This document shows positions 1-64,000 of a DNA stretch of 64,000 nucleotides, piece by piece. The stretch spans positions 19,530,263 to 19,594,262 of the forward strand of contig NC_035169.2 of the NCBI RefSeq assembly GCF_001659605.2. Reading direction: 5' to 3'. The translations under genes were made by a program, and so were the position numbers. The DNA comes from Manihot esculenta. Taxonomy: Eukaryota; Streptophyta; Magnoliopsida; Malpighiales; Euphorbiaceae. The stretch's first letter is position 1. Every line of letters starts with the position of its first letter. The notes beneath the pieces were generated by a model. That model saw only the letters and a program-made list of their open reading frames with translations. It ran no database searches and was not told the origin of the DNA.

Positions 1-3000
1 TCCACATCAGACTCATTAAGAACCTTGCTCGAATTTGACACGAACTTCCGTAACATGGAAACATGGAAAACCGGATGGATTCTCTCCATTGAAGCAGGTA
101 GGTCCAACTTGTACGATACATTCCCAATCTTCTGCAAGATTTCAAAGGGTCCGATGTACCGTGAAGCTAGCATACCTTTCTTCCCAAAACGGATCACCCT
201 TTTCATAGGAGACACCTTGAGCAACACCATATCTCCCTCCTGAAACTCTACAAGCTTCCTGCGGACATTTGCATAACTTTTTTGCCGACTCACAACAGTC
301 TTGATTCTTTCTCTGATAACGGGCACTACTCTGCTGGTGATCTCTACTAGCTCGGGCCCTGCTAAGGCCCTTTCTCCAACTTCTTCCCAGCAGACAGGTG
401 ACCTGCACTTCCTTCCATACAAAGCTTCATATGGAGCCATCCTATGCTAGCATGATAGCTGTTATTGTAGGCAAACTCCACCAAGGGTAGATGCTGCCTC
501 CAAGAACCGCCAAAATCTAGCACACACATTCTGAGCATATCTTCAATTGTCTGGATGGTCCTCTCTGACTGTCCGTCAGTCTGTGGATGGAAAGCAGTGC
601 TAAAATCCAGCCTGGTACCCATAGCGTTCTGCAGACTCTGCCAAAACCTGGAGGTGAACTAGGGTCCCCTATCTGACACTATTGAAACGGGAGCCCCATG
701 CAGCCTGACAACCTCTTCCACATACACCTGCGCCAGTTTGTCCACAGAATAGCCACTCCTGACAGGGATGAAGTGAGCAGATTTAGTCAGTCTGTCCACA
801 ACCACCCATATGGAGTCCAACCTGTTGGACGTTGCCAGTAACCGCACCACAAAATCCATAGCTATATTTTCCCATTTCCACTCTGGAATCGGCAGTGGGT
901 TGAGCATTCCAGCCGGCTTCTGATGTTCCAGCTTCACCTTCTGACATACTTCGCAGGCGGACACGAACTGTGCCACTTCTCTTTTCATAGCTGGCCACCA
1001 ATAAACTATTTTCAGATCCTGGTACATCTTGGTGGCTCCAGGGTGAACACTGTATCTAGCATTATGAGCTTCCCTCATAATGTCTCCCTTCAGGCTCATG
1101 TCATTTGGTACACATAACCTACTCCCATAGCGGAGGATCCCCTTGTTGTCAAATCTGAACTCTTCATTCTTGCCTTCTTGGATTGCTCTTGCTATCTTCA
1201 CCAACTCGGGGTCCTCATGCTGTTTCTGAGCCACCTGCTCCAGAAACACGGGTGTCACTCTCATCTGGGCTATCAAAGCACCTGTACCAGACAACTCCAA
1301 CTGCAGCCCTTCATCAATGAGCTTATAGAATTCCCTCACCACCGGTCTTCTCTCTGCTGTAATATGGGATAGATTGTCAAGTGATTTCCGGCTTAGGGCA
1401 TCTGCCACAACAATTGCCTTACCCGGATGGTACTGAATTTTGCAATCATACTCACTAAGCTGTTCTATCCATCTCCTCTACCTCAGATTCAACTCCCTCT
1501 GACTCAAGATGTACTGTAAGCTCTTATGATCTGAGAAGATCTCACATTTAACCGCATAAAGGTAATGCCTCCACATCTTGAGTGTGAAGATCACAGTTGC
1601 CATCTCTAGATCGTGTGTAGGATAATTCAACTCATGCTTCTTCAGCTGCCTAGAAGCATAAGCAATTACCCTTTCATTTTGCATTAACACACAACCTAGT
1701 CCCACACGGGATGCATCACAAAACACTGTGAAGTCTTCATTACTGGTAGGCAGAGCTAACACAGGTGCTGACGTCAACCTTTTCTTCAGCTCTTCAAAGC
1801 TTTCCTCACACTGCTCAGACCACACAAACCTCTGGTTCTTCTTGGTCAATCTGGTCATAGGAGCGGCAATTTTGGAGAAGTCCTGAACGAACTTCCTGTA
1901 GTAACCTGCCAAACCCAGAAAGCTCTTAATCTCTGAAACTGTAGGGGGTTTGGGCCAGTTAACTACAGCTTCCACCTTCTTGGGGTCCACTTCAATTCCC
2001 TGTTTTGACACAACATGCCCCAAGAATGAGATGCTCCATAACCAGAACTCACACTTGGAGAACTTGGCATACAAGCCATGCTCTCTCAAGGTCAGCAAAA
2101 CTATCCTCAAATGATGGGCATGCTCCTCTTCGTTTCTGGAATACACTAAGATATCATCAATGAAGACAATAACAAAGTGATCCAGATACTGGCTAAAAAC
2201 TCTGTTCATGAGATCCATGAATGCTGCAGGGGCATTGGTTAGCCCAAACGGAATTACTAGGAACTCATAATGCCCATATCTTGTCCTAAACGCCGTCTTC
2301 GGCACATCTTCTTCTCTGATTCTCAGCTGATGGTACCCGGATCTCAGATCTATCTTGGAAAAACAACTTGCTCCTGCTAGCTGGTCAAATAGATCGTCGA
2401 TCCTAGATAACAGATACTTATTCTTGGTAGTGACTTTGTTCAACTACCTGTAGTCGATACAAAGTCTCAAGGATCCATCCTTCTTCTTTACAAACAGCAC
2501 TAGAGCACCCCAAGGTGAGGTGCTCGGTTGGATGAAACCCTTGTCTACCAACTCCTGCAACTGCTCCTTTAGCTCCTTCAACTCTGCTGGTGCCATCCTG
2601 TAGGGAGAGATAGAGATTGGTCTGGTTCCAGACATCACTTCTATTTCAAACTCTATCTCCCTAGCAGGTGGTAGTCCTGGAAGCTCGTCTGGGAAGACAT
2701 CTGGAAACTCTCTGACTACGGGCACTGAGGTGGGCTCCCTGACTTAATTATCCAGCTCTCTCACATGAGCTAGAAACCCCTGACAATCCCTCCTGAGTAA
2801 CCTACGAGCCTGTAGGGCTGATATCAGACCTCTAAGCATACCCCTCCTATCTCCTCTAAAGACAACCTCTGACCCATCCTGATCTCTGAACCTGACTACC
2901 TTGTCTCTGCAGTCCAAGGTAGCACCATGAGTAGATAGCCAATCCATCCCCAGAATGACATCAAAATCCGTCAAATCTAGAACCACAAGGTCGGCTGGAA

Positions 3001-4808
3001 GGCATCTATCCTCTACAAACACTGGACTGAACCGGCAGACTGACTCTGCCACTGATGGGTCACACTTGGGTCCACTGACCCAGAGGGGACACTCTAACCC
3101 AGAGACTATCAAATCCAACCTCTCTACGGCTCTCAGAGCAACAAAAGAATGAGATGCACCAGGGTCCATTAAAGCATACACATTTGAACAACCAATGGTA
3201 AGATTACCTGACACTACGGTTTTTGACGTGTTTGCCTCCTGCTGTGTCATAGTGAAGATCCGAGCTGGAGCTGATGGACCTTCACCCCGGGAACCTGCTG
3301 AAGAAGAGGCTGCCCCTCTCCCTCTGCCTCTGCCACTGCCCTGATTCGAGGCTGGAGCTACTGGCTGAGCCACACTACCTGAAGCCATCTGCTGGGACGG
3401 TGCCATAAAAGCTGCCCTAGGACACTCCCGAGCCATGTGTCCCTCTTGCCCACACCTGAAGCAGGCCGTTGTCCCAAACCGACATACTCCCTTGTGTGGC
3501 TTACCACACCTCAAGCATTCTGAACCATCTGAACCTGAGCTCGAGCCACCACCTAATCCTAGACCTGACTTCAAACGGTTCCAAAACTTATTCTTCTTTG
3601 GCTTTTTAGTGGTGCTGCTCCACTTTTTACTGCCTGAAGCTGCTGCACTCAGAGAAGAGGGATCTAACTTTCCCTTGCCTGAGGTTTGGAACCCGAGGGC
3701 TGTGCCACTTGCTTCTTAACTGTCCCCTGAATAATGGCACTAGCCTCCATCTTTCGTGCTACATCCACTATGGTGTGGAAGCCCTCTCTCTCTGCTGCTA
3801 GAATTAGGGAGGAATACTTAGGGTGGAGCCTCATGGTATACCTCCTGGCCTTCTTCTGATTTGTGTCATATGCCTGGCCCACATATTGCAGCAACTCCAG
3901 AAACTTGTCGGTATACTCGTCGACACTCATCTCCTCTGTCTGCCTTAGCTGCTCAAACTCCACAACTTTCAGCTCTCTGGAACTGTCTGGAAATGCCCAT
4001 CCTGCAAACTCATTTGCAAACTGCTCCCAGGATAAGCTGTCCAACCTTGGGTCTACATAATTTTTGAACCATTCTCTTGCTTTCTTGCATTTCAGCGTGA
4101 ATCCCGCCATCTAAATGGCCCTACTATCATTTGCTCCCAACTCATCTGTAATCATCTTTACCGTTTTGAGATACTCAAACGGATCATCACCAGTCTTAAA
4201 CTTGGGAGCATCCAGCTTCAGGTAATCTGTCATCTTTACATTGCTCCCCACAGATGAGCTAGCCTTGGGTGTTTGGATATTCGGGACCATGGGTTCTGCT
4301 GGAGGAGGAGGAGGTGCAACATTCCCTGGGTTAGGGTTTGCTGTATTTGGGTAGAAGGGTGAGGGTGGATACATAGGGTATTGGGGATATGATGGGTAAA
4401 AAGGAGGGTAAGGCATGTAGGAGGGATATGGGTTAAAGCTGGAGTAATCCGATGTACCCCCATCAGATACCCTGGGCCCTGCAGAAAGGGTTGATACTGG
4501 GGTGGATAACCAAACCCCGAGGCCTGAGCGCCTCCTTGAGATTCTCCCATGCCCTCTTCTGACATACTCATGCCCAAGCTACCATCTCTTCTCTGCTCAT
4601 CCTCCTCTGATCCCCTCAAATCAGCTGACAATCCACCCTGAACTATTCCCCTCCTGCTAACATCAAAAGACCTTCTAGGGTCCCTTAACGTTCCCTCTCT
4701 ACTTGATCTACATGACATTGCCCTTGGCAAAGCAGGGGGACGGGCATCCATGCCCTCATTCTCTGATGGGACTCCAGTCAATCGTGTAGATCGACGAGCG
4801 CCTCGCAT
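1..4808 (-). pseudogene. Element A: chromovirus (Tekay/Del-like) gag-pol, decayed, cut by the window edge
   Basis: Read leftward from an ATG at 4808 (MRGARRSTRLTG), this is a Ty3/gypsy polyprotein: gag, CCHC zinc knuckle ([15 protein letters not shown], about 3440), protease (MDPGASHSF), reverse transcriptase with VFIDDIL, RNase H ([11 protein letters not shown]), then integrase with the HHCC zinc region and SDRGP. The chromodomain-like end lies just beyond position 1. The same order is uninterrupted in element D, so the breaks are easy to place: in-frame stops at 4111-4113, 2744-2746, 2444-2446, 1478-1480 and 659-661. Four are TAG where D or another copy has CAG; one is TAA. Near 3710 the reading frame is also lost between the gag core and the zinc knuckle. 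The product cannot be a full polyprotein. The left half and 3' LTR are outside the window. Confidence 0.93.
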
Positions 4809-5055
4809 TCTAATTTCTGAAACACAACATATACACATAAACATCAGCATCATATGGTTCATGTGGAAACACATGAACCCACATCACATACATAGCATAA
4901 CATTAATGCACATGCATATCATCATGCCATTACACATCATCATCAAGACAGGACTCTACATCCTATCCTAGTGGACATGATTTTTCCTATTGTGCTTACC
5001 CTTCTATGACATCTATGAGCCCGACACTCTCTAGGTCCGACCATATGAACCTAGG

Positions 5056-5067
5056 GCTTTGATACCA
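5056..5067 (-). promoter_or_regulatory. Primer-binding site of element A (initiator tRNA-Met type)
   Basis: On the minus strand this reads TGGTATCAAAGC, one base off the TGGTATCAGAGC complementary to the 3' end of plant initiator tRNA-Met. It lies 3 bases inside the LTR end at 5071, the usual place for minus-strand priming. The stretch 4809-5055 is untranslated leader with no ORF I can support. Confidence 0.85.
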
Positions 5068-6220
5068 CTCTGTAACGACTCAAAAACCGGACCGCTACCG
5101 GCACTAGGATCCAGATCGACTTAAGGTCGCCGGGACCCGTAGCAAGCCTACTATACATCCTGTACATCAAATAAAATCCCATACATGATCAACATTTCAT
5201 AAAAACTTTAAACTTTTAATACACCAAGCTTGACCTGTGCATGCACCATAACTGAAATATAAAACCCCACACTAGAGCCCTCATCAAATGCTCTAGCGGG
5301 GTAACATATCATATGTCAAGCCTGGTTCAACATAACTCATCATTAAAACATTTCATATAGATCATGTACAAAAGGGGGATTAACCATACATTAGGGCTGA
5401 GCACAATACTAATCCTCATTACAACCCTGTACAATACCTTACATTACATTACATTATTTTACATATCATGTCCACTACTAATCTATTACAAATACAAAGC
5501 TTTTACCCTTGACGACTTTCTGGTCTATCCTGAACCTGCAAACCTAGGGGTTAGGGGAAAAGGGTGAGCTACAAGAGCCCAGTGAGCAGAACAATAAAAC
5601 AATTTATAAATATATGCTATCATGAAATGCATCACATCACAAACAATTCACATCACGGATGGACTTGTCACTAATAACCCTATACATAGTCTAACTGTGC
5701 CAGGAGCATAGAATGGGCCTCGCTGGTCCTTCTCTTAACATCACATAACATAACATATCCAATGTGCCAGGGGCGTAGAATGGGCCTCACTAGTCTTTCT
5801 CTCACATCGTGCCAGGGGCGTAGAATGGGCCTCACTGGACTTCCATACCATATCATAACATATCATATTGAGGGCTAGTGGGTCATCCAATATCCATCCA
5901 CATCAACAACATATTATGCAATGCATCATATTCGTGAATTCTAATGCAAAACAACCTAGTACATATCATGGCATTCATGATGCATGAACATGTTAAAAAT
6001 TTCATTTACTTTAAAAACATAGTTCAGTTCTACTCACCTCTGGCTGACTCTGAAATAGCTAGCACTGCTGGCCTCCTCGGTTCCTCGGGTCCGATCCTAC
6101 ACAGGTGGACTCAAATGAGGGACCAAACAACTCTAGCAAGACTCTAAACACCTCCCCAAAAACCCCCCTAAAACATCATAAAACATTCATAGAAAACATG
6201 CAAAGGAAGGCTGAACAGGG

Positions 6221-6445
6221 GACTTTCGGCGGCAGGTTCGGCGGCCGAAGGTCCCTCCAGAGCCGAAAGTCAAGCACTTTCGGGGGCAGGGTTCGGCGGC
6301 CGAAAGTCCTTCCAGAGCCGAAAGTCACAACCTTCGGGGGCAGGTTCGGCGGCCGAAACTCCCTTCCAGAGCCGAAAGTCCAAACTTTCGGGGGCGAGTT
6401 TAGGCGGCCAAACTGCCTCCACAGGCAGGTTCGGCGGTCGAAACT
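6221..6445 (-). repeat. 54-bp LTR minisatellite with TTCGGCGGCCGAA, element A
   Basis: Three consecutive units begin at a TTCGGCGGCCGAA 13-mer and have a period of 54-55 bp; each also holds a CAGAGCCGAAAGTC block and a TTCGGGGGCAGG block. A fourth, degenerate unit follows. Many CpGs fall in an otherwise AT-rich LTR. Confidence 0.88.
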
Positions 6446-6962
6446 AGGCTCTCCCAAAGGGTAGAACCCGATTTTGCCTTGCATATCCAGCCACCCTCAA
6501 CAACCCAACATGCAACAAACTACACTAAAACATGCATAAATACATTTCCAAGCATATAGGGGCATAAAACTAACCTATACCCCAACAAACATCACATTTA
6601 GCATACATTTAACATAAAGGGTACATAAACCCTAACATTTTACACCTAGCCTAAACATGTATCAAAACCCTTAACCCCTTTTTATAACTTACTTAAAACA
6701 TCATAAAAGGCATGGATCGACACTTACCTCTTGAAGATAGAGAGGAGATGCGATCCCAAACTCAGAGATATGGAGGAACAAGCTCCGGGGGTCTCCAAGC
6801 TTCAAAACTTTGATCTTTAGCTCAAGAATCTTCAAAATAAGATGAAAGCTTGTCAAAACTTGAAAGATTTGAAGGAAAACATAAAATCGACCAAAGGAAG
6901 GCGAAATCTCACCTATGCCCGAAAATAGAGAGAGAAAACTCGCCCATTTTCGGACATGGGGC

Positions 6963-6971
6963 CTTTTATAG
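6963..6971 (-). promoter_or_regulatory. TATA box of element A LTR
   Basis: The minus strand reads CTATAAAAG. The box is conserved in the other minus-oriented chromovirus LTRs of this window (K 9028-9037, fragment 11878-11886, E 42074-42082 and 52039-52047, F 48418-48426; CTACAAAAG in 20373-20381). It lies about 235 nt upstream of the conserved splice donor and just downstream of a promoter-proximal TTCGGCGGCCGAA motif. Confidence 0.75.
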
Positions 6972-7740
6972 GTGGCTGGCCAGACCACCTTCGGGGGCCT
7001 AAGGTGCTTCCGCAAGAGCACCATGTTCGGCGGCCGAACCTGGACTCTTCCTCTAAGGTGTTTTCTTTCAAAAATTCATTTTCTTCCTTCATGAAAACTA
7101 TAAAAACATGTAAAAACATTTTATAAAAACATATTTTACCCTTCTAGAGGGTTCCGACATCCGAGATTCCGCCGAAAAGTAGGAATTCCGATGCCGGGGT
7201 CTAGCTGGGTATTACACCAAGCTTGACCTGTGCATGCACCAAAACTGTATACATAAAAATCTTATACTAGAGCCCTCATCAAATGCTCTAGTTGGGTCAA
7301 TATTTCATACATCAAGCTTGGTTCAACATATATCATCATTAAAACATTTCATAAAGATCATGTACCAAAAGGAATTAACCATACATTAGGGCCAAGCACA
7401 ATACTAATCCTCATTACATTACTGTACAATACCTTACATTACATTACATGTCATTTCATGTCCACTACTAATCTATTACATACACAATGCCTTTATCCTT
7501 GCTGACTTCTTGTGCTATCTCTGACCCTGCAACCTGGGGGTTAGGGGAAAGGGGTGAGCTACTAAAGCCCAGTGAGCAGAACAGTAAAAACAATTTAATA
7601 AAACACATGCTTTCATGAAATGCGTCACAACACAAACAATTCACAACAAGGATGGACTTGTCACCAGTAACCCTCTACATAATCCAATGTGTCCGGCCCT
7701 CGACGGAGCTCTCCAGGACTTCCTCTTGAACATAACAAAA

Positions 7741-7916
7741 TGCCAGGATGCGTGGAATGGGCAGCCTTGGACTTTCTTACATGGTGCCAGGACGCGTGGC
7801 ATGGGCAGCCCTGGACTTGCTTACATTGTGCCAAGACGCGTGGCATGGGCAGCCCTGGACTTCCTTACATTATGCCAGGACGCGTGGCATGGGCAACCCT
7901 GGACTTGCTTATCATA
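7741..7916 (-). repeat. Four 44-bp tandem repeats in K's LTR
   Basis: Units start at 7741, 7785, 7829 and 7873, an exact 44-bp period. Each reads TGCCAGGACGCGTGG, then GGGCAGCCCTGGACTT and a TTACAT tail. CCAGG and CCTGG form the arms of a potential hairpin inside each unit. Other LTRs hold divergent versions in the same place. Confidence 0.92.
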
Positions 7917-8280
7917 CCATATCATATCATACCGAGGGCTAGTGGGTCATCCAATATCCATCCACATCAACATCATATTATGCAATGCATCATATTCTTG
8001 AATTCTAATGCAAAACAACCTAACACATATCATGGCATTCGTGATGCATGAACATGCTAAAACGATTTCATTACTTTTAAAACATAGTTCAGTTCTACTC
8101 ACCTCTGGCTGACTCTAAAACAGCTAACACTGCTGGCCTCCTCGGCTCCTCGGGTTCGATCCTACACAAGTGGACTCAAATGAGGGACCAAATATACTCT
8201 ATAAGGACTCTAAACATCTCCCCAAAAATCCCTAAAACATCATCAAAACATGCATAAGAAACAAGCAAAGGAAGGCTGGG

Positions 8281-8512
8281 TAGGGGACTTTTGGTGGTAG
8301 GTTCGGCGGCCGAAGGTCCTCACAGAGCTGAAAGTCAGGCACTTTCGGGGGCAGGGTTCGGCGGCCGAAAGCCTTCACAGATCCGAAAGTCACTAACCTT
8401 CGGGGGCAGGTTCGGCAGCCGAAACTTTCCTCCAGAGTCGAAAGTCCAACTTTCGGGGGCGAGGTTAGGCGGCCAAAACTGCCTCCCCTGGCAGGTTCGG
8501 CGGCCGAACCTG
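8281..8512 (-). repeat. TTCGGCGGCCGAA array, element K LTR
   Basis: The layout matches A's array: TTCGGCGGCCGAA or near copies every 54 bp or so, with TTCGGGGGCAGG and GAGCCGAAAGTC blocks between, and several mismatches. Confidence 0.85.
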
Positions 8513-9301
8513 GGTTCTCCAGGATGGCAGAACCCGATTTCGCCTCACACATCTAGCCTCCCAAAACCCTCCAAACTCATACTCAACACTCAAAAGCATG
8601 CATAAACACATCATCAAGCATATAGGGGCATAAAACTAGCCTATACCCCAACAAACATCACATTTAACATCACATTTCTCATTGAACTAACATAACCCTA
8701 ACATTTTACATCTACTCTAAACATGTATTAAACACCCTTAAAATCCCTCAAAACTTACTTAAAACATAAAAGAAGGTGAGGATCTACGCTTACCTCTTGA
8801 AGATCGAGAGGAGAGGTGATCCAAACTTGGAGATTGGGAGAAATCGAGCTCCAGGGATCTCCAAGTTTCAAAACTTTGATCTTAGCTTAAAATCTTCAAA
8901 ACAAATGTAAAAACTCATCAAAACTTGAAGGAAATGAAGGAAAACACAAAATCAACCAAAGAAGGGCGAAATCTCACCTATGCCCGAAAATAGAGAGAGC
9001 AAACTCGCCCATTTTCGGATAAGGGGCCCTTTATAGGTGGCTGGCCAGACCACCTTCGGGGGCCAAAGGTGCTTCTACAAGAGCCTAATGTTCGGCGGTC
9101 GAACCTGGCTTTTCCCTCCTTGGTCTTTTCTTTCAAAACTCAATTTCTTTCTTCATTAAAACCATAAAAACATATAAAAACATTTTAGAAAACCTTTATT
9201 TTACCCTTCTAGAAAGCTCCGACATCCAAGAATTCTGGATTCCAATGGAGATTCCGCCGGAAGGTAGGAATTCCGATGCTGGGGTCTAGCCAGGTATTAC
9301 A

Positions 9302-9494
9302 TTCTTCCCCTCTTAAGAACATTCGTCCCCGAATGTTCAACACATAAGCATAGCATGGCATAACACACATATCAACAAGGAGGCACATAACAACAAAAAC
9401 ACTAACCTTAAAATAGATAGGGGTATTGCTGGAGCATAGACTCCCATGTCTCCCAGGTACATTCTTCTATGTTGTGGTGATTCCAAAGGACTTT
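9302..9494 (-). pseudogene. Element K: polypurine tract and chromodomain-end fragment of pol
   Basis: On the minus strand the last codons of a chromovirus polyprotein ([11 protein letters not shown]) are followed by a spacer with GAACATTCGGGGACGAATGT and then the purine-rich AAGAGGGGAAGAA beside the LTR start at 9301. Only the C-terminal tail is left; an Athila LTR replaces the rest at 9495. The tail overlaps in homology with the one at 13021, so K and L are different elements. Confidence 0.88.
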
Positions 9495-11101
9495 TGACTC
9501 GCGGTTGTCGAAACCGGTCAAAAATAACCTCTGCGATTATCAATAATCTTACAACTGCAGATAGTGGTAAAGGATCGAATCCACAGAGAATTGAGTACTT
9601 ATCTATTTTTCCTAAACAAGAGCAATCAGAATCAACTGAAAGCACAACTGAAAGCAAGTAGAGCAAAAGTAAAGTGCAATAAAGTAAAAAGGGGGTTTTG
9701 AGAATGATTTGACTAACAACTATTGAAAGCAATTAAAACAGCAAGTAATTAAAATAAAAGAGGAAATCAATATGAGAAAAGTCTAGTTGAAGATATGGAT
9801 CCACTTTGGTTGTTTGGGTTGATCATTGAAACTTATGTTTTCTTGATTGGTTCAATAGATTAGTTATGGGGGTGGAAAACGCTTCTCACCACCATGTCTC
9901 TCCTTCTGATTAAATCAATCAGGGAACATCCTCTAATCAATTACTAATTAACAAATTGCCAAGGAACGTCCTTGGACCTTAGGCATCAAAACAATTGTCA
10001 ATTGCATAAAGAATGAGAGAGATCCAATCCTAGCTACTCCAAACGCATGAAGATGATGCTAGATCATGCAATTCCTTAGTTTTTACACCAAGTGTTCTTA
10101 GGTCAGAATATTTCCAGCAATTACAGACTAACAAATATCCCAACTAACAATCAATTAACTTTGCAATCAAGAATCAAGTGGCCAATTTGATCAAAATAAC
10201 AAAGCAATCTTAGAATTAAGCACACAATTGCATGAATATTGAACAAACCAAAAGCAAATACTTTATGTTCAGATCTCACAACCCTTTAAACAACCTTAGT
10301 TTCAACCAAACTTCAACTAGAATTAAGGTTTCAGCCACTCATGGCTGAACCAAAACAGAAAATAGAAGAGAAGAACAAAGGGAGAAGAACCGGCGGTGGC
10401 AAACCATTGGGTGGAGCGGCGGCCGAACCCTTGGAGAGGTGGGGATCTTGAATTCTTGAAATATGCCACTTCTTGTCTTCTTAAGGCCTTTAAATAAGTA
10501 TTGGGAGGCTATCTAGGGTTTCTTGGGTGTCCATGCATCTTTTAGAGGCTACCCAAAATACCCTTGGTCTAATATGTGCCTTCTATGTGCATGTGTGAAG
10601 GCAAGGGAGGGGCTTTTTGGTCTTTTAATTGCTGTCCAAGGTGTGTCCAAGAAGTCTTCTTCACATTATTCTTGCCACTCATGCACTAAAGAGGAAGGTG
10701 GAGCCTCTTTTGAATTTTGAATGTACATGGCATGAAGTGGAAAACATATGATCTTCAATATTTGGCTTCTTGAATAAGAGGCAAGTTAGGAGGATTTTCG
10801 GCCGCCTAAGCTTATTTCCGGAAGCTAGACTTTCGACTCTGGAGCAGACTTTTGGCCGCCGAAGGTGCCGCCGAAGATGGGTGACTTTCGGCTCTGGACG
10901 AGACTTTCGATCGCCGAAGGTGCTTCCGAAGGTGGCTTTTTCAGATTTGGCACTTTTTGGCAGTTTTAAGAGCATTTTCTCTTGATTGTCTCTTTATACC
11001 TAATATCTGCAAAACATGATTAAAACCACAAAATTAGGTAGAAAAGGTGTAAATAAACATTAAGAACATAATGATAAAATGGACTAAAATATGCTCTATC
11101 A
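9495..11101 (-). mobile_element. Solo LTR of an Athila element (same family as B)
   Basis: The plus strand starts TGACTCGCGGTTGTCG and ends ATATGCTCTATCA, the exact reverse of B's LTR ends; at 1607 bp it matches B's 1614 and 1626 bp. No internal region is attached. The flanks differ: ACTTT on the left (K pol) and GGGCA on the right (a chromovirus LTR interior), so no target-site duplication is visible. A motif array sits at 10793-10937, and a TATA-like TTATTTAAAGG near 10487-10497 on the minus strand. Confidence 0.9.
10793..10937 (+). repeat. TTCGGCCGCCGAA-type array in Athila solo LTR
   Basis: This stretch has TTTTCGGCCGCCTAAG, TTTGGCCGCCGAAGG, GCCGCCGAAGATG and GATCGCCGAAGG, with CTTTCGGCTCTGGA blocks between, which are the reverse of CCAGAGCCGAAAG. 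It is the same unit design as in the chromovirus LTRs, although the host LTR is Athila. Confidence 0.85.
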
Positions 11102-11355
11102 GGGCACTTTCGGCGGTAGGTTCGGCGGCCGAAAGTCCCTCCAGAATCGAAACTCAGCCACTTTCGGCGGCACCTTCGGCGGCCGAAAGTCCCTTCCAGA
11201 GACGAAACTCATGCATGTTCGGCGGCACCTTCGGCGGCTGAAACTCCCCTCCAAAGCCGAAAGTCCAACTTTCGGGGGCAGGGTTCGGCAGCCAAAAACT
11301 TGCCTCCATAGGCAGATTCGGCGGCCGAAAGTCCTTCGGCTGCCGAACCTGAGTT
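11102..11355 (-). repeat. TTCGGCGGCCGAA array in LTR fragment
   Basis: Four 13-mer or near-13-mer units lie about 54 bp apart, with an added TTCGGCTGCCGAA at the end. The 'cggcggcacc' variant of the spacer also occurs in E and F. Confidence 0.85.
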
Positions 11356-12150
11356 CTTCCAAAGTGGCAGAACTCAGCCTCCTCATGCACATTTTGCCTC
11401 CCAACCCTTTCAAACATGCATTTAGCTATTCTACAATATGCATACTCATGCAAACAAGCATATAGGGGTCTAACACTCTCCTAAACCCCAACAAAAACAC
11501 ATATAGCAACTCATACAACATACATTATCCATAAACTCAACATTAACCCTAACAACAATCAACTAACCTAAACATGCATTTCTATTCCATAACCCCTCAT
11601 AAAACTTGTGTAAAACATGGGATAAGCTAAAGATCTACCCTTACCTCTTGAAGATCGAGAGGGGAGGCGACCTAAACTTGGAGAAATGGAGGAAGGGAGC
11701 TCCGGGGCCTCCAAGCTTCAAATCTTGATCTTAGCTCCAATAACTTCAAAAACCAAGTTAAAGCTCGTTAAAACTTGAAAGATTTGAGGAAAATCATCAA
11801 AACCAACCACGGGAGGACATGGACTCACCGTTGACCAAAAATAGGGGAGGAAACTCGCCCATTTTCGGCCATGGGGCCTTTTATAGGTGGCTGGCCAGAC
11901 CACCTTCGGAAGTCAAAGGTGACTCCAAAACTCCACCATGTTCGGCGGCCAAACATGAGGTTCGGCGGCTGAACCTGGATTTTCCTCTATGGTCATTTTC
12001 ATTCAAAACTCAATTCCTTTCTTACTTAAAACCTTAAAACACTTGAAAACATTTTATAGAAACATGATTTTACCCTTTTAGAGGTTTTCAACATCCGAGA
12101 TTCCACCGGACAGTAGGAATTCCGATACCGGAGTCTAGCCGGGTATTACA
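11102..12150 (-). mobile_element. Chromovirus LTR fragment (U3 part)
   Basis: It opens inside the motif array (GGGCACTTTCGGCGG) and runs to a clean LTR end GGGTATTACA at 12150. The U5 side is missing at the junction with the Athila LTR. It keeps the array (11102-11355), the splice-donor-like CTTCAAGAGGTAAG (near 11645) and TATA (11878-11886). On its right it abuts copia LTR sequence, which was probably its insertion target. Confidence 0.88.
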
Positions 12151-13020
12151 TAGCCCATTAATATAACACATCAACAATGTTCTTTTGTGTGTGACCCAAT
12201 AAGCTCATATTAATTGGCAATAGGCCCAGTCTCACAAGGCCCATAGATCATAAGCGGCCTCTAGCAAGACATTATGACTACCCAATTAATATGAGGATCG
12301 ATAGTCAAATAAAGCCTATTAAATAGAACATGTATTAATCCCTTTGTCACACGATATCTAGTTTGAATATAAGTCATGGTCAATGTCAAACTTATAATGT
12401 TCAAATTTATGATTTCTCGATCTCTAAGTAGACTGATAAATTCAAATGATATTGATCACACTATCAATTCATTTGAGCACGACCATGCATTTCTCAGTCT
12501 CACTTATCGAGGGGCCCAGAAGATATCTCTCTCAAAGAGAGGGACAAATTCTATCTTGATTGTTCAATATCCTCTATATAATTTCTATTATGCTCAATCA
12601 TAACCTTTATGATTCTCCGATTAAAGACAATGTTTGGTTATGTCAAAACATAATAGTCCTTATGTTGGAAACTATGACAATCTCAAGTCAAAGGATTAAG
12701 ACATAACTACTTTGACATTCACTTATGACAATAATCCATGTTTTGATCTCAGTGCGGGTCCATCCAATACTTTGTTCTCTAACAAGTATCTATGATTATT
12801 GAATTATATCAACATATACATAATCATCTCATGATTATCAATCAATAACCATACTAGTTATATTTTATTATTATCAACATAATAATAAGTAACCAGGGAT
12901 GTTAATCATTAGTATGTAACATACAAACAAATGATAATGATAGTAAAAACCTCTTTTATTAATAACCAAAATGACATACAAAAAAGTCCAAGATAATGGC
13001 CTAGGGCAAATACACTAACA
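12151..13020 (+). mobile_element. Ty1/copia-type LTR fragment
   Basis: The first 140 bp match 56750-56888 closely (TAGCCCATTAATAT, then TTCTTTTGTGTGTGACCC). The fragment ends CAAATACACTAACA exactly where chromovirus L pol begins, so AACA is taken as the LTR terminus. Together with 56177-56888 it suggests a copia LTR of about 1.4 kb with TGTT/AACA ends. The family assignment rests on that composite and is moderate. ORFs read here have no recognisable product. Confidence 0.6.
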
Positions 13021-16000
13021 CACTCTTCCATGTTGTGGTGATTCCACAAAACCTTCATCATCACGATTTCCTTGTTCCTCAGCTTTTTGATTTGCATGTC
13101 TATGATTCGAACTGGCTGCTCAATATAGGTGAGATCTCCTAGGATCTCCACATCAGGTTCACTAAGAACCTTACCTGGATCTGATATGAATTTTCGTAAC
13201 ATAGAAACATGGAAAATCGGATGAATTCTCTCCATAGAAGCAGGTAAATCTAACTTGTAAGATACATTTCCAATCTTTTGCAAGATTTCGAAGGGTCCTA
13301 TGTACCTCGGAGCTAGTTTACCTTTCTTCCCAAAACGAATCACTCCCTTCATAGGAGACACCTTAAGCAACACCATATCTCCCTCCTAGAAAATGATATG
13401 CTTTCTGTGGATGTCTGCGTAGGTCTTTTGCCTACTCACTGCTGTTCTGATTCTCTCTGATGATAGGCACTACCCTGCTGGTGATCTCTACTAATTCTGG
13501 CCCTGCTAAAGCCCTTTCTCCCACTTTTTCTCAGTAGACAGGTGACCTGCACTTCCTCCCATATAGAGCTTCATAAGGAGCCATCCTAATGCTAGCATGG
13601 TAACTGTTATTGTAGGTAAACTCTACTAATGGTAGATGTTGCCTTCAAGAACCGCCAAAGTCTAGCACACACATTCTTAAAATGTCTTCTATAGTTTGGA
13701 TGGTCATCTCTGACTGTCCGTCAGTCTGTTGATGGAAAGCAGTGTTAAAGTCTAGCCTTGTGTCCATAGCATTTTGCAGACTCCGCCAAAACCTAGAGGT
13801 AAACTGGGGTCCTCTGTCTGACACTATCGAAACTAGAGCCCCATGCAGCCTAACAATTTCTTCCATGTATACCTATGTCAACTTGTCCACAGAGTAACCA
13901 CTCCTGACATGAATAAAGTGAGCAGATTTGGTCAATCTATCCACTATTAGCCATATAGAGTCTAGTCTGTTGGACGTTGCTGGTAATCCCACCATAAAAT
14001 CCATCGCCACATGTTCCCATTTCCACTTTGGAATCGGTAGTGGGTTGAGCATCCAAGCTGGCTTCTAGTGTTCTAACTTCACCCTCTGACATATCTCACA
14101 AGCGAACACAAACTGAGCTATTTCCCTCTTCATAGCTGGCCACCAATAAACTCTCTTCAGATCCTGATACATTTTGGTGGCCCTAGGGTAAACATTGTAC
14201 CTGGCATTATGAGCCTCTCTCATAATGTCTCCTTTCAAGCTTACGTCATCTGGTACACACAATCTATTTCTGTAATGGAGGATCCCTTTGTTGTCGAATC
14301 ATCATTCTTGTCTGTCTGAACAGTTCTCGCTATTATCACCAACTCGGGGTCCTCGTGCTGTTTCTGTGCCACTTGCTCCAGAAACACAGGTGTCACCTTC
14401 ATCTGTGCTACTAATGCACCTGTACCAAACAACTCCAACTGCAAGCCTTCGCTGATAAGCCTGTAAAATTCTTTCACCACTGGTCTTCTCCCTACTGTGA
14501 TGTGGGATAAACTGCCAAGTGATTTTCGGCTAAGAGCATATGCCACCACATTAGCTTTACCTGGATGATATTGGATTTTGCAATCATAATCGTTAAGTAG
14601 TTCTACTCATCTCCTCTACCTCAAGTTCAACTCTTTCTGACTCAAGATGTATTGCAAACTCTTATGATCTGTAAAGATCTCACATTTTACCCCATACAGG
14701 TAATGCCTCCACATCTTGAGTGCAAAGATCACAGCTGCCATCTCTAGATTGTGCGTAGGATAATTTAACTCGTGCTTCTTCAACTGTCTAGAAGCATAAG
14801 CAATTACCCTCTCATTCTGCATTAACACACAACCTAGTCCCACTCGGGATGCATCACAAAACACTGTGAAATCCTCATTACTTATAAGCAGAGCCAACAC
14901 TGGTGCTGACGTCAGCCTTCTCTTTAGCTCTTTGAAACTTTCCTCACATTGATCCGACCAGACAAACTTCTGATTCTTCTTTGTCAACCTGGTCATAGGA
15001 GCATCTATTTTGGAAAAATCTTGTATGAATCTCCTACAGTAATCTGCCAAACCCAAAAAGCTTTTGATTTCTATCACTGTAGTGGCTCTGGACCAGTTAA
15101 CTACAGCATCTACTTTCTTAGGGTCTACCTCGATTCCTTTTTCTGATACTACATGCCCCAAGAAAGAGATACTCCTCAATCAGAACTCACATTTAGAGAA
15201 CTTGGCATACAAGTCGTGTTCTCTCAAGGTCTGAAATACAATCCTCAGATGGTGGGCATGTTCTTCTACGTTTCTGGAATACACTAAGATATCGTCAATG
15301 AAAACAATAACAAAGTGATTCAGAAACTGACTGAAAACTCTGTTCATGAGATCCATGAATGTTAAAGGGGCATTGGTCAGCTCGAACGGCATCACTAGGA
15401 ACTCATAATGCCCATATCTGGTCCTGAAAGCTGTCTTTGACACATCTTCTTCTCTGACTCTCAATTGATAGTATCCGGATCTGAAATCTATCTTGGAAAA
15501 ACAACCGGCTCCTGCTTGCTGGTCAAACAGATCATCGATTCTAGGTAACAGATACTTATTCTTGGTAGTGACTTTGTTCAACTGTCGGTAGTCGATACAA
15601 AGTCTTAGGGATCCATCCTTCTTTTTCATGAACAAAATCAGAGCAACCCGATGTGAGGTACTAGGTCGGATGAAACCCTTATCTTACAATTCTTGCAACT
15701 GTTCTTTTAACTCTTTCAACTCGGCAGGTGCCATCCTGTAGGGAGAAATAGAGATGGCTGACATTACTTTAATTTTGCACTCTATCTCCCTAGTAGGTGG
15801 CAAACCTGGTAGCTCGTCTGGAAAAATGTCGAGAAACTCTTTGACGATGGGCACTAAAGCTGGTTCCTTAACCTGACCATTAAACTCTCTGACATGAGTA
15901 AGAAACTCCTGACAACCCTTCCTAAGCAACCTATGAGCGTATAGGGTCGATATCAAACCTCTAGGCATACCTCTCTTGTCTCCTTGGAAGATGACCTCTG

Positions 16001-16238
16001 ATCCATCTTGTTCTCTGAACCTGAATACCTTGTGTCTACAGTCCAAGGTAGCACCATGAGTAGAGAGTCAATCCTTCCCTAGAATGACGTCAAAATCAGT
16101 CAAATATAGAACCACAAGGTCAGCTGGAAGGCACCTATCCTCAACTATAACTAGGCTGGACCAGCAGACTGTCTCTACCACAGATGGATCACACTTGGGC
16201 CCACTGATCCTAAGAGGACACTCTAGCCTAAAAGTGAC
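13021..16238 (-). pseudogene. Element L: chromovirus pol relic
   Basis: On the minus strand the order is protease remnant (16238-16046), reverse transcriptase ([11 protein letters not shown] near 15590; FIDDIL near 15290), RNase H ([11 protein letters not shown]), integrase HHCC region (near 14100-14250), SDRGPQFTS (near 13800) and the chromodomain-like end (13021-13200). Gag is absent because element C inserted at 16239. Visible stops include TGA at 15180-15182 and 13645-13647 in place of TGG, TAG at 14616-14618 and 13386-13388 in place of CAG, plus frameshifts near 14300, 15680 and 16060. It is more decayed than A or E, which fits its place at the bottom of the nest. Confidence 0.92.
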
Positions 16239-17610
16239 TGTGCGGTTGTCGAAGTCGGTCAAAAATAACCTTTTTGGTTATCAATAATTTTACAACTGTA
16301 GATAGTGGCAAAATGATCGAATCCACAGGGAATTGATACTTACCTATTTTCCTTATCAAGACCAAGTAAACAGACTGAAAGAAAAATAAAAGGGGGGTTT
16401 TGAGATTGATGAATTAAACTAATACTGAAGGCAACAAAGTAAAACAAATAATTAAAGTAAAGAGATTCAATAATGAGAAAGGGTCTAGTTGAAGAATTGG
16501 ATCCATTTTAGTTGTTGGGATTGATCATTGACGCAAAGATTCCTTTATTTGATTCAATAAATTAGTTATGGAGGTGGAAGATACTTCTCACTACCATATC
16601 CCTCCTTAAGCATAAATCAATTAGGGAACGTCCTCTAATTAATTACTAATCAACAAGTTGCCAAGGAACGTCCTTGGGCTTTTGGCACCTAACAATTGTC
16701 AATTGCGTTAAGAAATAGAGAGACCTAATTCTAGCTATCCAAACGTATGGTGATATTGCTAGATCATGCAATTTCCTTAGTTTTTACACCAAGAGTTACT
16801 TGTGTTTGAATAATTCAAGCAATTACAGACTTAAAACTATCCAAACTAACAAATTATTACTTTGCAATCAAGAATCAATGGGCCCTATTGATCTAAACAA
16901 CAAAGCAACAATGGAATTAAGCATGAAATTGCATAAATATTGATAAACAAAAGATAAACAATATATGTTCAGATCTCCCAATCCATAAAACAACCAAAGT
17001 TTCACCTAATCTTCAACTAGAAAAAGAGGTTTCAGACACTCATGGCTGAAACAAAATAAAAAAATAAAAGAAAGAGAAAAGGAAGAGGAACCGGCGGCTT
17101 GGAGAAGAAGGAGGCATACGGCTTGCAATCCGAATGGGAGAGAAGAAGTTTCTTGATTGTTTGTGATCCTTTTATAGCTGAAAGTGTTGCCTTAGGTTTC
17201 CTTGATGAGGTGGAGCCTTCTTTTGAATTTTGAATTTTGAATGCTGAATTTTGAATTTTGAATGTTCTCTTTTGAATTTTGAATTTTGAATTCTTGGAAG
17301 GCAAGTGCATCTTCTTGAGATTTGACTTCCTTAATAATGGAAAGACTTCTTGAAGATTTGAATTTTGAATTTTAAATAACTCTGCTATCTGTACTTTCTT
17401 TATTTATCTTCACTTCAGCTGCAACTTGGCTTGGGCAAACTATGCTTATTCTCCTTTATCCTCTTTTTGGCAGTTTTAAGAGCATTTTCACCGAATTACC
17501 TCTTTACACCGTTTTCTGCAAAATAAGATCAAAACCACAGAATTAGACAGAAAATGTGTAAATTAACATTAATAGCAACATAATAAATGAGTCTAAATTT
17601 GATCTGATCA
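16239..17610 (-). mobile_element. 3' LTR of element C
   Basis: The plus strand starts TGTGCGGTTGTCG and ends TCTGATCA; it is 1372 bp. The left 416 bp match the partial LTR at 55023-55438. It lacks the TTCGGCGGCCGAA array of B's LTR but holds a TTTTGAATT microsatellite-like stretch (17221-17293) and one GCTTGGGCAAAC (17429-17440), the motif arrayed in C's linker. Confidence 0.9.
17221..17293. repeat. TTTTGAATT short tandem repeat
   Basis: TTTTGAA(T/TT) is iterated about eight times in the U3 half of C's LTR, interrupted by GCTGAA and TTCTC. A shorter version recurs near 17360. Confidence 0.8.
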
Positions 17611-18395
17611 AATACCCCCACACCTAACCCTTTGCTTGTCCTCAAGCAAATAAACTTAGTTAAACAAGTTCTCTTTGCCACTTGATCCTTTATTTCCACT
17701 TAAACTCTTACTCTAGACCCCTACTTTGAAGCATTGCAGTGAAGAGTGTATGCACCAAGGTTACTCTCCTTCTTTCCTTGTCTCCATTTACCTACCATGG
17801 CTAGTATTTGTTTTCCTCAAGAGAGAGATTATACATGCACATATTCTTGTTTAGTTTAGACTCTTTCTAGCTTTCGGAGTGACTTGCCCTTAACTTGAAG
17901 CACTTTATTCAACTTCTTGCACTTTATTCTTGCTTGAAAAAGTCACCAACCTTTTGATGTGAAGGTACATATTTGTGATACCCATCCCCAGTTACTCAGT
18001 TGGTCACTAGTCCAAGTGGCTACTAGCTCTGTTCATAGTCTTTTGACTATTGGAACAGTTTTTATTTGTGCTTTTGAAGTCTTTGCCTTTGCTGAATTTC
18101 TTTTTCTCAATGAATTGGGCATATCAACACCAATTGCTAAAATAAGTCATATTTAGTTTCACACATCTTTATTATTCTCTCTAATGAGTAATGTCATTCA
18201 TTTATCACCATAGCAAGCTCAAAGATTCAATTGAAAAGGAAATTTCCAAAAAATGAATACAACTCACTGCAATTGATTCAACTTAGGTTTAAAGAGTCAT
18301 CACATCAATAGGGTCATGGAAGGAAAGCTCATTCAACATAGCCTATGTGTTTGAGTAAAGCATACCAAAACATAAAAAAAGAAAAAAAAAATTGT
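17611..18395 (-). other. Element C polypurine tract and 3' noncoding region (part 1)
   Basis: Next to the LTR the minus strand reads GGTTAGGTGTGGGGGTATT, the polypurine tract, matching AAGTGTGGGGGTATT in B. The rest is homologous to B 37140-37900 and has no coding potential that I can support. I looked for the env-like ORF known in some Athila elements and saw none. Confidence 0.8.
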
Positions 18396-18400
18396 GGCTA

Positions 18401-20675
18401 TGTAACAGCCCGCTTACCGGACCATCACCGGCACTAGGATCCAGATCGGCTTAAGGCCACCGGGACCCGTAGTAAGCCTACTGTCAACTCTGTGTACCTG
18501 ATAAAACCCATACATGATCATACTTAAGCTTAAAACTGTTACTTACTCTTCTTTTTTTTTTTTTTCTCCTTTGCTTGACTATCTTTTCTTTTCTTGAAAC
18601 TTTTCTCATCAACTAAGCCTGGACTATGCATGCTCTGTCTGTATGCACTCGAAGAGTGATACCTGCTATGGTACCATACAGTAACTACAGAGATAGAAAG
18701 ACTACCATGCACCAAGCCTCGCGCATCATAACAACAGTATCTCAATCATAAAATGATCATGTGCAAAGGGATAAACATACACTAGGGCCAAGCACAATTC
18801 TATAACTCAATACATAACTGGTTATTACATCATTTCTATACATTACATAAACACTGTACTGTATATCATTATCATGTCCACTATTCTATACTATTACATA
18901 TGCCTTTTACCCTTGCTATCTCTTTCTCTTTCTCTTCTCTGAGGCCCTGAAAAATGGGGTTAGGGAGAGGGATGAGCTGCTAAAGCCCAGTGAGCGGAAT
19001 CTATAAAAATCACATTTAAAACATGCTATCATATGATGCATCACTGCACAAACATTTCACATCTCGGATTGGACATGATCCCAAAACTCCCTCTGTCAGT
19101 GCCCGGCCCCCAAAGGAGCTCACACAGGTCTTTCACTAACTACTCATGGTGCCCGACCCTATAAGGGCTCTCACAGGACTCATCCAAGGTAAATGCCCGG
19201 CCCCAAAGGAGCTCACACAGGACATACAATAATGACAGACTTATGGGCTATTGAGATCGCCTCGGTCCAATCCACATATACAAGTAATAATGCAATGCAT
19301 CAACTTGGTGAATACTAATGCAAAGCATCCTACATAAACATGGCATGAATGATGCATGAATCATGCTAAAACAGTTCTTAACTTTTAAAATAAAGTTCTG
19401 TTGCACTCACCTCTGTCAACCGCTGAGCAGTCTCTGTGTAACTCTAACTCTGTGGGCCTCCTTGGTCTCTCGGGTCCGTACCTACACAGGTGGACTCCAA
19501 TGAGGACCAAACTTACTTAAACATAACTCCTACAATCTCCCCAAAACCCCTCTAAAACATCATAGGCATGCATGGAAAAATGGGCAAAAGAAGGCTGGAC
19601 TGGGCACTTTCGGCGGCTGGTTCGGCGGCCGAAACCTCCCTCCAGAGACGAAACTCATGCATGTTCGGCGGCACCTTCGGCGGCCGAAAGTCTCGTCCAG
19701 AGACGAAACTCATGCACTTTCGGCGGCCGAACTCCCTCTTTCGGCGGCCGAAAGCCCCTTTCGCACCCAAAAGCCTAGCTTTCGGGGGCAAGGTTTGGCA
19801 GCCGAAACTGCCTCCACAAGGGGTTCGGCGGCCGAACCTTACTTCGGCGGCCGAACCTGGATTCTCCAGAAAGGCAGAATCCGAGCACAACTCATGCTCT
19901 CAGCCTCCAAATCCTATCAAACACCCATAACATGCATACCAACACTTCTGAACTAACATATAACATAATTCATGCATATAGAGGCCTAAAAACTAGTTCA
20001 AGCCCCAAAAACAACAACAAAACGCATATGATCAACATATGCTCAAACTCATGCTTATACCCCAAAACATGCCATAAAACTCTCTTAAAACTTCTAAAAA
20101 CATACTTTAAACATAAGGGGAGGTGAGGATCCATGCTTACCTCTTGAAGAACTAGAGGCTTGATGATCCAAGCTTGGAGATAGGAGAAAACTCAATCAAA
20201 CTCTCCAAGTGCTCAACTTTGCTTCCTTTTGCTCAAATCTCTAAAACAAAGCTCAAATCAAGTTAAAACATGCAAGATTTGAGGAAAACATGAGAAATCA
20301 CACCAAGGAGAGCTTGAACCTACCTTTGACCCAAAAACAGAGTGTTTAACACTCAATTCTCGGGCAAAGGGGCTTTTGTAGTGGCCAACCGACTCTTCCT
20401 TCGGCGGCCTAACGTGCATGCGAAACCATGCAACTTTCGGCGGCCGAACTTCACCTTCGGCGGCCGAACCTGGCTTTTGTCCCCTTGGCCTTTTCATTTC
20501 AAAACTCAATTTTCTTAACTCAAAACATGCAAACATGATAAAAACACTTAAAAAACATCTTAAAAACCTTTCTTATACCCTTAGGGCAAGCTCTGACATC
20601 CTCGAATCCCGACTTCCAACGGAAAATCCGCCGGAACGTAGGAATTCCGATACCGGGGTCTAGCCGGGTATTACA
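18401..20675 (-). mobile_element. Solo LTR of a chromovirus (G family)
   Basis: It starts TGTAACAGCCCGC, ends GGGTATTACA (2275 bp), and is flanked on both sides by GGCTA (18396-18400 and 20676-20680). It is closely similar, in reverse, to G's LTR at 57954-60223 (2270 bp). It is the product of intra-element LTR recombination after insertion into C's 3' noncoding region. TATA-like CTACAAAAG is at 20373-20381, the donor-like site at 20140, and a U5 array of CCCGGCCCCAAAGGAGCTCACAC-like units near 19098-19220. Confidence 0.96.
19601..19860 (-). repeat. TTCGGCGGCCGAA array in solo LTR
   Basis: There are at least six TTCGGCGGCCGAA copies. Units 19622 and 19676 are 54 bp apart; the later part is denser, with 13-mers as close as 21-22 bp. 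Confidence 0.88.
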
Positions 20676-20680
20676 GGCTA

Positions 20681-20892
20681 CATGTGTGTGCATTAAAGGC
20701 AAAAATAACAAAAATGAAAAAAAATTCACCTAATGTATGCCACTAGAAATTAAAGCAAAAATGGACTTAAAAATAAAAATTCAGAGATACGCACCCCCAC
20801 ACCTAATTCATACATTGTTCTTAATGTATTGGAGATATTAAAGTTCAAAGGAAACTGAGTACTCCCCTGGTGTGGTTGTTTGGTGCGAAGCA
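20681..20892 (-). other. Element C 3' noncoding region (part 2)
   Basis: This lies between the integrase stop region and the solo LTR. On the minus strand it holds CACCAGGGGAGTACTCAGTTT and AATTAGGTGTGGGGGTGCG, matching B 36885-36975. No ORF is supported. Confidence 0.75.
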
Positions 20893-21211
20893 CTAAGCTA
20901 GCTGAGGAGGATGATTCAGTGGAGCTTCTTCCACTACTTGCACTGCGGACCCTTCATAGTATGGTTTCAGGCGATGCCCATTCACCTTGAAGATCTTCCC
21001 TGTCTCTATGCTGCGAATATCTACGGCTCCATGGGGATAAGTATACTCCACAATGAATGGCCTAATCCATTTAGACCGTATCTTTCCTGGGAACAACTTC
21101 AGACGAGAATCAAAGAGTAAGACTTTATCACCAATCTCGAATTGCTTTCTTGAAATACGATTGTCATGGGAGGCTTTAGTCTTGGCTTTGTAGTTCCAAG
21201 AAGTCTCGTAT
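20893..21211 (-). pseudogene. Element C integrase, C-terminal domain
   Basis: The minus strand encodes [20 protein letters not shown] and then RSKWIRPF, the Athila integrase C-terminal region with a GPF/Y-like signature in which G is replaced by R. It ends in a stop at 20893. Upstream it is cut by element B at 21212; the preceding codons resume at 39553. The apparent Met start belongs to B's LTR and is not real. Confidence 0.88.
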
Positions 21212-21390
21212 TGATAGAGCATATTTTAGTCCATATTATCATGATCTTATTGATGTTTATTTACACTTTTCCTACCTAATTTTGTGGTTTTAATCATGTT
21301 TTGCAGATATTAGGTGTAAAGAGACAATCAAGAGAAAATGCTCTCAAAAATGCCAAAAAGTGCTAAATCTGGAAAAACCACCTTCGGAAG

Positions 21391-21520
21391 CACCTTCGGA
21401 AGCCGAAAGTCAAGTCCAGAGCCGAAACTCAACCACCTTCGGAAGCACCTTCGGCGGCCGAAAGTTTGCTCCAGAGCCGAAAGTCTAGCCTCCGAAAATA
21501 AGTTTAGGCAGCCGAAAGTC
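21391..21520 (+). repeat. 54-bp motif units in B 5' LTR
   Basis: Two units of 54 bp: TTCGGAAGCCGAAAGTC with CCAGAGCCGAAACTC, then TTCGGCGGCCGAAAGTTTG with CCAGAGCCGAAAGTC. Unit length and both sub-blocks match the chromovirus LTR array. The corresponding stretch of the 3' LTR is 38091-38245. Confidence 0.88.
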
Positions 21521-21819
21521 CCCCCTAATTGCCTCTTCCTTATTCAAGAAGCCAAATCTTGAAGATCACATGTTTTCCACTTCATGCCATGCACATTCAA
21601 AATTCAAAAGGAGGCTCCACCTTCCTCTTTAGTGCATGGGTGGCAAGAATCATGTGAAGAAGACTTCTTGAACACACCTTAGACAGCAATCAAAAGACCA
21701 AAAAGCCCTTCCTTGTCTTCACACATGCACATAGAAGGCACATATAGGACCAAGGGCACTTTGGGCAGCCTCTAAAAGATGCATGGACATCCAAGAAACC
21801 CTAGGCAGCCTCCCAAGAC

Positions 21820-21830
21820 CTATTTAAAGG
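21820..21830 (+). promoter_or_regulatory. TATA box of B 5' LTR
   Basis: CTATTTAAAGG, preserved in the 3' LTR (38542-38552) and, with one change, in the Athila solo LTR. Transcription would start about 30 nt downstream. Confidence 0.6.
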
Positions 21831-22830
21831 CCTTAAGAAGACAAGAAGTGGCAGACTTGAAGATTGGACATCACCTCCCATTCGGCCAAGCACCTTCGGC
21901 CGCCGCTCCTCCTTCTCCTCCACCACCGGTTCTTCCTCCTTTGTTCTTTCCTTCTATTTTCTGTTTTGGTTCAGCCAGGAGTAGCTGAAACTTTAATTCT
22001 AGTTGAAGTTTGGTTGAAACTAAGGTTGTTTTATGGATTGTGAGATCTGAACATAAAGTGTTTATCTTTGATTAGTTCAATATTCATGCAATTGTGTGTT
22101 TAAATCTAAGATTGCTTTGTTGTTTTGATCAAATCGGCCACTTGATTCTTGATTGCAAAGTTAATTGATTGTTAGTTGGGATATTTGTTAGTCCGTAATT
22201 GCTGGAAATATTCTGACCTAAGAACACTTGGTGTAAAAACTAAGGAATTGTGTGATCTAGCATCATCTTCATGCATTTGGAGTAGCTAGGATTGGATCTC
22301 TCTAATTCTTTATGCAATTGACAATTGTTTTGATGCCTATGGCCCAAGGACGTTCCTTGGCAATTTGTTAATTAGTAATTGATTAGAAGAAGTTCCCTAA
22401 TTGATTTAATCATAAGGAGAGACATGGTGGTGAGAAGCGTTTTCCATCCCCATAACTAATCTATTGAATGAATCAAGGGAACATAAGTTTCAATGATCAA
22501 TCCAAACAACCAAAGTGGATCCATATCTTCAACTAGACTTTTCTCATATTGATTTCCTCTTTTATTTTAATAACTTGCTGTTTTAATTGCTTTCAATAGT
22601 TGTTAGTCAAATCAATCTCAAAACCCCACTTTTTACTTTATTGCACTTTACTTTTGATCTCCTTGCTTTCAATTGTGCTTTCAGTTGATTCTAATTGATC
22701 TTGTTTGGGAAAAATAGATGAGTATTCAATTCTCTGTGGATTCGATCCTTTACCACTATTTGCAGTTGTAAGATTGTTGATAACCGTAGTGGTTATTTTT
22801 GACCGGCTTCGACAACCGCGAGTCAAAAAT

Positions 22831-22848
22831 TGGTGCCGTTGTCGGGGA
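22831..22848 (+). promoter_or_regulatory. Primer-binding site of element B
   Basis: TGGTGCCGTTGTCGGGGA, five bases after the LTR. It resembles the TGGCGCCGTTGCCGGGGA site of Athila/Calypso elements (tRNA-Asp type in the literature I recall). Confidence 0.8.
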
Positions 22849-22876
22849 GTTGATTTAACTTGTTTATTTTTCTTTC

Positions 22877-23834
22877 ATGACCAGATCTGAATACAGGGAC
22901 ACTCTGCCCTTTGATCCAGAAATTGAACGCACTCTCAAAAAGTTAGGAAAGCAAGCCTCCAACGCAGAACCTTCTGCCCAACATTCGGCCGCCGAAATTA
23001 CTCTTCATTCGACTGTCGAACCTTCTCTTCTCCAGCAACCGAATCTTACACAAATGGCAAAACCTAATGCACAAGCTACTGCCCCCAATGGACATGCTGT
23101 CCAGAACCAAATAATTCAAGAAAATCCAACAATAAGGCCACAGATGCCAAGGGAAAGAACCATGAGAGAACTAGCAACACCTGTAGGTGATCAAGCACCT
23201 CTTTGCATCACCTATCCACCTCTTACAGTTCCCTTTGAACTAAAGACAGGTTTGATTCATCTTCTCCCAAAATTCAAAGGTTTGTTCATCTATGAGACCT
23301 CAAGGTATCTCTAAAGATCATGTTAAATTAAGAGCTTTTCCCTTTTCATTAGATGACTTTGCTAAAGATTGGTTATTTTATTTGCCACCTGAATCTATAA
23401 CTTCTTGGAATGATATGGTCCAAACCTTTTTGAATAAATACTTTCCAACATCTAAATCAATTGGCATAATAAGAGAAATCACTAGCATAAGACAAAAATC
23501 GATTGAAGATTTATATGATTATTGGGAAAGGTTTGAAAGACTATGTACAGGTTGTCCGCAACATGATATGTCAGACATGTCTCTCATACAGTTCTTCTAT
23601 GGAGGATTACTCTCATCAGAAAGAAAATTCATAGATGTAGCTTGTGGTGGATCCATTGCAGACAAAACACCTAGGGAGATGCGAGAGTTGATCTCTACAC
23701 TTACAGCCTCATCTAGGCAATATGGAGAAGAAAATCAACTGCAGAGAGGAGTCCATGAGGTAAGCTCACCTACTATTTCTGAACTGACATCTGTTATGAA
23801 AGATTTTGCTATAGGACTGGTTCAACAGATGTAA
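22877..23834 (+). pseudogene. Element B gag, broken
   Basis: It starts at ATG 22877 (MTRSEYRDTLPFDPEIERTL) shortly after the PBS. The core LRAFPFSLDDFAKDWLFYLP is the Athila gag (retrotrans_gag) domain. Against C's gag about 50 nt are missing near 23285, which also shifts the frame, so the N-terminal part (22877-23314) and the core (23292-23834) are in different frames. The core ends at TAA 23832-23834; its frame then continues past this into the zinc knuckle. The N-terminal part holds two TTCGGCCGCCGAA-type 13-mers exactly 24 bp apart (22984-22996, 23008-23020), read as SAAE and STVE. Confidence 0.9.
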
Positions 23835-24152
23835 GCAATCCAGCCGCCTAGGCCATGTGGGATCTGTTTATATGTAGGACATCCAACCAATCAATGTCCT
23901 ACTCTGCAAGAAGACAACCAACAGGTTAATGCCATTGGAGGGTACAACAACCAGCCTAGACATGATCCATATTCAAACACATACAATCCAGGTTGGAGAG
24001 ACCACCCCAATTTCAGCTACGGAAGGGCCAACAATAATCAGAACCATCAAAACTATCAAAGGAATCACGCCCAACCAGCACCTCCAAATTTCATCCAGCA
24101 CCTTGAAAAGATGATGGAAACAATGGTAAATGCCATGCAAGGCATGCGATAG
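23835..24152 (+). pseudogene. Element B gag C-terminus with CCHC zinc knuckle
   Basis: In the same frame as the gag core, after the TAA, CGICLYVGHPTNQC (23856-23897) fits CX2CX4HX4C, a nucleic-acid-binding knuckle. An Asn/Gln-rich tail with YSNTYNPGW follows, shared with C's gag, and ends at TAG 24150-24152, probably a former CAG. Confidence 0.85.
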
Positions 24153-24176
24153 GACATAGGATAACTGACTGCATCC

Positions 24177-25121
24177 ATGAGCAAATCTGAATCACAAGGT
24201 AAACTCCCTTCTCAAACTGAAACTAATCCTAGACAAAATGTGAGTGCCATCACTTTGAGAAGTGAAAAAGAACTTCAAGATGCTAGTTATGAGCAAGAAA
24301 AGCAAGTTGCGCAAGAACCAATTGATTCAGAAGCCTCTCCAGCGCAATCTGAAACACCACCTGCGCAAAAGACTGATCCAAAGGTAAGTTTTCACATTCC
24401 ACCTCCTTTTCCAAAAAGATTTGAAAGAACACAAAAAGAGAAGGAAGAAAAGGAGATTCTTGAGACTTTCAGAAAAGTGGAAATCAACATACCACTGCTA
24501 GATGCTGTTAAGCAGATTCTGAGGTACGCAAAATTTCTAAAAGAATTGTGCACCAATAGAAGAAAGCTAGCTGCAAGAGAAAAAGTAAGTGTAGGTGAGG
24601 TTGTCACAGCTATTATTAAAAGAGAACTCCCTACTAAATGCAAAGACAAAGGTATGTTTGCTATCTCTTGCAAAATTGGGAATGTTGAAATTAAGAAAGC
24701 CATGTGTGATCTTGGTGCATCCATAAATGTTATGCCTCTTTCCATCTATAAATCTCTGAATGCATGTGCACTAAAAGACACAAGAGTTGTGATCCAATTA
24801 GCTGATAGATCTGTGGTATATCCCATAGGTGTCCTAGAAGATGTGTTAGTTCAAGTAGATAAACTTGTCTTCCCTGCAGATTTTTATGTGATTGATACTA
24901 AGGAAGATAGTTACAATGCTAGTTCTGACATCCTTCTTGGACGTCCTTTCTTGAGTACTGCTAGAACAAAGATTGATGTACATGATGGTACTTTGACCAT
25001 GGAATTTGAAGGGGAAGTCATTAAGTTTAATGTCTATGACGCCATGAAATATCCACATGATATGTCCCCAGTTTATGGTCTTGATATTGTTGACTGTTTA
25101 AGCCAGGAAATTTTTTTATGA
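24177..25121 (+). pseudogene. Element B protease region
   Basis: NVSAITLRSEKEL near 24240 marks the usual start of the Athila protease region. The aspartic protease core is CDLGASINVMPLSIY (near 24708-24750), with Leu after the catalytic Asp as in other Athila proteins, and LGRPFLSTAR further on. It ends at TGA 25119-25121 just after a run of seven T; one T fewer would join the frame to the following linker, so a slippage-type insertion is the likely cause. Confidence 0.88.
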
Positions 25122-25680
25122 AAATCAAGATGATATTCTTAATAGTGATTTCTGCAGAGGTACTGATCAGGTACAGATTGAGAGCCGGAACGAACTGAAA
25201 CTAAAGGAAATAGTTTGTAGCATCCAACAGATTGATGTTGTACAGATTGAAAACCTTCGGCCGCCGAATCCAGACCCCCTTTGGCCGCCGAACATGACTG
25301 CCTTCCAGACGCAGAATCCATCGCCACAACTTGCCCAGCACACTGAAAACTTTCGGCAGCCGAACTCTACTGACTTTCGGCCGCCGAACTCAGCAACCAT
25401 TCGGCAATCGAAGCTGAACTCCCTTCAGCCGCCGAATCTTTCCCCTCAGCCCCCAGCACAGACTGAAGCCATGATCCCTCGGCCTCCAAACTCGACTGAC
25501 TTTCGGCCGCCGAACTCAGAAGCCTTTCGGCTGCCGAACCATATTCCACAGACTCCAATGCAAGCAAGCTCTTCCAGTCCTCCTTTGCAATCAAGCCAGA
25601 AAGCACCAGAATCAGATCTGAAGCCTCTTCCAGATCATTTGAAATACATGTACCTAGGAGCTAACAAGACACTACCAGTA
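25122..25680 (+). pseudogene. Element B linker coding 24-bp inverted-repeat units (FRPPNS-type)
   Basis: This open stretch between protease and RT encodes a low-complexity peptide with repeated FRPPNSTD-like octamers. The DNA holds nine TTCGGCCGCCGAA or near copies starting at 25256, 25280, 25352, 25376, 25400, 25424, 25478, 25502 and 25526, spaced 24 bp or multiples, with one 54-bp step. The end (KYMYLGANKTLPVI) is the normal entry to the RT domain, and it is here that D inserted. No known domain; probably a flexible spacer. Confidence 0.85.
25256..25538 (+). repeat. 24-bp-period TTCGGCCGCCGAA array in coding sequence
   Basis: Nine 13-mers, with perfect copies at 25256, 25376 and 25502. Here the motif is read CGG-CCG-CCG (RPP), whereas in gag it is read TCG-GCC-GCC-GAA (SAAE). 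Conservation is therefore of the DNA word, not the peptide. Confidence 0.9.
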
Positions 25681-25685
25681 ATAGT
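25681..25685. repeat. Target-site duplication of element D (ATAGT), left copy
   Basis: ATAGT is repeated at 35337-35341 directly after D's 3' LTR. Confidence 0.97.
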
Positions 25686-26504
25686 TGTAATACCCGGCAT
25701 GTTCAGACATCGAAATTCCTACCGTCCGATGGAATCTAGGATGTCAAAGCATCCCTGAAGGGTAGAGTGAAGGTTTTCTAAAATGTTTTTACATGTTTTA
25801 AGTTTTTGTTTTAGAAAAGAAATGAGTTTGGAAGAGAAAAGGCTAAGGAAGTCTTTGCCACTTTCGGCCCCCGAAAGTTGAAGTTCGGCCGCCGAAAGTA
25901 CCCCATGTTCGGCCCCCTAAACGCTAATGTTCGGCCTCCGAAGGTGGTGAGGTGTTGCATGTAGCTTTAGCCACCAAATGTGAAGCGGTGGTTCTTTGTT
26001 AAAGGTGTTTTTGGCCGAGAAAGGAGGTGCTTAAGCTTTCCTTTGGGTCAGAGACATGTTCATGCTTCCCCTTAGTGACTTACCTAGTTTCTCATCAAAT
26101 CTTTCAAAGAAAAACAAGGTTAAAGTGAGTTTAAGATAGTTTTGAGAAGTTGTGGAGTTTAAGAACTTGTGAAGCTTGAATCTCCATCTCTTCAAGTTTG
26201 GAGTCACACCAGCCTTTGTTCTTCAAGAGGTAAGTGTGAATCCTTAGTTTTTATCATGTTTTACATAAGCTTGATGAAGGAGAAGGGGAGTTATGCATGT
26301 GTATGCATAAGTTGTGCATAGTAGGGTGCATAAATCGTTTATGCTATATGTATGCTTGATGTGTGTTGTTGGTTGGAGTTTTAATGTGGTTTAAGACTCC
26401 TATATGCATGATTAAGTGTTAGAGCATGTTTGAAGAGGTGGGATGCATGTTTGGAGGGTTAGTGTTTGGATGGCATGGTTGTGCACGAAGCTGAGTTCGG
26501 GATG

Positions 26505-26655
26505 AACTCAGGTTCGGCCGCCGAATGTGGGAGTTCGGCCGCCGAACCTCTTCTGAAGGCAGTTTTGGCTGCCTAAGGTTGCCCCCGAACATTTGGACTT
26601 TCGGATCTGTCATGCACATTCGGCCGCCGAAGGTGCCCCCGAAAGTGCCCTGTCC
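26505..26655 (+). repeat. TTCGGCCGCCGAA array in D 5' LTR
   Basis: Three perfect 13-mers (near 26513, 26536 and 26619) with GCCCCCGAA and TTTCGGATCTG blocks. This is a shortened version of the 54-bp array. The 3' LTR copy is at 33937-34087 with one change. Confidence 0.9.
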
Positions 26656-27015
26656 AGCTTTCCTTTGCATGTTTTCCATGGTTGTTCTAAGGTGTTTTAA
26701 GGGGTTTTTGGGGAGATGTTTAGAGATATGTTAGAGTATGTTTGGTCCCTCATTTAAGTCTATCTGTGTAGGCACAGACCAGAGGAACCAGAGAGTTCAG
26801 CAGTGAGTACCGCTTCAGGAGCCTGCAGAGTCAGTCAGAGTCAGTCAGAGGTGAGTGGAACTACACTTAATTCTTTTAATTACGAAATGTAATGTTTTTA
26901 GCATCTTTCATTCATCATGAGTATGCATAGGATGATTGCATTAGAAATCACGAATATGTTGCATTGCATAGTTAATTGTTGATGTGGGTGAATGCTGAAT
27001 GATCCAATAGTCCCA

Positions 27016-27265
27016 GACAGGAAGTCCAGGACCCCATTCTACGGCCTGGCAGGTATAGAGAGTTCAGGACCCCATTCTACGGCCTGACAGGTTTGTTTTT
27101 GTACAGGAAGTCCAGGACCCTATGCGATGGCCTGGCAGCTTTATTATTTATACAGGAAAAATCCAGGACCTCATCAATGGCCTGGAAATTTAAAATATGT
27201 GTGTATGTATGTATGGATGTATGTATGCATTACAGGAAGACCAGGACCCCAGTCGACGGCCTGGC
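27016..27265 (+). repeat. CCAGGACCCC...GGCCTGG array in D U5
   Basis: Five irregular units, each with CCAGGACC and GGCCTGG arms around a short centre (ATTCTAC, TATGCGAT and similar). They are potential RNA hairpins downstream of the transcription start. The same design, with other sequences, is seen in A, K, F, H-like and I LTRs. Confidence 0.75.
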
Positions 27266-27905
27266 ACGGATTAGATACTGGGACTATGTGGTGACAGGTT
27301 TACCCTAGATGTGAATTGTCTGTGATATGACGCATTCCATAAGATCATGTTTTAATGACAGGTTTTATTGTTCTACTCACTGGGCTATAGAGCTCATCCC
27401 TCTCCCTTATTCCCAGTTTTGCAGGTTTCAGTATACAGGTTGTACAAGGGCAAGTCAGAGGTGCATAAAAAAAAAAAATAAAAAAAAAATAAAGAGCTTG
27501 TAATAGTTAGAGTGGATATGTAATATTAAAGAGATGTATTAGTTTGTGTAAATAGTTAAAGTGTGCTTGACTTAGTTATTCTGTTTTATAAGTCTTTTGT
27601 ATACATGATCAAGTTATATAACTGTTTTACAAACAGGTGAAAAACCAGGCTTAACAGGTATGATTTAACCCATCTAGAGCAAGCTCTAGTCAGGGGTACA
27701 GAGTACAAAGTATAGAGATTGTGCATGCACAGGTTAAGCCATAGTTCAGAGGAAGAAAAGTTTTTATTTTCACAGAAAATATATGATCATGTATGAGTTT
27801 TTACAGGTACACAGAGAGTATAGCAGGCTTGCTACGGGTTCTAGCGGCCTTATCCCGACCTGAATCCTAGCGCCGGTGACGGTCCATTTCCGGGTCGTTA
27901 CAGAT

Positions 27906-27917
27906 TGGTATCAGAGC
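27906..27917 (+). promoter_or_regulatory. Primer-binding site of element D
   Basis: TGGTATCAGAGC, complementary to the 3' end of initiator tRNA-Met, three bases after the LTR. Confidence 0.93.
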
Positions 27918-28129
27918 CCTAGGTTCACATGATCGGACCTATAGAGAAAGTGTCGGGCTCATAGAGGATAGAATTGGTCAAGCACAATAGGAAAACATGT
28001 CCACTCGGATAGGATGTTAGTCCTGTCTTTAGATGTTAAGTTATGCCATGAATATGCATGTGTATTATTGACATGTGCTGTATATATGCTGATGTGCTAT
28101 ATTGTGTGTTTTGTTCTCAGAAAGTTAAG

Positions 28130-31100
28130 ATGCGAGGAGCTCGTCGATCAGTTCGATTGACTAGAGATCCACCAGAAAGTGAGAGAGTAGATGCTCAACC
28201 TCCTGTTTTGCCAAGGGCAAGATCTCAGAGATCAAGCAGGGAGGGTATGTCAATGGACCCTAGAAGGTCTTTAGACGAGAGCAGAAGAGGCGTTGTTAGG
28301 GGAGGAAGATCGGAGGAAGTGAGAGAAGCTATGGAGGTAGAACAGGCCATGGATGAAAGCATGGGTATTGGTAGGTCTGATGAGGGTATGGGAGAGTTTC
28401 AGGGAGGCACTCAGGCCTCGGGGTTTGGTTATCCATTCTCTTGTCAGGACCCAGATTATTCAATGGGAGATGTGTCGGAGTACTCCAGTTACATCCCATA
28501 TTCTCCTTACATGCCATACATACCTCATTATGATCCACCATATCCCATGTATCCACCCTCACCTGTGCATCAAAGTACAGCGTATCCAGAACAAGATGAA
28601 CCAGTACCTCCACCACAACCAGAACCAGTAATTCAGATACCTCGACCTCATTTACCCGAGAGAAGAAGGGTGAAAATGACAGAGTACCTGAAATTGGATG
28701 CTCCTAAGTTTAACCCAGGAGATGATCCATTTGAATACCTCAGATCAGTCAGGATGATAACCAGTGAGTTGGGAGCAGATGATTGTAGAGCCATTGAAAT
28801 GGCAGGGTTCACACTTAAATGCAAGAAAGCTCAGGAATGGTTTAAAAACTATGTGGAACCCAGGATGGACAGTATGTCATGGGGAGAGTTCGCCAATGAA
28901 TTTGCAGGGTGGGCTTTTCCTGACAGTTCTAGGGAGATGAAAGTAGTGGAATTTGAGCAGTTAAGACAGACAGATGAAATGAGTGTTGATGAATTTACAG
29001 ACAAGTTCCTGGATTTGCTTCAGTATGTGGGTCAAGCCTATGATACTGATCAGAAGAAGGCAAGGAGATATACTATGAGACTTCATCCCAGGTATTCTTC
29101 CTTGATTCTTCCAGCAGAAAAGGAGAGTTTCCACTCTATAGTGGATGCAGCCAGGAAAATGGAGGCAAGTTCCAATATTCAGAAACAATCAAGAGCACAG
29201 GCTTCGAGTTCTAAGGCCCCTAGTACAGGTACGTCAGACAGTAAGAGATGGGACAAGGCAAAAGGAGCAAAGAAAAAGTTCTGGGGTAAAGTTAAGTCTG
29301 GTCTGGGATTTGGTAGTGGCTCAAGCTCTGGCACAGCTAATCCAGTATGTCAGAGATGTGGAAGACCACATAGGGGAGCTTGTCAGTTGGGATCTACAGC
29401 TTGTTATAGATGTGGACAGGAAGGGCATATTGCTCGGTATTGTCCTCAGATGACTTTTATGGCACCATCTCAGCAGATGAGTTCAGGCAGTGTAGTACAG
29501 CCAGCAGCTCCAGTCATGCCTCAGAGTAGTGGCAGAGGTAGAGGGAGAGGGGCAGCCTCTACTTCAGCAGCAGGTTCCCGAGGTGGAAATCCGGTAGCCC
29601 CAGCACGGATTTTCACTGTGACACAGGAGGAGGCTAACACGTCGAACACAGTGGTGTCAGGTAATCTCATCATTGGGTGTTCAGATGTGTATGCTTTGAT
29701 GGACCCCGGTGCTTCTCATTCCTTTATTGCTTCGAGCGCCGTAGAGAGATTGGGTTTGATCATTTCTGAATTAGAGTATCCTCTCTGGGTCAGTGGACCT
29801 AGATGTGACCCATCAGTGGCAGTGTCAGTCTGTCGTTTCAGTCCAGTTTTCATAGAGGGTAGATGCCTTCCAGCTGACCTTGTGGTTCTAGACTTGACAG
29901 ATTTTGATGTCATTCTAGGGATGGATTGGCTATCTGCATATAGTGCTACGTTGGACTGTCGAGAGAAGTTAGTGAGTCTCAGAGACCAGGATGGGTCAGA
30001 GTGTGTCTTCAGAGGAGATAAGAGAGGTACACCCAGGGGTTTGATTTCAGCCCTTCAGGCTCGTCGTTTGCTTAGAAGGGGTTGTCAGGGGTTTCTAGCT
30101 CATGTGAGAAAGCTAGACAGTCAGGTTAGAGAGCCAGCTTCGATACCAGTAGTCCGAGAGTTTCTCGATGTGTTCCCAGACGATTTGCCAGGACTACCAC
30201 CTGATAGGGAGATAGGGTTTGACATTGAATTATTGCCAGGTACCAGACCTATCTCTATACCTCCCTACAGGATGGCGCCAGCTGAGTTAACAGAGTTGAA
30301 AGAACAGTTGCAGGACTTGGTAGATAAGGGTTTCATCCGCCCTAGTACCTCACCTTGGGGTGCTCCAGTGCTCTTTGTCAAGAAGAAGGATGGATCCCTC
30401 AGACTTTGTATCGACTACAGACAGTTGAACAAGGTCACTATCAAGAATAGGTATCCTTTACCTCGGATTGATGATCTATTTGACCAGCTAGCTGGAGCAG
30501 GTTGTTTCTCGAAAATAGATATGAGATCCGGGTATCATCAGTTGAGAGTCAGAGAGACAGATGTGCCTAAGACAGCTTTCCGGACCAGATATGGGCATTA
30601 TGAGTTCTTAGTGATGCCGTTCGGGTTGACTAACGCCCCTGCAGCATTTATGGATCTCATGAACAGGGTATTTAGTGAGTTTCTGGATCACTTTGTCATT
30701 GTGTTTATCGATGATATCTTAGTGTATTCCAGAAATGCAGAGGAGCATGCCCAGCATCTGAGGATCATTTTGCAGACACTGAGAGAGCATGGTTTATATG
30801 CCAAGTTCTCGAAGTGTGAATTTTGGTTAAGGAGCATTTCCTTCTTGGGACATGTAGTATCAGCAGAAGGGATTGAGGTAGACCCCAAGAAGATAGAGGC
30901 TGTAACTAACTGGCCCAGACCCACTACAGTAACAGAGATTAAAAGCTTTTTGGGACTGGCAGGTTATTACAGGAGGTTCGTTCAGGACTTCTCGAAAATA
31001 GCTGCTCCTATGACCAAATTGACTCAGAAGAACCAGAAGTTTGTCTGGTCAGACCAGTGTGAAGAGAGCTTTGAGGAGCTCAAGAGAAGATTGACCACAG

Positions 31101-33046
31101 CACCAGTGTTAGCTCTGCCTGTTAGTAATACAGATTTCAAAGTGTTCTGTGATGCGTCTCGAGTGGGATTGGGTTGTGTTTTGATGCAGAGAGACAGGGT
31201 GATTGCTTATGCTTCTAGACAGTTGAAGAAGCACGAGTTGAATTACCCCACCCATGACCTAGAGATGGCAGCAGTTATCTTTGCACTCAAGATGTGGAGG
31301 CATTACCTCTACGGGGTTAAATGCGAGATCTTCACCGATCACAAGAGTTTACAGTACATCTTAAGTCAGAGAGAGCTGAATTTGCGGCAAAGAAGATGGG
31401 TCGAATTGCTCAGTGATTATGATTGTAAGATCCAGTATCATCCGGGTAAGGCGAATGTTGTCGCAGACGCCCTAAGCCGGAAGTCACTAGGCAGTTTATC
31501 CCATATAGCAGCAGAGCGGAGACCGGTTGTGATGGAGCTTTATAAGCTCTTTGCCGAGGGATTACAGCTAGAGTTGTCTGGTACAGGTGCGTTGATAGCA
31601 CAGATGAGAGTGACACCTATGTTTCTGGAGCAGATAGCTCAGAGACAGCACGAGGACCCTGAATTGATGAAAATTGCCAGAACTGTTCAGTCAGGCAACA
31701 ATGCAGAGTTTAGATTTGACAGCAAAGGGATCCTTCGCTATGGGAGTCGACTTTGTGTACCAGATAGGGGCAGTGTAAAGGAAGACATTATGAGGGAAGC
31801 TCATAATGCGAGGTATAGTGTTCACCCAGGAGCCACCAAGATGTATCAGGATCTGAAAAGGGTCTATTGGTGGCCATCCATGAAGAAAGAAGTGGCGCAA
31901 TTCGTGACAGCCTGTGAGGTTTGTCAGAGGGTGAAATTAGAGCATCAGAAACCAGCCGGAATGCTTAACCCATTACCGATTCCAGAGTGGAAATGGGAGA
32001 ACATAGCCATGGATTTTGTAGTGGGTTTACCAGTAGCGTCCAACAGGATAGGCTCGATATGGGTGATTGTGGACAGACTCACGAAATCTGCTCATTTTCT
32101 TCCAGTACGGAGTAACTATTCTGTGGATAAGCTGGCACAGGTCTATCTGGATGAGATAGTGAGATTACATGGAGTTCCAGTGTCTATAGTTTCAGACAGA
32201 GGACCTCAGTTTACCTCCCGTTTTTGGCGGAGTCTGCAAAGTGCGATGGGCACGAGATTGGATTTTAGTACTGCTTTCCACCCACAGACTGATGGACAGT
32301 CAGAAAGGACCATCCAGACCATAGAGGATATGCTTCGCCTATGTGTGTTAGACTTTGGCGGTTCTTGGAGGCAGCATCTACCTTTGGTGGAGTTTGCCTA
32401 CAATAACAGTCATCATGCTAGCATTGGGATGGCTCCTTATGAAGCTTTGTATGGGAGGAAGTGCAGATCCCCTGTTTGCTGGGAAGAGGTAGGAGAGAAG
32501 GCTCTTGCAGGGCCAGAGTTAGTAGACCTTACCAGTAGAATGGTGCCCATGATCAGAGAGAGAATCAGAACAGCTCAGAGTAGACAGAAAAGTTATGCAG
32601 ACGTTCTCAGAAAGCAGTTAGAGTTTCAAGAAGGTAATTGGGTATTGCTGAAAGTGTCTCCAATGAAAGGGGTGGTTCGTTTTGGGAAGAAAGGTAAATT
32701 GGCTCCACGGTACATTGGACCCTTTGAGGTGTTGCAGAGGATCGGAAATGTGTCGTATAAGCTGGATTTACCTGCTTCTATGGAGAGGATTCACCCGGTA
32801 TTTCATGTTTCTATGCTACGACAGTTTGTGTCAGATCCGAATCAGGTTCTGAGTGAGCCTGAGGTGGAGATTCATACGGATCTCACCTATATAGAGCAGC
32901 CAGTGCGGATTCTGGACACGCAGATCAGACAGCTAAGGAACAAGGAGATTCCGATGGTGAAAGTTCTATGGAACCACCATAATCTAGAAGAGTGCACATG
33001 GGAGACGCGGGAGTCTATGCTCCAGCAGTATCCATATCTGTTTTGA
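28130..33046 (+). CDS. gag-pol: Element D gag-pol polyprotein, uninterrupted
   Basis: One ORF of 1638 codons from ATG 28130 ([13 protein letters not shown]), the start shared with A, E and G; an in-frame ATG at 28058 lies upstream of a likely splice acceptor and is less likely. Order: Pro/Tyr-rich N terminus; gag core (about residues 180-330); CCHC knuckle [14 protein letters not shown] with Cys425; protease with Asp525 (MDPGASHSF, Pro replacing Ser/Thr of DSG/DTG); RT with FIDDIL, Asp861/Asp862; RNase H ([11 protein letters not shown]); integrase HHCC region and DD35E triad Asp1295, Asp1356, Glu1392; chromodomain-like end with [17 protein letters not shown] and W residues. It encodes capsid, protease, reverse transcription and integration functions for copying the element. 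No lesion seen, so it may be autonomous. Confidence 0.97.
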
Positions 33047-33103
33047 GGTTAGTTTCCTCCTTTTTGTTTATTGTTTTAGAAACATCCGAGGACGAATGTT
33101 CTT

Positions 33104-33116
33104 AAGGGGGGAAGAA
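33104..33116 (+). promoter_or_regulatory. Polypurine tract of element D
   Basis: AAGGGGGGAAGAA immediately before the 3' LTR TGTAATACC; the plus-strand primer site. Just upstream is a short inverted repeat (ACATCCGAGGACGAATGT) also found in E, K and A-type elements. Confidence 0.92.
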
Positions 33117-35336
33117 TGTAATACCCGGCATGTTCAGACATCGAAATTCCTACCGTCCGATGGAATCTAGGATGTCAAAGCATCCCTGAAGGGTAGAGTG
33201 AAGGTTTTCTAAAATGTTTTTACATGTTTTAAGTTTTTGTTTTAGAAAAGAAATGAGTTTGGAAGAGAAAAGGCTAAGGAAGTCTTTGCCACTTTCGGCC
33301 CCCGAAAGTTGAAGTTCGGCCGCCGAAAGTACCCCATGTTCGGCCCCCTAAACGCTAATGTTCGGCCTCCGAAGGTGGTGAGGTGTTGCATGTAGCTTTA
33401 GCCACCAAATGTGAAGCGGTGGTTCTTTGTTAAAGGTGTTTTTGGCCGAGAAAGGAGGTGCTTAAGCTTTCCTTTGGGTCAGAGACATGTTCATGCTTCC
33501 CCTTAGTGACTTACCTAGTTTCTCATCAAATCTTTCAAAGAAAAACAAGGTTAAAGTGAGTTTAAGATAGTTTTGAGAAGTTGTGGAGTTTAAGAACTTG
33601 TGAAGCTTGAATCTCCATCTCTTCAAGTTTGGAGTCACACCAGCCTTTGTTCTTCAAGAGGTAAGTGTGAATCCTTAGTTTTTATCATGTTTTACATAAG
33701 CTTGATGAAGGAGAAGGGGAGTTATGCATGTGTATGCATAAGTTGTGCATAGTAGGGTGCATAAATCGTTTATGCTATATGTATGCTTGATGTGTGTTGT
33801 TGGTTGGAGTTTTAATGTGGTTTAAGACTCCTATATGCATGATTAAGTGTTAGAGCATGTTTGAAGAGGTGGGATGCATGTTTGGAGGGTTAGTGTTTGG
33901 ATGGCATGGTTGTGCACGAAGCTGAGTTCGGGATGAACTCAGGTTCGGCCGCCGAATGTGGGAGTTCGGCCGCCGAACCTCTTCTGAAGGCAGTTTTGGC
34001 TGCCTAAGGTTGCCCCCGAACATTTGGACTTTCGGATCTGTCATGCACATTCGGCCGCCGAAGGTGCCCCTGAAAGTGCCCTGTCCAGCTTTCCTTTGCA
34101 TGTTTTCCATGGTTGTTCTAAGGTGTTTTAAGGGGTTTTTGGGGAGATGTTTAGAGATATGTTAGAGTATGTTTGGTCCCTCATTTAAGTCTATCTGTGT
34201 AGGCACAGACCAGAGGAACCAGAGAGTTCAGCAGTGAGTACCGCTTCAGGAGCCTGCAGAGTCAGTCAGAGTCAGTCAGAGGTGAGTGGAACTACACTTA
34301 ATTCTTTTAATTACGAAATGTAATGTTTTTAGCATCTTTCATTCATCATGAGTATGCATAGGATGATTGCATTAGAAATCACGAATATGTTGCATTGCAT
34401 AGTTAATTGTTGATGTGGGTGAATGCTGAATGATCCAATAGTCCCAGACAGGAAGTCCAGGACCCCATTCTACGGCCTGGCAGGTATAGAGAGTTCAGGA
34501 CCCCATTCTACGGCCTGACAGGTTTGTTTTTGTACAGGAAGTCCAGGACCCTATGCGATGGCCTGGCAGCTTTATTATTTATACAGGAAAAATCCAGGAC
34601 CTCATCAATGGCCTGGAAATTTAAAATATGTGTGTATGTATGTATGGATGTATGTATGCATTACAGGAAGACCAGGACCCCAGTCGACGGCCTGGCACGG
34701 ATTAGATACTGGGACTATGTGGTGACAGGTTTACCCTAGATGTGAATTGTCTGTGATATGACGCATTCCATAAGATCATGTTTTAATGACAGGTTTTATT
34801 GTTCTACTCACTGGGCTATAGAGCTCATCCCTCTCCCTTATTCCCAGTTTTGCAGGTTTCAGTGTACAGGTTGTACAAGGGCAAGTCAGAGGTGCATAAA
34901 AAAAAAATAAAAATAAAAAAAAATAAAGAGCTTGTAATAGTTAGAGTGGATATGTAATATTAAAGAGATGTATTAGTTTGTGTAAATAGTTAAAGTGTGC
35001 TTGACTTAGTTATTCTGTTTTATAAGTCTTTTGTATACATGATCAAGTTATATAACTGTTTTACAAACAGGTGAAAAACCAGGCTTAACAGGTATGATTT
35101 AACCCATCTAGAGCAAGCTCTAGTCAGGGGTACAGAGTACAAAGTATAGAGATTGTGCATGCACAGGTTAAGCCATAGTTCAGAGGAAGAAAAGTTTTTA
35201 TTTTCACAGAAAATATATGATCATGTATGAGTTTTTACAGGTACACAGAGAGTATAGCAGGCTTGCTACGGGTTCTGGCGGCCTTATGCCGACCTGAATC
35301 CTAGCGCCGGTGACGGTCCATTTCCGGGTCGTTACA
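33117..35336 (+). mobile_element. 3' LTR of element D
   Basis: 2220 bp. Compared with the 5' LTR, I see C to T near 34072, A to G near 34864, A to G near 35278, C to G near 35289, and a different A-run near 34900. It is followed by ATAGT (35337-35341). Confidence 0.97.
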
Positions 35337-35341
35337 ATAGT

Positions 35342-36866
35342 GTCCAATAAATTGAGCCAACATGAAGAAGCAACCCTCTTGAAAGTACTACAGAAGGATA
35401 AAGGAGCCATAGGGTGGACCATAGATGATATCAAAGGTATTTCTCCTTCCACATGTATGCATAGAATACACATGGAGGATGAATGCAAGCCAGTCAGAGA
35501 TGCTCAAAGAAGACTGAATCCACCTATGATGGAGGTAGTGAAGAAAGAAATAGTCAAGCTCCTCGATGCTGGTATCATATACCCAATCTTTGATAGCAAA
35601 TGGGTGAGTCCTGTGCATGTAGTCCCAAAGAAAACTGGGATCACTATTGTGCCCAATGCTGAAGGAGAACTTGTTCCCACAAGAGTTCAGAATGGATGGA
35701 GAGTGTGCATGGACTATAGAAAGCTCAACGCTACCACAAGGAAAGACCACTTCCCACTACCATTCATTGATCAGATGCTAGAGAGGCTTGCAGGTAAGTC
35801 TCATTATTATTGTCTTGATGGTTATTCAGGTTTTTATCAAATTCCAGTTGCTCCAGAAGACCAAGAGAAGACCACCTTCACTTGCCCTTTTGGCACTTTT
35901 GCCTTTAGAAGAATGCCATTTGGGCTATGCAATGCACCTGCCATCTTTCAGCGATGCATGATGAGCATATTCTCTGACTATGTGGGTAAGACAATTGAAG
36001 TATTCATGGATGATTTCACAGTACATGGTAACTCTTTTGAGGAATGCCTTGCTAATTTAGAAAAGATCCTACAGAGATGCCTTGAATCTAACCTTGTGCT
36101 TAATTATGAAAAATGTCACTTTATAGTTAATCAAGGTATGGTTTTAGGACATGTTGTTTCAGCTAAAGGGATTGAAGTGGACAAGGCCAAGGTAGACACA
36201 ATTAAAAATCTGCCTAACCCTACGAATGTTAAAGACATCCATTCCTTCCTTGGACATGCAGGATTCTATAGAAGATTCATAAAAGACTTTTCCAAAATCA
36301 CACAGCCATTATGTAGATTGCTTCAACAAGATGTTACATTTGATTTTGATGCAGATTGCAAAAGAGCATTTGATCTGATTAAAGAATTGCTTATGACTAC
36401 CCCAATTATTCAAGCACCTGATTGGAACTTGCCATTTGAAATCATGTGTGATGCAAGTAATTATGCAGTGGGAGCAGTCTTGGGGCAACGTGTGGACTCA
36501 CCCCACGTCATTCACTACGCCTCTCGCACTTTGCATGCCACACAAAGCAGCTACACAACAATAGAAAAAGAGCTCTTAGCTATTGTGTTTGCCTTAGAGA
36601 AATTCAGACCATATCTCTTGGGAACCAAAGTCATTGTTTATTCTGACCATGCAGCTTTGCAATATTTGATCAAGAAAAAGGAAGCAAAACTGAGACTCAT
36701 TCGGTGGATTCTTATCCTACAAGAATTTGATCTGGAGATAAGAGACAAGAAAGGCAAAGAAAATCTTGTAGCTGACCACCTCAGCCGGCTTCTATCTAGC
36801 TCTACACCTGGTCCAATCAAAGAAGAGTTCCCAGACGAACATCTGTTCATCACTCATTCAACCTAA
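35342..36866 (+). pseudogene. Element B reverse transcriptase and RNase H
   Basis: This resumes B's coding sequence right after D's target-site duplication. It holds [20 protein letters not shown], the catalytic [20 protein letters not shown] (YMDD-box variant typical of Athila), then RNase H with [35 protein letters not shown] and VADHLSR. It is open to TAA at 36864-36866. Integrase should follow but does not. The domains themselves look intact, but D separates them from protease and the upstream frames are broken. Confidence 0.92.
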
Positions 36867-37921
36867 GTGAATCGCACACCATGCACCACACCCCAGGGGA
36901 GTATTCAGTTTCCTTTGTTCTTTTATGTTTCTTATACATTGAGGACAATGCATGATTTAAGTGTGGGGGTGCATACCTTCTTCTTCTTTTCTTCTTCTCT
37001 TCTCCTCTTCTTCTTCCTTTCTTCTTCTGCAAATTCACAATGCTTTCAGAACTGCGAAAATTTTTCTTTTTCTTTCAGTCTTGCGTTTCTTTCAGTTTAA
37101 TTAGCCACAGTTAAAATTTTTTTTTATGCTTTTAATAAAACACACACAACCACAACCTTCTTCTTCTTTTTGTTCTGCTCTACTCAAACTGATGAACTAT
37201 GTTGGATGAGTCTTTCTTTCCATGACCCCATTGATGTGATAACTCTTTAAACTTATGTTGAATCAATTGCAGTGAGTTGTATTCATGTTTGAGAATTGCC
37301 TTTTGAATTGAATCTTTGAGTTTTCCATGGTGAAAAATATATTGATGACCCTCATTGGAGAGAATAAATTGAAAGTTGTGTGAATGAACTTAATGTGACT
37401 TGTTTTAGCAATTGGTGTTGATTTGCCCAAATCATTGAGAGAAAGAAAATTCAGCAAAGGCAAAGACCTCAAAAGCACAAAATCAAAAACTGTTCCAATG
37501 GTCAAAAGACTAAGAACAAAGTAGTAGCTACTTGGAAAGGTGATCGACTGAGTAACTGGGGGTGAGTATCACAAATATGTACCTTCAGGTCAAAAGCTTG
37601 GTGACTTTTTCAAGGAAAATCTAAGTGCAAAAGCCTTAATAAAGTACTTCAAGGTAAGGGCAAGTCAATCCAAAAGCTAGAAAAAGTCTTAACAAATTAA
37701 TGTACATGTATGGTCTCTCTTGAGGAAAACAAATCCTAGCCATGGTAAGCAAAGGGAAATAAGGAAAGAAGGTAAGTAATCTTCATGCATATATTCTTCA
37801 CTGCAATGATTCAAAATAGGTAGTAAGAGCTTAAGTGGAAATAAGGATCTAGAGCAAAGAAAGCTTATTTGACTATGTTTATTTGCTTGAGGACAAGCAA
37901 AAGGCTAAGTGTGGGGGTATT
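36867..37921 (+). other. Element B 3' noncoding region and polypurine tract
   Basis: Starting at the RNase H stop it matches C's region downstream of integrase (CCCCAGGGGAGTATTCAGTTT, TTAAGTGTGGGGGTGC), so the integrase segment has been removed. It includes a pyrimidine tract TTCTTCTTTTCTTC... (36978-37027) and ends in AAGTGTGGGGGTATT (polypurine tract, 37907-37921). No env-like ORF is visible. Confidence 0.85.
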
Positions 37922-39547
37922 TGATAGAGCATATTTTAGTCCATATTATCATGATCTTATTGATGTTTATTTACACTTTTCCTACCTAATTTTGTGGTTT
38001 TAATCATGTTTTGCAGATATTAGGTGTAAAGAAACAATCAAGAGAAAATGCTCTCGAAAATGCCAAAAAGTGCTAAATCTGGAAAAACCACCTTCGGAAG
38101 CCGAAAGTCAAGTCCAGAGCCGAAACTCAACCACCTTCAGAAGCACCTTCGGAAGCACCTTCAGAAGCACCTTCGGCGGCCGAAAGTTTGCTCCAGTGCC
38201 GAAAGTCCAGCCTCCGAAAATAAGTTTAGGCAGCCGAAAGTCCCCCCTAATTGCCTCTTCCTTATTCAAGAAGCCAAATCTTGAAGATCACATGTTTCCC
38301 ACTTCATGCCATGCACATTCAAAATTCAAAAGGAGGCTCCACCTTCCTCTTTAGTGCATGGGTGGCAAGAATCATGTGAAGAAGACTTCTTGAACACACC
38401 TTGGACAGCAATCAAAAGACCAAAAAGCCCTTCCTTGTCTTCACACATGCACATAGAAGGCACATATGGGACCAAGGGCACTTTGGGCAGCCTCTAAAAG
38501 ATGCATGGACATCCAAGAAACCCTAGACAGCCTCCCAAGATCTATTTAAAGGCTTTAAGAAGACAAGAAGTGGCAGACTTGAAGATTGGACATCACCTCC
38601 CATTCGGCCAAGCACCTTCGGCCGCCGCTCCTCCTTCTCCTCCACCACCGGTTCTTCCTCCTTTGTTCTTTCCTTCTATTTTCTGTTTTGGTTCAGCCAT
38701 GAGTGGCTGAAACCTTAATTCTAGTTGAAGTTTGGTTGAAACTAAGGTTGTTTTATGGATTGTGAGATCTGAATATAAAGTGTTTATCTTTGATTAGTTC
38801 AATATTCATGCAATTGTGTGCTTAAATCTAAGATTGCTTTGTTGTTTTGATCAAATTGGCCACTTGATTCTTGATTGCAAAGTTAATTGATTGTTAGTTG
38901 GGATATTTGTTAGTCCGTAATTGCTGAAAATATTCTGACCTAAGAACACTTGGTGTAAAAACTAAGGAATTGTGTGATCTAGCATCATCTTCATGCGTTT
39001 GGAGTAGCTGGGATTGGATCTCTCTAATTCTTTATGCAATTGACAATTGTTTTGATGCCTATGGCCTAAGGACGTTCCTTGGCAATTTGTTAATTAGTAA
39101 TTCATTAGAGGACGTTCCCTAATTGATTTAATCATAAGGAGAGACATGGTGGTGAGAAGCGTTTTCCATCCCCATAACTAATCTATTGAATGAATCAAGG
39201 GAACATAAGTTTCAATGATCAATCCAAACAACCAAAGTGGATCCTTATCTTCAACTAGACTTTTCTCATATTGATTTCCTCTTTTATTTTAATTACTTGC
39301 TGTTTTAATTGCTTTCAATAGTTGTTAGTCAAATCAATCTCAAAACCCCACTTTTTACTTTATTGCACTTTACTTTTGATCTCCTTGCTTTCAATTGTGC
39401 TTTCAGTTGATTCTAATTGATCTTGTTTGGAAAGAATAGATGAGTATTCAATTCTCTGTGGATTCGATCCTTTACCACTATCTGCAGTTGTAAGATTGTT
39501 GATAACCGTAGATGTTATTTTTTACCGGCTTCGACAACCGCGAGTCA
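37922..39547 (+). mobile_element. 3' LTR of element B
   Basis: 1626 bp, TGATAGAGC to CGCGAGTCA, followed by CGTAT. The motif array 38091-38245 has the TTCGGAAGC sub-units in different number and order from the 5' LTR, so the array changes copy number after insertion. Confidence 0.95.
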
Positions 39548-39552
39548 CGTAT

Positions 39553-40029
39553 GCATCTCGTCTTATCTCTTCTAGTTCTTGGAGTTGCAACTTCCGATGG
39601 TGTCCAGCTTCCCTAATATCCATGTTCAATTCTTGACAGCCCAGTAAGCCTTGTGTTCAAGCTGAACTGGAAGATGACAGGCTTTTTCGTAGACCAATCT
39701 GTAAGGAGACATCCCTATGGGCGTCTTGTAGGCTGTCCTATATGCCCATAAGGCATCTTCCAATCGTACACTCCAATCTTTTCTGCTGGGGCACACTGTC
39801 TTTTCTAAAATGGCTTTGATTTCTCTATTAGGCACTTCAGCTTGCCCATTCGTCTAAGGGTGGTAGGCTGTGGATGTTCTGTGTATAACATGGTACTTTT
39901 TGAGAAGGTTTTCCACTACCTTGTTACAAAAGTGAGTCCCTTTACCACTGACGATTGCCTTGGGCACTCCATGCCTGGCAAAGATGTTAGTCTTCACAAA
40001 ATCCACTACCGCCTTTGCATCATCGGTTA
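39553..40029 (-). pseudogene. Element C integrase, catalytic-to-C-terminal middle part
   Basis: The minus strand encodes [14 protein letters not shown] and [20 protein letters not shown], the region around and after the catalytic Glu of an Athila integrase. A TAG at 39854-39856 lies in the otherwise normal YHP-x-TNGQAE motif, where Gln (CAG) is expected. Bounded by B's duplication on the left and E's on the right. Confidence 0.88.
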
Positions 40030-40897
40030 TGGTTTGTAACGACCCGAAATTCAGACCGCTACTGGCGCTAGGATCCAGGTCGGCTTCAGGCTGCCGGGAC
40101 CCGTAGCAAGCCTAACATGCATCCTGTGAACCTATTTAATCCATACATGATCAAGAATATTCATAAAAATTAAAACTTTTCTTTCCTACATACACCAAAC
40201 TCAACCTGTGCATGCACTGAACATAATCATAATCATAACATTGATCCCTCTATGGGATCTCATCAATGCCCCAGAGGGCAATACAACATATGTTGAGTTG
40301 GTTTACATAAATATCATAAAACGTCTGATATCATGTATTAAAAGGGATAACAACATACTATGGTCAAGCACACTTCTAACATCCTTAAACATCATTACAT
40401 TACATATCTATACTGTACTTTTCCATTACATCATTCTACAAATTCATCATATCCACATTCTATCTATTACATGCACAATACTTCATTACTCTTGCTGACC
40501 TCCTAGTCTACCTTGTACCTGCAAGCCTGGGGATTAAGGGAGATGGGTGAGCTACAAGAGCCCAGTGAGCAGAATAATAAAACATTTAAAACATATGATA
40601 ACATGAAATGCATCACATCACAGCTAATCACATCAAGGATGAATTTGTCACCAATAGTCCCCTACATGGTCCAACTGTGCCAGGGGCGTAGAATGGGCCT
40701 CGCTGGTCTTTCTCTTACATAACATAACATAACATGGTCCAACTGTGCCAGGGGCGTAGAATGGGCCTCACTGGTCTTCTGTACCGTATCATCATCATCA
40801 TCACATATGGGGACTAAAGGATCATTCAACATTTATCCACATCATCAACATATTATGCAATGCAACATATTCGTGAGTCTAATGCAAACACCCTATT

Positions 40898-41153
40898 ATA
40901 TCTCATGGCATTCATGATGCGTGAATCATGCTAAAATTGATTTATTTATTTAAAAGCATAAGAGTTATTCCACTCACCTCTGGCAGAAGCTCTACTGACT
41001 CAGAAGCAGCTGAACTCACTGCTGGATATCTCATGGCATTCATGATGCGTGAATCATGCTAAAATTGATTTATTTATTTAAAAGCATAAGAGTTATTCCA
41101 CTCACCTCTGGCAGAAGCTCTACTGACTCAGAAGCAGCTGAACTCACTGCTGG
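40898..41153. repeat. 128-bp tandem duplication in E 3' LTR only
   Basis: ATATCTCATGGCATTCATG at 40898 recurs at 41026 and both copies run to GAACTCACTGCTGG. The 5' LTR of E has a single copy (50992-51116 region). Because new copies start with identical LTRs, this arose after insertion. Confidence 0.95.
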
Positions 41154-41300
41154 GGTCCTTGGTTCCTCGGGTCCAAACCTACACAAGTAGACTCAAATGA
41201 GGGACCAAACAACTAGAACATAACTCTAAAAACATCCCCCAAAAAACCCTAGAACATTATGAAACAACCATAGAAAAACATGCAAAAGAGGGCTGGACAG

Positions 41301-41550
41301 GGCACTTTCGGCGGCAGGTTCGGCGGCCGAAAGTCCCTCCAGAGCCGAAAGTCAGGCAGGTTCAGCGGCACCTTCGGCGGCCGAAACTCCCAGACAGAGG
41401 CAAAACTCATGCATGTTCGGCGGCACTTTCGGCGGCTGAAACTCCCAGACAGAGACGAAAGTCTCCTTTCGGGGGAAAGCTTCGGCAGCCGAAGGCTGCT
41501 TCCACAAGCATGTTCGGCGGCCGAAAGTTCCTTCGGCTGCTGAACCTGGT
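41301..41550 (-). repeat. 54-bp TTCGGCGGCCGAA array, E 3' LTR
   Basis: Three consecutive intervals of exactly 54 bp between 13-mers (with the variants TTCGGCGGCTGAA and TTCGGCAGCCGAA), then denser copies. The cleanest example of the period. The same array in the 5' LTR is at 51268-51510. Confidence 0.93.
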
Positions 41551-42258
41551 TTCTCCCTTAGTGGCAGAAACTCAGCTCTTCTATGCACATTTGCCTCCAA
41601 AACTTTCCAATCATGCATAAACCTATTCTACAACACACATACACAAGCATACAAGCTCCTAGGGGCTTCAAACTATCTAAAACCCCATCTACAAAACATC
41701 AAACATGCATTTGCAAGCCACATTGTTCAAAAACACAACATAAACACATAAACCTAACCATAAGCTAAACATGCATTCTACCCCAAAGGTCTTCATAAAA
41801 CTTACTTAAAACATGGAATGAGTTCAAGATCGGCCCTTACCTCTTGAAGATCGAGAGAGGGACGACCAAAACTTAGAGATGGGAGATTTTCAACTTCCTT
41901 GGGTCTCCAAGCTCAAAACTTGCTCAAAACTTGAAAATCTTCAAAACAAGATGAAAACTTGTGAAAATCGTGAAAGATTTGGAGGAAGAACTCAAATATT
42001 GGTGAGGGACTGCGGAGAGCTCACCTTTTCCGAAAATGGGGAGAAAAGCTCGCCCGTTTTCGGCTAAGGGACCCTTTTATAGTGGCTGGTCAGGCCACGT
42101 TCGGGGGCCGAACGTGCCTCCGCATGCATGCCATGTTCGGCGGCCGAACCTGGACTTCCCTCACTTATGCCTTCGGGGGCCTAAGGCACACCCGAAATGC
42201 CTGCATGTTCGGCGGCCGAACTTGAGGTTCGGCGGCCGAACCTGGGTTTTCCTCCAAG

Positions 42259-42286
42259 GTTTTTTTTTTTTTTAAAAAAAAAAACT
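42259..42286. repeat. Poly(T)-poly(A) palindrome in E LTR
   Basis: A run of about 14 T is directly followed by a run of about 12 A; a shorter form is at 52244-52267 in the 5' LTR. It lies near the U3 start. Confidence 0.85.
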
Positions 42287-42426
42287 CATTTTCCTTTTTA
42301 CTTAAAAGCATCAAATACACTAAAACATTTTATAAAAACATGGTTTTACCCTTCTAGAGGTCTCCGACATCCGAGATTCCACCGGACGGTAGGAATTCCG
42401 ATACCGGAGTCTAGCCGGGTATTACA

Positions 42427-42440
42427 TTCTCCCCCCCTTG
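42427..42440 (-). promoter_or_regulatory. Polypurine tract of element E
   Basis: The minus strand reads CAAGGGGGGGAGAA directly before the LTR start TGTAATACC. Confidence 0.88.
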
Positions 42441-42534
42441 AGAACATTCGTCCCCGAATGTTCCTCAACTAGCACATAGCATGGCATACACATATCATAC
42501 ATACAAAGCACATAAGACTCACCAGGAACTAACC

Positions 42535-45500
42535 TCAGAAAAGATAAGGGTATTGCTGGAGCATGGACTCCCGTGTCTCCCAAGTGCATTCTTCCATATT
42601 GTGGTGGTTCCACAGGACTTTCACCATCGGGATTTCCTTGTTTCTCAGCTTCCTGATCTGGGTGTCTAGGATCCGTACTGGCTGCTCAACATAGGTGAAT
42701 CTTCTTGGATCTCCACATCAGGCTCACTAAGAACCTTGCCCGGATCTGACACGAACTTTCTCAACATGGAAACATGGAAAACCGGATGGATTCTTTCCAT
42801 TGAAGCAGGTAAATCCAGCTTGTACGACACATTCCCAATCTTTTGCAAGACTTCAAAGGGTCTGATGTACCGTGGAGCCAGTTTACCTTTCTTTCCGAAC
42901 TGAACCACTCCTTTCATAGGAGACACCTTGAGCAATACCAGATCCCCCTCCTGAAACTCTACTTGCCGCCTACGGATGTCTGCATAACTCTTCTGTCTGC
43001 TTGCAGCAGTCTTGATCCTCTCTCTGATTATGGGTACCATCCTGCTGGTGATCTCTACCAACTCAGGCCCTACCAAGGCCTTCTCTCCAACTTCCTCCCA
43101 GCAAACAGGTGATCTACACTTCCTTCTATATAAAGCTTCATATGGAGCCATCCCGATGCTAGCATGATGGCTGTTATTGTAGGCAAACTCCACCAAGGGT
43201 AGATGCTGCCTCCAAGAACCGCCAAAATCTAGCACACACATTCTAAGCATATCCTCGATAGTCTGGATGGTCCTTTCTGACTGTCCGTCAGTCTGGGGGT
43301 GGAAGGCAGTACTGAAATCCAACCTGGTACCCAGAGCATTCTGCAGACTCCGCCAAAACCTGGAGGTGAACTGGGGCCCTCTATCAGACACTATTGAAAC
43401 AGGAACCCCATGCAGCCTGACGATCTCATCTATATACACCTGCGCCAACTTGTCCACAGAATAGCCACTCCTGACAGGGATGAAGTGAGCAGATTTGGTG
43501 AGTCTGTCCACAATCACCCATATGGAGTCCAATCTGTTGGACGTCGCCGGTAACCCCACTACGAAGTCCATAGCTATATTCTCCCATTTCCACTCTAGAA
43601 TAGGTAGCGGGTTAAGCATTCCAGCCGGCTTCTGATGTTCCAGCTTCACCCTCTGACACACTTCGCAGGCTGACACAAACTGTGCCACTTCTTTCTTCAT
43701 CGCTGGCCACCAATAAACTTTCCTCAGATCTTGATACATCTTGGTGGCTCCGGGGTGAACGCTGTATCTTGCATTATGAGCCTCCCTCATAATGTCTCCT
43801 TTTAGCCCTATGTCATCTGGTACACACAATCGACTCCCATAGCGGAGGATCCCCTTACTATCAAATCTGAACTCACTGTCCTTGCCTGACTGAACAGTCC
43901 TGGCAATCTTCACTAACTCTGGGTCCTCATGCTGTTTCTGAGCCACTTGCTCTAGAAACACAGGTATCACTCTCATCTGGGCCACTAAAGCACCTGTACC
44001 AGACAACTCCAACTGTAGACCTTCATTAATGAGCTTGTAAAACTCCTTCACCACTGGTCTCCTCTCTGCCGTGATATGGGATAGACCGCCTAGTGACTTC
44101 CGGCTTAGGGCGTCTGCCACGACATTCGCCTTACCCGGATGATACTGAATCTTGCAATCATAGTCACTCAGCAGCTCTACCCATCTCCTCAGTCTCAAAT
44201 TCAAATCTCTTTGACTCAGGATGTACTGCAGGCTCTTATGATCTGTAAAGATCTCACATTTTACCCCATAGAGGTAGTGCCTCCACATCTTGAGTGCAAA
44301 GATTACTGCTGCCATCTCTAGGTCATGCGTGGGGTAATTTAACTCGTGCTTCTTCAGTTGTCTAGAGGCATAAGCAATCACCCTCTCATTCTGCATTAGT
44401 ACACAACCCAGTCCCACACGGGACGCATCGCAAAAGACTGTAAAGTCTTCATCACTACATGGCAGAGCTAACACTAGTGCTGAAGTCAACCTCTTCTTAA
44501 GCTCTTCAAAACTCTCTTCGCACTGGTCGGTCCACACAAACTTTTGATTCTTCCTGGTTAACCTGGTCAGAGGAGCTACAATTTTTTAGAAGTCCTGGAC
44601 AAACCTCCTGTAGTAACTTGCCAAACCCAAGAAACTCCTGATCTCTGTCACTGAAGTGGGTCTAGGCCAGTTAGCCACAGCTTCTACCTTCTTGGGGTCC
44701 ACCTCTATTCCATTTTCCGACACCACGTGCCCCAAGAATGAAATGCTCCTCAGCCAGAACTCACACTTAGAGAACTTGGCATACAAGCTATGTTCCCTTA
44801 AGGTTTGTAGAACCAACCTCAGATGATGGGTATGCTCCTCTGCATTCCTAGAATACACTAAGATATCATCTATGAAGACAATAACAAAGTGATCCAGGTA
44901 TTGGCTAAATACTCTGTTCATGAGATCCATGAATGTTGCAGGGGCGTTGGTTAACCCGAACGGCATTACAAGGAACTCAAAATGCCCATATCTGGTCCTG
45001 AAAGCTGTCTTTGGCACATCTTCTTCTCTGATCCTCAGCTGATGGTACCCCGATCTCAGATCTATTTTGGAGAAACAACCCGCTCCTGCTAGCTGGTCGA
45101 ATAGATCGTCGATCCTTGGCAATGGGTACCTATTCTTGGTAGTGACTTTGTTCAACTGCCTGTAGTCGATACAAAGTCTAAGGGATCCATCCTTCTTTCT
45201 CACAAACAAGACTGGTGCACCCCAAGGTGAGGTGCTCGGTCGGATGAAGCCCTTTTCTACCAGCTCTTGCAACTGTTCCTTCAATTCTTTCAACTCGGCT
45301 GGAGCCATCCTGTAGGGAGGAATAGAGATCAGTCGGGTTCCAGGCATCAATTCTATCTCGAACTCTATCTCCCTAGCAGGTGGTAAACCTGGCAGCTCGT
45401 CTGGGAAGACGTCTAGAAACTCTCTAACTACTGGCACCGAGGCGGGCTCTCTAACCTGACTGCTAAGCTCTCTAACCTGACTGCTAAGCTCTCTCACATG

Positions 45501-46463
45501 AGCAAAATAACCCTGACATCCCTTCCTAAGCAACCTACGAGCCTGAAGAGCTGATATCAGACCTCTAGGTGTACCCCTCCTGTCTCCCCTGAAGACAACC
45601 TCTGACCCATCCTGACCTCTGAACCTGACTACCTTGTTCCTGCAGTCCAAGGTAGCACCATGGATAGATAACCAGTCCATCCCTAGAATGACGTCAAAAT
45701 CTGTCAAGTCTAGAACCACAAGGTCGGCGGAAAGGCATCTTCCCTCAACAAAGACTGGACTGCACTGGCAGACTGACTCTGCCACTGATGGATCACACTT
45801 GGGTCCACTGACCCAGAGAGGACACTCTAACCCAGAGATCATCAGACCCAACCTCTCAACGGCTCTCGGAGCAATAAAAGAATGAGATGCACCAGGGTCC
45901 ATCAAGGCATACACATCTGAACAACCAATGACTAAGTTACCTGCCACCACGGTGTTAGATGCATCTGCCTCCTGTTGAGTCATGGTGAAGATCCGTGCTG
46001 GAGCTGATGGACTTTCACCTCTGAAACCCGCTGAAGAAGAGGCTGCCCCTCTTCCTCTACCTCTGCCACTGGCCTGAGTCGTGGCTGGAGCTGCTGGCTG
46101 AGCCACACTACCAGAAGCTGTCTGCTGAGACTGTGCTCCAAAAGCTGCCCTAGGACACTCCCGAGCCATGTGTCCCTCTTGCCCGCATCTGAAGCAGGCT
46201 GCTGTCCCAGCCCGGCAAACTCCCCTGTGTGGCCTACTACACTTTGCACAAACTGCATTATCCGCACCAGAGCTCGAGCCACTCCCTAGTCCCAGACTGG
46301 ACTTGACCTTGTTCCAAAACTTGTTCTTCTTTGGCTTCTTGGTGGTACTGCTCCACCTCTTGCTGCCTGAAGCTGCTGCACTAAAAGAAGAAGAGCCTGG
46401 GGTCTTAGAACCAGAAGGCTGTGCCACCGACTGCTTAACTGTCCCCTGAATGATGGCACTGGC
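42535..46463 (-). pseudogene. Element E pol (with gag zinc knuckle), decayed
   Basis: On the minus strand, left of F: CCHC knuckle [15 protein letters not shown], protease [12 protein letters not shown] (VFIDDIL), a TAA at 44586-44588 where other copies have Ser (TCC/TCG) in QDFSKI, RNase H, integrase with SDRGPQFTS and ERTIQTIED, and the chromodomain-like end. A frameshift near 42700 breaks the last segment (the reading becomes EDSPMLSSQYGS), although the true C-terminal codons are still present to the stop at 42535-42537. There is also a small in-frame repeat of the SQVREL segment near 45460. Otherwise the enzyme motifs are intact. Confidence 0.93.
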
Positions 46464-48782
46464 TGTAACGCCCCAAAAATCGGACCGCTACCGGCGCTAG
46501 GATCCGGGTCGACTTAAGGCCGCCGGGACCCGTAGCAAGCCTGACATGTAACCTGTAAACCTGTTTAATCCCATACATGATCAACAATCATACATAAAAT
46601 TTTAAACTTTTCCTCATACGTACTATCATCAACTAACTCAACCTGTGTATACCCTGAACATATACATAACATAGTCTCTCTGTGGGATCTCATCATGCCT
46701 TAAAGGCAAAACAGCCTGTGTTGAGTTAGTTTACATAAACATCATAACATAAGATCATGTATAGACAAAAGGGATTAACAATACATTATGGTCAAGCACA
46801 ACTCTATCCTCAATAACCTCATTACATAACATTATGAATATTTTTACATTTCATCAATTGTCATGTCCACAAACTAACTATTACATACATAAGACATACT
46901 TCAAAACTCTGGCTAACCTTCTGATCTACCCTGTACCTGCACATCTGGGGTTAGGGGAGAGGGGTGAGCTACAAAGCCCAGTGAGCAGAATAGTATAAAA
47001 CAATATATTAAAATTTTTATGCTTTCATGGAATGCAACACATCACAACAATTCACATCTCGGATGGTATTGTCACCTATAGTCCTCTACATAGGTCCAAC
47101 TGTGCCGGGACGTAGAATGGGTCAACCGGTCTTTCCCTTATCATAACATATCATATGGACCAACTGTGCCAGGGACGTAGAATGGGTACAACCTGGACTT
47201 TCTCTTACATCGTGCCAGGGACGTAGAATGGGTACAACCTGGACTTCCATACCATAACATGTCGTAACATCAAACATATCATATGAGGACTAAAGGATCA
47301 TCCAATAACCAATCCACATCAACATTAACATCATAAATGCAATGCAACAAATTCGTGAATACTAATGCAAGCAACCTATTATATCTCATGGCATTCATGA
47401 TGCATGGATCATGCTCAAAATTCATATTTCATTTATTTAAAACTTAAGGTTTATTCCACTCACCTCTGGCTAGCTCTGACAAACTCTGTAGCAGCTGGCT
47501 CACTGCTGGGGTCCTCGGTTCCTCGGGTCCGAACCTACACAGGTGGACTCCAATGAGGGACCAAACATACATAAACATAACTCTAATATACTCCCCAAGA
47601 ACCCCCTAAAACATCATGAAACAATCACATAACAACATGCAAGAAATGGCTGGACAGGGCACTTTCGGCGGCAGGTTCGGCGGCCGAAAGTCCCTCCAGA
47701 GCCGAAAGTCAGGCAGGTTCGGCGGCACCTTCGGCGGCCGAAACTCCCAGACAGAGACGAAACTCATGCATGTTCGGCGGCACCTTCGGCGGCCGAAAGT
47801 CCCAGACAGAGACGAAAGTCTCCCTTCGGGGGCAACTTCGGCAGCCGAAAGGCCTGCCTCACCAGCCATGTTCGGCGGCCGAAAGTGCCTTCGGCTGCCG
47901 AACCTGGTTTCTGCCGAAGGGCAGAAACTTGGCTCCCAAATGCATTTTCGCCTCCAAACTCACCAATCATGCATATACCTCAGTTAAAACATGCATACAA
48001 GTTCCTAGGGGCCTCAAAACATCAAATACCCCAACTACAACACTTCAAACACACAAAAACAACATACATTGTCCAAGACATCAAGGTTAACCCATAACTC
48101 CACATATAACCTAACATGCATTTCTACCCATCGATCTAGCATAAAACTTATTGAAAACACATAAAGAGCTTAAGATCGGCTCTTACCTCTTGAAGATCGA
48201 GAGGGAGACGACCTAAACTTGGAGATCCAAGAAGATGAGCTCCTGAGTTCCCAAAGCTCCAAAACTTGTTTCAAAAGTTCAAAACCTTTAATGCAAGCTT
48301 AAAACTCAAGAAAAATGGTGGGGATTTGGAGGAAGAACACTAGGTTTGCAAAGGGAAAGTCAGAAACTTGCTGTGGCCGAAAATGGGAGAAAGCTCGCCC
48401 ATTTCGGCTAAGTGCCCCTTATATAGTGGCTGGCCAGGCCACGTTCGGGGGCCGAATGTGCCTCCGCATCCATGCAAATGTTCGGCGGCCGAACTTGACT
48501 TTCGGCGGCCGAACCTGAACTTCCCTAACTCATGCTTTCGGGGGCCTACCGTGCCTCCAAAACGCATGCATGTTCGGCGGCCGAACTTGACTTTCGGCGG
48601 CCGAACCTGGGTTTTCCTCCAATGCTATTTTCATGTAAAAACTCATTTTCTTTTATACTTAAAACATTAAAATACATGAAAACATTTTATAAAACATGTT
48701 CTTACCCTTCTAGAGATTTCCGACGTTCGAGATCCCACCGGACGGTAGGGATTCCGATACCGGAGTCTAGCCGGGTATTACA
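46464..48782 (-). mobile_element. Solo LTR F (chromovirus) inside E gag
   Basis: TGTAACGCCCC to GGGTATTACA, 2319 bp, flanked by CTGGC (46459-46463 and 48783-48787). TATA CTATATAAG at 48418-48426 (minus), donor-like site at 48186, array at 47660-47910, and U5 units of GTGCCAGGGACGTAGAATGG at 47100-47245. It belongs to the same broad family as E's LTR but is a distinct subfamily. Confidence 0.96.
47660..47910 (-). repeat. TTCGGCGGCCGAA array in solo LTR F
   Basis: Three 13-mers at 54-bp steps (TTCGGCGGCCGAAAGTCCC, then two with AAACTCCCAGAC or AAAGTCCCAGAC), followed by TTCGGCAGCCGAA, TTCGGCGGCCGAA and TTCGGCTGCCGAA. Confidence 0.92.
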
Positions 48783-48787
48783 CTGGC

Positions 48788-49855
48788 CTCCATTTTCCGG
48801 GCCATATCCACTATGGCATGGAAGCTCTCCCTATCTGCTGACTGGATCAAGGAGGAATATCTGGAGTGGAGTTTCATGATATACCTCCTTGACCTTTTCT
48901 AGTCCGAGTCAAGATTTTGCCCTGCAAATGGCAACAGCTCCAAGAATCTGTCTGTGAACTCCTCTATACTCATCTCATCAGTCTGCCTCAACTGCTCAAA
49001 CTCTATCATCTTCAGCTCCCTTGAACTATCTGGGAAAGCCCATCCTGCAAACTCGTTTGCAAACTCCTCCCAAGACATGCTGTCCACTCTCGGGTTCACA
49101 TAATTCTTGAACCACTCTCGTGCCTTCTTGCACTTAAGCGTGAACCCAGCCATCTGAATGGCTCTACTGTCATCAGCCCCAATCTCATCTGTGATCACCT
49201 TAACCCTTTCAAGATACACAAATGGGTCATCCCCTTTTTCATACTGAGGAGCACCCAGTTTCATGTAATCGGTCATCTTGACCTTGCTCCCACTGGCTGA
49301 GCTAGGTCTAGAAGGTTGAGTAACTGGGGCTGCTGGTTCTGTAGGTGGTGGAGGTGGGGGTGCAGCATTCCCCGAGGTAGGGTTTGCCGGGTGAGGATAA
49401 AAGGGTGAGGGTGGATAAGCTGGGTACTGGGGGTGAGGTGGATAGAAAGGTGGATAGGGCATGTAGGTAGGGTAGGGACTAAAGCTGGAGTAATCCGATG
49501 TGCCTCCCATCGGATACCCTGAACCCTGTGGGAAGGGTGGATAATGGGGTGGAAAACCATATCCCGAGGCCTAAACGCCTCCCTGTGACTCCCCTGTCCC
49601 TTCCTCCGTCATGCTGACATCCAGATTCCCATCCCTTCTCTGGTCCTCTTCCATAACCTCCCTCACATCTGAAGAACTTCCTCCTCTATCTGTCCCCCTT
49701 CTGCTAGCATCAAAAGACCTTCTAGGGTCCCTTGACACTCTTTCTCTGCTTGATCTACATGACATTGCCCTAGGCAATGCAGGAGGACGGGCGCTCGTGC
49801 CCTCATCCTCAGGTGGCACTCCAGTCAATCGTGCAGATCGACGAGTTCCTCTCAT
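48788..49855 (-). pseudogene. Element E gag, N-terminal and core part
   Basis: Starts at ATG 49855 ([19 protein letters not shown]). A Pro/Tyr-rich region and the gag core ([19 protein letters not shown]) follow. Two stops, TAG at 49571-49573 and 48899-48901, both stand where sister copies have CAG (Gln). The reading resumes across F toward the zinc knuckle. Confidence 0.93.
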
Positions 49856-50110
49856 CCTGTTTTCTGAAAAACAGTACACAACAGTAAAACATCAGCATCA
49901 TATGGTTCATGCGGGCTCACATGAACCCTCATCACATACATATCATTCATATCATAGCATCAATGCACATGTCTATAATCATGGCATTTCACATCATCCT
50001 GCAAGACAGGACTCCACATCCTATCCTAGTGGACATGATCTTCCTATTGTGCTTGACCTTCTATAACATCTATGAGCCCGACACTCTAGGTCCGACCATA
50101 TGAACCTAGG

Positions 50111-50122
50111 GCTCTGATACCA
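50111..50122 (-). promoter_or_regulatory. Primer-binding site of element E
   Basis: The minus strand reads TGGTATCAGAGC, the initiator tRNA-Met site, three bases from the LTR end. Confidence 0.92.
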
Positions 50123-50125
50123 TTC

Positions 50126-52408
50126 TGTAACGACCCGAAATTTGGACCGCTACCGGCGCTAGGATCCAGGTCGGCTTAAGGCCGCCGGGACCCGTAGCAA
50201 GCCTAACATGCATCCTGTGAACCTGTTTAATCCCATACATGATCAAGAATATTCATAAAAATTAAAACTTTTCTTTCCTACATACACCAAACTCAACCTG
50301 TGCATGCACTGAACATAATCATAATCATAACATTGATCCCTCTGTGGGATCTCATCAATGCCCCAAAGGGCAATACAACATATGTTGAGTTGGTTTACAT
50401 AAATATCATAAAACGTCTGATATCATGTATTAAAAGGGATAACAACATACTATGGTCAAGCACACTTCTAACATCCTTAAACATCATTACATTACATATC
50501 TATATTGTACTTTTCCATTACATCATTCTACAAATTCATCATGTCCACATTCTATCTATTACATGCACAAGACTTCATTACTCTTGCTGACCTCCTGGTC
50601 TACCCTGTACCTGCAAGCCTGGGGATTAAGGGAGAGGGGTGAGCTACAAGAGCCCAGTGAGCAGAATAATAAAACATTTAAAACATATGATAACATGAAA
50701 TGCATCACATCACAACTAATTACATCAAGGATGAATTTGTCACCAATAGTCCCCTACATGGTCCAACTGTGCCAGGGGCGTAGAATGGGCCTCGCTGGTC
50801 TTTCTCTTACATAACATAACATAACATGGTCCAACTATGCCAGGGGCGTAGAATGGGCCTCACTGGTCTTCCGTACCGTATCATCATCATCATCACATAT
50901 GGGGACTAAAGGATCATTCAACATTCATCCACATCATCAACATATTATGCAATGCAACATATTCGTGAGTCTAATGCAAACACCCTGTTATATCTCATGG
51001 CATTCATGATGCGTGAATCATGCTAAAACTGATTTATTTATTTAAAAGCATAAGAGTTATTCCACTCACCTCTAGCAGAAGCTCTACTGACTCAGAAGCA
51101 GCTGAACTCACTGCTGGGGTCCTTGGTTCCTCGGGTCCGAACCTACACAGGTGGACTCAAATGAGGGACCAAACAACTAGAACATAACTCTAAAAACATC
51201 CCCGAAAAAACCCCTAGAACATTATGAAACAACCATAGAAAAACATGCAAAAGAGGGCTGGACAGGGCACTTTCGGCGGCAGGTTCGGCGGCCGAAAGTC
51301 CCTCCAGAGCCGAAAGTCAGGCAGGTTCGGCGGCACCTTCGGCGGCCGAAACTCCCAGACAGAGGCAAAACTCATGCATGTTCGGCGGCACATTCGACGG
51401 CCGAAACTCCCAGACAGAGATGAAAGTCTCCTTTCGGGGGAAAGATTCGGCAGCCAAAGGCTGCTTCCACAAGCATGTTCGGCGGCCGAAAGTTCCTTCG
51501 GCTGCCGAACCTGGTTTCTCCCTTAGTGGCAGAAACTCAGCTCTTCTATGCACATTTGCCTCCAAAACTTTCCAATCATGCATAAACCTATTCTACAACA
51601 CACATACACAAGCATACAAGCTCCTAAGGGCTTCAAACTATCTAAAACCCCATCTACAACACATCAAACATGCATTTGCAAGCCACATTGTTCAAAAACA
51701 CAACATAAAATCATAAACCTAACCATAAGCTAAACATGCATTCTACCCCAAAGGTCTTCATAAAACTTACTTAAAACATGGAATGAGTTAAAGATCGGCC
51801 CTTACCTCTTGAAGATCGAGAGAGGGACGACCAAAACTTAGAGATGGGAGATTTTCAACTTCCTTGGGTCTCCAAGCTCAAAACTTGCTCAAAACTTGAA
51901 AATCTACAAAACAAGATGAAAACTTGTGAAAATCGTGAAAGATTTGGAGGAAGAACTCAAAGATTGGTGAGGGACGGTGCAGAGCTCACCTTGGCCAAAA
52001 ATGGGGAGAAAAGCTCGCCCGTTTTCGGCTAAAGGACCCTTTTATAGTGGCTGGCCAGGCCACGTTCGGGGGCTGAACGTGCCTCCGCATGCATGCCATG
52101 TTCGGCGGCCGAACTTGAGGTTCGGCGGCCGAACCTGGACTTCCCTCACTTATGCCTTCAGGGGCCTAAGGCACACCCGAAATGCCTGCATGTTCGGCGG
52201 CAGAACTTGAGGTTCGGCGGCCGAACCTGGGTTTTCCTCCAAGGTTTTTTTTTTTTAAAAAAAAAACTCATTTTCTTTTTTACTTAAAAGCATCAAATAC
52301 ACTAAAACATTTTATGAAAACATGGTTTTACCCTTCTAGAGGTCTCCGACATCCGAGATTCCACCGGACGGTAGGAATTCCGATACCGGAGTCTAGCCGG
52401 GTATTACA
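50126..52408 (-). mobile_element. 5' LTR of element E
   Basis: 2283 bp, TGTAACGACCC to GGGTATTACA. Highly similar to the 3' LTR apart from the 128-bp duplication and the 20-bp motif copy. TATA at 52039-52047; promoter-proximal motif copies at 52097-52140 and 52187-52230. Confidence 0.95.
51268..51510 (-). repeat. 54-bp TTCGGCGGCCGAA array, E 5' LTR
   Basis: Same units as at 41301-41550, with a few base changes (for example TTCGACGGCCGAA). Confidence 0.92.
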
Positions 52409-52413
52409 TGGTT

Positions 52414-53045
52414 GCTCTAGCTTCTATCCATTTGGATACATAATCCACTGCAAGGATTATATAGGTGTATCCAAAGGATGGCGAAATGGCCCTATGAAGT
52501 CTATGCCCCATACATCGAATATCTCACAGACCATGATAGGATTTTGCGGCATTTGATTTCTGTTGCTCAGGTTTCCAGTCTGCTGGAATCGTGCACATGA
52601 TCTGCAAAACAAATAGGCATCTCATAAAATATTAGGCCAAAACAGTCCACTTTCGACGATTTTATAGGCTGTTTTTCGTGGTCCAAAGTGTCCACCGCAA
52701 CTGTATGAATGACAGAATGTAAGGACTGAGGCTATTTCTTGATTTGGGATGCATCTTCTTATCACTTGGTCAGAACAGTGTTTTCACAGGTATGGTTCAT
52801 CCCAAACATAGTACTTTGCACTCTTCTTTATTTTGTCCTTCGTGTGCTTGGGCATATCAGAGGGCAAGTTACCTATGGCTAGGTAATTCACAATGTCTGC
52901 GTACCATGGTTCATCAGTTTGGGCTTGGAATGAATGTTCATGGAGGTGACTTTCATTTTCTGCATATTCTAGAAGTTGTTGTATGGAGATCCCCTGTTCG
53001 GGCAAACAAGATTCTACCTTCTCCTCTTGTTTAAGCAAACAGCTT
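52414..53045 (-). pseudogene. Element C integrase, N-terminal part
   Basis: Minus strand, right to left: YADIVNYLAIGNLPSD and KYYVWDEPYL (the segment before integrase in Athila polyproteins), a decayed HHCC-like region (52560-52780), and then GIDFIGPF with the first catalytic Asp (near 52490). It is interrupted by E at 52413. Stops and frameshifts are present in the zinc region. Confidence 0.85.
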
Positions 53046-53342
53046 ACTACTTATGTCACCTACATAACTTGATTAGGAAAACAAGCGTCTGCCTGCTCTG
53101 CCTCTGTTGTTTGTTTGGGCGAACAGCAGTCTGTCTTCCCCTGCTCCTCTTTTGCTTGTTCAGGCAAATGGCATTCTGGCTGGGATATCTACTCAACTGG
53201 TTTGGGCAAGCTGCATTCTGTATGCTGGGGTGGTTTGGACGGACCACAGTCTGTTTGCGTTGGCTGCTGGACCTATTTAGGCAAATAGTTTCTACCTTGC
53301 TGTGCAGTCTGCCTGTCTGTTTGGCTTGTTGTTTGGGCAAAT
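52996..53342 (-). repeat. GTTTGGGCAAAC inverted-repeat array in C linker
   Basis: Eight GTTTGGGCAAAC-like 12-mers start at 52996, 53029, 53113, 53158, 53200, 53233, 53275 and 53331; all but the last gap are multiples of 3. The arms GTTTG/CAAAC flank a GG centre. On the minus strand they encode short CLNK- and VRPNK-like peptides in an otherwise low-complexity ORF (53056-53358). One GCTTGGGCAAAC lies in C's 3' LTR. Confidence 0.8.
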
Positions 53343-54968
53343 AGATTTTCGGGGTCACTTTTTAGCAGATTTTCTTCAGCAACCTGTTTTTGCAATTGTG
53401 CAACCCTATCATCAGCCCTATCATTCTGAAGCTCTCTCCCACTTCTCAACGTGATGGCACTAACATTTTACTTTAGATTAATCTCTGTTTGGGAAGGTGA
53501 TTCCCCTTAAGATTCTAGCTTACTCACGAAAGTAGCAATTTGACTCATTTGCTCTTGAAGGTTTTGTACCGTATTTGCTAAAGATTTTACGATCTCTTCA
53601 AGAGCGCACTAGATTCTAGAGGTGCTGCTTGGGCTGGATTTTGATATTGATTCATCCTAGCATAACTGAAGTTCGGGTGCTCTCTCCAACCTAGATTGTA
53701 GGTGTTAGAGTAGGGATCGTATCTCTGCTGTCCATTAAATCCTCCATTGGCGTTGACTTGTTGTTCTTGATGAATTTGTTGAGCCTGACCTACAACCAAA
53801 CTACGGATAACAGAAGTTAAATCAAAAATTTGTGAGGCTAAGGAAGATGTACTTACCTCATTAACTCTCCTTGGCATTTCTCTTTGATCTCCATATTGTT
53901 TTGAGGTTGCTGCCATGGTGGAGATTATGTCTCTTATGGCCTGAGGTGTCTTGTTCTCAATTGATCCTCCACACGCTACATCAATTAATCTCTTTTCTGA
54001 AGGTAACAAGCCTTCATAGAAATATTTAACAAGGGATTTATCAGAAATGTCATGTTGAGGGCAGTTTGTGCATAATTGGTTGAATCTTTCCCAATATTCA
54101 TATAGCTCTTCATAATCTTTTTGCTTGATGCAACTAATCTCTCTTCTAATGCCAATAATTTTTGAGGTTGGGAAGTATTCGCTCAATAATGCTCTCACCA
54201 TCCCAGCCCATGAAGTGATGGATCCGGGTGGTAAATAGAACAACCACTCTTTGGCAAAATCATCAAGAGAAAAAGGAAAAGCTCTTAATTTAATATGCTC
54301 TTCGAAAATATCTTGAGGCCTCATTGTTGAGCACACAATGTGAAATTCTATAAGGTGTTTGTGTGGATCTTCATTCTTCAAACTTCTGAATTTTGGAAGT
54401 AGGTGAATTAATCCGGTTTTAAGCTCAAAAGGGGCTGTTAAAGGTGGGTAAGTGATGCACCATAGTACTTTATCATCCACAAGTGTTGCTAGTTCACGGA
54501 GAGTCCTTTCTTATGCCATTGGAACTCTTACCTCAATATTTTCAGCTTTAAATTCAGCAAGGACAGCAGCTGGTTTAAGAGCAATAGTTGTTGCATTTTC
54601 TGTGGATGAATCTGTCACCTCTGTAGTAGATTCTACAGTAAATTCAACATTTGGTTTAATAGATTTTGCAGTTGGTTCCGTTTCTTGGGACAACAGGTTT
54701 GACAGTAGATTCAGCTTTGATTTCAGCAGCAGGTGGACAAGATTGTTCTGTTTCTTAGACAGTAGTCTTGACAGTAGGTGCAGAAGGTGATTGTGCAGCA
54801 GCATTAGTCTAAATGTGTTGTGCAACAAATTGAATTGCAGCTTCCAAGTTGGTGGCTGCTGTTTGATGAAGACTGTTTTGAGGCTTGGTTCCTCGGATTG
54901 GCTTGTCTTGATGTGCGCTCAATTTTTGGATTATAGAGTAGATTTTCTTTATGTCCAGCCCTGGTCAT
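53343..54968 (-). pseudogene. Element C gag and start of protease region
   Basis: Starts at ATG 54968 (TTTCATGACCAG, as in B). The gag core LRAFPFSLDDFAKEWLFYLP and CGGSIENKTPQAIRD are clear in 53587-54480. A stop near 54510 separates the N-terminal part (54511-54828). The conserved NVSAITLRSG motif (53440-53470) opens the protease region, but the sequence then passes into the linker: protease, RT and RNase H are deleted. The core keeps the segment that B's gag has lost. Confidence 0.88.
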
Positions 54969-54995
54969 GAAAGAAAAATACATTGTTAAATCAGT

Positions 54996-55014
54996 TCCTC
55001 GGCAACGACGTCAA
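54996..55014 (-). promoter_or_regulatory. Primer-binding site of element C
   Basis: The minus strand reads TTGACGTCGTTGCCGAGGA, a mutated form of the Athila-type TTGGCGCCGTTGCCGGGGA. Confidence 0.75.
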
Positions 55015-55022
55015 TTTTTTAT

Positions 55023-55438
55023 TGTGCGGTTGTCGAAGCCGGTCAAAAATAACCTTTTTGGTTATCAACAATTTTACAACTATAGATAGTGGCAAAAGGA
55101 TCAAATCCACAGGGAATTGATACTTACCTATTTTCGTTATCAAGACCAAATAAACAAACTGAAAATAAAATAAAATGGGGGTTTTGAGATTGATGAATTA
55201 AACTAATACTGAAGGCAACAAAGTAAAGCAAATAATTAAAGTAAAGAGATTCAATAATGAGAAAGGCTCTAGTTGAAGAATTGGATCCACTTTAGTTGTT
55301 GGGATTGATCATTGACACAAAGATACCTTTATTTGATTCAATAAATTAGTTATGGAGGTGGAAGACGCTTCTCACCACCATGTCTCTCTTTAGGATTAAA
55401 CCAATTAGGGAACGTCCTCTAATTAATTACTAATCAAT
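55023..55438 (-). mobile_element. 5' LTR of element C, partial
   Basis: The first 416 bp match 16239-16654 (TGTGCGGTTGTCGAAGCCGG onward). It is cut at ATTACTAATCAA, after which copia sequence begins. About 950 bp of the LTR are missing. Confidence 0.9.
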
Positions 55439-56176
55439 AGCTGATCTCTATGTTCTCCCTATTGGCGAGGATTCGTCTTTTGCTCGGATGCAACCTTCTC
55501 TTCAGTCGTCTTCTAGTGTTTTGTCGAAGTCTTCTTTCTATTCTAAAATTGCTTCTTTAGAAACATCGCATGCACGTTTGGGACATGCCTCTTTTTCTAT
55601 TGTTAAGAAAATAGTATCTTTTGATGTCGTTTCTCAGTCTAATAAAAGTCTATGTCAGACATCTATTGTCAGTAAAATTCAAAAGTTACCTTTTCAATTT
55701 TAAGTTTTCGTGCTACTGGTCCTTTGGACTTATTTTGTTCAGACGTTTGGGGCCCTGCTCCTATTATATCTACTGATGGATTTCGTTTTTATGTGGTGTT
55801 CTTTGATCATTTTAGTAAGTATATTTGAATCTATTTTCTCAAATAAAAATCTGATGTGTTGGATATCTTTCATTAATTTCGTACTCTAGTTGAAATGTAT
55901 TTTAGTCAATCAATTAAACAATTTCAGACTTATTGGGGTGGGAAATTCCCAGCCTTAACTTTTTATTTTCACATAAATGGCATTACTCAGTGTATTTTCT
56001 GCCCTCACACATCGGAACAAAATGGTTGTACTGAACGAAAGTATCGCCATATTTTTGAAACTGGTCATGTATTATTATATCATTTTTCTATTCCTACCCG
56101 CTTTTGGGCCAATGCCTTTGACACTACTGTCTATCTCATTAACCGCTTGCCCACTCCGCGACTGAATCATTGTACA
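55439..56176 (+). pseudogene. Ty1/copia integrase relic
   Basis: HARLGHASFSIVKKI (GAG-pre-integrase type), DLFCSDVWGPAPI near 55730, then NGCTERKYRHIFETG and FWANAFDTTVYLINRLPTPR, the typical copia integrase C-terminal part. Frameshifts and stops occur near 55700, 55830 and 55870. RT and RNase H are absent. Both ends are cut: C's LTR on the left, copia-type LTR on the right. Confidence 0.88.
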
Positions 56177-56888
56177 GTTGGGAAACCTGGAGATTACTGC
56201 AACCCAAAACATGGAGCGGAAAAAATAAAAATCTCTAGTTTCCTTCACAGGATCCGAGTGCTTCGTTTATTTCGAAAGGAAGGATAAGAGACTAATCTGT
56301 TAGACTCGACAAGGAGATACTATTCCGGACTTGTGGTGCTGCTTTTAAAACGAACACCCTCAATGGTATCCACACAAACGTCTTTTATCCTTCTAAAGTG
56401 CTAGCTCTCTCAAGATGGATAAACTATGTGCTCCCAATCTGCAACTCAAAACGACTTCTCCAAAAACATTACTCCCACAATTCGCAGGAGTTTTTATACG
56501 TTTTAAGTCTTTTTGTTTTCCCACACTTCTTTTCGTAAAAGAGTTGTGTTCATAACCGACTATCACAATCTTGTAAATACTCAAATATCTTACGGGATAG
56601 TTTGTTTTGATAAGAAAAACCGAAGAATTTTTTATCTGTAACAGTTACAGATAAACTGCAGATCTTTTTAAATATTATTATCTTAATAATAATTAATATT
56701 AATAATAATAACATCTTTATTATTATTAATTATACTAATGGGCTTTTAGCCCATTAATATGACATAGCACATCAACAACGTTCTTTTGTGTGTGACCCAA
56801 TAGGCTCATATTATTTGGCAATAGGCCTAGTCCCACAAGGCCCATAAATCATAAGCGGGCTCTAGCAAGACATTATGACTACCCAACT
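56177..56888 (+). mobile_element. Copia-type LTR, 5' portion
   Basis: Begins at or near GTTGGGAAACC, a common copia LTR start, and includes an AT-rich TTATTATTAATTAATAT stretch (56670-56745). The last 140 bp match 12151-12290. It ends at 56888 where chromovirus LTR H inserted (CAACT to the left). The boundary at 56177 is approximate. Confidence 0.6.
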
Positions 56889-57126
56889 TGTAACGACCCG
56901 GAATTCGGACTGCTACCGGCGCTAGGATCCAGATCGGCATAAGGCCGCCGGGACCCGTAGCAAGCCTAACATACATCCTGTAAACCTGTTCAATCCCATA
57001 CATGATCAACAATTACATAAAAAGTTTTAAACTTTTCTTTTCATTCATTCATCAAACTCAACCTGTGCATGCGCTATTCATATACATAATCATCAACCCC
57101 ACACTGGAGTCCTCATCAATTGCTCC
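56889..57126 (-). mobile_element. H: chromovirus LTR, U5 end
   Basis: TGTAACGACCCGG onward matches the first 238 bp of E's LTR family. It is interrupted at 57127 by another LTR end, so H was the target of insertion I. The rest is not in the window. Confidence 0.88.
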
Positions 57127-57953
57127 TGTAACGACCCTAAAATGGACCGTCACCGGCGCTAGGATTCAGGTCGGCTTAAGGCCGCCAGAACCCGTAGCAA
57201 GCCTGCTATACTCTCTGTGTACCTGTAAACCTCATACATGATCATACATTTTCTGTGAAAATAAAACTCTTTTCTGAACCAAGGCTTAACCTGTGCATGC
57301 ACTGTCTCTGTACTCTGTACTCATGTACTCTGTACTCTGTCTCTCTGACTAGAGCTTGCTCTAGATGGGTTAACTCATATCTGTTAAGCCTGGTTTTCAC
57401 ATACAGGAAAACATATATACATATATAGATCATGTACAAAACATACATCACTAGGTCAAGCAACAACTATTACATCTCTTTAATATTACATGTCCACTCT
57501 AAGCTATTACAGATCTCTTTACTTTTCTTGTACTCTGCTGGACTGTCCCTGTACACTGTACACTGAACCTGCAAAACTGGGGTTAAGGGAGTGGGATGAG
57601 CTCTATAGCCCAGTGAGTAGAACAGAAAAACATCTCAGTAAAATATGATCTCATGAAATGCACCATATCACAGACAAGCCACATCAAGAGTAAACCTGTC
57701 ACCACATAGTCCCAGTAACTCTGTGCCAGGGCGTAGAATCGAGCACCTGGTCTTCCTGTCATATATGTATATGTGTATATAACACCTCTGTACTTACCAT
57801 TGCCAGGGCGTAGTCAAAGGCTCCTGGACTTTACTATATACCTGCCAGGGCGTAGTCAAAGGCTCCTGGACTTCGCTATACCTGCCAGGGCGTAGTCAAA
57901 GGCTCCTGGACTTCCTGTCTGAGACTATTGGATCATTCAACATTCACTCACAT
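57127..57953 (-). mobile_element. I: chromovirus LTR (D family), U5 part
   Basis: TGTAACGACCCTAAAATGG onward is closely similar to the reverse of D's LTR end. It carries TGCCAGGGCGTAGTCAAAGG/CTCCTGGACTT units (57723-57920), three of them near-identical. Cut at 57954 by G's LTR. Confidence 0.9.
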
Positions 57954-60223
57954 TGTAATACCCGGCGAGACCCCGGTATCGGAATTCCTACGTTCCGGCG
58001 GATTTTCCGTTGGAAGTCGGGATTCGAGGATGTCGGAGCTTGCCCTAAGGGTATAAGAAAGGTTTTTAAAGATGTTTTTTTTAAGTGTTTTTATCATGTT
58101 TGCATGTTTTGAGTTAAGAAAATTGAGTTTTGAAATGAAAAGGCCAAGGGGACAAAAGCCAGGTTCGGCCGCCGAAGGTGAAGTTCGGCCGCCGAAAGTT
58201 GCATGGTTTCGCATGCACGTTAGGCCGCCGAAGGAAGAGTCGGTTGGTCACTACAAAAGCCCCTTTGCCCGAGACTTGAGTGGTAAACACTCTGTTTTTG
58301 GGTCAAAGGTAGGTTCAAGCTCTCCTTGGTGTGATTTCTCATGTTTTCCTCAAATCTTGCATGTTTTAACTTGATTTGAGCTTTGTTTTAGAGATTTGAG
58401 CAAAAGGAAGCAAAGTTGAGCACTTGGAGATTTTGATTGAGTTTTTCCCCATCTCCAAGCTTGGATCATCAATCCTCTAGTTCTTCAAGAGGTAAGCATG
58501 GATCCTCACCTCCCTTTATGTTTAAAGTATGTTTTAAGAGTTTTTAGAGAGTTTTATGGCATGTTTTGGGGTATAAGCATGAGTTTGAGCATATGTTGAT
58601 CATATGCGTTTTGTTGTTGTTTTTGGGGCTTGAACTAGTTTTTAGGCCTCTATATGCATGAGATATGTTATATGTTAGTTCAGAAGTGTTGGTATGCATG
58701 TTATGGGTGTTTGATAGGATGTGGAGGCTGAGAGCATGAGTTGTGCTCGGATTCTGCCTTTCTGGAGAATCCAAGTTCGGCCGCCGAAGTAAGGTTCGGC
58801 CGCCGAACCCCTTGTGGAGGCAGTTTCGGCTGCCAAACCTTGCCCCCGAAAGCTAGGCTTTTGGGTGAGAAAGGGGCTTTCGGCCGCCGAAAGAGGGAGT
58901 TCGGCCGCCGAAAGTGCATGAGTTTCGTCTCTGGACGAGACTTTCGGCCGCCGAAGGTGCCGCCGAACATGCATGAGTTTCGTCTCTGGAGAGGGGTTTC
59001 GGCCGCCGAAAGTGCCGCCGAAAGTGCCCAGTCCAGCCTTCTTTTGCCCATTTTTCCATGCATGCCTATGATGTTTTAGAGGGGTTTTGGGGAGATAGTA
59101 GGAGTTATGTTTAAGTAAGTTTGGTCCTCATTTGAGTCCACCTGTGTAGGTACGGACCCAAGAGACCAAAGAGGCCCACAGAGTTAGAGTTACAGAGACT
59201 GCTCAGCCGTTGACAGAGGTGAGTGGAACAGAACGTTATTTTAAAAGTTAAGAACTGTTTTAGCATGATTCATGCATCATTAATGCCATGTTTATGTAGG
59301 ATGCTTTGCATTAGTATTCACCAAGTTGATGCATTGCATTATTACTTGTATATGTGGATTGGACCGAGGCGATCTCAATAGCCCATAAGTCTGTCATTAT
59401 TGTATGTCCTGTGTGAGCTCCTTTGGGGCCGGGCATTTACCTTGGATGAGTCCTGTGAGAGCCCTTATAGGGTCGGGCACCATGAGTAGTTAGTGAAAGA
59501 CCTGTGTGAGCTTCTTTGGGGGCCGGGCACTGACAGAGGGAGTTTTGGGATCATGTCCAATCCGAGATGTGAAATGTTTGTGCCGTGATGCATCATATGA
59601 TAGCATGTTTTAAATGTGATTTTTTTATAGATTCCGCTCACTGGGCTTTAGCAGCTCATCCCTCTCCCTAACCCCATTTTTCAGGGCCTCAGAGAAGAGA
59701 AAGAGAAAGAGATAGCAAGGGTAAAAGGCATATGTAATAGTATAGAATAGTGGACATGAGAATGATGTACAGTACAGAGTTTATGTAATGTATAGAAATG
59801 ATGTAATAGCAAGTTATGTATTGAGTTATAGAATTGTGCTTGGCCCTAGTGTATGTTTATCCCTTTGCACATGATCATTTTCTGATTGAGATAATGTTGC
59901 TATGATGTGCTAGGCTTGGTGCATGGTAGTCTTTCTATCTCTGTAGTTACTGTATGGTACCATAGCAGGTATCACTCTTCGAGTGCATACAGACAGAGCA
60001 TGCATAGTCCAGGCTTAGTTGATGAGAAAAGTTTCAAGAAAAGAAAAGATAGTCAAGCAAAGAAAAAAAAAAGAAGAGGAAGTAACAGTTTTAAGCTTAA
60101 GTATGATCATGTATGGGATTTATCAGGTACACAGAGTTGACAGTAGGCTTACTACGGGTCCCGGCGGCCTTAAGCCGATCTGGATCCTAGTGCCGGTGAT
60201 GGTCCGGTAAGCGGGCTGTTACA
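57954..60223 (+). mobile_element. 5' LTR of element G
   Basis: TGTAATACCCGGCG to GGGCTGTTACA, 2270 bp. TATA-like CTACAAAAG near 58251-58259, just downstream of two TTCGGCCGCCGAA copies (58164, 58186). Donor-like AAGAG|GTAAGC at 58491/58492. U5 units of GTGTGAGCTCCTTTGGGGCCGG near 59410-59530. Confidence 0.95.
58770..59035 (+). repeat. TTCGGCCGCCGAA array in G LTR
   Basis: At least six perfect or near-perfect 13-mers, with CGTCTCTGGACGAGACTTTCGG blocks and GCCGCCGAACATGCATGAG between. Mirrors 19601-19860. Confidence 0.9.
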
Positions 60224-60226
60224 GAT

Positions 60227-60238
60227 TGGTATCAGAGC
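60227..60238 (+). promoter_or_regulatory. Primer-binding site of element G
   Basis: TGGTATCAGAGC, three bases after the LTR; initiator tRNA-Met type. Confidence 0.93.
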
Positions 60239-60489
60239 ATAGGGCCTCTAGAGTACGGTGTGCTGAGCTAAGATGCTCAGGGATTAGAGATATCTCACAT
60301 CGGAAAGAGGTTGTTTTAGAGGGCAAGCACAATAGGAAGATCATGTCCACTAGGATAGGATGTTGAGTCCTGTCTTGATGTGTAATGATGCCTGTGCAGT
60401 TAATGATATGCTATGCTATGAGTTGAGGGTTCATGTTGTTACATGGATCCTATGATGCTAAAGTTCATGTTATGTTTTCAGCAGCTAAG

Positions 60490-63400
60490 ATGAGAGGAAC
60501 CCGTCGATCAGCTAGATTGACTGGAGCTCCGCCCGAGAATGAGGGTATGGAAGGGCGTCCCCCTGCTTTGCCAAGAGCTATGTCCCAAAGGGCAGGCAGA
60601 GAAAGATCATCAAGGGACCCTAGAAGGTCTTTTGATGAAAGCAGGAGGGAGACAGAACAGAGAAGAAGATCTAGTGATACAAGGGAAGAGATGGATGTGG
60701 ATCCAAGAAGGGATGGAGGGTTAGGTGTTGGCACTACAGAGGAGGATGTGGGATCATCACAGGGAGGCGGTCAGGCCTCGGGGTATGGTTATCCACCCCA
60801 CTATCAGCCCTACCCACAGGGCCCAGGATATTCGATGGGAGGTACATCGGATTATCCTAGTTTTCACCCATATCCCACATATATGCCTTATCCACCGTAT
60901 TACCCCCCATATCCACCATATCCCATGTATCCACCCTCACCTTTGTATCCCAGTCCAGCATACTCTACACCAGAAAGTTCTGCACCTCCCCCACCACCAC
61001 CAGTGGTACAACCAGAAGCCCCAGTTATCCAAACACCTCAACCTGGCCCATCTGTGAGGAGCAAGGTAAAGATGACTGATTACCTAAAGTTAGATGCTCC
61101 TAAGTATCAATCAGGAGATGATCCGTTTGAGTACATTAAAGCAGTCAAGATGATAGCAGATGAGTTAGGGGCAGATGATACCAGAGCCATTCAGATGGCA
61201 GGGTTCACTTTAAAATGTAAGAAGGCGAAGGAATGGTTTGGCGTCTATGTGGACCCTAGGTTGGATAACATGTCTTGGGAGGAGTTTGCTAATGAGTTTG
61301 CCGGATGGGCATTCCCAGATAGTTCGAAAGAGCTAAAGATGATAGAGTTTGAGCAGCTCAAGCAGACAGAGGATATGAGTATTGATGAGTTTACTGACAG
61401 GTTTCTGGAGTTGCTACGGTATGCAGGACAGGCCTATGATACGGAACAGAAAAAGGCTAGGAGGTATGCTATGAAACTTCATTCCAGGTATTCCTCTTTG
61501 ATCCATGCAGCCGAGAGGGAGAGTTTCCACACCGTGGTGGATTTAGCACGGAGGATGGAGGCTAGTGCCATTATACAGGGTACAGTGAAACAGCAGCCGG
61601 CACAGTCTTCAGGTTCTAAGACCCCAGGTAGGGGTAAGTCAGATCCCTCTTCACAGGGTGCAGCAACTTCCAGTGGTAAGAAGTGGAGTGGTTCCACGCA
61701 GAAGTCGAGGAAGAATAAGTTCTGGAATAAGATTAAAGCAGGTCTGGGATTAGGCAGTGGCATGAGTTCAGGCTCAGAGGTGCCAGTGTGTGGTAGGTGC
61801 GGTAAAGCGCACAGAGGAGTTTGTCGTTTGGGGATTACAGGATGTTACAGGTGCGGCCAGGAGGGACACATGGCTCGTGAGTGCCCTCAGGCATCTTTCA
61901 CGGCACCATCCCATCAGACAGCTCCAGCTAGCATGCCACAGCCACCAGTTTCAGTTATGACACAGGGCAGAGGCAGAGGGAGAGGGTCAGCCTCTTCATC
62001 TGCGGGTCCCCGAGGTGGAGGTCCGTCAGCTCCGGCGCGGATTTTCACGATGACACAGCAGGAGGCAAACACTTCTAACACCGTGGTGTCAGGTAATCTC
62101 CTCATTGGGTGTTCTGAGGTGTATGCTTTGTTAGACCCTGGTGCTTCGCATTCCTTTGTTGCTCCCAGAGCCATAGAGAGAGTGGGTTTGATGACGTCTG
62201 GGTTAGAGTGTCCCCTATGGGTCAGTGGCCCTAAGTGTGATCCATCGTTGGCAGAGACAGTCTGTCGACATAGTCCAGTGTTTTTAGATGGTAGATGCCT
62301 TCCAGCTGACCTTGTGGTTCTAGAGTTGACAGATTTTGACGTCATTCTAGGGATGGATTGGCTATCTGCATATGGTGCTACCTTGGACTGCAGAGACAAG
62401 GTAGTTAAGTTCAGAGATGAGGATGGATCTGAGTTTGTCTTCAGAGGAGACAGGAGGGGCACGCCTAGAGGTCTGATATCAGCCCTACAGGCTCGTAGGT
62501 TGCTCAGGAGGGGATGTCAAGGGTATCTAGCGCATGTGAGAGAGCTAGACAGTCAGGTTAGGGACCCCAGTTCAGTGCCCGTAGTCAGAGAGTTCCCAGA
62601 TGTGTTTCCAGATGAGCTTCCAGGACTACCACCTGATAGGGAAATAGAGTTCGAGATAGAGTTAGTGCCTGGTACCAGACCGATCTCTATTCCTCCCTAC
62701 AGGATGGCACCAGCAGAGCTAAAAGAGTTGAAAGAGCAGCTACAGGAGTTGGTAGATAAGGGTTTCATCCGTCCAAGTACCTCACCCTGGGGTGCTCCAG
62801 TGTTGTTTGTCAAGAAAAAGGATGGATCCCTTAGACTTTGTATCGACTACAGGCAGTTGAACAAAGTCACTACCAAGAATAAGTATCCTCTCCCCAGGAT
62901 CGATGATCTATTCGACCAGCTAGCAGGAGCAGGTTGTTTTTCTAAGATAGATCTGAGATCGGGCTATCATCAGTTGAGAATTAGGGAAGAGGATGTACCT
63001 AAGACAGCTTTCAGGACCAGATATGGGCATTATGAGTTCTTAGTGATGCCGTTCGGGTTGACTAACGCCCCTGCAGCATTCATGGATCTCATGAACCGAG
63101 TTTTCAGAGAGTACCTGGATCACTTTGTTATTGTCTTCATAGATGATATCTTGGTGTATTCCAGGAATGCAGAGGAGCATGCCCATCATCTGAGGATAGT
63201 CCTGCAGACCTTGAGAGAGCATGGTTTATATGCCAAGTTCTCCAAGTGTGAGTTCTGGCTAAGGAGCATTTCATTCTTGGGGCATGTAGTGTCAGATCAA
63301 GGTATAGCAGTGGACCCCAAGAAGATAGAAGCTGTAGCCAATTGGCCTAGACCCACCACAGTGACAGAGGTCAAGAGTTTCTTGGGTTTGGCAGGCTACT

Positions 63401-64000
63401 ACAGGAGGTTCGTTCAGGACTTCTCCAAGATAGCGGCTCCTATGACCAGATTAACCAGAAAGAACCAGAGATTCACATGGTCGGACCAATGTGAAGAGAG
63501 TTTCGAAGAGTTAAAGAGAAGATTAACTTCAGCACCGGTTTTAGCTCTGCCTACTAGTGATGAGGACTTCACAGTGTTCTGTGATGCGTCCCGAGTGGGA
63601 TTAGGTTGTGTGTTAATGCAGAATGACAGAGTAATAGCTTATGCTTCTAGACAGCTGAAGAAGCACGAGCTAAACTATCCAACACACGATCTTGAGATGG
63701 CAGCGGTTATCTTTGCACTCAAGATGTGGAGGCATTACCTCTATGGGGTGAAATGTGAGATCTTTACAGATCATAAGAGCCTACAGCACATCCTGAGTCA
63801 GAGGGAGTTAAATTTGAGGCAGAGACGGTGGGTGGAATTGCTTAGTGATTATGATTGCAAGATCCAGTATCATCCGGGAAAGGCAAATGTCGTAGCCGAT
63901 GCCTTGAGCCGGAAATCATTAGGCAGTTTATCCCACATTACAGCAGAAAGGAGGCCGGTGGTGAAGGACTTCTACAGGTTAGTTGAGGAAGGGCTACAGT
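60490..64000 (+). CDS. gag-pol: Element G gag-pol polyprotein, 3' end outside window
   Basis: ATG 60490 ([19 protein letters not shown]), open for 1170 codons to the window edge with no stop in frame. Pro/Tyr-rich N terminus with SPYPP-like runs, gag core ([15 protein letters not shown]), CCHC knuckle [14 protein letters not shown] with Cys452, protease Asp549 ([10 protein letters not shown]), RT FIDDIL with Asp885/Asp886, RNase H ([11 protein letters not shown]), and the start of the region before integrase ([11 protein letters not shown]). Knuckle, protease and RT are all in one frame. It looks intact as far as it can be read; integrase and the 3' LTR cannot be judged. Confidence 0.93.

Follow-up and report, generated by a model that had tools for sequence, protein, structure and literature searches.

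The question raised by this locus is why LTRs of two Ty3/gypsy lineages in cassava, a chromovirus group and a lineage that we take to be Athila (a name taken over from the preliminary description), share a tandem unit of approximately 55 bp built on the palindrome TTCGGC-N-GCCGAA. The preliminary description had placed one unit of approximately 54 bp, with two shared sub-blocks, in the LTRs of both lineages, and this was confirmed by TRF, motif counts, and Smith-Waterman comparison with shuffled sequence. Across the window (the whole 64-kb stretch of DNA analysed), the 13-mer palindrome (up to 2 mismatches) gave 206 strand-matches as compared to 0.28 expected and a maximum of 3 in 100 shuffles, and CCAGAGCCGAAAGTC (up to 3 mismatches) gave 33 as compared to 1.53 expected, placing both sub-blocks far above expectation. 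The TRF arrays have periods of 54-55 bp, in agreement with the unit as described, and the spacing of sites within arrays is here corrected to 52-55 bp, mostly 54-55 bp. Helical phasing of the sites was considered and dropped given the mixed spacings (18-24, 30-37, 43, 52-55, and 72-79 bp). A search for CGG-N(0-7)-CCG extended by 2 or more symmetric bases identified 76 sites, all with a 3-base centre, as compared to 2-7 in 20 base-shuffled windows; the CGG-CCG core by which Sirevirus-type RM boxes are recognized is contained in TTCGGC-N-GCCGAA. The exact 13-mer had no match in the literature searched, and a 26-mer of the unit had 0 matches in IMG/VR and GTDB scans, as expected for a plant sequence.

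The array was found in each of the 10 chromovirus LTRs that extend across the site, representing approximately 8 insertions, and it lies antisense to transcription in these LTRs (54-55 bp tandem-array coordinates from TRF in brackets):

6217..6445, plus strand: array of chromovirus LTR A (TRF 6222-6409; LTR 5071-7216, element on minus strand)
8282..8510, plus strand: array of chromovirus LTR A2 (TRF 8287-8480; LTR 7217-9301, minus)
11102..11347, plus strand: array of chromovirus c11 (TRF 11105-11253; partial LTR 11102-12151, minus; adjoins an Athila LTR)
19602..19855, plus strand: array of chromovirus solo LTR H (TRF 19604-19727; LTR 18401-20675, minus; TSD GGCTA)
26513..26650, minus strand: short array of the chromovirus P 5' LTR, one unit and the terminal unit (LTR 25686-27902, plus)
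33944..34081, minus strand: short array of the chromovirus P 3' LTR, as in its 5' LTR (LTR 33117-35336, plus)
41299..41545, plus strand: array of chromovirus LTR E (TRF 41307-41454; LTR 40035-42427, minus)
47656..47903, plus strand: array of chromovirus solo LTR F (TRF 47659-47851; LTR 46464-48782, minus; TSD CTGGC)
51264..51510, plus strand: array of chromovirus LTR G (TRF 51272-51419; LTR 50126-52408, minus)
58776..59029, minus strand: array of chromovirus LTR K (TRF 58904-59027; LTR 57954-60223, plus)

The carriers named earlier (A, K, E, F, and G, besides Athila) are therefore retained, but that list was too short, as H, A2, c11, and P carry the array too. LTR G is 96% identical to LTR E, and the two are probably the LTRs of one element. 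Chromovirus P (TSD ATAGT) encodes, in a Pfam domain scan covering ten ORFs, protease, RT, RNaseH, and integrase in that order and so departs from the Ty1/copia order (INT before RT); its C-terminal match to PF00385 (chromodomain; E 5.6e-4, 20.2 bits) lies below the curated cut-off of 25.1. The LTR start in K and P reads TGTAATACCC, one letter off the Del U3 end TGTAACACCC.

RT/RNaseH domains of the Athila element were identified by Pfam, its RT is 42% identical to that of the chromovirus over 347 residues, and none of the best 120 of 7963 matches listed was a relative named Athila. Of the 4 Athila LTRs whose 5' part is readable, three carry the array, within U3 and in sense orientation to transcription. 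The orientation relative to transcription is thus opposite in the two lineages, a fact absent from the preliminary description. The Athila features are as follows:

21212..22825, plus strand: Athila B 5' LTR (LTR pair 96% identical; element 21212-39547, TSD CGTAT on both flanks)
37922..39547, plus strand: Athila B 3' LTR, 96% identical partner of the 5' LTR
21376..21520, plus strand: array of the B 5' LTR, two 55-bp units and a diverged terminal unit, sense (TRF 21376-21482)
38074..38242, plus strand: array of the B 3' LTR, the same block as the 5' array with length changes in 12-bp steps
10793..10937, minus strand: array in Athila LTR 9495-11101 (TRF 10828-10935)
16237..17608, minus strand: AthC, a sister Athila LTR without the array (ends read by eye; flanks alignable)

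The B 5' array lies approximately 300-445 bp upstream of a TATA-like box. For the B 3' LTR (38091-38245), TRF gives only a 12-bp row (38132-38174), and the block is present by alignment. Athila LTR 9495-11101 has no target-site duplication (flanks ACTTT / GGGCA). When AthC is compared to array-bearing Athila, the flanks align at 114/161 and 74/116 positions, as compared to 55/139 in the array columns. This array-free sister LTR was likewise absent from the preliminary description.

The motif had been placed in LTR arrays; the arrays are real, but it is also found outside of them:

48444..48605, plus strand: promoter-proximal cluster of five 13-mers in LTR F, approximately 18-180 bp upstream of the CTATATAAGG box
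22984..23020, plus strand: two 13-mers 24 bp apart near the start of Athila gag, read as HSAAE and HSTVE
25256..25538, plus strand: eight 13-mers within the PR-RT linker of Athila, most of them spaced by 24 bp, read mostly as F-R-P-P-N and variants

Other chromovirus LTRs have 13-mer clusters at positions like that in LTR F, and in all six LTRs that have a shared CTATA(A/T)A(A)GG box (A, A2, c11, E, F, and G) the cluster lies approximately 18-180 bp upstream of it, further TATA matches in A, c11, E, and F having been set aside; H, K, and P (3/9) lack this box, so no distance is measurable there. In Athila, gag and linker read the 13-mer in two different codon phases, and a copy with two mismatches also occurs below the TATA-like box. 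The gag and linker copies were considered as possible pieces of the 55-bp array; the matches listed are short (best E ~1e-4) and mostly comprise the 13-18 bp motif. None of the 45 candidates returned by a protein search for relatives of the linker reached E<=0.001. With up to 2 mismatches allowed, TTCGGCNGCCGAA occurs at 113 sites in a one-strand census: 91 belong to chromovirus LTRs, 12 to Athila LTRs, and 10 to the Athila internal region. The chromovirus LTRs carry 11, 11, 11, 10, 10, 8, 8, 8, 7, and 7 copies and array-bearing Athila LTRs carry 4 each, in addition to the 10 internal Athila copies; the Sirevirus criterion is at least 8 per element.

The arrays of the two lineages are homologous. 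When three Athila arrays were compared to eight chromovirus arrays (A2 and the P 3' LTR left out; 100 shuffles each), one relative orientation gave Smith-Waterman scores of 52-133 and the opposite one 20-35, with shuffle maxima of 21-37, such that units of both lineages align far better than with shuffled sequence, and the alignment extends through to the diverged terminal unit. With the palindromes masked, the 26 spacer columns of five of the 6 Athila units (an indel interrupts the remaining one, which was set aside) match at 63%, as compared to 27% for permuted spacers (largest of 2000: 37%). Outside of the array, no similarity at E<1e-3 was detected between two Athila and nine chromovirus LTRs. 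The earlier claims that the block is shared by homology and that the remaining LTR lacks similarity are both borne out. Chance, or a like GC-rich palindrome amplified separately in each lineage, would have a parallel in Sirevirus families, which share near-identical CGG-CCG palindromes and little else (PMC2829016), but the common period and terminal unit, together with the Smith-Waterman scores and spacer permutation, contradict this explanation and rule it out for practical purposes.

We consider it probable that a CpG-island palindrome array originally belonging to LTRs of a cassava chromovirus group resembling Del/Tekay was captured once, in inverted orientation, by one Athila family, and that its CGG-CCG palindromes are DNA sites for a host protein. 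The ancestor of this family would have taken a multi-unit piece once, reversed, into its LTR U3, the donor being most simply a chromovirus LTR; reverse transcription would then have copied the captured array to both Athila LTRs, after which the family would have spread. A single acquisition by one Athila family is suggested because AthC aligns on both flanks without the array and because 83% of 200 bootstrap replicates of an unrooted unit tree group the Athila units together; there is weak support for placing them next to a single chromovirus unit type, within the diversity of chromovirus units. The preliminary description had offered exchange between lineages or capture of a host sequence by both, and of these, exchange better fits the array in 10/10 chromovirus LTRs, the array-free AthC, and the 83% Athila group. 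It had also held that Athila copies proving to be chromovirus LTR fragments inserted in one progenitor only would speak against its proposal; this condition holds in part, as one acquisition inherited by one Athila family fits the data.

Separate acquisition of the block by both lineages from a third source (a host satellite, a gene, or a DNA-transposon end region) would account for the opposite orientations with no direct transfer, and the accessible part of PMC10760457 describes a maize CGG palindrome in both Copia and Helitron elements. This origin is nevertheless distinctly unlikely, as the Athila units form one group, none of the 113 sites in the one-strand census lies outside of the chromovirus LTRs and Athila elements of our own element map, and all 29 database proteins matching an ORF over array F fit a chromovirus array best and extend at least 30 nt into LTR flanks (as LTR flank was part of that query, copies of the array in other places could have escaped it). 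Transfer from Athila to chromovirus would be compatible with an unrooted tree and a sample of one window, but is highly improbable given that the array and second cluster occur throughout chromovirus LTRs while one Athila LTR lacks the array.

The palindromes most likely constitute dense DNA sites for a dimeric host protein that would support LTR transcription and/or shield the CpG-rich block from silencing. An ERF GCC-box factor or another known transcription factor was considered, and none is named here. By analogy to like-looking Sirevirus boxes, for which this has been proposed, the array may be a protein-binding CpG-island module. Its composition is island-like, as judged by CpG o/e in LTRs F and H and Athila B: six blocks, taken from LTRs F and H and from the array and linker of Athila B, have values of 1.02-1.39, as compared to 0.31-0.49 in five stretches elsewhere; the value for the LTR F promoter-proximal cluster is 1.10. 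TATA-proximal clustering and CpG islands, both Sirevirus-type criteria, are thus present in the LTRs measured. Between chromovirus families (7 pairs), motif sites are more conserved (identity 0.87-0.98) than other sites (0.60-0.84), motif sites being defined by similarity and their identity open to inflation by repeat homogenisation and alignment; E and G show no excess motif conservation. Between two Athila copies (B and LTR 9495-11101), the array diverges faster than the LTR: with the B 5' LTR, 29/38 CpG sites are conserved in the motif versus 62/70 elsewhere, and 51/66 other sites versus 2784/3038. The motif sites, less conserved here than the rest of the LTR, give no support for constraint in Athila.

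Action of the array as folded RNA (in packaging, translation control, or as a small-RNA source) rather than as DNA sites is unlikely, even though chromovirus sense (z -2.9 to -6.5; 9/9 arrays tested) and antisense (z -2.9 to -6.9) RNAs fold far better than shuffles and maize Sirevirus palindromes attract small RNAs, according to the accessible parts of PMC10760457 and PMC5311732. Athila sense RNAs show no fold excess over shuffles (z -0.3, -1.0, and -0.8), only the antisense strand having one (z -3.9, -4.5, and -1.9), and a conserved RNA stem as the shared function is not supported by the Athila sense strand, though Athila antisense RNA folds well. Further, arm changes in 678 pair cells comprise 51 one-sided, 4 double unpaired, and 1 compensated, and this dominance of one-sided changes indicates that the sequence is kept, rather than pairing. 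It is conceivable, though we do not favour it, that the Athila block is a passenger, caught by chance and carried without function, as the array occurs in only one of the two Athila families judged in the window. Fast turnover, however, is also reported for Del 5' CpG islands (PMC4029996) and, in the accessible part of PMC5311732, for Sirevirus palindrome regions, and a single passive capture does not account for the ten 13-mer sites in gag and linker of Athila or for the copy, with two mismatches, below the TATA-like box.

The shared block suggests that one family took it from the other and that the palindromes matter to retrotransposons. CGG-CCG palindromes have been described as a Sirevirus feature; their presence in two lineages of Ty3/gypsy, which share a homologous array, provides a comparative test of the palindrome module. 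Were one module to be retained, borrowed, and re-oriented by elements that are unrelated, it would probably be read by a host factor or by a silencing pathway. More speculatively, and with considerable doubt, CGG-N-CCG palindrome islands may be a control module that plant LTR retrotransposons commonly carry and can exchange, an orientation-independent cassette that moves between unrelated retroelements and even seeds copies in coding regions, with Sireviruses, Del chromoviruses, and Athila all relying on one class of host palindrome-binding factor. Additionally, the shared array can serve to mark exchange among lineages of retrotransposons, and shared blocks of this kind can mislead the clustering of families by their LTRs.

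Among known systems, CGG-CCG palindromic boxes form CpG islands in LTRs of Sireviruses (Ty1/copia) (Bousios et al., 2010; PMC2829016), the sole literature match for CGG-CCG palindromes together with gypsy LTRs. Both have a dyad-symmetric CGG...CCG core in many copies, CpG-rich islands upstream of TATA, and additional internal copies; Sirevirus boxes differ in arm length and centre from family to family, Osr9, Barbara, and Usier being closest by eye (PMC2829016, Table 3). Unlike Sirevirus boxes, those of cassava are hosted by Ty3/gypsy elements, and many of them belong to a tandem unit of 55 bp; two lineages share the array itself by homology, in inverted orientation, and internal copies occur in gag and the PR-RT linker rather than near an envelope gene. 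Del chromovirus LTRs have up to two CpG islands, one of them variable (Cruz et al., 2014; PMC4029996), and are similar in length and LTR end (TGTAATACCC here, TGTAACACCC in Del), but the eudicot group of that study (five species, cassava not among them) is reported to have no CpG island, and its main text mentions neither "tandem" nor "palindrom". In VANDAL DNA transposons, arrays of VANC-target motifs have been shown to be bound by an anti-silencing protein (Hosaka et al., 2017; PMC5735166); there too, short motifs are tandemly multiplied in non-coding parts of plant transposons, but the VANC protein is transposon-encoded and its motif is unrelated to the cassava palindrome. Finally, according to the accessible part of PMC4079200, centromeric chromovirus subfamilies have recombinant LTRs, likewise with LTR parts swapped between retroelement families; those swaps involve long segments and subfamilies of one clade, whereas in cassava a short inverted block is shared between lineages with 42% RT identity.

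An array of units of about 55 bp, built on the 13-mer palindrome TTCGGC-N-GCCGAA, is carried in this window of plant DNA, which is dense in nested LTR retrotransposons, by LTRs of two Ty3/gypsy lineages, chromovirus (Del/Tekay-like) and Athila. A total of ten chromovirus LTR copies, from about eight insertions, span the array site.

Elements and LTRs of the window (each chromovirus LTR, including both LTRs of P, spans the array site)
5071-7216, - strand, chromovirus LTR A
7217-9301, - strand, chromovirus LTR A2
9495-11101, Athila LTR
11102-12151, - strand, chromovirus LTR c11, partial
about 16237-17608, AthC, sister Athila LTR without the array
18401-20675, - strand, chromovirus LTR H, solo, TSD GGCTA
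21212-39547, + strand, Athila B with 5' (B5) and 3' (B3) LTRs, 96% identical, TSD CGTAT (self-comparison, flanks)
25686-35336, + strand, chromovirus P with 5' and 3' LTRs, TSD ATAGT, nested inside Athila B
40035-42427, - strand, chromovirus LTR E
46464-48782, - strand, chromovirus LTR F, solo, TSD CTGGC, within the E/G element
50126-52408, - strand, chromovirus LTR G, 96% identical to E
57954-60223, + strand, chromovirus LTR K

LTRs E and G probably belong to one element. A chromovirus fragment at 57126-57762 represents a different part of the LTR and an Athila piece near 55 kb only the 3' portion of an LTR, so that neither is informative on the array. Among the 120 Athila RT relatives listed (of 7963), the most identical was a Manihot esculenta protein (84% over 88% of the query). 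Athila B is possibly a non-autonomous element without integrase, and in this copy a frame interruption separates its protease ORF from the linker. Other repeats include a 128-bp exact tandem duplication in LTR E (40898-41153; 2.0 copies, 100%) and 40-48 bp tandem units with CCAGG and CCTGG-like cores in LTR A2 (7741-7911), in the P LTRs (27065-27185 and 34496-34616) and just beside K (57801-57914). Only about 1 kb (36866-37922) separates the Athila RT-RNaseH ORF from the 3' LTR, and no ORF of at least 200 aa is listed in that stretch.

Array units follow the pattern CACTTTCGGCGGCA(CC/GG)TTCGGCGGCCGAAAGTC...CCAGAGCCGAAAGTC, and 23 chromovirus units (nine LTRs, the P 3' LTR being left out) and six Athila units were extracted, a set that omits units in which the CCAGAG-like block is missing (H and K have such units). 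Athila arrays consist of two units and a diverged terminal unit, TTAGGC(A/G)GCC; chromovirus arrays end in a similar terminal unit, TTAGGCGGCC in A and A2, TTAGGCAGCC in P, and one starting with TTCGGC or TTTGGC in c11, E, F, G, H, and K. Four Athila-chromovirus alignments extend across the units and the terminal unit, and sensitive blastn of two Athila against nine chromovirus LTRs gave matches confined to Athila LTR positions 154-314, that is, to the array. The inverted-repeat unit of about 54 bp that the preliminary description reported in both lineages is real and, of the cassette exchange or capture of a host sequence by both that it proposed, exchange between lineages is a well supported reading. 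The two LTRs of Athila B are distinguished by 12-bp step changes (CACCTTCGGAAG-like; 21376-21403 versus 38132-38174), indicating repeat turnover at or after insertion.

A one-strand census of the 13-mer, allowing up to two mismatches, returned 113 sites, all within these elements (91 in chromovirus LTRs, 12 in Athila LTRs, and 10 internal to Athila). The arms are near-invariant and the centre is free. Among 678 arm pair cells, 622 were unchanged, 51 were changed on one side, 4 were changed on both sides without pairing, and 1 was compensated (the census admits two mismatches only), indicating that sequence rather than pairing is kept. In Athila gag the 13-mer is read HSAAE, whereas in the PR-RT linker it is read mostly F-R-P-P-N and variants in a different codon phase; a protein-level reason alone is therefore insufficient.

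With CpG and non-CpG sites counted apart, motif sites in seven chromovirus cross-family pairs showed 0.87-0.98 identity versus 0.60-0.84 at other LTR sites, and the A/A2 pair pointed in the same direction (0.94-0.98 versus 0.78-0.83). Among near-identical pairs, the corresponding values were 1.00 versus 0.92-1.00 in H/K, P5/P3, and Athila B5/B3, and 0.94-0.96 versus 0.94-0.98 in E/G; for Athila B against the LTR at 9495-11101 the relation was reversed (0.76-0.85 versus 0.86-0.92). In six blocks, namely the 13-mer cluster and the array in each of F and H, the Athila B array, and the Athila linker, CpG o/e ranged from 1.02 to 1.39; five comparison stretches gave 0.31-0.49. Compared with shuffled sequence, sense RNA folds better in nine chromovirus arrays (z -2.9 to -6.5) but not in three from Athila (z -0.3 to -1.0). 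Antisense Athila arrays (z -1.9 to -4.5) and antisense chromovirus strands also fold better than shuffles.

The array reads + in Athila (+ strand) and in chromoviruses on the - strand, and reads - in P and K on the + strand; the block is therefore inverted relative to transcription between the lineages. The Athila array is upstream of a TATA-like box, at a distance of about 300-450 bp. In six chromovirus LTRs it is instead downstream, by about 520-765 bp, of a shared CTATA(A/T)A(A)GG box, and a second 13-mer cluster is present about 18-180 bp upstream of that box. The box is our choice: further TATA matches occur in A, c11, E, and F, and H, K, and P do not have it. Were two sense RNAs simply co-packaged, template switching between them would leave the block uninverted; capture from an inserted fragment, from antisense RNA, or through repair could invert it. 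A U3 change in the 3' LTR ends up in both LTRs after one further cycle. The 9495-11101 Athila LTR stops exactly at the start of the c11 array and has no TSD, a junction that fits an Athila inserted next to a chromovirus array, with LTR recombination afterwards. Across 9302-12151, this TSD-less LTR bridges the A2 internal region and the c11 array edge, likely as a product of ectopic LTR recombination.

AthC contains no census motif, and matches Athila B at 114/161 positions left of the array, 74/116 to the right (partly simple sequence), and 55/139 in array columns. Different sequence occupies the array place, so the comparison is one of presence versus absence, with no clean empty site. A TTTTGAA/TTCAAAA heptamer array lies in AthC (17221-17292), slightly downstream of that place. 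In an unrooted tree of 28 units (one cut unit dropped), the five Athila units grouped together (83% of 200 bootstrap trees; support 81/89), and joined, with weak support (69/91), units from later positions in some chromovirus LTRs (c11 unit 3; E, F, and G units 2 and 3; H and K unit 2). From this small sample, transfer from chromovirus to Athila is the likely direction.

An ORF over the LTR F array had 29 protein matches, most from short contigs; the five named ones are all from Manihot esculenta and, on a chromosomal reading of the MANES locus name, from chromosomes 10, 14, 6, 16, and 1. On the strength of these and of the Athila RT relative, we take the window to be from cassava or a very close relative. 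All 29 matched a chromovirus array best and had a match reaching at least 30 nt past the array into the LTR. Since the query included LTR flank, this indicates many locations where array and LTR occur together and is no evidence that the array is lacking elsewhere. Gypsy elements make up 39.5% of a cassava genome, in an account whose consulted portions hold no mention of Athila or Tekay (PMC10673656). Titles and abstracts, with few subscription papers, yielded nothing on this cassava array or such a lineage-shared block. In the portions consulted, precedents exist for LTR exchange inside one clade (PMC4079200), for insertions, including Athila, that weakly prefer palindromes (PMC6911290), and for protein-binding motif arrays that relieve silencing (PMC5735166); the role of the present block is one that we infer. 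Del LTRs with CpG islands are described, with none in eudicots among five species that did not include cassava (PMC4029996, in part). Sirevirus repeated motifs, as described in the portion consulted, are palindromes with a CGG-CCG core in 12/13 elements, present eight or more times, positioned upstream of TATA and bordering CpG islands, and are named Sirevirus-specific relative to other Ty1/copia elements (PMC2829016). Further descriptions cover small RNAs on these palindromes, rapid evolution at those places, and a palindrome shared with Helitrons (PMC10760457; PMC5311732, both in part). The cassava motif fits the Sirevirus description, but its host elements are Ty3/gypsy instead, and the best classification of the block is with the Sirevirus palindromic CpG-island boxes, as their Ty3/gypsy variant.
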